A DNA stretch of 36,642 nucleotides from a bacterium. GTDB taxonomy: Bacteria; UBA9089; CG2-30-40-21; SBAY01. Of this stretch, positions 1 through 36,642 are shown one piece after another. Position 1 is the first letter of the stretch. Each line of letters opens with the position of its first letter. The notes beneath the pieces were generated by a model. That model had not been told where the DNA came from, did not search any database, and saw only the letters and a program-made list of their open reading frames with translations. The position numbers and the translations under genes were made by a program. The stretch is from positions 1 through 36,642 of the forward strand of contig JBFLYA010000008.1 in assembly GCA_040757115.1 (NCBI GenBank), in the 5' to 3' direction.

Positions 1-127
1 GAAATTTCGTAACACAAATGCGTTGGGGGGTGGGTCAATTTTCATTGCCAAATTTGATGGATTATTGGAGCCCCCTGGGTCAATTTTCAATTGCCAAAAA
101 TGGCTCAGTTTTCAATTGCCATTGACA
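1..127. mobile_element. Possible end of an IS21-like insertion sequence (three direct terminal repeats)
   Basis: Three spaced copies of a word close to TGGGTCAATTTTCAATTGCC lie at 31-50, 76-96 and 101-121. The last is followed by ATTGACA ending at 127, so the outward reading begins TGTCAATGGC. Several repeated transposase-binding words near a TGT...ACA terminus are characteristic of IS21-family ends (family knowledge). No transposase frame is visible, because the body would lie left of the window. It abuts the GTAAC-type repeat end at 130-142 and may have inserted into that repeat. An unrelated repeat cluster is the alternative. Confidence 0.4.
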
Positions 128-129
128 TA

Positions 130-228
130 CCTGAACGGTTACAAAACTTTTAGATTTCTCGCAAAGGCGCAAAGGACGCTAAGTGGATTTTTTCTCTGCG
201 ACTCTGCGTCTGGGCGGTGTCCATTTCC
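130..228. repeat. Fragment of the GTAACCGTTCAGG repeat family plus octamer arms
   Basis: CCTGAACGGTTAC at 130-142 is the right terminus of the family seen complete at 1760-1994. It is followed by octamer words of the CGCAAAGG type (about 159-180) and, in opposite sense, of the CTCTGCGT type (about 194-216). These resemble the CAGAGACG words inside the complete copy. There is no coding potential. The last 8 bases (221-228, CCATTTCC) are one half of the target duplication of the next element. Confidence 0.6.
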
Positions 229-426
229 GTAACTATTCAGCCCCAGATGGACACGGATGAAACACTGAAAATTCGTAAATCGTGTCCGGTATCCGTGTCC
301 GTAATCAGGCTGAAGGGTTTTTCTCCTGTTGTCCTCTGTCCTCTGCCCTCTGCCCTCTGCCTTCTGCCTTCTGCCCTCTGCTATTCATCCGTGCTAATCC
401 GTGTTAATCAGTGGCTGAATAGTTAC
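229..426 (+). mobile_element. Family-1 TIR element, copy A (MITE-like), with 8-bp target duplication
   Basis: The 198-bp element begins GTAACTATTCAGCC and ends with its reverse complement GGCTGAATAGTTAC. It is flanked by a perfect 8-bp direct repeat CCATTTCC (221-228 and 427-434), which marks a genuine insertion. The interior carries CACGGAT-type words and seven tandem heptamers of the form CCTCTGC/CTTCTGC at 333-381. It has no protein-coding capacity. GTAA ends with 8-bp duplications fit IS66-family transposition (family knowledge), so a mobiliser elsewhere in the genome is inferred. Related copies lie at 14390-14660, 22741-22917 and 33589-33762. Confidence 0.85.
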
Positions 427-525
427 CCATTTCCTTTGTATTTCATAGCATTCCATCTATGGGCTGTAATGGGCTTTAGCCCTGAACATAGAGTTTATTC
501 CATATCCCTCACCCATTTTTTCCAC

Positions 526-1590
526 TCACTCAATTACTCCACCGCCAAGTAACACCTCGTCTTTATAGAAGACTACTGATTGTCCTGGCGTCACTGCTCG
601 AACAGGTTGTTTAAACACGACCTCTACCTTATCATTATTTACTGGATGAATGATGGCTTTGGTTTCCGGATGCAGGTATCGGATTTTTGCCACTACCTCC
701 ATTTCAGATTCAAACCTTTCCATCGCCACCCAGTTTAACTCACCGGCTATTAGACTATTTCGATACAGGTCAGATTCATCACCTACGATGACTGCATTTC
801 TGTTTAAGTCTATGCTTATCACATAAAGGGGTCTGCCTGCGGCAATGCCAAGTCCTCTACGCTGACCAATGGTGAAAAATGCAATTCCCGAATGCCTGCC
901 TAAAATATTCCCATTTTTATCCAGTATTTCACCTGGTTTAAATGCATCTTTAATTCTTTGTTGAATAAAATTCCGATAATCTCCTTGTGGAATAAAACAT
1001 ATTTCCTGTGATTCAGGTTTATTTGCGACTTTGAGTCCCAGTCTTACCGCTATCTTTCGAACTTCTTGCTTTTGATAATCCCCTAACGGCATCATTGCCT
1101 GAGATAATTGCTCCTGGGAAAGTTTATACAGGAAATAGGACTGGTCTCTGGTTGTATCAATCCCTTTTTTGATTATATAGCGATTGTTTTGTTTTTCGAG
1201 CCTGGCATAATGACCCGTTGCCAGATAGTCTGCCCCCAATTCCTTAGCCTTAGCCAGCAGGATGTCAAACTTTATTCTGGAGTTGCAGATGATACATGGA
1301 TTGGGAGTTCGACCAGCCAGATATTCCTTTACAAAATAGCTAACTACCATTTGCTCAAATTCTGCCTTACAATCAATGATATGATGTCGGATGCCCAATC
1401 TCTTTGCCACATCTCTGGCATCTACAAAAGATTGTAATGAACAGCAGGTATCTAGCTTTTCAATTTGGCAACTTGATTTAAGTATCTCCATAGTTACACC
1501 AATAACATCATACCCCATCTCTTTAATCAAATAGGCGGTAACCGATGAATCTACACCACCACTCATAGCTACTACAACACATTTTGCCAT
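526..1590 (-). CDS. mnmA: tRNA-uridine 2-sulfurtransferase MnmA
   Basis: This cytoplasmic enzyme thiolates C2 of the wobble uridine (U34) of tRNA Lys, Glu and Gln, using ATP to adenylate the base and a persulfide relay to deliver sulfur. The 354-aa length is normal. The PP-loop SGGVDSS is at residues 10-16. The catalytic Cys pair is recognisable as C102 in the NPCIICN motif and C198 in QEICF, matching the family pair. ATG follows a GAGGT ribosome site. It is transcribed divergently from the aminotransferase, from a TTGACA-17-TAGAAT promoter at 1675-1703. The 3' end faces a region of mobile repeats. Identification is secure. Confidence 0.97.
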   Translation of the reverse strand: MAKCVVVAMSGGVDSSVTAYLIKEMGYDVIGVTMEILKSSCQIEKLDTCCSLQSFVDARDVAKRLGIRHHIIDCKAEFEQMVVSYFVKEYLAGRTPNPCIICNSRIKFDILLAKAKELGADYLATGHYARLEKQNNRYIIKKGIDTTRDQSYFLYKLSQEQLSQAMMPLGDYQKQEVRKIAVRLGLKVANKPESQEICFIPQGDYRNFIQQRIKDAFKPGEILDKNGNILGRHSGIAFFTIGQRRGLGIAAGRPLYVISIDLNRNAVIVGDESDLYRNSLIAGELNWVAMERFESEMEVVAKIRYLHPETKAIIHPVNNDKVEVVFKQPVRAVTPGQSVVFYKDEVLLGGGVIE

Positions 1591-1674
1591 TCTTAGACCT
1601 CATTTCCTTAAAAATGAACCACGAATTTTGGCTAAAACCAACTCCGACTTTCATTGTTTTTCTTTACTTGCACT

Positions 1675-1703
1675 ATTCTAACAAATTTGAATAATTCTGT
1701 CAA
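1675..1703 (-). promoter_or_regulatory. Sigma-70-type promoter of mnmA
   Basis: On the minus strand, TTGACA (1703-1698) is followed after 17 bases by TAGAAT (1680-1675). It lies about 85 bases upstream of the mnmA start and is back to back with the aminotransferase promoter at 1727-1755. Confidence 0.75.
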
Positions 1704-1726
1704 CAATTAAAACCATAGTAAATTTG

Positions 1727-1755
1727 TTGACAGGTTTGCTTCTTTGTGCTATAAT
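1727..1755 (+). promoter_or_regulatory. Consensus promoter of the aminotransferase gene, separated from it by an inserted element
   Basis: TTGACA (1727-1732), 17-base spacer, TATAAT (1750-1755). A 235-bp element is inserted four bases after the -10 box, so the start site now falls at or inside the element's left end. Removing the element and one target copy leaves TATAATCTTTTACGCGGAGG, which puts the ribosome site directly after the expected start site. Confidence 0.85.
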
Positions 1756-1759
1756 CTTT

Positions 1760-1994
1760 GTAACCGTTCAGGTAATCCTTTACCGCAGAGACGCAGAGAA
1801 ACAGAGAGGAAAATATCTTTTTTTTCGTGTTTTTCGGTGTTTAAAAAGGCTTAAAAACAGTTAGTCGAAAGTCCGTATTAAAAGATTAATAAACAACGAA
1901 AGTCCCGAAATGCACAAAAAAGGAAATTTCTGCCTCTGGTGAATAGATTTTAATTTTTTCTCTGCGTCTCTGTGTCTCTGCGGTGAACGGTTAC
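1760..1994 (+). mobile_element. Family-2 TIR element, complete copy, with 8-bp target duplication TAATCTTT
   Basis: The 235-bp element begins GTAACCGTTCA and ends TGAACGGTTAC. Perfect 8-bp direct repeats TAATCTTT lie at 1752-1759 and 1995-2002. Both arms carry ACCGCAGAGAC and further octamer words (CAGAGACG type). The interior is AT-rich and non-coding. The GTAAC termini and duplication length match family 1, so the two families probably use the same transposase type (IS66-like, inferred). It lies between the aminotransferase promoter and its ribosome binding site and will be transcribed as a 5' leader of about 250 nt that can fold on itself. Confidence 0.88.
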
Positions 1995-2018
1995 TAATCT
2001 TTTACGCGGAGGTAAAAA

Positions 2019-3122
2019 ATGATTTCTACCAGGATGAATAAAATTGATTCTTCTGGTATTCGGAAGGTATTCAATTTAGCCAGTCAACTACAAAATCCTA
2101 TTAATCTTAGTATTGGCCAGCCAGATTTTGATGTGCCCGCAGAAATTAAACAGGAGGCAATTAACGCTATCAATGCTGGATTTAATAGATATACTCAAAC
2201 AGAAGGTATTTTAGAATTAAGAGAAAGGGTTGCCCAAAAACTACGAGATAAAAATAATATTAATGTCAATCCAAAGGATATTTTAATTACAAGTGGTGTT
2301 TCTGGCGGGTTATTTTTAGCCTTTTATGTTTTGCTCGATAAAGATGATGAGGCGATTATTTTTGACCCATATTTTGTTATGTATAAACATCTGATAAATT
2401 TTATCGACTCAAGACCAATATATATTAATACATATCCTGATTTTAGTTTGAATATTGACCGGGTAAAAGAGGCAATTACTGCAAAGACAAAGGTGATTGT
2501 GATTAACTCTCCGGGAAACCCCACGGGTAAAACATATTCCAAACTTGAGATAGAGGGAATTGCAAAAGTAGCTAAAGAGAATGATTTAGTGGTAATATCA
2601 GATGAAGTTTATGAAGAATTTATGTATGAAGGAGAACATTTTAGTATTGGGAGTATTTATGACAGGACAATTACCTTAAATGGTTTTTCTAAGGCTTATG
2701 CAATGACGGGTTGGCGAATGGGCTATGCCGCAGGACCAGGTGAAATCATTCAGCAAATGACTAAATTACAGCAATATAGTTTTGTCTGTGCCCCTTCTTT
2801 TGCTCAAATTGCCGCAATTAAGGCACTTGATTGTGATATAAGTAAATATATTGAAGAATACCGAAGGAAGAGAGATTTGGTTTATGAGGGGTTAAAAGAT
2901 TATTTTAAGGTTGAAAAGCCTGGTGGGGGATTTTATATATTCCCACAGGTTGAGGGAATAACAGCAACGGCATTTGTTGAAAAGGCAATCGCTAAAAATC
3001 TATTAATCATTCCAGGCAATATCTTTTCAGAACAGGATACTAACTTCCGATTATCCTTTGCTACAAAAGACGAGATAATTCAAAAAGGGATTGAGATACT
3101 AATTAGAGTAGCAGAAAACTAA
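2019..3122 (+). CDS. Class I pyridoxal-phosphate aminotransferase (aspartate aminotransferase-like)
   Basis: A cytoplasmic PLP enzyme of 367 aa that transfers amino groups between amino acids and 2-oxo acids. The fold-type-I signature is complete: NSPGNPTG around residues 163-170, D195 with Y198 in ISDEVYEEF, the Schiff-base lysine K225 in GFSKAYAMTGWR, and a C-terminal substrate arginine in FRLSFATK. A strong GGAGGT site precedes ATG. Within the family, aspartate, aromatic or alanine substrates cannot be told apart by eye, so no symbol is given. The gene stands alone, convergent with trpS, and its leader is interrupted by the element at 1760-1994. Confidence 0.92.
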   Translation: MISTRMNKIDSSGIRKVFNLASQLQNPINLSIGQPDFDVPAEIKQEAINAINAGFNRYTQTEGILELRERVAQKLRDKNNINVNPKDILITSGVSGGLFLAFYVLLDKDDEAIIFDPYFVMYKHLINFIDSRPIYINTYPDFSLNIDRVKEAITAKTKVIVINSPGNPTGKTYSKLEIEGIAKVAKENDLVVISDEVYEEFMYEGEHFSIGSIYDRTITLNGFSKAYAMTGWRMGYAAGPGEIIQQMTKLQQYSFVCAPSFAQIAAIKALDCDISKYIEEYRRKRDLVYEGLKDYFKVEKPGGGFYIFPQVEGITATAFVEKAIAKNLLIIPGNIFSEQDTNFRLSFATKDEIIQKGIEILIRVAEN

Positions 3123-3155
3123 ACAACAGTCAATATTCAGGAGATACAGTTATTA

Positions 3156-4139
3156 TCAGTAAATCTTCATTGCCTGGCGGACCTCGAGCATGACTTTAGA
3201 AGTTATTTCTCTTGCCTTTTTCTTACCTTCATCTAATATATTTATAATTTCAAGTGGGGCTATCTCGAATTTTTTGCGTGCCTCATGGATAGGTTTTAAG
3301 CAAGAAATTAATATCTGGGCTAATTCCTCCTTACATTTCACACAACCTCTTTCTGCCTCCTGGCATTCCTGTTTTATCACCTCGACACCCTTTTTATTAA
3401 AAGCCTGATGAAAGGCAAAAACCACACATATCTCTGGATGACCTGAGTCCGTTGGATGAATCCTTGCCGGGTCGGTAATCATATTCTTTACCTTCTTCAC
3501 TATCAGGTCATCTGAGTCTGACAGGTAGATACAATTCCCAAAGCTTTTACTCATCTTGCGTCCATCTACACCGGGAAGTTTAGGTGTTTGAGTTAATTTT
3601 GACGCAGGTTCAGGAAATACCTCACTATATAAATAATTAAATCTTCGACAAATCTCGCGGGTTAATTCAAGATGAGGGAGTTGGTCTTCACCAACCGGAA
3701 CAATATTGGCTTTATAAATCAGAATATCCGCCGCCTGAAGCACTGGATAGCCTAAAAACCCATAGGTGTGTAGGTCTAACTGGGCTAATTCTTTCAGCTG
3801 GTCTTTGTAAGTAGGACACCGTTCTAACCAGGGGAGTGGCGTAATCGTTGACAGAAGGATATGTAACTCCGCATGCTCCGGGATTTGCGACTGGCGAAAA
3901 ATCACACATTTCTGCCAGTCTATCCCACAACTCAACCAGTCTATAAGCATCTGCTGGATATTTTCCTGGAATTCACCAGTATCCGCATAAGCCGTTGTCA
4001 AGGCATGCCAATCAGCAATCATATAAAAACATTCATATTCATCCTGAAATTCCTTCCAGTTATTCAAGGCACCTAACAAATGCCCTAGATGTAACCTGCC
4101 AGTTGGCCGCATCCCACTTAATACCCGTAACTTATCCAT
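3156..4139 (-). CDS. trpS: Tryptophanyl-tRNA synthetase
   Basis: Charges tRNA-Trp in the cytoplasm. It is a class Ic synthetase of about 327 aa, normal length. The HIGH-type motif HLGH and the KMSKS motif (GRKMSKSFGN, near residue 195) are intact, as is GYPVLQAADILIY of the tryptophan pocket. Two ATG codons lie in tandem (4142 and 4139) right after AGGAGGT. The second is chosen because the first touches the Shine-Dalgarno, although even the second has short spacing. Upstream on the same strand lies the M50 protease, separated by 250 bp of hairpin repeats. Confidence 0.96.
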   Translation of the reverse strand: MDKLRVLSGMRPTGRLHLGHLLGALNNWKEFQDEYECFYMIADWHALTTAYADTGEFQENIQQMLIDWLSCGIDWQKCVIFRQSQIPEHAELHILLSTITPLPWLERCPTYKDQLKELAQLDLHTYGFLGYPVLQAADILIYKANIVPVGEDQLPHLELTREICRRFNYLYSEVFPEPASKLTQTPKLPGVDGRKMSKSFGNCIYLSDSDDLIVKKVKNMITDPARIHPTDSGHPEICVVFAFHQAFNKKGVEVIKQECQEAERGCVKCKEELAQILISCLKPIHEARKKFEIAPLEIINILDEGKKKAREITSKVMLEVRQAMKIY

Positions 4140-4152
4140 CATACCTCCTATT

Positions 4153-4384
4153 TTTCCACCTGTGCGATTAGACTAATTCATCGCAGAGACGCAAAGGAAA
4201 AATAAATGTAAAATGTAAAATAGGAAATGAAAAATGGGAAATTTTAGTACTTCGCAAGACTCATTACCTTTCAGTTATACATTTTCATTTTACATTATCC
4301 ATTTTACATTTAACCGCACAGGTGGAAATATTTTCCTCTCTGTTTCTCTGCGTCTCTGCGGTAAAGAACTGCCTGAACAGTTAC
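4153..4384. repeat. Composite hairpin repeat between the M50 protease gene and trpS
   Basis: TTTCCACCTGTGCG (4153-4166) is the inverted match of 4315-4328. Inside it, heptamers of AAATGTA/AAATGGG type (4204-4245) face complementary heptamers of ATTTTAC type (4281-4311), so the whole can form a long imperfect hairpin. The right end (about 4335-4384) is a terminus of family 2, ending CTGAACAGTTAC and carrying the CGTCTCTGCGGTAAAG words. This terminus stops 7 bases from the protease stop codon. The segment is non-coding and probably built by nested insertions. Confidence 0.7.
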
Positions 4385-4391
4385 CACAAAA

Positions 4392-5045
4392 TTAAAGTGA
4401 CATCTGATGTCCTGTAAATAAAAAGTTAAGAAATTGCACACAAGGACCAATTATTTTCCAGAGAATAGGGAATCCTATCATTTGCCCGATTAAAATTATT
4501 CCGACAAGGATAAAAGGACCATAAGGGGCAAATCGACTAAATTCATAGGATTGTTGAACAGGTAAAAGTCCTGATAAAATCTGATAGCCATCTAAAGGGA
4601 AAATAGGGATAGCATTAAAAACGGCTAAAATGAGATTGAAGAAAACTAAGATTTGTAAGACTTCAAGAATAAGAAAAAGTTGTTCTTGAGAAACTAATGG
4701 TAAGCCCCAAAATATCAGTCCACGGAAAAGCATGCCAAAAACAAAGGCACTAATTAAATTCGATAGAGGTCCTGCTAAAGCCACCCAGAACATATCTTTT
4801 CCTGGATTTTGAAAATTATTTGGATTGACTGGTACTGGTTTTGCCCAACCAATATGGACAAGAAAAAACATCAAAGTCCCAACTAAATCAAGATGTGCCA
4901 GAGGATTAAGCGTCAGCCTGCCAGAAAGTCTGGGAGTCGAATCCCCAAGTTTATCCGCAATAAACCCATGGCTAAATTCATGAATGGTAATTGCAAAAAG
5001 GATAGGTGGTGCGATTAAAAGTATCTCTAAAATATTCTGATTCAT
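4392..5045 (-). CDS. Site-2-protease-type membrane metalloprotease (M50 family)
   Basis: An integral membrane zinc protease of 217 aa from the compact S2P/M50B group without a PDZ domain. HEFSH at residues 22-26 gives the HExxH zinc motif. The third ligand motif is in NAIPIFPLDGYQIL near residue 150. Several hydrophobic segments span the length (about 8-25, 50-70, 85-110, 125-150, 175-200). Its substrate is unknown; relatives act on anti-sigma factors or other membrane substrates. ATG follows GGAGATG. A TTGACT-17-TATACT promoter lies at 5087-5115. Gene order suggests read-through towards trpS, but the repeats between them may interrupt it. Confidence 0.9.
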   Translation of the reverse strand: MNQNILEILLIAPPILFAITIHEFSHGFIADKLGDSTPRLSGRLTLNPLAHLDLVGTLMFFLVHIGWAKPVPVNPNNFQNPGKDMFWVALAGPLSNLISAFVFGMLFRGLIFWGLPLVSQEQLFLILEVLQILVFFNLILAVFNAIPIFPLDGYQILSGLLPVQQSYEFSRFAPYGPFILVGIILIGQMIGFPILWKIIGPCVQFLNFLFTGHQMSL

Positions 5046-5086
5046 TTATCATCTCCACAAGTAAATTCCAATGTCCACTGATTTTT

Positions 5087-5115
5087 AGTATATCATACTT
5101 CTCCTCACAAGTCAA
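5087..5115 (-). promoter_or_regulatory. Promoter of the M50 protease gene
   Basis: Minus strand TTGACT (5115-5110), 17-base spacer, TATACT (5092-5087), giving a short conventional leader of roughly 35 nt before the ATG at 5045. It is divergent from the promoter at 5146-5174. Confidence 0.75.
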
Positions 5116-5145
5116 TTAAATTTTACCACTTAAGATATTTTTTGC

Positions 5146-5174
5146 TTGCAATCTCTATTTTTTTATGGTATAAT
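5146..5174 (+). promoter_or_regulatory. Promoter of the Cys-rich protein / glycosyltransferase / bamA operon
   Basis: TTGCAA (5146-5151), 17-base spacer, TATAAT (5169-5174). Only seven bases separate the -10 box from the ATG at 5182, so transcription is expected to start at or next to the start codon, giving a leaderless mRNA. It also rules out any start upstream of 5182. Confidence 0.7.
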
Positions 5175-5181
5175 TCAAATA

Positions 5182-5382
5182 ATGTTAAACTGTTGTTATA
5201 AATGTCATAAATCTAATGATTGTGTTCGCAAGTGGATTCTGGCACAAAAAAATTTAGCTCAGACTTGTTGTGTCGAGTGTCAAGAATTCACAAATTGCCT
5301 CCAGACAAACCGTCTTTCCAGATGGAAGATTATCCATGGAGAAAATTCTGTAAGCGACGAGGTGGGAGAAGAAAAAACTTGA
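5182..5382 (+). CDS. Small cysteine-rich protein with two CCxxCx5C motifs
   Basis: A 66-aa frame that I do not recognise. It contains a duplicated motif, NCCYKCHKSNDC near the N-terminus and TCCVECQEFTNC about 24 residues later (both CC-x2-C-x5-C), suggesting a metal-binding fold (zinc or Fe-S, inferred). The C-terminus is acidic. The ATG lies 7 bases after a -10 box and has no Shine-Dalgarno, so leaderless translation is likely. Its stop codon overlaps the TTG start of the glycosyltransferase (shared bases 5379-5382), the usual arrangement for translational coupling. A small regulator or accessory of the next gene is possible but unproven. Confidence 0.6.
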   Translation: MLNCCYKCHKSNDCVRKWILAQKNLAQTCCVECQEFTNCLQTNRLSRWKIIHGENSVSDEVGEEKT

Positions 5383-6497
5383 AGAAAATAGTTATTTTAA
5401 CCGTCTTAGCCGGTATGGGACATATCCGCGCCGCAGAGGCTATTGCTAAAGGAATTAAAGAATTATATAATGATGTCGAGGTCCAAACAATTGACCCAAT
5501 GAGTACTACCGGTCCAAAACTACAACAATTTTTCAATCATGGTTATTTATTTCTGGCTAATTATACCCCGCCTTTCTGGGGTTGGATTTATAATAGTCAA
5601 ATTTTATCCTCTGCTTATAGCCCGATTAGATGGTATCTAAAACGAATCTATGCTCGAAGTAGTCAACTTGTAATTGACCAATTTAACCCGGACATTCTTG
5701 TTTCGACACATCCATTTATTGCCAATGGTGTGGGAGAACTCAAAAAGCAACGATTGATTAATTTACCTCTCATCTCAGTTGTGACCGACTACCATGTCTA
5801 TCCAATGGGAATAAACAAGTATGTAGATTTATTTATATTACCATCTTCAGAAGTAGCAATTCATTTAAAAAATAAAGGGATTCCCGATGAAAAAATCAGG
5901 ATTAGTGGCGGACTCCCAACTGACCCAAAGTTTTTTAAACCCCAGGATAAAAATGCCCTGTACCAAAAATTCAACTTACAAAAAGACCTGAAGGTAGTGC
6001 TTATCCTCTGCGGTGGATATGGTATGGGAAAAGTAGCAAAACTATTACAGGGTTTTATGGGGATGGATTTCCCATTGCAATTATTAGTCGTTGCGGGTAA
6101 AAATGAGGAGTTAAAGGCAAAATTAACCCAAATTGCTAATCAACTTAAAATAAAAACCAAAATCTTTGGTTTTGTAGAAAATATGGAGGAATTGATGTCC
6201 GCCTCAGACCTGGTCGTAACGAAACCAGGTGGAACTTCTATTTCAGAGACATTGACCAAAGGAATACCGATTATCCTGACCGAGGCTGTCCCAGGACAGG
6301 AAACATGGAATGTGAATATATTACTAAAAGCAGGTGTGGTTATCCAACCTGAGAACCAGGCAGAAATTCCAGGACTAATTATTAAACTAATTACTGAAAA
6401 AGAAACCCTACGAGAAATGCAACACAAAATTAATGAAAAATTTGCTAACATAAAAGCAGTTTATAATATCGCTAAAATTATACGAGGTGATGAATAA
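5379..6497 (+). CDS. MGDG-synthase-like glycolipid glycosyltransferase (GT28 type)
   Basis: A 372-aa membrane-associated GT-B enzyme. It probably transfers a sugar from UDP-sugar to diacylglycerol or a related lipid acceptor. The N-terminal MGDG-synthase domain shows TVLAGMGHIRAAEAIAKGI (residues 7-25). The C-terminal GT28 domain shows LCGGYGMGK and the nucleotide-sugar motif TKPGGTSISETLTKGIP. The TTG at 5379 is chosen as start because the family begins with this K-I-V-I-L strand, GAGGTGGGAG lies upstream, and the same DNA further upstream encodes the Cys-rich protein in another frame. It is followed directly by bamA. Sugar and acceptor cannot be read from sequence. Confidence 0.85.
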   Translation: MKKIVILTVLAGMGHIRAAEAIAKGIKELYNDVEVQTIDPMSTTGPKLQQFFNHGYLFLANYTPPFWGWIYNSQILSSAYSPIRWYLKRIYARSSQLVIDQFNPDILVSTHPFIANGVGELKKQRLINLPLISVVTDYHVYPMGINKYVDLFILPSSEVAIHLKNKGIPDEKIRISGGLPTDPKFFKPQDKNALYQKFNLQKDLKVVLILCGGYGMGKVAKLLQGFMGMDFPLQLLVVAGKNEELKAKLTQIANQLKIKTKIFGFVENMEELMSASDLVVTKPGGTSISETLTKGIPIILTEAVPGQETWNVNILLKAGVVIQPENQAEIPGLIIKLITEKETLREMQHKINEKFANIKAVYNIAKIIRGDE

Positions 6498-8723
6498 ATG
6501 CGAAAAGTAACCTTTTTATTACCCATTATTTTTATGACGCAAGTTTTATTTGCCCAGGAAAATAATATTACAAACATCCAGATAGAAGGGAACAAAACAG
6601 TGGCAACTTCAACCATTCTTGGTCTCATTAAAACACAAATCGGCGACAAATATAATCCGACAAAGGTTGATAATGACCTGAAAAATATTTATAATTCAGG
6701 CTATTTCTCTGATATTAAAATAGAACTAAAAAAAGAAACCGAAGGACTATCAATAGTCTTCATCGTTAAAGAAAAATCCCTTGTTTCAAAGATTAAGTTT
6801 GATGGGATTAAAGAGTTAAAAGAAGAAGACTTAAAAAAAGAGATTACCGTAAAAACAGGTGCACCACTTAGCCTGAAAGACATAAAAGAATCCATTACAA
6901 AACTTACTGATTTCGCCAGAGATAAAGGTTATTATTTAGTCAAAATAGATTACAGGATAGATGATGATGAACGAATAGTTACTTTTTTGATTGAGGAAGG
7001 TAAGGAAGTCAAGATTAAAGAGATTAATCTTTTGGGCAACGAGGCATTTTCTACCTTTAAACTTAAATGGAAAATGACCACCTCCACCGGTGATTTTTAT
7101 AAGGAAAAGGAATTAAATGAGGATATAGAAAAACTACTCATATTTTATAAAACTAATGGCTACCCAATGATTAGTATTCAAAAACCAGAGGTATCTTATG
7201 TTAAAGAAAAAGGTGGAATTGTGATTAACATCAATATTTCAGAAGGCGACCTTTTCAAAATCGAAAAAATAAGTTTTAGTGGCAATACAATCTTCACGGA
7301 TAATGAGCTTAAAGAGTTAGTGAAGACAAAAATAGGCGATATTTATAATCTTCGCTCAATTGTCGTCGATGGGAATAATATTAAAGAGGCATATTTTGCT
7401 AAAGGCTATGTTACGACTTTAGTCATCCCTGAGCCAGAGTTTGATAATAAAACCGCTCTGGTAAATATCACTTATAAAATCAAAGAAGGGGGTATAAGTT
7501 ATATTGAAAGAATTACCCTTTCAGGCAACACCCACACTAAAAATAAAGTCATTTTACGAGAGCTTTTACTCAAAGAAGGTGAGATGTTCGATGGGAAAAA
7601 ACTCAAACAAAGCCGACAGGCATTAATTAACTTAGGCTATTTTGAATTCGTAAAATTTGACATCCTGCCAGGTTCTCAAGAAGATAAAAAAATATTAGAT
7701 ATCGAAGTTAAAGAGGGCAAAACAGGGAACCTTATGTTTTCTACCTCTTATGGTAATAAACCGGGCTTATTTGGAACAATAGAATTCACTAAAAATAACC
7801 TCTGGGGCAAAGGTTATTCTACTTCTATTAAATCAGAATTTGGGAAAAAATTGTTAAATTATGAAATTGGATTTACTGACCCGTGGTTTCGTGATAAGCC
7901 AACTTCTGTTGGGTTTGACATCTGGCACACAACAGAAAAAGAAGATGAATATACCAATAAAAAACGGGGCGGGGCAATCAGAATAGGTAAACCGCTTGGA
8001 ACCCATAATCGTATTGATTTTAAATATAAATATGACAGGACATGTATGTTAAGTGTCAAATCCGATGCCCCGAAGAGTATCAAAGACTGGGTAGAAAAAT
8101 GGGGAGAGGGGAAATATGTGCTCTCAAGTAGCCTGGAGATTAGTTTTAAGAGAAATACAAAAAGGGGCGAAGAGATACTTTTTCATCCCACCGCAGGCTA
8201 TAAAATTGAACTATCCAACGAAGTTGCTGGTGGATTTCTTGGCGGAGATATAGATTTTTATAAACCGACTTTTGAAGGAAGTTGGTTTATCCCCAGTTGG
8301 AAGGAGTTTATCTTAGCCTTACATACTAAATTAGGTCTGGTTACTAATCTGGCTGAACACAAAGAAATACCTGATTACGAAAAATTCCGTATTGGTGGTC
8401 CTTACAGCGTTAGAGGATACCGTGACCGCTCTATTTATCCTTCATCAGGCAGTGGCAAATCTATGCTTGTGGGCAATGTTGAATATCGCCATCCCATTGG
8501 TAAGGAAATATTTGGTTGTTTATTTGTTGATGTCGGGAATGTGTGGGAAGATGCCTCTGACATTACCTCATTTAAGGATTTAAAATATGGAGCAGGACTT
8601 GGGATAAGATTTAAAAGCCCAGTTGGTCCTATCCGTTTAGATTATGCCTGGGGACTATCAGACGCACCAGGACATTTTAAAGGTGACCCGGAGGCACACA
8701 TCAGTTTTGGCTCGTATTTTTAG
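6498..8723 (+). CDS. bamA: Outer membrane protein assembly factor BamA
   Basis: The Omp85-type protein that inserts beta-barrels into the outer membrane. It is 741 aa: a signal peptide (residues 1-19, MRKVTFLLPIIFMTQVLFAQ), five POTRA domains (about 24-415, each opening with an I-x2-I-x-[FIL]-x-GN-like strand), then a 16-strand-type barrel from about 420. The barrel contains the conserved loop-6 motif VRGYRD and ends in aromatic SFGSYF, the normal C-terminal signal. ATG follows the preceding stop within two codons with an AGGTGATG ribosome site, so it is co-transcribed. It demonstrates a diderm envelope. Confidence 0.96.
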   Translation: MRKVTFLLPIIFMTQVLFAQENNITNIQIEGNKTVATSTILGLIKTQIGDKYNPTKVDNDLKNIYNSGYFSDIKIELKKETEGLSIVFIVKEKSLVSKIKFDGIKELKEEDLKKEITVKTGAPLSLKDIKESITKLTDFARDKGYYLVKIDYRIDDDERIVTFLIEEGKEVKIKEINLLGNEAFSTFKLKWKMTTSTGDFYKEKELNEDIEKLLIFYKTNGYPMISIQKPEVSYVKEKGGIVININISEGDLFKIEKISFSGNTIFTDNELKELVKTKIGDIYNLRSIVVDGNNIKEAYFAKGYVTTLVIPEPEFDNKTALVNITYKIKEGGISYIERITLSGNTHTKNKVILRELLLKEGEMFDGKKLKQSRQALINLGYFEFVKFDILPGSQEDKKILDIEVKEGKTGNLMFSTSYGNKPGLFGTIEFTKNNLWGKGYSTSIKSEFGKKLLNYEIGFTDPWFRDKPTSVGFDIWHTTEKEDEYTNKKRGGAIRIGKPLGTHNRIDFKYKYDRTCMLSVKSDAPKSIKDWVEKWGEGKYVLSSSLEISFKRNTKRGEEILFHPTAGYKIELSNEVAGGFLGGDIDFYKPTFEGSWFIPSWKEFILALHTKLGLVTNLAEHKEIPDYEKFRIGGPYSVRGYRDRSIYPSSGSGKSMLVGNVEYRHPIGKEIFGCLFVDVGNVWEDASDITSFKDLKYGAGLGIRFKSPVGPIRLDYAWGLSDAPGHFKGDPEAHISFGSYF

Positions 8724-8950
8724 CAGATGAACTTGCGAAAATTTTCGACCTGTGCGAGTAGAAAATATAACGATATAAAGGAGTAATGATAAAGATTTTA
8801 AAGATTACAATATGGTATTTATAAGTATATGTTTCAAAACTCTATATCACCTGGCTATTAGGGTGACTATTAAAAAATCTTAATTTGTGCCGTTGTTGAG
8901 TATAAAAGCAATTTCCTATCAGTTTAAGTGATGAATGATGAGGTGAAGAT
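8724..8950. other. Intergenic segment with a 12-bp palindrome
   Basis: CGAAAATTTTCG at 8736-8747 is a perfect palindrome followed by ACCTGTGCG, a word also found at 4157-4166 and, nearly, at 11476-11484. No convincing gene, terminator or promoter was found in the remainder. The next gene has a good GAGGTGAAG ribosome site at its end. Confidence 0.4.
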
Positions 8951-11347
8951 ATGGGAAAGAAAGAGAGGAGACAGAAAAAGAGGAAGTGGGTTAAATTTAG
9001 GATTCCAAAGTTTCTTATACCGAAGGATGAACCAATTGTTTCAAGTCCTTTCAATGTGATAGATTATGCGGGGGGGATACTGGTATTTTTTATCTGCTGG
9101 ATAGTGTATCAACATACCTTAACTCCTACAATTGGATTTCATGACTCTGGAGATATGATAACCGCGGCTTATGTTCTGGGTATTCCACATCCAACGGGTT
9201 ATCCTCTCTACTGTCTGCTTGGAAAACTATGGATGACTATTCTGCCGATAGGAAACATTGCATATCGTATGAATTTAGCCTCTGCTTTATGTGCCTCATT
9301 AGCGTGTATGATGGTGTACTTTATCATTTTAAAGTTGACAGTGAACAGTAGACAGTGGACAGTAAAAAAAATTTTCTCCAATTCTCCCTTTCTCCCTTTC
9401 TCCGTTTCTATTTCTAATCTCATTCCTGCGATAGTGGGAGCACTAATGCTTGCCTTTGCTACTACATTCTGGGAACAGGCAGTAATAGCAGAAAAATACA
9501 CACTCAATGCTTTGTTTGCAACATTACTAATTTTCATCCTACTAAAGTGGCATGAGACAATTCTACCGATTACCGATCACCGATTACCGACTAAATACCT
9601 CTATCTCTTCGCTTTCACCCTCGGCTTATCCTTCACCCATCATATGCAAACAATCTACTTACTTCCAGCAAGCATATTATTTATCATAACAGTTTACTGG
9701 CAAAAATGGAGAAAAGAAAAACTCTCCCTATTTCCTATTTCCTACTCCCTACTGAAAATGCTTTGCCTATTTATCTTACCGATGTTCTTATACTTATATT
9801 TACCTATATGTGCAAGTCTATCTCCCGATTATAATTGGGGTGATCCACAGACATTGAAGAGATTTATTGCTCATATTTCTGGACAATGGTATAAATCTTA
9901 CTTTGTCTCATCCTTAAATCAGATTTATGAGAATTTATTCCATATACCTTATTTTCTAAGTGATCAATTTACTCAGTATTTTTGGTGGATTAGTTTAATA
10001 GGTCTTTTCTTTTTATTGGCAAAGAGAAAAATCATTGGTTTATTTTTTATAGTTGTAGTAATAATAAACCTATTAGTTGCCAGTAGATATTCTATTCGAA
10101 ATATAGAGGATTATTATTTTCCATTATATATTATTTTTAGTATAACTCTTGGATTAGGTATTATATTTCTTAATAAATTCGTAAAAAAAAGGATAATATT
10201 TTCTGTTTTATTCTTTGGTGTTGTAGTTACTATTTTTTTAATCCATTATCCTTATAATAATAAGAGGGATTATTATTTTGCCTACGATTATGGTTGTGAG
10301 ATTTTATCTTCATTAGATAAAAAGGCGATTATATTTTTAGAGGGTGATAGAACAATTTTTCCTGTTTCTTATCTTAAATATTGTGAAAATCGATATCCTG
10401 AAGTTGCTTTAATTCTTCCTATATTTTTAGTAGATAGTTTCTCTGGAATTCATAAGGGGAAATGGTATGATGAGATACTTAAAGAAAAATATCCTGATAT
10501 AGACTTAAGTACTTTTTCTTGTCTTGATAAAATTAGCCCAGAAAATGTAAAAAAAATTATGATTGATAAAATAATATCTGATAAAGGAATAAATCGGTCA
10601 GTATTTGTAAAGCCTGAGACATTGGGAGATGATTATTTTTTAATTCCCAAAGGGATTTTTTGTAAGGTTATAAAAAAAGAAACAGGGAAGGAAAATTTAT
10701 CGCTGCATTCAAGAAAAAATCGAATAATTATTAGGGGAATTACGGATAATAACAAAATCTTTAAAGACCCAAGACAAACATTAGAAATAGTTATAGCTTA
10801 TCTCTCTTCTCTTAATCTTCAAGGGTTTATTTATTTTTACCAAAGAAGATATCAAGAAGCTATTGAGGAATTTAAAAAAGTCCTTAAAATAAAAATATGC
10901 CCTGAGAAGATTTCATTTTTTATCCCATATGGAAATTTCTATAATGAAATGTTAGATAAATATATAAAAATTACCAGAGAGGTTAATATTCATCTTTTAG
11001 AGAATTATTATCTTTTACTTAATATTCGTAATCAAAAAGAAAAGTTCTATTTAGAAGCCATTGATGTGTATAAAAAAGCATTAGAAATGGCCCCTAATAA
11101 TTCCTCCTTGAGGAATATTATGGGATGTATTTATAGCACATGTCATGAGTATCAATTAGCAATAACAGAATTTAAAGAGGCTCTAAAAATAAATCCAGTA
11201 GATATTAATTGCCGTCGAAATTTAGCTACCGCTTATTACAGAAAAGGATTATTAAAACATGCATTACAGGAATGCAACACTATTCTCAAAATAGACCCAG
11301 GTAATGTCTATGTTAAGGAAATATTAAAGGCAATAGGGAAAAAATAA
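8951..11347 (+). CDS. DUF2723 polytopic membrane protein with C-terminal TPR repeats
   Basis: A 798-aa inner-membrane protein. A basic N-terminus (about 35 aa) leads into a DUF2723 domain: first membrane helix near 37-55, then TPTIGFHDSGDMITAAYVLGIPHPTGYPLYCLLG, the domain hallmark with its GxHDSG and HPTGYP elements. About ten further helices run to residue 435. The DUF2723 fold is that of GT-C glycosyltransferases and is related to TMEM260-type protein O-mannosyltransferases, so sugar transfer at the outer face of the inner membrane is plausible (inferred). TPR-like helices occupy about 620-795. Three loops (around 130-155, 205-215 and 258-268) are encoded by short-word tandem arrays that also occur between genes elsewhere in the window. 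Confidence 0.85.
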   Translation: MGKKERRQKKRKWVKFRIPKFLIPKDEPIVSSPFNVIDYAGGILVFFICWIVYQHTLTPTIGFHDSGDMITAAYVLGIPHPTGYPLYCLLGKLWMTILPIGNIAYRMNLASALCASLACMMVYFIILKLTVNSRQWTVKKIFSNSPFLPFSVSISNLIPAIVGALMLAFATTFWEQAVIAEKYTLNALFATLLIFILLKWHETILPITDHRLPTKYLYLFAFTLGLSFTHHMQTIYLLPASILFIITVYWQKWRKEKLSLFPISYSLLKMLCLFILPMFLYLYLPICASLSPDYNWGDPQTLKRFIAHISGQWYKSYFVSSLNQIYENLFHIPYFLSDQFTQYFWWISLIGLFFLLAKRKIIGLFFIVVVIINLLVASRYSIRNIEDYYFPLYIIFSITLGLGIIFLNKFVKKRIIFSVLFFGVVVTIFLIHYPYNNKRDYYFAYDYGCEILSSLDKKAIIFLEGDRTIFPVSYLKYCENRYPEVALILPIFLVDSFSGIHKGKWYDEILKEKYPDIDLSTFSCLDKISPENVKKIMIDKIISDKGINRSVFVKPETLGDDYFLIPKGIFCKVIKKETGKENLSLHSRKNRIIIRGITDNNKIFKDPRQTLEIVIAYLSSLNLQGFIYFYQRRYQEAIEEFKKVLKIKICPEKISFFIPYGNFYNEMLDKYIKITREVNIHLLENYYLLLNIRNQKEKFYLEAIDVYKKALEMAPNNSSLRNIMGCIYSTCHEYQLAITEFKEALKINPVDINCRRNLATAYYRKGLLKHALQECNTILKIDPGNVYVKEILKAIGKK
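9338..9412 (+). repeat. Heptamer and octamer arrays inside the DUF2723 gene
   Basis: Four heptamers ACAGTGA, ACAGTAG, ACAGTGG, ACAGTAA at 9338-9365 are followed by octamers ATTCTCCC, TTTCTCCC, TTTCTCCG, TTTCTATT at 9381-9412. The frame stays open through both, encoding a polar loop between membrane helices. Confidence 0.8.
9565..9592 (+). repeat. ACCGATT heptamer array inside the DUF2723 gene
   Basis: Four contiguous heptamers ACCGATT, ACCGATC, ACCGATT, ACCGACT, translated in frame as a loop (PITDHRLPT). Confidence 0.85.
9725..9752 (+). repeat. TTCCTAT heptamer array inside the DUF2723 gene
   Basis: Four contiguous heptamers TCCCTAT, TTCCTAT, TTCCTAC, TCCCTAC, in frame (LFPISYSLL) after a basic loop. 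Confidence 0.75.
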
Positions 11348-11400
11348 CTGGTAGCTATTGATGTAATGATTTAAAACTACCAAATTTTTTCTGAAAATGC

Positions 11401-11427
11401 TTGACAAAATGTTTTTTTTGATATAAT
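11401..11427 (+). promoter_or_regulatory. Possible orphan promoter
   Basis: TTGACA (11401-11406) and TATAAT (11422-11427) are both perfect, but the spacer is only 15 bases, two short of the optimum. It points into a 530-bp stretch with no gene before the ompH promoter. It may drive a non-coding transcript or be a decayed promoter. Confidence 0.4.
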
Positions 11428-11874
11428 TATACAAGATTTAGGTAATCGAATTTAGCGAATTGAACGAAAAATATCGACCTGTGCAGGTAGGTTTAAGATT
11501 ATTATTCTTCCCTTACCTTAAAAATGTAAGAAGGGGGATAAGGAGATAAGGAAGAAATGGAGATTATAAATCCCCTGGATAATTGGGCAAAAGGTTATGG
11601 TTAATGAAGCCTGGCCTGGCGCCAGGCCAGGGTTGGTATGGAAGCCTGCTCCCTGATTTTCATCAGGGCAGGCTCTGACAGACTCAGGAGTTAGGTCAGG
11701 ATGGTTGTGCAAAAAGACTAACTTCATAACCCCTAAACCAAACTAACATCCTAACCCTAACCATTTCACCAAAAACTCCTAAATATATCCCCTTATCTCC
11801 TTTATCTCCATATCTCCTTTTCGGACACAGGTCTAAAGTTACCTGTAGAGGTGGAAAAATTTTTTATTTTTCCC
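11428..11874. repeat. Gene-free region of nested palindromes upstream of ompH
   Basis: No credible protein frame. A perfect 22-bp palindrome lies at 11610-11631 (half-site CCTGGCCTGGC). A stem-loop at 11644-11673 has arms GCCTGCTCCCTGAT / ATCAGGGCAGGC. The outer flanks carry inverted words, GGATAAGGAGATAAGG near 11535 facing CCTTATCTCCTTTATCTCC near 11793, so the whole can fold as one large structure. Repeat insertions are the simplest origin; a structured RNA from the promoter at 11401 is the alternative. Confidence 0.5.
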
Positions 11875-11904
11875 TTGACAAAAAGAGGAATATTATGGTA
11901 AAAT
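11875..11904 (+). promoter_or_regulatory. Promoter of the ompH-lpxD-lpxC operon
   Basis: TTGACA (11875-11880), 18-base spacer, TAAAAT (11899-11904), about 50 bases before the ompH ATG. Confidence 0.7.
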
Positions 11905-11955
11905 TTACAATAGAAAGAAATGAATTTCTTTTAAAAGAAAAAAGGAGAAAGATAA

Positions 11956-12522
11956 ATGAAAAAAGTAACTATTTTAATGTTAAGTGGACTACTGATTTTA
12001 GGAGTATCTAAAATAGTATATTCACAAGAAGAAGAGGTATTATCTCAGAAAATACCTAAAGTTGGGATTGTTGATGGAAGACGCATCTTTGAGGAACATC
12101 CAGAGGCGAAAAAGGCACAAGAATTGTTAAAAAAAGAATTAAATGAAAGGAAAAAAGAGTTGGAAAACCGCTCTAAAGAAATTAGAAAATTAGAAGAGAG
12201 CATGAAATCAAATCTTTTGTTAAGTGATGAGGAAAGGGCAAAAATTGAAAAAGAAATTGATAAAAAGAAAGAAGAAGCAATGACATATAGCCAGGAGGCT
12301 GAAGAATATCTAAATGAAAAAGAAGAAGAACTAACTAAGGGAATAACAGAAAAGGTATATCAACTTATTAAAGTAACCGCACAGGAAAAAGGCATAGATA
12401 TTATTTTAGAGAATAATTATGTTTTATATGCGGATGAAACGCTGGATATTACTGAGGATGTCATTGCCAAAATTAAACCAAAATCGACGACGGAAAAGCA
12501 AACCACTCCTTTAGAAAAATAA
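11956..12522 (+). CDS. OmpH/Skp-family periplasmic chaperone
   Basis: A 188-aa secreted protein with a signal peptide (about residues 1-24, ending near VYSQ). A short beta strand (KVGIVDGRRIFEEHPEAKKAQ) is followed by a long charged coiled coil (about 55-130) rich in K and E, then a closing segment (VTAQEKGIDIILENNYVLYA) typical of the Skp body. Family members hold unfolded outer-membrane proteins in the periplasm and hand them to the Bam complex. AGGAG precedes ATG. Its stop codon overlaps the lpxD ATG by one base (TAATG). The skp-lpxD-lpx order is conserved in diderms. Confidence 0.9.
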   Translation: MKKVTILMLSGLLILGVSKIVYSQEEEVLSQKIPKVGIVDGRRIFEEHPEAKKAQELLKKELNERKKELENRSKEIRKLEESMKSNLLLSDEERAKIEKEIDKKKEEAMTYSQEAEEYLNEKEEELTKGITEKVYQLIKVTAQEKGIDIILENNYVLYADETLDITEDVIAKIKPKSTTEKQTTPLEK

Positions 12523-13559
12523 TGACCAAAACCTTAGATGAAATTGCTAAGTTTGTAAATGGAAAAATAATAGGTGATAAAAATATACCTATTTCTCGAA
12601 TAGCATCCCTTAACCAGGCTAAAAAAGGGGATATAACATTTATCACTTCTGAAAAAGAATTAAAAAAAACTCAACCGGATAAAATTCTTGCCTCAGCAAT
12701 AATCCTGCCAGAAGATAAAGATACTATCTTATGTGCGAAAATTATTGTCGATAATCCTAAATTAGCCCTGTCAAAATTACTTGAGCTTTTCATCCCCACC
12801 ATTAGACCTCCTGAAGGAATACACCCAACCGCAGTTATTGGAAAAGATGTTGAAATAGGTAAAAAAGTTAGTGTGGGTGCTTATTGTGTCATTGGCGATT
12901 CTGCAAAAATAAAGGATAATGTTAGCCTCTATCCTTTAACATCCATTGGGAATGATGTGGTTATTGGGAAAAATTCTGTTATTCATCCCAATGTAACAAT
13001 TTATGAAAAAGTAACGCTGGGCGAAGGCGTCATTATTCACAGTGGGTCGGTAATTGGGAGTGATGGCTTTGGGTATGTTAAAACGGATGATAACCAGTAT
13101 GTAAAAATCCTGCAGAAGGGAAATGTCCTGATTGAAGATAATGTGGAGATAGGTGCGTGTGTAACAATTGACCGAGCAACCATTGACTCGACTATTATTG
13201 GTCGAGGAACAAAAATTGATAACCTTGTCCATATTGGGCATAATGCCAAAATAGGTAAAAATTGCATTATTGTGGCTCAAGTAGGTATTTCAGGTAGTGT
13301 GACGATAGAAGATAATGTAACTTTAGCCGGCCAATCTGGAGTTTCAGACCATGTGGTCATTCAAGAAAATACTATCGTTGCCGCGCGGGCTGGCGTAATT
13401 AAAAATATAGGGCCAAATTTAATTATCTCTGGATTCCCGGCTCAAGAACATCACCAGGAGATAAAAATAAAGGCATTGACACAAAAACTACCTGAGATAG
13501 TTAAGAAGATTAAAGAGTTGGAAAAGAGGATAGAGAAGATTGAAACAGCAAACGATTAA
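12522..13559 (+). CDS. lpxD: UDP-3-O-acylglucosamine N-acyltransferase LpxD
   Basis: The third step of lipid A synthesis: N-acylation of UDP-3-O-acyl-glucosamine, in the cytoplasm at the membrane. The 345-aa length is normal. The N-terminal uridine-binding domain covers about 1-100. A left-handed beta-helix of hexapeptide repeats ([IV]GxxxxI pattern) covers about 105-310, with the catalytic-histidine region LVHIGHNAKIGKN near residue 237-247. A C-terminal helix follows. It starts on the overlapping TAATG without its own clear ribosome site, so coupling to ompH is likely. It overlaps lpxC by 20 bases. Confidence 0.95.
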   Translation: MTKTLDEIAKFVNGKIIGDKNIPISRIASLNQAKKGDITFITSEKELKKTQPDKILASAIILPEDKDTILCAKIIVDNPKLALSKLLELFIPTIRPPEGIHPTAVIGKDVEIGKKVSVGAYCVIGDSAKIKDNVSLYPLTSIGNDVVIGKNSVIHPNVTIYEKVTLGEGVIIHSGSVIGSDGFGYVKTDDNQYVKILQKGNVLIEDNVEIGACVTIDRATIDSTIIGRGTKIDNLVHIGHNAKIGKNCIIVAQVGISGSVTIEDNVTLAGQSGVSDHVVIQENTIVAARAGVIKNIGPNLIISGFPAQEHHQEIKIKALTQKLPEIVKKIKELEKRIEKIETAND

Positions 13560-14373
13560 AAACGAGTTAGAATATTCAGGAATAGGGTTGCATACAGGGG
13601 AAAATATCCAGTTAATCTTCAAACCATCTATTGTAGATAACGGAATTGTTTTTGTTCGTAAAGACTTACCGGGTAATCCCAGAATAAAAACCTGCCTGAA
13701 AAATGTCAATAAGACCTCAAGAGAACTTAGTCTGAAAGAAAATGAAGCAGAGGTTCATACTGTAGAACATTTATTGTCTGCATTAATGGGTTTAGGAATT
13801 GACAATATTGAAATAGTGATAAATGGTGATGAAGTCCCAGTTGGAGATGGAAGTGCTATGCCTTTTGTTGAACTTCTTAAAGACGAAATTATAAGCCAGG
13901 ATAAGCCCAAAAAGATATTTTGTCCTAACCAGCCCTGTTGGATTTCTATGAAAGATAAACACATAGTCCTTTTACCAACAGGTGAATTGAGAATTACCTA
14001 TACTATTTGTTTTGACCACCCTTTAATCAAGGCACAATTTGCCGATTTTGTTATTACAAAAGAGGTATTTATAAAAGAAATTGCTCCTGCAAGAACATTT
14101 GGCTTCTTACAAGAAGTAGAAACTCTCTATGCCCAGGGACTGGCTAAAGGAGGAAGTCTGGATAATGCAATTATTATCGGTGAAGATAGAATTTTAAATG
14201 ATAATTTACGATTTGATAATGAACCTGTCCGACATAAAATATTAGATTTAATTGGAGATTTTAGTGTAATTGGTCAGCCTATTTCAGGTCATATAATTGC
14301 GGTTAAATCAGGTCATGAGTTAAACTTAAAATTAATCAGGGATATAGTGTCTCAAGACTCCCCGAACAGGTAG
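13540..14373 (+). CDS. lpxC: UDP-3-O-acyl-N-acetylglucosamine deacetylase LpxC
   Basis: The committed zinc-dependent step of lipid A synthesis. The 277-aa length is slightly short at the C-terminus compared with about 300 aa. Zinc ligands are visible: H77 in HTVEHLLSALMGLG, H232 and D236 in RHKILDLIGD. The general acid/base histidine H259 lies in SGHELN. The start is TTG at 13540, inside lpxD and preceded by AGAGGATAGAG. No in-frame ATG would keep the conserved N-terminal GIGLHTG strand. In most bacteria lpxC comes elsewhere or before lpxD, so the skp-lpxD-lpxC order is worth noting. Confidence 0.95.
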   Translation: MKQQTIKNELEYSGIGLHTGENIQLIFKPSIVDNGIVFVRKDLPGNPRIKTCLKNVNKTSRELSLKENEAEVHTVEHLLSALMGLGIDNIEIVINGDEVPVGDGSAMPFVELLKDEIISQDKPKKIFCPNQPCWISMKDKHIVLLPTGELRITYTICFDHPLIKAQFADFVITKEVFIKEIAPARTFGFLQEVETLYAQGLAKGGSLDNAIIIGEDRILNDNLRFDNEPVRHKILDLIGDFSVIGQPISGHIIAVKSGHELNLKLIRDIVSQDSPNR

Positions 14374-14389
14374 GAAATTATTCCAATCT

Positions 14390-14660
14390 GTAACTATTCA
14401 GCCACTGATTAACACGGATTAGCACGGATAAATACAGAGGTCCGAAGATAGAAGGCAGAGGACAGAAGACAGAGGTCATAGCCAGGTTGTCCCCCGCTGG
14501 CGGGGGTTAGGGGGTGGAAATTTCCTCCACTGGCAGAGAATCAAGAAGGATAGAAGTAAAAGTCAGAAGGAGAAAAACACTTCAGCCTTCAGCCTAATTA
14601 CGGACACGAATTACGAATTTTCAGTGTTTCATCCGTGTCCATCTGTGGCTGAATAATTAC
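14390..14660 (-). mobile_element. Family-1 TIR element, copy B (with internal extra segment)
   Basis: The 271-bp element lies in the convergent gap between lpxC and the giant secreted-protein gene. It starts GTAACTATTCAGCCACTG, ends GTGGCTGAATAATTAC and is in reverse orientation relative to copy A. The heptamer array is about five units (14441-14475). It is followed by an added hairpin segment CCCCCGCTGGCGGGGG (14491-14506). The flanking octamers do not match, so no target duplication remains. Its right end lies 4 bases from the stop codon of the giant gene. Confidence 0.8.
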
Positions 14661-14664
14661 TTCT

Positions 14665-17600
14665 CTACCTGATAATCGCAATCTTGCCTGTCTTCTTCTT
14701 CCCATCGTCAGTAGTCAACACATAAATATACACCCCACTATCTATCTTCTTCCCATAATTATCCCGAACATCCCAAATCCAGGTGGCGCGTTTGCCTTCT
14801 TCGTCTTTGACTAAACTGCCTGAGATGTCGTAGATGCGAATCTGGGTATTCTCTGGTAATCCCTCAAAAACGATATTTTCATCCCCGCGGCCTGGCTTGA
14901 ACGGATTCGGATAGACTACAACCCCATCAAAACCCGCCGGTATCCCTTCCCCAATCAAAATAAATGTCCCAAAATGCGGGACATCGCCATAGATAAAATT
15001 ACTTCCGACTAAAACCTGTGCATTGGTTACCTCCACCCACCTCGATTCAATTGATTCTTCATCCAGGATGTATAATTTCAATCTCTCCTCGGCTACATTC
15101 TTAGGTGGTTGATGGTAATAAATTATCAGTCTGGTTGCTTGTGTCCCAAAATCTCCTTCTATCGGTTTCTTATCCCCATCTTTAGCTACTATGCGGATAA
15201 TGGTATCAGTTAGCAGACAAAATCCCGGGTTATAATGATTCATCCGCAAATTCGCTATCTTAATCTCATCCTCATCCAGAGCGGGTTTATCTATCTTTAG
15301 GTAATAATCTTTACTTACACTATGAGACTTAATGTCTATCTTCAAGTCTCCATCTTCAACCTTTACATTACTTGCGTCATCGTATAACACAGCAAAATCG
15401 TTACTTTGAGACTCTATTGTCTCAATTCTAATAGTAATGTTGACATCAGGTGCGGCTCGGTTAGTCTCAATTGTTACCGTGCCTATCGCTATGCCGTTAT
15501 AGAAGGTGATAGCGGCAGGTTTTATCTGTCCAAAGTTAGTTGTAAGAGAACCCGTCTGGTTGTAATCACTTGCCAGATTGCCATACCTATCCAGGGCAGT
15601 TACTTTAATGCCAAACTTCGTGTTGATAATCTGATGGCTGATAGGGCTAAATTCAAATCGACCGGCTCTACCTGACCTGACAGTTATACTGGCTGTTCCA
15701 ATTATCTCCTCTGAAAATCGGGGCTCGGGGCTCGGGACTCGGGGCTCGTTATTTCTTTCCTCCCCCTTAATCCCCCTCCCGAGGGGGACAAAAACTCTGC
15801 AGGTAAGTATCCCTTTCCCTGACTTTGTTCCCGCTACAAAAGTCGTCTTTGTCCCGCTGACATCAGTCAATTCTCCAATCTCACTTCCCACTTCCCAGTT
15901 CCCACCCCCTATATCCTTCTCATTCCCATACCTATCATAGCCCCTACTGGTAAAGGTGCAACTCCCATCTACCTCGATAATTGCATCTGCAGGTTCGATA
16001 TTTATGTCCGCCAATGTCCCGGGAATAATGGTAATACTTGCTCTTCCAATTATCTCATTCACTTTGCAGGTAAGTGTTCCTTTCCCTGATTTTGTTCCGG
16101 CTACAAAGGTCGTCTTTGAGCCGATAGCATTGGTTAATGTTCCTATTTCACTTCCTACCTCCCATTTCCCATTTCCCACTTCTTTTTCATTCCCATAGTC
16201 ATCATAGCCCTTTGCCATGAATGTCTGGCGTTCATCAGGCATTAAAGTTACACTACCCGGCTGGATTTCAATATAGGCGACCTGCCCGGGTATTACCTTG
16301 AAGACATTACTATTGCCGTATTTACCCGCATAATCAGCCAGGATAGAGGTAGTGCCTGCTTTTGTCATCTTCACATTACCCTGCCATATACCACTAATAA
16401 ACGCAGTAGTTGAGGTAGGAAAGATGGTTTGACTGGCATCGTTTAACCCGACTTTATCAGAAAAATCAAAAATGATATTGTTATCTTTATCCATCGCCTT
16501 TATGGTGATGAAGAATTCTACACCAGCTATCTGAGGGGAAAGAATCGCTTCGAACCAGAAGTGGTCTAAATTGCCAGGTGTAATACCAAAGGCATTACTT
16601 GTCCCTGCAATACCGCCTTTTTCAGTCCTGACTATCACAGGGTCTTGAGCAACAGAGATAGTTACTGGAAAATCCCTTAATTCACCTGCCACAAATCCAG
16701 AGGTAATGGTAGGCTGAATCGAACCTGTGGTATCACTCAATGTATTTGTTCCGGTGTAAGTAGTAACCGTATTCTGATAGGCATCCTGGGCAATGATAGT
16801 TATCTTGAATGGAATCCCTGCTATCTGGTCAGGGATAGGTAGAAAACTGAAGTGATGGAGGTTGGCTGGATTAACAAAGAATGGGGAACTTGTGCCTGTC
16901 CTACCTTGAGCGGTGGCGTAAATTGTGGTCGTCCCTGCTTTAGTGATAGACCCAACCCCCTGCCAGATACCCGCAGAAAAACTATCGCTTATCTTCGGTT
17001 TCAATGTCAATGAAGTATCCTTCAATTCAACCTTATCAGTAAAGCTGGTTACCGTATTGTTGTAGGTATCTTTTGCAGTGATTACGACAGGAAAATCTAT
17101 CCCCGCAGTTTGATTGGTGATAGTGCCGATTAAGAAATGGTCGAGGCTACTGGGGGTGATAAAGAAGGGATTGCTTGTGCCTGTTTTTCCCTGGTAACTT
17201 GCCATAATCGCGGTCGTGCCTGCTCTGGTGATACTAACTGTGCCATCCCAGATGCCCAGGCTAAAGTTTGTGGTTTTAGTCGGGCTAATCGTGCGGCTGG
17301 TATCAGTTAGTGCGGCGGATGAGTTGAACATATCAGCGATATTTCTCCAGCGGTCATAAGCCTTGATGCTGAGTGGAAAACTAATACCTGCGGTTTGAGT
17401 AGTTATAGTGCTAATGACAAAATACTCTACCTCGCCGCCGCAGACCCAGAAGGGGTTACTTGTGCCTCGAATATCCCCATAAATGACAGTAATACTGGTA
17501 GTCCCTCTTACTGTGATAGAGCCAAATCCATCCCACATACCATTTATAAATGAAGTAGTCTGAGTAGGTTTAAGGCTGTTACTCAAGTCAATTAGTGTTA

Positions 17601-20600
17601 CTGTCCTGGTAAAAGGAATAGGATTTTCGTAAGCATCTCTGGCGGTGATTTTAATCGGGAAATTCATCCCCGCAGTCTGGGTAGCAATAGTATCGAAAGT
17701 GAACATTGCTAATTCGCCAGAACTGGTAGTAATAGTTCCGGAGGTAGCAGGTGGTAGAGTAGATAGGAGTTTTATCCTAACTTTATCGTTGGCATTAGGT
17801 GAAACCCAGTAGGTAATAGTGTCTATCTGACCGGTATTGGTGGTAGTAGAAGTGGTGGCAGATAGTGTTCCTGGTTTACCAGAAAGCATCACTACCTCTA
17901 AATTACAACTAATCCCTGCAGACCCAACCGCATTACCATAAACATCGATTAATTGAGCAGTGATGCTTACTGAACCCCCTGCCAGGATGTAGACAGGATT
18001 TTCAGGATAGACGATGAATTTAACTGGCTCGCCTGGCAGGACATAAAAAGGATTGCTTGTGCCTGTCTTACTCTGGTAACCTGCGGAAATCGAGCTTGTG
18101 CCTGCTCTGGTGATGGTAACAGTGCCATCCCAGATGCCACCAGTGAAGTTAGTCGTAGTTGTAGGAAAGATAGTATTAGAAGTATCAGACAGGGTAGCAC
18201 TTGCCCTGAAATTCCTCACTATATCTCCATGAATGTCATAAGCAGTTATTTTAATGGTAAATGGAATGCCAGCGATTTGCGGAGATGGAATTGTGCCAAA
18301 TAGAAAATATTCCGGGGAAAGGATAAAGAATGTGGTGGTAGCTGTAAGGTTTAAAAGAAGACCAGTGGCGGTAATGGTAATTGTGCCAAAGCTTTCATCT
18401 GTAACAGTAAATGTGGTAGAAAATGTTCCCTCTGAGCCTGGGATGGCTGTGGCAATTGTCCTGGTTTTCCCAAAATCAATCCTGACCAGGCTCTCATCCT
18501 TAAAATTTTCTCCCACAATGGTAACAATCTTAGTCACAGAGCCAGAACCAGGGTTAATTCTAATTATTGGCGGGGGTGGTGGAATGACACGGGTAGTGCA
18601 AGAGGCAGTAGAGGTTGCCGCCTCATTGTTGTAGAGAAAAGCAATATTTGTTATCGTTCCTTCCCTCTTAAATATGCTCACTCTGGAAGAAAAGCTCATT
18701 GTTCCACATTCTTTAATGGTTAGACTCCCTATTGTCCAAACCAGTGTTCTTATTTCTGGACAATAGGTTACTGTTCCTATAGTAATTAGAGAAATGGATG
18801 GAGTGCCTAAGTTATCCTCTATGGTATCAATAACATAGGCACCAGACAGTGGCAGGTCGCCGTCATTTATAAAGGATAGTGTATAGGTTAAGGTTGCTCC
18901 TGGGTCTATGGTTTCAGTTCCTACTTTAAGCAAGGTAATGAATGCCCGCTGGATTTCTCCCACAAATTCTACATCATGTGAACAATTAAGGGATGGGAAG
19001 AAGAAAGAGGGGGGAGTAAATATTGTCCGCGTAGCGGATACAGTCAGAGTATAGGTTGCCACAGGTAGGTTGGTAAAGGAAAATTTGCCATATTTGTCTG
19101 TTTTTGTGGCGAATCCATCAAGGAATACATCCGCACCTACTATGGGTGCAAAATTCTCCTCTCTTACCCTGCCGGTTATGGCTGAAAGGGGAAGGATGGT
19201 AATATAGGTAGTGGCGGTTGCTGTGATATTTCCTTTTGCATTCAGCGGATAAAGACCAGCAGGTAAAGACGGAAGAGCAAACTCTACATTTATTGTTCCA
19301 TTTGGGGATGAGGTGGTTGTAGCAACAGAGAGTGTTCCAAGATAGAGTCGAACAGTTTCATTGTTAGCAAACCACTGGCCGGTTACATTTATTGTCCCCT
19401 CGGGATAGGCTTTATCCGGGTTGGCATCGATAAATGGCTGGTTGGATGTTCTATAAGGGATATTTACCTCATATAATGTTGGGGTGTATTCCAAATCAGA
19501 GGTGGAAAGGATTGCCTGGTATTGGATGAACCTTGCGTTAAGATTAAGGCTTTCTCCATTGCTTACCTTTCTCCAGGAAGATAAGGTTTGTGTGCTATTT
19601 CCCGAGCGAACATACATAGAAAGCTCTGTTGAAAATGGCTTTCTCTCTTTCCAGAAGATATTCTCAAAGATAACTGAGGAGCCTGCATCAAAGATGGAAG
19701 AGGTGTAGGTGCCAAGGGGATGGTAGGGACCTTTGTTTATTCCAGAGATAAAGGGACCTGAGTTTTTATATCCAGTAACCAGGTCATAGTCTCCATCGTT
19801 GTCAAGGTCAACCCCGGATAACTGGTAATAAGGGTGAGTAATAGTATCAAACATCTTTTCATATGCTTCGGGTGCTCTTTCAAAAGAGGGAGGGGTAGAT
19901 GTTCTAAGCTTTAGATAAACCTTAGTAGGATAAATGGTTCCATGAAATACAATATCATCATTGTTATCGCCATTTAGGTCCATTGCAGTTAGTTTAGGAA
20001 TATAACCTAAAGGATTTATATCTTTAAAGCCTGTGCTTTCTTCCCAGGTTTTATTCCTCTTCCAGATTGGCGAGGTTATGCTTCCAATATTTTCTAAGAT
20101 AACAAATATCCGCCAGGTAGGAAGAAGAAGGTCATAATCCTTATCATTATCTAAGTCAAGAAGAAATGGAGCGGGAGAAGAGGTATCAAAGTCATCCAAT
20201 CCTTCAGAAATTAAATATTCTGCGGTTATATTCCATTGGGGGTTATAGGAAAATTTGGTTGTTTGTGTGCTTATGTTTCTAAATGCCCCTACATTTTCGC
20301 CCTTTCCAGTTTTATATGTAGCAACAAGTAAATCTGGCTTTCCATCACCATTGAGGTCAGCTACTGTTGGGGTAATCTCCATACCATTATATCCATTTTG
20401 CTCATTTTCTAACACAATACTGTAATGTTTCCGAGGAAAATATGGAATCTCTGGTGTCCCTGTATTTTGAGCAATATAAATACGGGGTTTATTACAACTT
20501 CCTGCCCCTTCACTATGTATTTCCTCATAATCACCATCGCCATTAAGGTCAGCAAAGGTTATGCCTCCCATTATATGGAATCCATCAAGTGGTTGATAGC

Positions 20601-21672
20601 TTTTTAACTGAAACCTTGGATTGCTAATATCGCCAACATTCTCAAAAGGAATTAATATTCCATCTTCCCCCCCATTAATCATATCAAAATCTCCATCGCC
20701 ATCAAGGTCGGCAAAGGCTATTGTTGCAACTGCGCTATCGCCTGGAGGAGAGTATTCTTCTGGAGGTTGTCCAAACAACCCCCACAATATATAAGACCGC
20801 ATTCCCCAGTTGGGAGATAATATTCCTGTGTTTTTATAAAGATATATATTTCCCCACTCGTTGAATGTAAAGACAAGAAAAGGGTTTTTGGTGTTTTCCA
20901 GGTCAACGAGTTCTACGTTTAAATCCCATCCATTTCCTATTAATTCAGACAACATAGGAGGGGGATTCCATTCAGGCTTTGGAATAAATTTGTTATCTTT
21001 GTTTTCATATGAAAGGAGTCTTACATCAACAAAATTACCTGTATTTGTTCCTTGCTCTATATAACAGATTATAAGGTCAGGGTAATTATCAGAATTTAAA
21101 TCGCCCAATTCACAGGCAAATTCAAAACCTTGATTATGAAAATCCTTGACATCCCATTCTAGCTTCCTTTCCCATTCCCAATTTCCCTTTCCTTTATAAC
21201 CATGGATTTCACTTACATTATAAACTACCAATAAATCCAGTATTCCATCTTTATCAATATCACCAAGACTACAACTTCCATCAGTTAAAAAAGGAAATTC
21301 CCCTCTTTTTTTAAATAATGGGCTATATTTTGTCCCTTTGTTTTCTAAGAGAATAATCTTTTTTGTAGCTTTATCGCCTACTAAAAGGTCAATGTCTCCA
21401 TCATTATCTATATCACCAAATTCTGGTTCAAGAAAGAGTAACCCCGACATCTCGCTGGGCAGGGGTGCCCAGGTATCTACAGGCTCAAACAGGGGATATT
21501 GGGAGGAGAGCTTAAGGGATTTAGGGCTTCTTACCCACTTGCAGCCGGGGATGTCAGAGGTGGTAACCTGGGTAAGGCTTCCATCCATAAAATAATTATC
21601 CCTGAATTCAGAGGCATTGCAATATGCAATAGCCAATAAGCAATAGCCAATAGTTAATAAATGCTTAATCAT
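14665..21672 (-). CDS. Giant secreted FG-GAP / Ig-like repeat protein with FlgD-like C-terminal domain
   Basis: A 2335-aa exported protein. The signal peptide (about residues 1-20) precedes roughly nine FG-GAP/VCBS blades with calcium-type loops such as DIDNDGDID, DLDGDGDFD and DLNGDGKPD (about 85-640), predicting a beta-propeller. Then come a carboxypeptidase-regulatory-like domain (about 830-880), a DUF11-like domain (925-1000), an IPT/TIG domain (1038-1100), six or more copies of an Ig-like module with QxAG...I.ITA.D.Y.N (1120-1800) and two Big-type modules with WEVGSEIG (1800-2000). The C-terminal FlgD-like/sorting-type domain starts YPNPFKPGRG (2248-2335). ATG 21672 is chosen because a -10 box lies 8 bases upstream; a GTG at 21690 would be inside the promoter. 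A surface adhesin or matrix role is inferred. Confidence 0.88.
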   Translation of the reverse strand: MIKHLLTIGYCLLAIAYCNASEFRDNYFMDGSLTQVTTSDIPGCKWVRSPKSLKLSSQYPLFEPVDTWAPLPSEMSGLLFLEPEFGDIDNDGDIDLLVGDKATKKIILLENKGTKYSPLFKKRGEFPFLTDGSCSLGDIDKDGILDLLVVYNVSEIHGYKGKGNWEWERKLEWDVKDFHNQGFEFACELGDLNSDNYPDLIICYIEQGTNTGNFVDVRLLSYENKDNKFIPKPEWNPPPMLSELIGNGWDLNVELVDLENTKNPFLVFTFNEWGNIYLYKNTGILSPNWGMRSYILWGLFGQPPEEYSPPGDSAVATIAFADLDGDGDFDMINGGEDGILIPFENVGDISNPRFQLKSYQPLDGFHIMGGITFADLNGDGDYEEIHSEGAGSCNKPRIYIAQNTGTPEIPYFPRKHYSIVLENEQNGYNGMEITPTVADLNGDGKPDLLVATYKTGKGENVGAFRNISTQTTKFSYNPQWNITAEYLISEGLDDFDTSSPAPFLLDLDNDKDYDLLLPTWRIFVILENIGSITSPIWKRNKTWEESTGFKDINPLGYIPKLTAMDLNGDNNDDIVFHGTIYPTKVYLKLRTSTPPSFERAPEAYEKMFDTITHPYYQLSGVDLDNDGDYDLVTGYKNSGPFISGINKGPYHPLGTYTSSIFDAGSSVIFENIFWKERKPFSTELSMYVRSGNSTQTLSSWRKVSNGESLNLNARFIQYQAILSTSDLEYTPTLYEVNIPYRTSNQPFIDANPDKAYPEGTINVTGQWFANNETVRLYLGTLSVATTTSSPNGTINVEFALPSLPAGLYPLNAKGNITATATTYITILPLSAITGRVREENFAPIVGADVFLDGFATKTDKYGKFSFTNLPVATYTLTVSATRTIFTPPSFFFPSLNCSHDVEFVGEIQRAFITLLKVGTETIDPGATLTYTLSFINDGDLPLSGAYVIDTIEDNLGTPSISLITIGTVTYCPEIRTLVWTIGSLTIKECGTMSFSSRVSIFKREGTITNIAFLYNNEAATSTASCTTRVIPPPPPIIRINPGSGSVTKIVTIVGENFKDESLVRIDFGKTRTIATAIPGSEGTFSTTFTVTDESFGTITITATGLLLNLTATTTFFILSPEYFLFGTIPSPQIAGIPFTIKITAYDIHGDIVRNFRASATLSDTSNTIFPTTTTNFTGGIWDGTVTITRAGTSSISAGYQSKTGTSNPFYVLPGEPVKFIVYPENPVYILAGGSVSITAQLIDVYGNAVGSAGISCNLEVVMLSGKPGTLSATTSTTTNTGQIDTITYWVSPNANDKVRIKLLSTLPPATSGTITTSSGELAMFTFDTIATQTAGMNFPIKITARDAYENPIPFTRTVTLIDLSNSLKPTQTTSFINGMWDGFGSITVRGTTSITVIYGDIRGTSNPFWVCGGEVEYFVISTITTQTAGISFPLSIKAYDRWRNIADMFNSSAALTDTSRTISPTKTTNFSLGIWDGTVSITRAGTTAIMASYQGKTGTSNPFFITPSSLDHFLIGTITNQTAGIDFPVVITAKDTYNNTVTSFTDKVELKDTSLTLKPKISDSFSAGIWQGVGSITKAGTTTIYATAQGRTGTSSPFFVNPANLHHFSFLPIPDQIAGIPFKITIIAQDAYQNTVTTYTGTNTLSDTTGSIQPTITSGFVAGELRDFPVTISVAQDPVIVRTEKGGIAGTSNAFGITPGNLDHFWFEAILSPQIAGVEFFITIKAMDKDNNIIFDFSDKVGLNDASQTIFPTSTTAFISGIWQGNVKMTKAGTTSILADYAGKYGNSNVFKVIPGQVAYIEIQPGSVTLMPDERQTFMAKGYDDYGNEKEVGNGKWEVGSEIGTLTNAIGSKTTFVAGTKSGKGTLTCKVNEIIGRASITIIPGTLADINIEPADAIIEVDGSCTFTSRGYDRYGNEKDIGGGNWEVGSEIGELTDVSGTKTTFVAGTKSGKGILTCRVFVPLGRGIKGEERNNEPRVPSPEPRFSEEIIGTASITVRSGRAGRFEFSPISHQIINTKFGIKVTALDRYGNLASDYNQTGSLTTNFGQIKPAAITFYNGIAIGTVTIETNRAAPDVNITIRIETIESQSNDFAVLYDDASNVKVEDGDLKIDIKSHSVSKDYYLKIDKPALDEDEIKIANLRMNHYNPGFCLLTDTIIRIVAKDGDKKPIEGDFGTQATRLIIYYHQPPKNVAEERLKLYILDEESIESRWVEVTNAQVLVGSNFIYGDVPHFGTFILIGEGIPAGFDGVVVYPNPFKPGRGDENIVFEGLPENTQIRIYDISGSLVKDEEGKRATWIWDVRDNYGKKIDSGVYIYVLTTDDGKKKTGKIAIIR
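15712..15795 (-). repeat. In-frame insertion of a dispersed composite repeat in the giant gene
   Basis: On the minus strand the segment reads TTTTTGTCCCCC, a GGGG-rich half, GGATTAAGGGG, then four heptamers of GAGCCCC type (15720-15747). The same parts in the same order lie between genes at 35342-35432. Comparison of the two Big-type modules of the protein shows that the second carries about 27 additional residues exactly here, between TCRV and EIIGTASIT; the first reads TCKVNEIIGRASIT. Confidence 0.8.
15882..15909 (-). repeat. Heptamer array (CACTTCC type) in the giant gene
   Basis: Contiguous heptamers CACTTCC, CACTTCC, CAGTTCC, CACCCCC on the plus strand. In translation they contribute to the WEVGSEIG part of a Big-type module. 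Confidence 0.65.
16149..16183 (-). repeat. Heptamer array (CATTTCC type) in the giant gene
   Basis: Five contiguous heptamers CACTTCC, TACCTCC, CATTTCC, CATTTCC, CACTTCT on the plus strand, read in frame as VGNGKWEVGSE. The previous Big-type module copy has the equivalent array at 15882-15909, so this array may have been duplicated with the domain. Confidence 0.65.
21619..21653 (-). repeat. Heptamer array encoding the signal peptide core of the giant protein
   Basis: Five contiguous heptamers on the plus strand: GCAATAT, GCAATAG, CCAATAA, GCAATAG, CCAATAG. Read on the minus strand in frame they give the hydrophobic core TIGYCLLAIAYC of the signal peptide. Confidence 0.85.
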
Positions 21673-21680
21673 TCTACTTA

Positions 21681-21709
21681 AGAATAACACCTAATTACTT
21701 AAATTTCAA
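21681..21709 (-). promoter_or_regulatory. Promoter of the giant secreted-protein gene
   Basis: Minus strand TTGAAA (21709-21704), 17-base spacer, TATTCT (21686-21681). Eight bases then precede ATG at 21672, predicting a leaderless or nearly leaderless mRNA. It is arranged back to back with the promoter at 21721-21749. Confidence 0.6.
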
Positions 21710-21720
21710 GTAAAAATTTA

Positions 21721-21749
21721 TTGACAAAGATAGAAGTTTAGTATATACT
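21721..21749 (+). promoter_or_regulatory. Consensus promoter of the PD-(D/E)XK nuclease gene
   Basis: TTGACA (21721-21726), 17-base spacer, TATACT (21744-21749), then only five bases before tandem ATG codons at 21755 and 21758. Transcription should begin on the start codons. Confidence 0.75.
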
Positions 21750-21754
21750 CATAG

Positions 21755-22732
21755 ATGATGAAGAAGAAATGGCATCCGTATTTCTCAAATGTATTAAAAC
21801 ATCTACTCGAACCTAAAGGCTTTACGGTTGAAACAGAGGTTGAGGTTGGCAAAATGCCATTAAGAATAGATATTGTGGTCATTAAAAAGGGCAAGGATGC
21901 GGATGTTAAATCTTTACCTCTTGTATTCCAATCATTTACTGATTATAATGTTATTGAATATAAATCACCTGGGGATAGATTCACCCGGAATGATTTTGAC
22001 CGATTATTTGCTTATGTGCTATTATTTAAGATAAAAAAGAATATAGAATGGCGAAGACAAATAAATGTTTATGCACTTTTAAGCGGTGGTATAAAGGGGA
22101 TAGAGGATTATATTCGTGGTAATGGGCATAAACTGGCAAAGATAAAGGAAGGGCTTTATTTTGCGGATTTTGGGTTTAATTTTTATTTAATCCAGCTGGA
22201 TAGGTTAGAGGTGACTCCTGAAAACTATGGACTAATTCTTTTTACTTCAGGAGAATCCATTAGGGAATTAGCCAGGGGAATAGGTAGTAAAAGGGAAGAT
22301 ATATTAGAGGTAGAGTTAGTAGAGTTAATAGAAACAGGGTTGTATCTACATCCTGATGAATTTAAGGAGGAGGTGAAATTGATGCCACAGACATTAGCCG
22401 ATAGACCAGATATAATGAGAGAGCTTGTCGATATAGTAGGGATTGACAAATTTGTGCAAGGGATTGGAGAGGAGAAGGTAATTCGTAGCATTGGGGAAAA
22501 GAAGGTAATTCGCAGCATTGGGGAGAAAGAGGTAATTCGCAGCATTGGGGAGAAAGAGGTAATTCGCAGCATTGGGGAAAAAGAGGTAATTCGTAGCATT
22601 GGGGAAAAAGAGGTAATTCGCAGCATTGGGGAAAAAGAGGTAATCCGTACCATTGGGGAAGAGAATTTATTGAAAGATCTTATACATCTCCTTGGCAAAG
22701 AGAAGATAAAAAAGATGTTGAAGGAAAATTAA
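21755..22732 (+). CDS. PD-(D/E)XK nuclease-like protein with C-terminal nine-residue repeats
   Basis: A 325-aa protein. The N-terminal domain has the PD-(D/E)XK nuclease core: D39 in LRIDIVV and E68-x-K70 in NVIEYKSPGD. It resembles the Rpn/PDDEXK transposase-associated group, so DNA cleavage is likely but untested. A middle helical part (about 150-235) is followed by seven tandem copies of VIRSIGEKE (residues 242-304) and a basic tail. There is no Shine-Dalgarno at the start; the promoter abuts the tandem ATGs, so translation is probably leaderless. A much stronger ribosome site lies inside, before M210. It is divergent from the giant gene and convergent with proC. Confidence 0.75.
   Translation: MMKKKWHPYFSNVLKHLLEPKGFTVETEVEVGKMPLRIDIVVIKKGKDADVKSLPLVFQSFTDYNVIEYKSPGDRFTRNDFDRLFAYVLLFKIKKNIEWRRQINVYALLSGGIKGIEDYIRGNGHKLAKIKEGLYFADFGFNFYLIQLDRLEVTPENYGLILFTSGESIRELARGIGSKREDILEVELVELIETGLYLHPDEFKEEVKLMPQTLADRPDIMRELVDIVGIDKFVQGIGEEKVIRSIGEKKVIRSIGEKEVIRSIGEKEVIRSIGEKEVIRSIGEKEVIRSIGEKEVIRTIGEENLLKDLIHLLGKEKIKKMLKEN
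22365..22384 (+). promoter_or_regulatory. Strong internal ribosome binding site and in-frame ATG in the nuclease gene
   Basis: AAGGAGGAGGTGA (22364-22376) matches the anti-Shine-Dalgarno almost fully. Five bases later comes ATG (22382-22384), in frame with the nuclease (M210). A product from here would be 116 aa containing only the C-terminal region with the nine-residue repeats. The main start of the gene has no such site. Confidence 0.55.
22478..22666 (+). repeat. Seven 27-bp tandem repeats encoding VIRSIGEKE
   Basis: Seven direct units of exactly 27 bp, each starting GTAATTCG(T/C)AGCATTGGG. The first differs at the end (KK), and the last is degenerate (VIRTIGEEN). Units are nearly identical at DNA level, so copy number is probably unstable but always in frame. 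Confidence 0.95.
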
Positions 22733-22740
22733 GAAAATTA

Positions 22741-22917
22741 GTAACTATTCAGCCACTGATTAACACGGATTAGCACGGATGAATAGCAGAGGGCAGAAGG
22801 CAGAGGGCAGAGGACAACAGGAGAAAAACCCTTCAGCCTGATTACGGACACGGATACCGGACACGATTCAGGAATTTTCAGTGTTTCATCCGTGTTCATC
22901 TGTGGCTGAATAATTAC
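22741..22917 (-). mobile_element. Family-1 TIR element, copy C, overlapping the proC stop codon
   Basis: The 177-bp element starts GTAACTATTCAGCCACTG and ends GTGGCTGAATAATTAC, in the same orientation as copy B. It has four heptamers of GCAGAGG type (22786-22813). It fills the convergent gap between the nuclease gene (stop 8 bases away) and proC. The outermost bases of its right terminus (minus strand GTAA) supply the TAA stop of proC. The flanking octamers do not match, so no target duplication is visible. Confidence 0.85.
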
Positions 22918-23735
22918 TCTAATCTTAATTCTTTTGCCCGATTATTTGCGGCGGTGACTGCCTGGATAAATGCCGAGCGGATTCCTTTTTCTTCTAAGAC
23001 ATTTAGTGCAGAAATGGTTGCTCCACCTGGTGAAGTAACCTTATCTCGTAAAACCGCTGGATGTTCAGAAGTCTGTTTGAGCATTTTAATTGCTCCTTCT
23101 ATCGTTTCAATCGTTAAGGTTAAAGATGTATCTCGCGGTAGTCCTACCGATACGCCTGCATCGGTCAAGACCTCAACGATAGTAAAGAGATATGCAGGAC
23201 CACAGCCCGATAATGCTGTAACCGCCTCCATTAAAACCTCTTTGACGACCACGACCTTTCCTACCGCTTCAAATATGGCTTTGACTAACTCCAAATCCTG
23301 CGTATCTGCATACCTTCCTTTACAAATACCCGCCATACCCTGCCCGACTAAAACTGGTGTATTTGGCATCACACGGATTACTGAAATCTCTATATTAAAT
23401 TTAGATTCAATAAATTTTGTGGTAATCCCCGCGGCGATAGAAATAATCTTTTGCTCGGGTTTTATAATCTCGGAGATTTCAACCAAAACCTCCGGCATTA
23501 TCTGAGGTTTAATTGATAAGATAATAATATCTGCCCATCTGATACCTTCTTTATTATCACTTGTTCCGTTTATACCTAACTCTTCTTTAAAAAATTCAAG
23601 TTGTTTTAAGTTAACATCACAGACCAGGAGATTATTCTTTTCAATTAAATCTATCTTTAATATTCCTCTGATTAATGCTTCAGCCATATTCCCGGCGCCA
23701 ATAAAAACTAATTTCTTCCCTTTTAACAACTCCAT
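22914..23735 (-). CDS. proC: Pyrroline-5-carboxylate reductase
   Basis: The last step of proline synthesis: NAD(P)H reduction of 1-pyrroline-5-carboxylate, in the cytoplasm. The 273-aa length is normal. The Rossmann motif VFIGAGNMAEALIRG is at about residues 10-24. Further signatures are MPNTPVLVGQGMAGI and the C-terminal LRDKVTSPGGATISAL. GGGGAAAG precedes ATG. It lies 9 bases downstream of the FN3 protein gene on the same strand, probably sharing its promoter at 26398-26426. The stop codon is formed by the end of a mobile element, so the original C-terminus may have differed by a few residues. Confidence 0.96.
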   Translation of the reverse strand: MELLKGKKLVFIGAGNMAEALIRGILKIDLIEKNNLLVCDVNLKQLEFFKEELGINGTSDNKEGIRWADIIILSIKPQIMPEVLVEISEIIKPEQKIISIAAGITTKFIESKFNIEISVIRVMPNTPVLVGQGMAGICKGRYADTQDLELVKAIFEAVGKVVVVKEVLMEAVTALSGCGPAYLFTIVEVLTDAGVSVGLPRDTSLTLTIETIEGAIKMLKQTSEHPAVLRDKVTSPGGATISALNVLEEKGIRSAFIQAVTAANNRAKELRLE

Positions 23736-23744
23736 AACTTTCCC

Positions 23745-26390
23745 CTAATTTATAATGGCAATCTTTCCTATTGCCTTTTCACCGCTACCCTCAATGACAT
23801 AAATATAAACGCCACTGGCTAAAGTCTGTCCGTGATTATTTGTTCCATTCCAGAAGACATAACCACTTGTGGCTAAATACTCCTTTTCATAAACTAATTC
23901 TCCAGTAATTTTATATATTCTTATTTTTACCGCATCTGCTAATCCGTCAAAGGTAATTTTATCATGACCTTTAGATGGCTTGAACGGATTGGGATATACC
24001 CTGACATTACTTAAAGAAACCGCAGGAGATGATGGTAACGCCACGATAAATGTTGATAAAGTTGTAATGGTTGCCTGGATTATATTTTCATCCAGACGGA
24101 CAATCTGATTTTCCGGCGGAAGCATCTCCCAATAATTATTATTTAAACGATAAATTTTAAGTTGCATCTCCTCATCTGATGAGAATCCTGCCTCTGGATA
24201 GGTGATAAAAATAGTTAAGGTTGCGGTAGGCATCACTTCTTCATTATTTGAATTTATGGCTAAAAGTTGCCATGCAGAACTAATTGATTTTTTGATTTTA
24301 GGAGTTGCCTGATTAAAATTAGTCACTGGTAAGATAGGAAATATGGTAAGGGTAAAAGTAGTGGTCCCGTCAAAGGCGTTTGCCGACACATCTACTTGTA
24401 TTTTTTCAGTCCCTGTGCCATAACTTACCGCCGAAGGTAGAGTAAAATACCTACTTACTACCCTTATTCCATCTGTTGTTGACCAGCTTCCGTAAATATC
24501 CGCTCCATTTTTCGCCCTTACTCGGTAATAATAAATACTTCCATATTGTCTTGCGGTGATATAATAATAAGTTTGGATAATATTATCAGAAATAGTGCCC
24601 CACTCTCCGGAATCTTTTCTTTCTTGAAGTTCGTAGCCGGCAATCCCTGATTCTGTATCCGTAGCAAAAGACCAACTAACTAAATAATTTCCCGTAGAGG
24701 TAACATCAAGGTCAATACTCACATATCCCTCTGTAATTGTTCCAATAGCAGAAGGAGGAGTCTCATCTTGAATCACTGTGGCAGTTGCTTGAACCGTTGT
24801 TGTTGCCAGAGAATAATAAATCCCATCGTAGCTAAAGGCAGTGTAATAATATATTTGACCATTAATGATATTTTTTGTATCCACCGTAGAAGTGCCTTGA
24901 CCTTGATAAATTTGGTCTCCATCTTCTGAATTTTGCGGGAAATAATAAAGATTCCTGATTATCTTGACTTCCTTAAAATCCTCATCTGCTGGGTTAATCC
25001 AATTTAATACAATTTTTTTAAACTCACCTTTTGCGGTGAAACTGCCAACGAGTCCTGGCAGAGTTGTATCTGTCGCCACTGCCTCGCTAAATACTGGCGA
25101 TGAATAATTTGCCCCACCATCTGAGGTAAAAGCAGTATAATAACAGGTCGTTCCTGGTGTAAGTAAGGTTTCGGTATAATTGGTCAATGTCCCGCGGTAA
25201 ATTTGTGTTCCTTCTTTCGGCGTAGTCGCATAGGTACCTGTATTTTTTCTAATAATAACTTCTGTAACCCGATTATCAACAGGGAATATCCAGTTTAAAG
25301 TCATCTGACGATTATTCCCCGGGGTAGCAGTAAAATTACTTACCTCAGTTAAAGTCGCCTCTGGATAACCTACGACATAAGTAGATAAACTACCTATTCT
25401 TACCGTAACTAAATTTTCATTGGGAATAACTGTTTGTGTCCCCGCCACCATCTGCCATAAGCCATCAACATATCGATAAATCCGATAATCAGACTCTGTG
25501 CCTGCATTTATTGGAGAATATGAGAAGATAACCAATAAAGATTTGGTAGGTTGAACCTCTATCAGCGTCCCAGAATTAAACGCTAAAAGCTCATAACACT
25601 GACTTAAAAATTGACTCATCAGAGGTGTCGAGGAAGCAAAATTAGCCGGTGGCAAAACCTGACTAATCGTAAAAGTAACAGACCCAATAAAGGCATCTGC
25701 CGCAACATCAATTGTTATCTGACCATAATTAATACTGCTGGTTGCGGGAATCTCTACAGCCTTATTTACTATCCTTATCCCATCTGATGTCGAAGAATAG
25801 GAACTCCATAATTCCGCTTCATTTTTGGCAGAAACTCGATAATAATAGACATTACCAACAATTTTACCCGTGACACCATAACTAAGTTGAGAAGTATAGC
25901 CAATTGTGCCCCAGGTTCCACCTGTCCCTATTCTTTCCTGAACCGCATATTGAATTATATCAGAATCATCATCTTGAGCCGTAGTCCAATAAATTGTATA
26001 TGAGCCAATCGTATTAATATCTTTATCAGGAAAATCTTCGGTTACCGTCCCCGGAGGAGATGGTGGAGAAATATCTCTCTGTGGCGTAGCACTCGCACAA
26101 CTAAAACTACCTGCACAATCAAATGCAGTATAATAATAAGTAACCTCATTGAATAGCTTGTCATCAATAAAAGTCGTTGCCGTCCCACTATAGACAGGAA
26201 TTCCCTCGCTTATTGTTCCCGGATAACCATTTGTATCCCGGACAAGTGTTATCACATCCAAATCATTATTTATCCAGGTCAATACTATCTTTTGATGCTT
26301 AGGGGTAGCAGTAAGGCTACCAATATCCGCTTTTGCCAATGTTGTGAAAAATAATGTGAGTAGCAAACAAACTATTGTTCTCTTCATCAT
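23745..26390 (-). CDS. Secreted fibronectin type III repeat protein with FlgD-like C-terminal domain
   Basis: An 881-aa exported protein. The signal peptide (MMKRTIVCLLLTLFFTTLAKA) covers residues 1-21. FN3-like beta modules follow, with recurring KIVLTWINNDLDV / KKIVLNWINPADEDF starts and YYYTAF or YYYRV ends. A two-part unit (SIGYTSQL...YYYRVSAKN plus a SINYGQITIDVAADAF sandwich) occurs twice. The C-terminal FlgD-like domain starts RVYPNPFKPSKG and ends IGKIAIIN, closely matching the end of the giant protein, so both may use the same surface-attachment or secretion route (inferred). ATG 26390 is chosen because the -10 box ends 7 bases upstream; an ATG at 26429 would lie upstream of the transcription start. 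It leads into proC. Confidence 0.82.
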   Translation of the reverse strand: MMKRTIVCLLLTLFFTTLAKADIGSLTATPKHQKIVLTWINNDLDVITLVRDTNGYPGTISEGIPVYSGTATTFIDDKLFNEVTYYYTAFDCAGSFSCASATPQRDISPPSPPGTVTEDFPDKDINTIGSYTIYWTTAQDDDSDIIQYAVQERIGTGGTWGTIGYTSQLSYGVTGKIVGNVYYYRVSAKNEAELWSSYSSTSDGIRIVNKAVEIPATSSINYGQITIDVAADAFIGSVTFTISQVLPPANFASSTPLMSQFLSQCYELLAFNSGTLIEVQPTKSLLVIFSYSPINAGTESDYRIYRYVDGLWQMVAGTQTVIPNENLVTVRIGSLSTYVVGYPEATLTEVSNFTATPGNNRQMTLNWIFPVDNRVTEVIIRKNTGTYATTPKEGTQIYRGTLTNYTETLLTPGTTCYYTAFTSDGGANYSSPVFSEAVATDTTLPGLVGSFTAKGEFKKIVLNWINPADEDFKEVKIIRNLYYFPQNSEDGDQIYQGQGTSTVDTKNIINGQIYYYTAFSYDGIYYSLATTTVQATATVIQDETPPSAIGTITEGYVSIDLDVTSTGNYLVSWSFATDTESGIAGYELQERKDSGEWGTISDNIIQTYYYITARQYGSIYYYRVRAKNGADIYGSWSTTDGIRVVSRYFTLPSAVSYGTGTEKIQVDVSANAFDGTTTFTLTIFPILPVTNFNQATPKIKKSISSAWQLLAINSNNEEVMPTATLTIFITYPEAGFSSDEEMQLKIYRLNNNYWEMLPPENQIVRLDENIIQATITTLSTFIVALPSSPAVSLSNVRVYPNPFKPSKGHDKITFDGLADAVKIRIYKITGELVYEKEYLATSGYVFWNGTNNHGQTLASGVYIYVIEGSGEKAIGKIAIIN

Positions 26391-26397
26391 ATTTTTA

Positions 26398-26426
26398 ATA
26401 ATACCATAAGACTTTATAAAAGTCAA
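26398..26426 (-). promoter_or_regulatory. Promoter of the FN3 protein gene and proC
   Basis: Minus strand TTGACT (26426-26421), 17-base spacer, TATTAT (26403-26398), then seven bases to tandem ATG codons at 26390 and 26387, the same spacing and ATGATGAAGA start seen at 21755. Confidence 0.7.
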
Positions 26427-26592
26427 CACAAAGTTTTACCTGAACTGGATATATTTTTCTTTTCTCCTTCAGGGACATAGACTTGTTAGTGCTTATATAT
26501 TTTACTTTTTCAAAAGTGATGTTTTGTCATCATCTAAAAATTTTGTGTGATAAGGGGTTAGAAATTATTTAAAAAAAAATTAAAAAAAATAG

Positions 26593-26620
26593 TTGACAAC
26601 TCTATATCTTGTATTATAAA
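26593..26620 (+). promoter_or_regulatory. Likely promoter of nrdR
   Basis: TTGACA (26593-26598), 16-base spacer, TATAAA (26615-26620), giving a leader of nearly 200 nt that contains the hairpin at 26673-26753. Confidence 0.6.
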
Positions 26621-26672
26621 CTATCTGCAATTCAATATATAGATATGAAAAAGACAGGGAAAGAGAACCAAT

Positions 26673-26753
26673 GAGAAAGTGGGAAAGGGAGAAAGTGAGA
26701 AAGAGGGGAACTAATTTTCTCACCTACTCACTTTCTCCCCTTTCCACTTTCCC
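26673..26753 (+). repeat. Long octamer hairpin in the nrdR leader
   Basis: Octamers GAGAAAGT, GGGAAAGG, GAGAAAGT, GAGAAAGA (26673-26704) face ACTTTCTC, CCCTTTCC, ACTTTCCC (26730-26753). The arms pair over about 30 bp with few mismatches. The rest of the gap from the FN3 gene to nrdR (26430-26824) is AT-rich and I see no other gene. A GGTTAAATAGTTAC word ending at 26794 resembles a decayed element end. Confidence 0.7.
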
Positions 26754-26824
26754 GGCTGTGCCTGTTGTTTCACTTCAGATGGTTAAATAGTTACTTTCTT
26801 TCTAATTATGGAGAGGGAAGTAGG

Positions 26825-27289
26825 ATGAAATGTCCATTTTGCAATCAATTAGAGGATAAAGTTGTTGACTCAAGAGAAGTAGGGGAAGGCACAATTATCC
26901 GCCGAAGAAGAGAATGCTTAAATTGTGGCAAAAGATTCACTACTTATGAGCAACTACGCGAGAAGATACCTTTTATGGTGATAAAAAGAGATGGACGAGA
27001 AGAACCATTTGACCGCGAAAAGATAATTGCCGGCATTATGAAGGCATGTGAAAAAACCTCAATAGATACTGAAACAGCGGAAAGTATAATTGATGAAATT
27101 GAAAGTATTCTCAAGGATAAAGAGGAGAAAGTGATTAAGAGTCAAGAGTTAGGTGAGTTAATAATGGAGAGACTTCATTCCTTAGATGAGGTTGCATATT
27201 TAAGGTTTGCCTCTGTTTATAAACAGTTTAAGGATGCCGGGTCATTTACAGAGGAGATAAAAGAAAGTTTTGGTGGAGAAAAAAGGTAA
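26825..27289 (+). CDS. nrdR: Transcriptional repressor NrdR
   Basis: A zinc-ribbon/ATP-cone repressor of ribonucleotide reductase operons that senses dATP/ATP. The 154-aa length is normal. The four zinc cysteines C3, C6, C31 and C34 frame [16 protein letters not shown]. The ATP-cone (about 49-139) opens with [20 protein letters not shown]. The ATG at 26825 is chosen because it places MKCPFC at the N-terminus as in the family; a longer reading from 26765 would add about 20 unrelated residues. Followed after 3 bases by the Ntn hydrolase gene. No reductase gene is in the window. Confidence 0.96.
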
Positions 27290-27292
27290 ATT

Positions 27293-28078
27293 ATGTCTTT
27301 AGTCGTTTCTGTTCGAGTACCAGATGGAATTATTTTAGCCGCAGATAGTTTAATGACATTTCATACTCAGGCAGTTCCAAAAGAGGAGTTTGTCAAATGT
27401 CCTAAATGTGAAGCGAAAATACCACATTCTCTTGTTTCACCACCCCCACCAGTTTTGTCGCCAGGCTCATCAAATACGCAGAAATTATTCTGTATAAAGA
27501 AAAGAAATGTGGGAATAGCCGTATTTGGTATACCTTTTTTAAGCGGCAGAACGATAGAAAGCCACTTAAGAGATGTGGAGAAAAGAGTCTTTGAAAATGA
27601 AACAGTTGAGCGTGTAGCGGTAAAAGTAGAAGAATATTTCAAAGCAGAGTTGAATAAAGAGGTAGGTAATTTAGAAAACATCCCGGAGCGACAATTCCCA
27701 TTGGGTTTCCAGGTTGCCGGGTATGATGAACAAGACCCATACATAGGCAAAACATTCTCTGTTGAAATAGGTAGAACTTCAAGAATAGAACCTTTACATA
27801 CTAAAGGTTACGGATGCTCAATAAGTGGTGACCAGCGAGTAATTTTAAAACTATGGAAAGAAGACCCCAATATACCTTTACCAATGCCACCATTTCAACT
27901 TCTACCTTTACAGGATGCGATTGATTATGCCTTATTTCTCATTGAGACAACAATTGAATTTCAGAGATTTACACCAATGACTCCTACCTGCGGAGGAAAT
28001 ATTGATGTGGCAGTGATTACTCACCAGACAGGATTTCAATGGATTAAAAGAAAGGAATTAATAATAAAAGAACATTAG
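27293..28078 (+). CDS. Proteasome-like Ntn hydrolase with N-terminal serine
   Basis: A 261-aa protein whose start aligns with proteasome beta / HslV-type Ntn hydrolases. After Met removal, SLVVSVRVPDGIILAADS fits the family pattern with Ser at the position of catalytic Thr1 and Asp at 17. The Lys33 equivalent is probably K64 in NTQKLFCIKK, after an insert of about 30 residues holding CPKC (C36, C39), H45 and a proline run. Whether it processes itself or forms a barrel is unknown. It has its own AAGGT ribosome site 3 bases after nrdR, and a terminator follows. Peptidase or amidase function is inferred from fold only. Confidence 0.65.
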   Translation: MSLVVSVRVPDGIILAADSLMTFHTQAVPKEEFVKCPKCEAKIPHSLVSPPPPVLSPGSSNTQKLFCIKKRNVGIAVFGIPFLSGRTIESHLRDVEKRVFENETVERVAVKVEEYFKAELNKEVGNLENIPERQFPLGFQVAGYDEQDPYIGKTFSVEIGRTSRIEPLHTKGYGCSISGDQRVILKLWKEDPNIPLPMPPFQLLPLQDAIDYALFLIETTIEFQRFTPMTPTCGGNIDVAVITHQTGFQWIKRKELIIKEH

Positions 28079-28108
28079 TAGGTGTAGGAGGGGAGGGGGA
28101 TATTTTTT

Positions 28109-28144
28109 AAAGCCTGTAGCCATTTAATGGCTACAGGCTTTTTT
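28109..28144 (+). terminator. Intrinsic terminator after the nrdR operon
   Basis: A perfect stem AAGCCTGTAGCCAT / ATGGCTACAGGCTT with a short TTA loop followed by a run of T. It lies 30 bases after the hydrolase stop. Confidence 0.93.
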
Positions 28145-28329
28145 GTAACCGTTTAGCCTTGCCCATCAGACTGGACAATATTAACTCAAAACTTTAAACT
28201 AATAGGTTCATTGAGATTTATTGCGACTGATGGAGAAGCCTTTTTGGTCTTAAGTTGTAGTTTTGAGCTTTGCGTTTTGAGATTTGAGTTATAAGGACAT
28301 ATGTCAGTTAAAATTGCAAAAGAAAGCGT
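28145..28329. repeat. Heptamer inverted pair upstream of the Rpn nuclease gene
   Basis: It begins with GTAACCGTTTAGCC, a close relative of the family-1 and family-2 termini. Heptamers AACTCAA, AACTTTA, AACTAAT (28193-28213) face GTTGTAG, TTTTGAG, CTTTGCG, TTTTGAG, ATTTGAG (28254-28288). The segment is non-coding. No matching right terminus was found, so it is probably a decayed element. Confidence 0.6.
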
Positions 28330-28358
28330 TTGACTTTTTTCAGGATAGGTGTTATAAT
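28330..28358 (+). promoter_or_regulatory. Consensus promoter of the Rpn nuclease gene
   Basis: TTGACT (28330-28335), 17-base spacer, TATAAT (28353-28358), about 30 bases before ATG 28391. Confidence 0.8.
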
Positions 28359-28390
28359 AACAATTAATGCCAAGATGGAGTAAGAATTAA

Positions 28391-29317
28391 ATGGAGATAA
28401 CAAATCCACATGATAGTTTCTTCAAAGAGATATTTTCAAAGAAAGAGAATGCATCTGATTTTATCAATAGCATTTTACCGGATGTTCTTAAGAAAAACCT
28501 TGATTTATCAACTTTGGAATTGGATAACAACTCTTATGTTAATGAGGAGTTACAAGAGAATTTTTCAGACATAGTTTATAATTGTGTTTACAAAAATAAG
28601 CATAAGATAAAGATTTCGCTTTTATTTGAACATAAAAGCAAGGTAGTTAAATACCCACATTTACAACTTTTGAAGTATATGTTGAGGATATGGGAGACAA
28701 ATATCAAACAGAAGGAGGGTTTAATTCCCGTAGTTTCCCTTATTTTTTATCATGGTAAAAACAGATGGGTATTAAAGGATTTATCAGCTTATTTTAAAGG
28801 GATAGACGAGGTATTAATTCGTTATATTCCTGGGTTTAATTATTTATTGACAGATTTATCGAATTATAGTGATGAAGATTTAAGGGAGAGGGTGTTTTTT
28901 AATGTTAGTTTAAGGGTTGCCTTTTTAGTGATGAAGAATATATACGATGAGAGAAGATTGCGAGAACATATAGAGGATTTTCTACAGATAGGTCGGATGT
29001 ATTACGAGGAGGAGAAAGGTTTAAAGTTTTTAGAGGCAGTGATAAGATATATTTACAACAGCACAGAGATTAAACCAGAGGAAGTGCTCGAAACAGTTAA
29101 GAAGATTTCAGAAAAGGGGGGTGAAATCACAATGACTACAGCCATGAGATTAAGGAAAGAAGGATTGCAAGAAGGATTGCAACAAGGATTGCAACGATTA
29201 ATAGAGGTAGCTAAATCGATGTATAAAAAAGGGTTTAAGTTAGAGATGATTGCTGAAATAACCGGGCTTTCAGAAGAGGAAATAAAGAAGGTTGTAAGAC
29301 TAGAGAATGAGAGATGA
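28391..29317 (+). CDS. Rpn-family recombination-promoting nuclease / putative transposase
   Basis: A 308-aa member of the Rpn (PDDEXK, transposase_31) family. It has the N-terminal family start NPHDSFFKEIF (residues 5-15) and a nuclease core with D60 in FSDIVY and E80-x-K82 in LLFEHKS. LSLIFYHG-type signature is present as VVSLIFYHGKNRW (about 118-130). The C-terminal part has EGLQEGLQQGLQ repeats and a helix-turn-helix-like AEITGLSEEEIKKV end. E. coli relatives cleave DNA, raise recombination and act as anti-phage toxins. GGAG lies 13 bases before the ATG, a weak site. A far better internal ribosome site precedes M248. The gene stands next to a regulator and a broken restriction-modification gene. 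Confidence 0.88.
   Translation: MEITNPHDSFFKEIFSKKENASDFINSILPDVLKKNLDLSTLELDNNSYVNEELQENFSDIVYNCVYKNKHKIKISLLFEHKSKVVKYPHLQLLKYMLRIWETNIKQKEGLIPVVSLIFYHGKNRWVLKDLSAYFKGIDEVLIRYIPGFNYLLTDLSNYSDEDLRERVFFNVSLRVAFLVMKNIYDERRLREHIEDFLQIGRMYYEEEKGLKFLEAVIRYIYNSTEIKPEEVLETVKKISEKGGEITMTTAMRLRKEGLQEGLQQGLQRLIEVAKSMYKKGFKLEMIAEITGLSEEEIKKVVRLENER
29116..29134 (+). promoter_or_regulatory. Internal ribosome binding site and in-frame ATG in the Rpn gene
   Basis: GGGGGGTGA (29116-29124), seven bases, ATG (29132-29134), in frame as M248. Translation from here gives a 61-aa C-terminal protein (29132-29317) with the GLQ repeats and the terminal helices. Published Rpn genes of enterobacteria encode such a short C-terminal protein as an antitoxin. 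Confidence 0.6.
29162..29197 (+). repeat. Three 12-bp tandem repeats in the Rpn C-terminal region
   Basis: GGATTGCAAGAA, GGATTGCAACAA, GGATTGCAACGA, encoding GLQE, GLQQ, GLQR. Such in-frame repeats are common in the C-termini of this family. Confidence 0.85.
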
Positions 29318-29418
29318 AAGATTGATATACTGAAAATCAATTGAATTTCAAGAATTTAAAATTACCTACCTGTCCTGCGGAGGCAGGCAAGGATGTTAAG
29401 AATTTATAGAAAAATGCC

Positions 29419-29446
29419 CCTGCCTGTGCTACGGCAGACAGGCAGG
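29419..29446. repeat. Stem-loop repeat CCTGCCTGT / ACAGGCAGG
   Basis: A perfect 9-bp stem with a 10-base loop. A related word pair (CCTACCTGTCCTGCGGAGGCAGGCAAGG) lies near 29366-29393. Probably a REP-like intergenic palindrome between the Rpn gene and the regulator gene. Confidence 0.6.
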
Positions 29447-29461
29447 AGAGTCTGTTGACAC

Positions 29462-29489
29462 TTGAAAACCAATTTTGGTTAGGTATAAT
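29462..29489 (+). promoter_or_regulatory. Probable promoter of the regulator gene
   Basis: TTGAAA (29462-29467), 16-base spacer, TATAAT (29484-29489). A TTGACA at 29455 is too far from the -10 box. The ATG at 29509 leaves a leader of only about 13 bases with no ribosome site. Confidence 0.5.
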
Positions 29490-29508
29490 AATCGCAAATG
29501 GCAATAGT

Positions 29509-29763
29509 ATGTCTAAAGTTATTATAGTAAAATTATATTACAATGTCAAAGGAAATGTCAACCATTCAACCATTGTAAAAAATATTAAGAAATACCGAGC
29601 AAAGCGCTGTATCTCTCAAGACAAGCTGTCAAAACTTGCCAATATTACTTTGCACACAATCACTAAAATTGAATCAGGGACTACGCCAGATCCAAGAATT
29701 GAAACCGTCAAAAAAATAGCAGACGCTTTAGGCGTTAGCATTGATGATTTAATGAGAAACTAA
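29509..29763 (+). CDS. XRE/Cro-CI-type helix-turn-helix regulator
   Basis: A DNA-binding regulator of 84 aa from this start. The HTH_3 domain covers the last 62 residues: IVKNIKKYRAKRCISQDKL, then SKLANITLHTITKIESG as the helix-turn-helix, then TVKKIADALGVSIDDLMRN. The start at 29509 is chosen because an upstream TTG at 29455 overlaps the promoter. It lies 2 bases ahead of the restriction-modification remnant, as controller proteins of such systems often do. Its target is unknown. Confidence 0.82.
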   Translation: MSKVIIVKLYYNVKGNVNHSTIVKNIKKYRAKRCISQDKLSKLANITLHTITKIESGTTPDPRIETVKKIADALGVSIDDLMRN

Positions 29764-29765
29764 AT

Positions 29766-30515
29766 ATGACACAATATAAACCTTCAGAAGAATACATTAC
29801 AACAGGAGAACAAAAAGGGCTTATTCTCCGAGAAGGTAGCAAAGTTGAATATCAAACCACCGGCAAAAGTTATAATTTTTCTGACCCAGAAGAAAAGGTC
29901 AGAGCGTCCTTTTATGTTGAACTTATACAAAAATATAAATATCCGGAAAAACGATTAGATACCGAAGTTGTTGTCCCTCGCAGAAAACCATCTGATTCAG
30001 CCGATATTGTTGTTTATGAAGATGACGAACAGAAAAAACCTTATATCGTAGTTGAGTGTAAAAAAGATGATATTTCTCAATCCGAAATAAAGCAGGCAGT
30101 TGAACAAGCTTTTGGCAATGCTAATTCTCTCAGGGCAAAATATGCGATTGTTGTTGCTGGCAATGTTCGCATCGCTTTTGATGTTGCTGGTTTTAACCCG
30201 CAAGAACGGGACAAAAATATTATTTCTGACATTCCTGTCCGCTACGGGAAAATTACAAAATATAAATACAAAAAGGGCGATGAAACATGGGATTTACAGC
30301 CAGCCGATTTAAAAGCGCTTTAAGATAAATTTCAGCAGTGCCAGGATATTTTATGGGAAGGCGGAAAAGGAAACCCAGCAGAAGCGTTTGATGAAATGAG
30401 CAAGTTAATGTTTTGCAAAATTCAGGATGAGCGATTTGTTACCGAGATTGATGAGTATTATAAATTTCAGATTGGGACACACGAAAGCAGGAGAACTATT
30501 GGGGTCAGACCGTGA
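29766..30515 (+). pseudogene. Truncated restriction-modification protein (HSDR_N nuclease domain plus start of an N-6 methylase)
   Basis: The first 185 residues form a type I restriction HSDR_N nuclease domain, with D80 in SADIVV and E97-x-K99 in YIVVECKK. Reading is stopped by TAA at 30321-30323. The same frame then continues for 63 residues (CQDILWEGGKGNPAEAFDEM...) that resemble the helical N-terminal part of N-6 DNA methylases, up to TGA at 30513. The palindromic element at 30498-30565 interrupts it. Full-length relatives would need several hundred more residues (methylase motifs NPPY etc.), which are absent. A residual 185-aa nuclease-domain protein could still be made. Confidence 0.8.
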
Positions 30516-30565
30516 ATGTTGAATGTAAAAGGAACTGCTTTCTACATTCAAGGTCTGACCCTAAT
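30498..30565. mobile_element. Short palindromic element with GGGTCAGACC ends
   Basis: The left end ATTGGGGTCAGACC (30498-30511) is the inverted match, with one mismatch, of 30552-30565. Next to the ends, TTGAATGTA and TACATTCAA also pair, so nearly the whole 68 bp can fold into one hairpin. It sits exactly where the restriction-modification gene loses homology. Hairpin-ended short elements of this kind are typical of sequences moved by IS200/REP-associated tyrosine transposases (inferred). No target duplication is seen. Confidence 0.7.
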
Positions 30566-30697
30566 CCCTCTCCTACGGAACTGATTGATTTGTCTATCTA
30601 TTCCTACCGATATTATGTTCCTAACGGAACGATTATTCTCATACCTTATTTATGGGTATTATCCTCTGTAAACTTCCAGTTAATAATCGCTCTACTG

Positions 30698-33499
30698 TCA
30701 CTTTAGTGCTTTAACTAAGAATTGACCAGTATAGGAATTTTTATTCTTAAGTATTTCCTCAGGTGTGCCGATAGCGACTATCTCTCCCCCGGCATCTCCA
30801 CCTTCAGGACCTAAATCGATGATATAGTCCGCTGATTTAATTACATCTAAGTTATGTTCAATCACCACAATCGTATTTCCTGCTTCCCGAAGTCGCATTA
30901 GAACATCTAATAATTTGTGAATATCGGCAAAATGTAAACCAGTTGTTGGTTCGTCTAAAAGATAAAGTGTTCTCCCGGTTGCCCGTTTACTTAATTCTGC
31001 AGATAATTTTATTCGCTGTGCCTCTCCACCAGAAAGGGTCGTGGCTGATTGCCCGAGTTTGATATAACCCAGTCCTACATCGGAGAGGGTCTCTAACTTT
31101 CGTTTAATTACGGGAATATTGGCAAAAAAGTTTAATGCTTCATCTACGGTCATATCAAGGACATCCGCAATATTTTTGCCTTTATATTTTATCTCAAGGG
31201 TTTCGCGATTATATCTTTTCCCTTTACATACCTCACACGGGATATAGACATCTGGTAAAAAGTGCATCTCAATTTTAATAATTCCATCTCCCTGACAGGC
31301 TTCACATCGTCCACCTCTGACATTAAAACTGAATCGACCAGGTTTATAACCCCGTATCTTAGATTCCTGGAATAAAGAGAAGAAGGCTCGAATATGTGTA
31401 AATGTCCCGGTGTAGGTAACTGGATTAGACCGTGGGGTGCGGCCAATTGGGGACTGGTCAATATTAATTACCTTATCTAAATATTTTAATCCAACAATTT
31501 CTTTGTGTTTGCCTGGTTTAATATGGCTTCGAGAGAAATATTGCATCAGGGCGGGATATAAAATTTCGCTAATAAGTGTGCTTTTACCAGAACCTGAAAC
31601 CCCGGTGATACAGGTAAAAAGCCCGATTGGGATTTTGACATTGATATTTTTAAGATTATGTTCTGAGGCTTCTTTGACTTCAATAAATTTTGCTTTCGAT
31701 TTAACTCGATGTTTGGGGATAGGAATCTTCAATTCACCTTTTAAATATTTACCGGTTAAAGAGGCTTTATCATTAATAATTTGTTGGGGAGTGCCTTGAG
31801 CAATAATAAATCCTCCATTTTCTCCTGCCCCGGGACCTAAATCAATGACATAATCAGCCGTTCTAATCGTTGCCTCATCATGCTCAACCACAATCAATGT
31901 ATTTCCTAAATCTCGCAGACAACATAAGGTATTTAAAAGTCTCTTATTATCCCGTTGATGTAATCCAATACTTGGTTCATCTAAGATATAAAGCACGCCC
32001 ATCAAGCCAGAACCAATCTGAGTGGCTAATTGAATTCGCTGAGCCTCTCCGCCAGCTAAAGTTCCAGCAGAACGGTCTATGGTTAGATAGTCTAATCCGA
32101 CATTGATTAAAAACTCCAGTCTTCTTTTTATCTCCTTAAAGATTTGGTGGGCAATAAGTGTTTCTTTTTTATTTAACTTTAGATTTTGGAAAAACTCATA
32201 AGCCTTTTTAATAGATAATTTAGTCACATCACCAATTGACATATTTTGAATAGTTACGGCTAAACTTTCCTTTTTTAATCTGCTGCCTTCACAGACCGGG
32301 CAGGGTTGCTTGGTCATAAATTCTGAGATTTCTTCACGGGATAATTCGGAATCGGTTTCTTTAAATCGTCGTTCTAAATTTGGGATGATTCCTTCATATC
32401 CTCCCCAATACCGGAAAGTGCCAAATCGAGTGCGATAATATTCTCCTTGTGTGCCATAGAGCAAGATATGTTGATGTTCTTTTTTCAGTTCTTTAAATGG
32501 GACATCCAATCTAAACCCATATTGTCTTGCAATTCGTTCTAATGTTTGTTGTAGTCTTTCCCATGGGATTCCCCAGGGTCTAATCGCTCCATCATAAACA
32601 CTTAATTCTTTATTTGGGACAACTAAGTCAGGGTCTATTTCTAACTTAACCCCTAATCCTTTACAAGTAGGGCAGGCACCATAAGGGCTATTAAAGGAAA
32701 ACATTCGGGGTGAAAGTTCCTCATAGCTGATACCACAATCTATACAGGCTAATTCGGATGAAAAGATTAAATCCTCTTTTTCATCGATATTAATAAAAAC
32801 TATCCCTTTTGATAATTTAAATGCCGTTTCGATTGAATCGGCTAATCTACTCCGTTCGGTTTTAAGGATAAGTCTATCCACAACGACTTCAATATTATGT
32901 TTTTTATTTTTATCGAGTTTAATCTCTTCTTCAAGGTCATAAATCTTTTTATCAACACGGACCCGGATAAAACCTTCTTTTCGGATATTTGTAAATATTT
33001 CCTGGTATTCTCCTTTTCTGCCTCGAACTAATGGGGTAAGTATCTGGATTTTTGTTTTATCCTTAAGTTTCAATATCTGGTCAACGATTTCATCTACGGT
33101 TTGCTGAGTTAAAGGTTTTTTGCATTTATAGCAGTGGGGTTTACCAATCCTGGCAAATAAAAGGCGGAGGTAGTCATATATTTCCGTGACAGTGCCTACG
33201 GTAGAGCGGGGGTTTTTACTTGCGGTTCGTTGTTCGATGGCAATAGCCGGGGATAGTCCTTCGATGTAGTCAACATCGGGTTTTTCCATCTGTCCTAAAA
33301 ACTGACGGGCATAGGCAGACAATGACTCCACATATCGTCTTTGTCCTTCGGCGTAGATTGTGTCAAAGGCTAATGAGGATTTACCGGAACCTGACAAACC
33401 AGTAATCACAACCAATTTATTTCGCGGTATCTGGACATCAATATTTTTTAAGTTATGTTCTCTGGCACCTTTAATAAAGATTGTATCTTTTGGAAGCAC
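30698..33499 (-). CDS. uvrA: Excinuclease ABC subunit A
   Basis: The DNA-damage recognition ATPase of nucleotide excision repair. It is full length at 933 aa. Two ABC modules are seen, with Walker A motifs [14 protein letters not shown] (about residues 33-46) and [10 protein letters not shown] (about 635), and signature motifs near [10 protein letters not shown] and [10 protein letters not shown]. Zinc fingers [13 protein letters not shown]...CPTCKGLG and CEACQGDG...CEVCKG are intact. The start is GTG at 33499 with AAGGTG five bases upstream; no ATG offers a better N-terminus. The upstream region is occupied by mobile-element ends. Confidence 0.97.
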
Positions 33500-33519
33500 T
33501 TTTTCACCTTACAAAAATT

Positions 33520-33588
33520 GTAACCGTTCAGGTAGTCCTTTACCGCAGAGACGCAGAGGAACAGAGAAGACATAGAAATAAATTATAT
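33520..33588 (+). repeat. Left-end fragment of family 2
   Basis: GTAACCGTTCAGG at 33520 continues with ACCGCAGAGACGCAGAGG, matching the left part of the element at 1760-1994. The right half is missing, and family-1 copy D starts at 33589. Confidence 0.8.
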
Positions 33589-33762
33589 GTAACTATTCAG
33601 CCACAGATGGACACAGATGAAACACTGAAAATTCGTGAATCGTGTCCGTTTTCCGTGTCCGTAATTAGGCTGAAGGTTTTTCCACCTATTGTCCTCTGCC
33701 TTCTGCCCTCTGCCTTTTGTCCTCTACTATTTATCCGTGCTAATCAGTGGCTGAATAGTTAC
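33589..33762 (+). mobile_element. Family-1 TIR element, copy D
   Basis: The 174-bp element starts GTAACTATTCAGCCACAG and ends GTGGCTGAATAGTTAC, in the same orientation as copy A. It has five heptamers of CCTCTGC type (33693-33727). The flanking octamers differ, so no duplication remains. It ends two bases from the stop codon of the glutamate-synthase-like gene. Confidence 0.85.
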
Positions 33763-33764
33763 CC

Positions 33765-35129
<1,365 letters not shown>

Positions 35130-35160
35130 CTAATAATCTCCTTTTTTCCTGAAAATAGGA

Positions 35161-35257
35161 AGTAGAGAGTAGAGGGTAGAGAGTAGAAAGTAAAGAAAAT
35201 ACCACTCCTCACGCTTATCTCCCCATCTCCCACCTTCTATCTCCTATCTACTATTTT
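35161..35257. repeat. Heptamer inverted pair (AGTAGAG type)
   Basis: Five heptamers AGTAGAG, AGTAGAG, GGTAGAG, AGTAGAA, AGTAAAG (35161-35195) face CTATCTC, CTATCTA, CTATTTT (35237-35257). Part of the gene-free 35130-35532 segment between the two Nfn genes. Confidence 0.75.
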
Positions 35258-35486
35258 CATCCTCATTTGTGAACCAACGGTTCATGACCGTTTCCCCTGA
35301 AAATATCCGCAGATTTCGCAGAGGACACAGATTTTTAATTTTTTGTCTCCCCGCTGACGGGATTAAGGGGTTAGGGGATTCTTTTATTCCCGAATCCCGA
35401 GCCCCGAGCCCCGAGTCCCGAGCCCCTTAATTTTCATCCCCCTTTGTGCCCACTTCCTGTGGGCATGAGCGTTTCTCCTGGATTAA
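35254..35486. repeat. Two similar hairpin repeats flanking a composite repeat
   Basis: Two related segments of about 50 bp (35254-35303 and 35434-35485) share TTTTCATCC, TTTGTG, CATGA and CGTTTC. Each holds a stem-loop at the same place, TGAACC / GGTTCA (35270-35284) and TGCCCAC / GTGGGCA (35447-35465), with different bases but kept pairing. Between them, 35342-35432 holds a GTCTCCCCGCTGACGGG hairpin word and five heptamers of CCCGAGC type (35389-35423), the same composite found inside the giant gene at 15712-15795. Confidence 0.65.
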
Positions 35487-35532
35487 AAACCTTAATATTC
35501 TCAGATCCAGCAAGTTGATTAAGGTCTAATCA

Positions 35533-36372
35533 TTATCCGCACTTACATTTAGATGTATATCTTTCTAATGCAATTTTTTCCTCCTCTACAAACCTTACCT
35601 GTCTTTGCATTAACTCATCAAAATCAACTAAATGCCCATCAAATGTAGGTCCATCTACGCAGGCAAATTTTGTTTTCCCACCAACAGTTACCCTGCACGA
35701 ACCACACATCCCCGTGCCATCAACCATAATCGTATTTAAACTAACTAATGTCGGAACATCAAATTTTTTAGTTACCGCACAACTTGCCTTCATCATCGGC
35801 AAGGGGCCAATGGCAATGACTAAATCTGGCTTTTCCTGTGTTTCCAATAATCTCTCTAAAACCTTAGTAACAAAGCCCTGTTCACCATACGAACCATCAT
35901 CGGTGCAGATATAAAGTTGATTACTGATGGCATTCATTTCTTGCTCTAAAATAACTAAATCTTTAGTGCGAGCACCAATAATGGAGGTAATTTCAGCTCC
36001 AGATTTGTTTAATGCCTTTGCTTTAGGATAGATAGGTGCCGCACCTACACCCCCAGCCACACAAAATATCCTTTTGTCTGAACCAGTTACTTCGATATGT
36101 TTCCCGAGAGGACCTACAAAATCCTGGAGATAATCCCCTGTCTTTAGTTTGCCCAATTGTCTGGTTGTCTTCCCTACCTCCTGAAAAATAATACTTACCG
36201 TTCCCTTTTGTGCATCGTAATCATAAATAGTTAGTGGTATCCGTTCACCAGCCTTATTGATTCTCAAGATGATGAATTGACCCGGTTGGCAAGACCTTGC
36301 TATTTTGGGCGCATCAATAACAAATAATTTTATCTCTTTTGCTAATTCTTTGGTAAATAATATCTTATACAT
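35533..36372 (-). CDS. NfnA/SudB-type FAD/NAD(P)-binding [2Fe-2S] subunit (ferredoxin-NADP reductase family)
   Basis: A 279-aa flavoprotein of the PyrK/ferredoxin-NADP reductase group. The FAD-binding motif GERIPLTIYDYD and the NAD-binding FCVAGGVGAAPIYPKA are followed by the C-terminal [2Fe-2S] cysteines in DGTGMCGSCRVTVG and KFACVDGPTFDG, then a terminal CKCG. With the downstream large subunit it should form the NADH/ferredoxin/NADP transhydrogenase (Nfn) or sulfide dehydrogenase complex. The ATG at 36372 is chosen because GGAGG lies five bases upstream. A reading from 36414 would add 14 residues with no ribosome site. Confidence 0.88.
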   Translation of the reverse strand: MYKILFTKELAKEIKLFVIDAPKIARSCQPGQFIILRINKAGERIPLTIYDYDAQKGTVSIIFQEVGKTTRQLGKLKTGDYLQDFVGPLGKHIEVTGSDKRIFCVAGGVGAAPIYPKAKALNKSGAEITSIIGARTKDLVILEQEMNAISNQLYICTDDGSYGEQGFVTKVLERLLETQEKPDLVIAIGPLPMMKASCAVTKKFDVPTLVSLNTIMVDGTGMCGSCRVTVGGKTKFACVDGPTFDGHLVDFDELMQRQVRFVEEEKIALERYTSKCKCG

Positions 36373-36642
36373 TTTTCCTCCATCCCTTGTTTCCTTTTTA
36401 AAATTAGTATTCATTCGTGAAATTCGGGTGGTGTCTTAATCTAGTGCTCTGTCGCTACTCAATTGATGTCCCCCCTTGGCCTAATCATTACCCACATCTT
36501 TTAGTGGACAGATTTGATAGAAATTCCAAATTCCAAGCACCAAATTCCAAATAAATTCCAAATTCCAAGCACCAAATCCCAAACACCAAATTCCAAAGTT
36601 TATATTACAACGATGGAAATTCATTTAGACTTTTCAATAATT
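36373..36642. repeat. Upstream region with a CAAATTC heptamer array
   Basis: From about 36530 to 36597 the DNA consists of heptamers CAAATTC, CAAGCAC, CAAATCC, CAAACAC, with an 11-base break near the middle and a duplicated block of about 31 bp. No gene was seen in the rest; no clear promoter for the downstream gene could be identified. Confidence 0.65.

Follow-up and report, generated by a model that had tools for sequence, protein, structure and literature searches.

The window, that is, the whole stretch of 36,642 nucleotides analysed, contains tandem heptamer arrays in intergenic DNA, where several lie in short dispersed elements, and in two genes, one for a TMEM260-like membrane protein and one for a protein with a type IX secretion (T9SS) tail (Table 1). 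With a score threshold of 13, nine runs of period 7, six of period 14 and one of period 8 were detected, with a chance level of 0.0 for period 7 in 20 dinucleotide shuffles. Heptamer arrays had been listed along this DNA in an earlier note, and period-7 similarity was recovered at every listed place except one, the supposed AACTCAA array at 28193, which is a 12-base run only (score 5).

Table 1. Positions of repeat arrays, mobile elements and host genes in the window
Feature	Position	Strand	Remarks
8-bp target duplication CCATTTCC	221-228 and 427-434		flanks the MITE-like element
MITE-like element, 198 bp	229-426	.	TIR GTAACTATTCAGCC ... GGCTGAATAGTTAC
CCTCTGC array	330-381	+	within the MITE-like element; good
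Dispersed element	4153-4341	.	many copies in G001
Facing arrays AAATGTA / TACATTT	4204-4221 / 4278-4311		of the dispersed element; weaker/degenerate
TMEM260-like membrane protein gene	8951-11347		three heptamer loop sites
Loop site 1, ACAGTRR array	9333-9364	+	weaker/degenerate (9338-9363)
8-bp TTTCTCCC array	9373-9409		after loop site 1
Loop site 2, ACCGATT array	9564-9590	+	good
Loop site 3, TTCCTAT array	9727-9753	+	good
T9SS-tailed gene, 2341 aa	14665-21690		three in-frame arrays
TCGGGGC array	15718-15748	-	in frame; good
CACTTCC array	15882-15904	-	in frame, GGNWEVGSE; good
CATTTCC array	16160-16182	-	in frame, EVGNGKWE; good
GCAATAG array	21618-21653	.	weaker/degenerate; identical in sister genome G001
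GTAACTATTCAGCC family, second copy	22741-22935	.	GCAGAGG array 22786-22813 (good)
TTTTGAG array	28259-28290	+	degenerate, weak (28262-28288)
GTAACTATTCAGCC family, third copy	33589-33762	.	CCTCTGC array 33693-33725 (weaker)
Cassette array	35144-35490	.	TGAAAATA-cargo-TATTTTCA units, spacers between
Cargo heptamers AGTAGAG / CCCGAGC	35161-35192 / 35388-35426		of the cassette array; both good
AAATTCC array	36521-36597	+	32-bp higher-order unit, within dispersed sequence; weaker/degenerate

We have then scanned 798 kb of the genome. The 115 arrays of period 7 compared with 7, 14, 7 and 11 at periods 6, 8, 9 and 10 (N gaps accounting for two matches per period), so that the excess of 7 over 6, 9 and 10 stands genome-wide. 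More than 40 distinct words were present. The facing inverted pairs are real and frequent: a reverse-complement partner was found at most 200 bp away for 62 of 145 arrays (3/145 in the control), and 15 of 34 neighbouring array pairs matched in inverted orientation at 6-7 of 7 positions, compared with 3% of random word pairs. Between genes, perfect duplications of just two copies, standing alone, numbered 117 at unit 7 (14 expected), with a smaller excess at unit 8 (53; 5.3 expected) and unit 9 (24; 1.0 expected), and indel sizes between dispersed copies peaked at 7 (100, vs. 23 at 6 and 46 at 8). The transition/transversion ratio between units within arrays was 2.5, near the 2.1 seen between orthologues; with such an ordinary bias no special mutagenesis is needed, and we have rejected a special transition mutagenesis.

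Of the intergenic arrays, many sit inside dispersed elements that occur in multiple copies and belong to several families. The GTAACTATTCAGCC family combines TIRs with a fixed-length target duplication, as MITEs do: 318 occurrences of its TIR were counted genome-wide at up to one mismatch (control, 0), and an exact 8-bp target site duplication (TSD) was found in 8 of 45 TIR pairs. Its GTAA ends and 8-bp TSD are reminiscent of IS66. The cassettes consist of palindromic units and variable spacers in arrays, the arrangement of REP/BIME or IS200/IS605-like elements. Their spacers contain a variable hairpin (TTTGTG...CATGAGCGTTTCYCCT) with 25 strict matches in the 798 kb, whose stem sequence varies while pairing is kept. 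Y1_Tnp has six matches in the genome as a whole. Both 40-bp flanks were repeated for 64 of 142 arrays, vs. 24% of random intergenic slots. That all arrays are MITE parts was rejected, since repeated flanks apply to only about half of them and the arrays of CarB, described below, are not insertions.

Arrays within genes

Of the 145 arrays, 26 lay in frame within ORFs of 150 aa or more, with CarB, PilB/T2SSE, T2SSF and CobN among the hosts; in the window, those noted earlier at 9338, 9565, 9725, 15720, 15882 and 16149 are all in frame within genes. The idea of many words sharing one period is borne out at this level too, as orthologous and paralogous codon sites differ in word and keep period 7. 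In about 13 relatives the TMEM260-like gene carries differing heptamers at its three sites, in frame in nearly all family members compared: AAGTGGG, ACAGTTT, GGAGCAC and others at site 1; AAAAATC, AAAACTC, AACGCTC, AAAGCTC, AAAATCC and GGAGCAC at site 2; TCATCCC, CACTTAC, CTACTCT and others at site 3. The family mean lag-7 identity of the three loops was 0.53, 0.68 and 0.53, vs. 0.23-0.34 at other lags. Site-2 lengths of 57, 78 and 99 differ in steps of 21 (3 × 7). Some loops (L185 and L180) have other palindromic inserts in place of heptamers, and site 3 arrays tested for hairpins gave none (mean z 0.1).

One loop of CarB (carbamoyl-phosphate synthase) has no repeat in six genomes, where it measures 33-39 nt. 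Elsewhere it is occupied by ATTCAAA (G000 and G001), AAAATCG (G003), AGTCAGA (G007), a degenerate TCAGGGN (G004 and G006), GAATTGC (G005), AATTGCA (G009) or GGATTTC (G014). The array loops are 30-42 nt long (57 nt in G005), mostly as long as the array-free ones, and when examined for target duplication showed none. Like the site 3 arrays, they are single-armed. In seven of the eight array loops, lag-7 DNA identity was higher than when the peptide was recoded with random synonymous codons (p ≤ 0.003); for the eighth, that of G004, the comparison gave p = 0.02. The DNA periodicity is thus greater than the peptide requires. A hydrophobic residue tends to stay at positions 2 and 9 of the loop peptide, the spacing given by a 7-residue period.

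Sister genomes and other phyla

Since raw orthologue indel counts held alignment artefacts, only individually displayed cases were counted. The element at 4153-4341 is 7 bp shorter in one arm and 14 bp shorter in the other in the sister genome G001, and at the place orthologous to the array at 33693-33725 G001 has one extra heptamer (7 bp); close relatives therefore differ by 7-nt copy-number steps, in these few cases. Compared base by base, seven arrays common to G000 and G001 comprised one copy-number difference, two with substitutions alone and four identical pairs, suggesting a slow process. Empty and filled element sites were also seen between these same-genus genomes, and an insert related to the GTAACTATTCAGCC family, with the 8-bp TSD AACCAATG, is present only in G001 (window position 26666).

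The earlier hint at cyanobacteria found no support in this genome: its Pfam content (T9SS tails, LpxC, LpxD, BamA) points to an FCB-type host and is not suggestive of a cyanobacterium. Yet the heptamer excess and the same words also occur in Cyanobacteria and other phyla. The 27-mer CTCTGCCCTCTGCCTTCTGCCCTCTGC was found in Cyanobacteria, Niastella and other Bacteroidota, Chloroflexi, Nitrospirae, Verrucomicrobia, Desulfobulbaceae and Pirellulales. We have dropped the idea of a vocabulary common to phyla, since, apart from this ascertained word, word-set overlap was small and often close to the reversed-word control; the word ACTCGGG was not found in 15 genomes having CCTCTGC arrays. Some relatives within the phylum had few or no arrays in small samples of their sequence.

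Possible origin of the arrays

The change of word at fixed gene sites under a constant period, together with the excess DNA periodicity, supports an in-place process, and the occurrence of arrays inside dispersed elements with empty and filled sites makes element transport part of the explanation. Hence, of the earlier proposal of a process making 7-mers "rather than" copies of one element, the first half is favoured by word change at codon sites and by the 7- and 14-bp sister differences, and the second half gives way to the many intergenic arrays inside multi-copy elements with target duplications. Overall, the data support 7-mer making in place combined with transport by mobile elements, and point to copying with an inherent step of 7 bases, by which DNA that is free to change, loops of essential enzymes among it, becomes heptamer arrays.

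The likeliest mechanism would be slippage. DNA synthesis would slip or re-copy in 7-nt steps, more rarely of 8 or 9, and unconstrained DNA would be repeatedly rewritten as tandem heptamers. Intergenic arrays would be born and altered inside short mobile elements, often as hairpin arms, and then be spread by them. The same process would act on gene loops tolerant of any sequence; selection would hold frame and approximate loop length, only whole-codon products would survive, and loops would thus become heptamers without growing. The word would come from the local seed sequence, so that words would vary by lineage at a constant period. As a single 7-bp step breaks the reading frame, coding arrays would have to form by 21-bp steps, by paired events or by another route, and no intermediate stage was seen. 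The Y-family polymerase, a ready candidate for the slipping enzyme, was rejected: PF00817 had no match in 19 genomes of the phylum, with 11 of 14 controls positive. Such rewriting together with element spread is the best explanation as a whole, and we consider it slightly better than evenly balanced. The broader proposal, that in several phyla DNA synthesis with an intrinsic 7-nt step turns freely evolving DNA and essential-enzyme loops into arrays of constant length whose words are replaced over time, is put forward tentatively, at somewhat below even chances.

Many arrays can be explained by simple transport too, which counts against an in-place process, as do the slow change between the sister genomes and the relatives with few or no arrays. 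If transport were everything, ready-made heptamer hairpins would travel as cargo of MITEs and REP/BIME-like cassettes, landing mainly in intergenic DNA and rarely in gene loops, and words would change as elements replace one another. Array-bearing insertions with 8-bp TSDs, the empty and filled sites, the repeated flanks and the palindromic non-heptamer inserts in some TMEM260-like loops are all compatible with this; the CarB array loops, mostly no longer than array-free ones and free of target duplication, the site 3 arrays without hairpins and the two-copy duplications likewise peaking at 7 argue against it, and we regard it as unlikely. Slightly less probable still is that one facing arm serves as the template for the other after a template switch at a cruciform or stalled fork, the copying geometry setting the 7-nt step. 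The nearby inverted partners and the inverted matches of neighbouring words would follow from this, but more than half of the arrays are partnerless, and the single-armed arrays of CarB and site 3 led us to reject the hairpin as a requirement.

A dedicated reverse-transcriptase-, telomerase- or terminal-transferase-like enzyme writing 7-nt repeats at breaks or gaps would explain why the step is fixed and the word free, and how DNA is rewritten without net insertion. We have identified no candidate gene, and the same excess in unrelated phyla means that such an enzyme would need to be widespread or very mobile; we consider it very improbable. Equally remote, in our judgement, is the retention of period-7 DNA by selection for a useful RNA hairpin or 7-residue peptide: the hydrophobic positions of CarB and the good folding of some loops would agree with it, whereas the DNA periodicity beyond the need of the peptide, the six genomes without a CarB array and the free variation of words and peptides speak against it.

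Relation to known systems

If DNA is indeed rewritten in place, protein loops are shaped by this process along with intergenic DNA, and heptamer arrays common to distant phyla should be taken with caution as signs of horizontal transfer or regulation. The cause of the bacterial preference for unit 7, a question as old as the first account of the excess, becomes testable at fixed sites, where many genomes can be compared at one homologous place; for the CarB loop the non-repetitive state is known, and the genomes record which word took its place.

The cyanobacterial STRR sequences of Mazel et al. (1990), which PMC4692102 also mentions, reportedly are tandem heptanucleotides in intergenic DNA; unlike them, the arrays reported here also lie in MITEs and coding loops, in a host of FCB-type gene content. 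MITEs and REP/BIME mosaics are likewise short and multi-copy, with TIR and TSD or with palindromic units alternating with variable segments, but the element interiors here are often heptamer arrays.

According to the papers citing them (PMC4679880, PMC4692102), Mrazek et al. 2007 described heptanucleotide long simple sequence repeats, in which tandem 7-mers exceed other unit lengths in scattered bacteria, and proposed slippage tied to a 7-nt polymerase contact. Here too, 7-nt units exceed both chance and other lengths. Their analysis, as cited, was genome by genome; ours follows the same codon sites across genomes and finds that, in essential genes, the words differ with loop length nearly constant. 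The TAACTGA direct repeats of Beggiatoaceae, Cyanobacteria and Bacteroidetes (MacGregor 2015, PMC4679880) also occur in distant phyla, differ by 7 nt between strains and lie in part within ORFs. They represent one word, which is not among the words listed for this genome, mostly upstream of start codons and, in ORFs, mostly at protein ends, unlike the many words, facing pairs and internal loops of conserved enzymes found here. The GGGNATC repeats of Xanthomonas and Nostoc (Rehm et al. 2015, PMC4692102) share the period and a copy number varying between the same genes in relatives; their word forms G-quadruplexes, whereas most words here lack such G runs. Finally, the P6b stem of the cyanobacterial tRNA-Leu intron carries degenerate heptanucleotide repeats with Class 1/2 motifs (PMC3488679), similarly hairpin-pairing, variable in copy number and with two word classes at one site. 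That is a single structural RNA locus in one phylum; the present arrays are genome-wide, extend to protein loops, use many words and have the hairpin as an option.

Excess of the 7-bp period

A run-based scan of the window returned nine period-7 and six period-14 arrays. The expectation at period 7, taken from 20 dinucleotide shuffles, was 0.0, and none of the periods 6 and 8 to 12 had more than one array. The period was seen at every place listed in an earlier note on this DNA, in some cases degenerate, with the sole exception of AACTCAA at 28193. The note's proposal of a period shared by many words was borne out beyond the window, which forms contig C8 in a genome of 4.3 Mb (G000). In 798 kb of this genome, period 7 gave 115 arrays versus 7, 14, 7 and 11 at periods 6, 8, 9 and 10 (N gaps accounting for two hits at each period), and the genome sample held more than 40 word classes. 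Isolated perfect two-copy intergenic duplications were also in excess at period 7 (117 versus 14 expected) and, to a smaller degree, at 8 and 9. Many arrays indeed faced each other as inverted pairs: 62 of 145 had a reverse-complement partner within 200 bp (control, 3), and 15 of 34 neighbouring array pairs matched in inverted orientation at 6 to 7 of 7 positions, versus 3% of random word pairs.

We have searched the window in G001, a genome of the same genus with ~98% identity. Three test regions held 34 arrays, of which only 7 lay wholly in blocks orthologous between G000 and G001. Of these 7, the hairpin 4204/4278 differed by 7 and 14 bp, two had substitutions only and four were identical. 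The array at 33693 differed by 7 bp. Indels between dispersed copies were more often 7 bp long than 6 or 8 bp, a count that includes array length differences.

Heptamers in coding loops

An ATTCAAA array was found in the carbamoyl-phosphate synthase large subunit (CarB), adjoining the motif IVEMEGE, in a region aligned with the E. coli sequence VRLEEKVAEVGITGLNADF of solved structures. Among 16 genomes compared, this loop was heptameric with differing words in G000/G001, G003, G005, G007, G009 and G014, degenerate in G004/G006, intermediate in G015 and without repeats in G008, G011, G012, G013, G016 and G019. G004 to G007 belong to one genus, yet have three different words. The array loops measured 30 (G000), 42 (G003), 57 (G005), 36 (G007), 39 (G009) and 39 nt (G014), and those without array 33–39 nt. 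Random synonymous codings of the same peptides rarely reached the observed lag-7 identity (base match at distance 7), with p ≤ 0.003 in seven of eight array loops and p = 0.02 in G004; the periodicity is therefore a property of the DNA. Taken with the loop lengths, this result indicates that period-7 DNA at this site took the place of other sequence and was not an addition. Because the words differ, their origins were probably separate.

The TMEM260-like gene of the window contains three arrays, and relatives in four genomes had period-7 DNA with other words at the same three loops (sites 1–3). The word classes at site 2 were AATCGGT, AAAAATC, AAAACTC, AACGCTC, AAAGCTC, AAAATCC and GGAGCAC. 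Mean lag-7 identity was 0.53, 0.68 and 0.53 at sites 1–3, other lags giving 0.23–0.34. By the anchors used, nearly all loops were in frame and two scored out of frame. As L268 of G001 duplicates L185, the set comprises ~13 distinct genes. In a neighbouring pair of YfhO-like genes, the arrays read AGAAGTC and AAAATCC and appear to occupy the same loop.

Overall, 26 of 145 arrays were in frame within ORFs of at least 150 aa, the genes including PilB/T2SSE, T2SSF, PilM/PilN, CobN and diphthamide synthase. The G014 protein with an AAGTGGG array looks like triosephosphate isomerase. A 27-bp coding repeat was also observed in a 325-aa gene that had no Pfam match.

Coordinates of arrays, repeats and elements (L numbers, loci from the compared genomes)
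Feature	Location	Remarks
Arrays in TMEM260-like gene (8951-11347)	window 9333, 9564, 9727	
AAGTGGG array, in frame	L149 358-391 (G014)	loop directly before motif AYEPVWAIGTG
27-bp tandem coding repeat	window 22473-22665	~7 copies; gene 21755-22732
198-bp element	window, enclosing array 330-381	terminal repeats GTAACTATTCAGCC; target duplication CCATTTCC
315-bp insertion in G001	window 26666	8-bp duplication AACCAATG; CAGAGGG array inside
Cassette array	window 35144-35490	heptamer arrays as cargo; hairpin spacers, stems vary, pairing kept
Cassette arrays, other loci	G001 L163, L187, L190; L039 15855-16469	
Second MITE-like family	L046 507-827	terminal inverted repeat near TAGGGTTCTGCAAAAT; ~10-bp duplication TTTTATTCCT
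~240-bp element	L048 12184-12420, 16158-16398; L046 3348-3587	internal 10-bp period (AATAGAAATT)

Mobile carriers of intergenic arrays

Several window arrays were housed in multi-copy elements. The terminal repeat of the 198-bp family occurred 318 times in the genome, and an exact 8-bp duplication flanked 8 of 45 candidate terminal inverted repeat pairs (798 kb). G001 carries an array-bearing insertion, and in the reverse case some such insertions of G000 are missing from G001. Repeated sequence lay on both flanks of ~45% of arrays versus 24% of random intergenic slots.

In cassette arrays, a variable cargo of 80-150 bp with TGAAAATA/TATTTTCA at its borders alternates with a ~50-bp hairpin spacer, and the insertions had CYCCTRA-like target sites. 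The second MITE-like element has facing AACTATA heptamers as its interior, and its site is empty in G001. In G000 and G001, the dispersed ~240-bp element is present in dozens of copies that are almost identical.

Possible origin and relation to known repeats

That the step is fixed but the word is free would be explained most simply by slippage or re-copying that recurs, 7 nt at a time, on any DNA not under constraint; the step itself we infer. Selection on frame and loop length would let loops become arrays without growing, and elements would next multiply arrays in intergenic DNA. A slippage-type origin of heptanucleotide repeats was proposed earlier (Mrazek 2007, as cited in PMC4679880 and PMC4692102). 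No Y-family DNA polymerase (PF00817) was detected in the 19 phylum genomes searched (G000–G018), and one was present in 11 of 14 control genomes; any slippage would therefore have to be the work of another polymerase.

The period-7 excess, the presence of TAACTGA in several phyla and heptamer hairpins in a tRNA-Leu intron were already known (PMC4679880, PMC4692102, PMC3488679). As far as the literature examined shows, the repeated rewriting of the same essential-enzyme loop by different heptamers at near-constant length is new, as is telling the generation of arrays apart from their transport; relatives were sampled only in small amounts. The cassette arrays resemble BIMEs or integron attC arrays.

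Follow-up and report, generated by a model that had tools for sequence, protein, structure and literature searches.

Can one bacterial gene encode a nuclease toxin and, from a second start in the same reading frame, the antitoxin that restrains it? Such an arrangement was described for Rpn (recombination-promoting nuclease), in which the gene of the toxin RpnL also encodes, within itself, the antitoxin RpnS (Zhong et al. 2023, PMC10327210). RpnS is a separately translated tail that blocks the toxicity of RpnL, and the number of repeats sets the specificity of the pairing (PMC10327210). Its authors knew of no earlier case of an antitoxin located within the gene of its toxin, and predicted further intragenic regulators (PMC10327210). 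The same question is raised by a gene in the stretch of 36,642 nucleotides analysed here, called the window in the following. An original prediction, made from the sequence, had proposed that this nuclease gene uses an internal start to produce a short second protein, and that this layout is shared by the standalone nuclease genes of the window, two of two. The features of the gene are collected in Table 1.

Table 1. Features of the nuclease gene and its surroundings, in window coordinates.
Feature	Coordinates	Strand	Evidence
Predicted promoter: -35 TTGACA 21721-21726, 17-nt spacer, -10 TATACT 21744-21749	21721..21749	+	Scan score 11/12
Full-length gene (predicted toxin form), 325 aa	21755..22732	+	ORF, multicopy family, dN/dS
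N-terminal PD-(D/E)XK-like nuclease part, residues 1-209	21755..22381	+	AF2 core, PDB folds, HSDR_N_2
Nuclease core residues D39, E68, K70	21869-21871; 21956-21958; 21962-21964	+	
Predicted internal Shine-Dalgarno site AAGGAGGAGGTGA	22364..22376	+	Anti-SD energy, conservation, GAG bias
Internal reading frame, M210 to stop, 116 aa, proposed antitoxin	22382..22732	+	Start-column conservation, open frame
27-bp tandem repeat (9-aa VIRSIGEKE), 7 units	22473..22665	+	Repeat finding, 7.1 copies

Predicted internal translation start

The putative Shine-Dalgarno (SD) site AAGGAGGAGGTGA ends 5 nt ahead of an ATG at 22382-22384, which is in frame and encodes M210; both the coordinates and the frame of this arrangement were verified. 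Its pairing energy with the 16S tail was -13.4 kcal/mol, ranking first among the 122 internal in-frame ATGs of the window genes and exceeding that of every annotated gene start in the window (best start -10.8). The second rank was held by M248 of the Rpn gene in the window (-11.7 in the anti-SD pairing). At the first ATG of the nuclease gene (21755) the anti-SD score was +0.7, which bears out the earlier claim that the gene itself starts without a ribosome site. Also as proposed, the 116-aa product expected from M210 would include the 27-bp repeat and exclude the nuclease core. As regards an internal promoter for a short transcript, a feature of Rpn, promoter-like sites upstream of M210 were weak (21996-22025, 10/12), and their total count was near the shuffled expectation. 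The count of two of two nuclease genes had to be corrected to two of three: in the third, a standalone HSDR_N_2 gene at 29766-30323, the anti-SD scan of the window detected no comparable internal SD site.

The original prediction had turned on the conservation of the site in homologues, and the site was kept. SD and start codon were present in all 16 internal sites that were read, a count that represents fewer independent lineages (about 5-6), because several copies are recent paralogues, those of the genome of the window (G000) and of G001 being close to each other. The start codon was ATG in all cases except the orthologous pair L035/L041, where it was GTG, itself a start codon. The SD also persisted where the peptide changes, as in FKEEVKLM, FKEVRIM and FKEGVRLM, and in the distant MKEVLVM, QLEGIGM and QLEGVSM. 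In G008 one codon was deleted (EEV to EV) and AAGGAGGT remained, correctly spaced. At 19-25% identity, homologues again had an SD and an ATG at the aligned position (AAGGAGGTCTTAGTG-ATG in G013:C154, TTGGAGGGAATTGGT-ATG in G013:C198 and TTGGAGGGAGTATCT-ATG in G013:C412), and the internal start column was nearly invariant down to 19% identity. We concluded that a translation start at M210 is well supported by these comparisons.

Predicted promoter and first start

The promoter motif TTGACA-N17-TATACT ends 5 nt ahead of the first ATG of the gene. The same motif followed by an ATG within 5-8 nt was found in 14 of the 14 listed family copies having a 5' end; a fifteenth copy, L048 (G003), has the same promoter with 11 nt to its ATG. 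Beyond about -45 on the upstream side the family loci have unrelated flanks, while the promoter is common to them. Because the promoter abuts the first ATG, the full-length mRNA is predicted to be leaderless, and this position would also account for the missing ribosome site.

In G000 the pattern TTGACA-N16-18-TATANT-N4-9-ATG occurred at 79 forward sites, compared with 0 for the reversed pattern. The lineage thus appears to make wide use of leaderless mRNAs, including for seemingly ordinary genes. A special link of leaderless starts with toxin genes in this genome was considered and rejected, since many of the 30 loci that were fetched precede ordinary-looking genes, as judged from the first residues. 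In a statement cited in PMC3898074, E. coli ribosomes work with lower efficiency on leaderless mRNAs. With a leaderless long form and an SD-started short form, the short form would therefore be better translated under normal conditions; that stress shifts the ratio of long to short form is speculation.

Nuclease part, family and distribution

The protein family had no model in Pfam, NCBIfam or PADLOC, and a weak match to HSDR_N_2 was obtained. The AF2 model of the full protein had moderate confidence for the nuclease and poor confidence for the tail. It showed a core of the order H-E-E-E-H-E with a pLDDT of about 80 for a large part of residues 11-170, for which the best meaningful PDB folds were XisH (2inb, 2okf) and EndoMS (5gke), all of them weak matches with E-values of 0.07-0.22 and 13-16% identity. 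This modelled core, together with the motif D39...E68-Y-K70, points to membership of the PD-(D/E)XK superfamily; one distant homologue group has S in place of E (SYK). In Rpn the tail is a dimerising three-helix bundle; the shortest tail of the present family, modelled separately, was helical, with a pLDDT of 58 and a pTM of 0.36.

About 7 family loci or fragments were found in the genome of the window and about as many in a species of the same genus. Copies or distant homologues were present in one species of the same family and in two of another family of the same phylum, and wider sampling of 386 relatives and 195 genomes of another phylum added one further genome, G259. No real match to the family was found among the plasmids, phages and viral contigs searched, and nothing convincing in the viral fold library. 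Two phage matches (Erwinia phage Era103) covered the low-complexity repeat region alone, at 34%, and were dismissed. Past about -45 on one side of the gene and about +10 on the other, the flanks of the loci are unrelated. Between copies the nuclease part had a dN/dS of 0.07-0.19, which indicates purifying selection, and between lineages dS exceeded 1, meaning that synonymous sites are saturated.

The short frame as a separate unit

Several copies are arranged as if the short frame were a unit of its own. In L032 and L040 the segment comprising SD, start and first domain is doubled in frame, 132 nt apart. In G013:C198 a full gene is followed by two standalone short-frame copies, each of which begins at the internal start. 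In five copies the nuclease part is lost or broken through insertions or deletions, but the SD and the start are retained and the short frame is open: G000:C43, G000:C92, G001:C393, G008:C50 and G003:C22, the last cut by its contig end. Among these, G001:C393 is the orthologue of the intact gene in the window and G008:C50 is an orphan tail. In G259:C91, from another phylum, the nuclease has been lost through a deletion that stops immediately short of the SD, and the short frame has been kept. The short frame of this copy (L075/L069) carries TPEERLKGMTPEEILK-type repeats, another sequence at the same place.

Breakage on the nuclease side in five of five copies was rejected as significant alone, as (627/975)^5 is about 0.11; what gives the broken copies weight is the open short frame and the occurrence in a second phylum. 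Polarised changes between L046 and L047 were too weak to prove selection after loss of the nuclease. One distant copy, G013:C542, consists of a nuclease without a tail, and the tail may be unassembled because the copy lies at a contig end. The orphan in G008 (L047, 614-826, minus strand) is a short frame of 71 aa with 2 repeats and its own SD, flanked by the genes of a histidine kinase and a response regulator.

The 27-bp repeat varied from 2 to 7 units between copies. The number also differed between orthologues, with 7 units in the window gene versus 3 in its G001 counterpart, and 5 in G001:C308 versus 2 in G000:C92. An antisense ORF at 22225-22698 was dismissed as a by-product of the repeat.

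Putative mobile elements and neighbouring genes

One broken nuclease gene copy, in L042, contains a GxxExxY gene (TIGR04256) flanked by inverted ends (GTAACCGTTCA...CACCGCAGAGACGCAGAG / CTCTGCGTCTCTGCGGTGAACGGTTAC; L042 2596-3065, plus strand), and GxxExxY was also seen within the broken copy of G003 (L049). Related gene-less forms of the L042 element occur in L034 and L035, and shorter gene-less elements with the same or similar ends are dispersed; in the window, similar ends were found at 229-436, 14390-14661, 22741-22918 and 33574-33762. From these sequences the GxxExxY element appears to be mobile and to have MITE-like derivatives. Elsewhere in the window an HTH_3 regulator is followed by the standalone HSDR_N_2 (PD-(D/E)XK) gene (29455-30323 in all), near the Rpn gene.

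Alternative readings

The internal start may be real and the short protein a structural or DNA-binding partner subunit needed to complete the nuclease complex, an explanation that we hold to be possible but unlikely. The tail is common to both products and predicted to be helical, and an internal-start helper has a precedent in Cas11d, which, as cited in PMC10327210, is made from within cas10d and assists the long form. An antitoxin or immunity protein would better fit the short frames that outlast the nuclease in the broken copies and in the L047 orphan, and the variation in repeat number parallels the specificity of Rpn.

The SD-like stretch could also be incidental, if FKEEV were conserved for the protein and the full-length product alone were made. 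Synonymous recoding gave a median of -6 kcal, meaning that the Glu/Lys/Val-rich peptide makes an SD-like sequence fairly likely, and randomisation of synonymous codons yielded P values of 0.015 in the window copy and 0.01-0.27 in other copies, a test that is modest per lineage because the peptide itself favours such a sequence. The first rank among 122 ATGs speaks against chance, however, and so does the survival of the site through peptide changes and synonymous saturation. The Glu codons inside the SD site were GAG in 8 of 8 cases, compared with 51 of 96 in the remainder of these genes (Fisher P = 0.009), and the ATG was replaced by GTG alone. Tandem copies begin at the internal start, and the short frame is kept after nuclease loss. 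We consider an incidental site improbable.

Very improbable, in our view, is a selfish, mobile single-gene nuclease spread by recombination, with tail and repeats for DNA targeting, broken copies that represent decay and intact short frames too young to have decayed: the gene is multicopy with unrelated flanks at each locus, and several broken copies are closely related to intact ones (L035 versus L041), but the nuclease part is under strong purifying selection, every broken copy in the two phyla lost the nuclease side with the tail left open, the unit itself showed no obvious terminal repeats, and the internal start would be left unexplained.

Proposed mechanism

We favour, with moderate confidence, an Rpn-like gene-within-gene module composed of a full-length nuclease toxin and a short C-terminal antitoxin. 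A sigma-70-type promoter abutting the first ATG would give rise to the 325-aa protein from a leaderless mRNA, and on the same mRNA the very strong SD and the M210 start would yield the 116-aa tail as a separate and probably more abundant protein. The full-length nuclease would be harmful when free. The short tail, which would share the oligomerisation segment, may bind the tail of the full-length protein and keep it inactive; we infer its antitoxin role by analogy with RpnL/RpnS. The variable number of 9-aa repeats could decide which short protein fits which nuclease, so that several paralogues in one cell would not cross-neutralise. Defence against phage or other invading DNA would be the likely pay-off. 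As regards the proposal of a toxin and antitoxin within one gene, the internal-start layout was thus upheld, whereas the two roles are suggested by the analogy with Rpn.

More tentatively, the family could be independent of Rpn and combine the same design and repeat-set pairing specificity with a translational switch between a leaderless toxin and an SD-started antitoxin; we think this possible, with rather low confidence. If it is true, the balance would shift towards the toxin whenever leaderless translation is favoured, and the split between leaderless and SD starts would be a route to controlling the toxin:antitoxin ratio. A second, sequence-unrelated family with the same layout and variation in repeat number would establish the design as a recurrent solution, and a conserved SD and start ahead of a repeat-bearing tail would serve as a signature for finding others.

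Comparison with known systems

The nearest meaningful folds of the nuclease part belong to XisH, the fdxN element excision controlling factor, and to EndoMS. To our knowledge neither has a C-terminal repeat tail or an internal start.

The leaderless toxin-antitoxin modules of Mycobacterium tuberculosis (PMC3898074) resemble the present case in having a toxin-antitoxin-type gene on a leaderless mRNA. They are two-gene modules, whereas here a single gene would have a leaderless long form and an SD-started short form, and in this genome leaderless promoters serve ordinary genes too.

Classical Rpn (COG5464, PF04754/TIGR01784) is represented in the genome of the window by four full and two partial copies. 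The Rpn gene in the window (28391-29317) has an internal SD (AAGGGGGGTGAAATCACAATG, M248) and a short GLQEGLQQGLQ repeat, and its M248 site corresponds to the known RpnL/RpnS arrangement. The two families share a PD-(D/E)XK-like N-terminus, a strong internal SD and start before a small helical tail, a variable-copy repeat array in that tail, and a multicopy, patchy occurrence with copies that have lost one part. Standalone tail copies downstream of full genes are known from rpnC and rpnE (PMC10327210) and were found here in G013:C198. In contrast, the repeats are 9 aa long here and 4 aa in Rpn, and they begin about 31 residues past the internal start, compared with 8-20 in Rpn. The Rpn genes of G000 also differ in having a promoter further upstream, a leader and, in 2 of 4, a clear SD, whereas the gene studied here is predicted to be leaderless.

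The family models recognise Rpn by its N-terminal YhgA-like domain. No match of the protein to PF04754 or TIGR01784 was obtained even at an E-value of 1, compared with 6e-43 for the Rpn gene in the window, and hhalign of the family against Rpn gave a probability of 0.1%, with no profile-profile similarity. Pfam, NCBIfam and hhalign thus agree with the original prediction that the family is unrelated to Rpn by sequence; it may still be a very distant cousin within the PD-(D/E)XK fold. By these comparisons the family is Rpn-like in layout and is not assigned to Rpn by family models or profile comparison. The wider claim of a general strategy beyond Rpn gains from it a second internal-start, Rpn-like family, and so far extends to this one more family.
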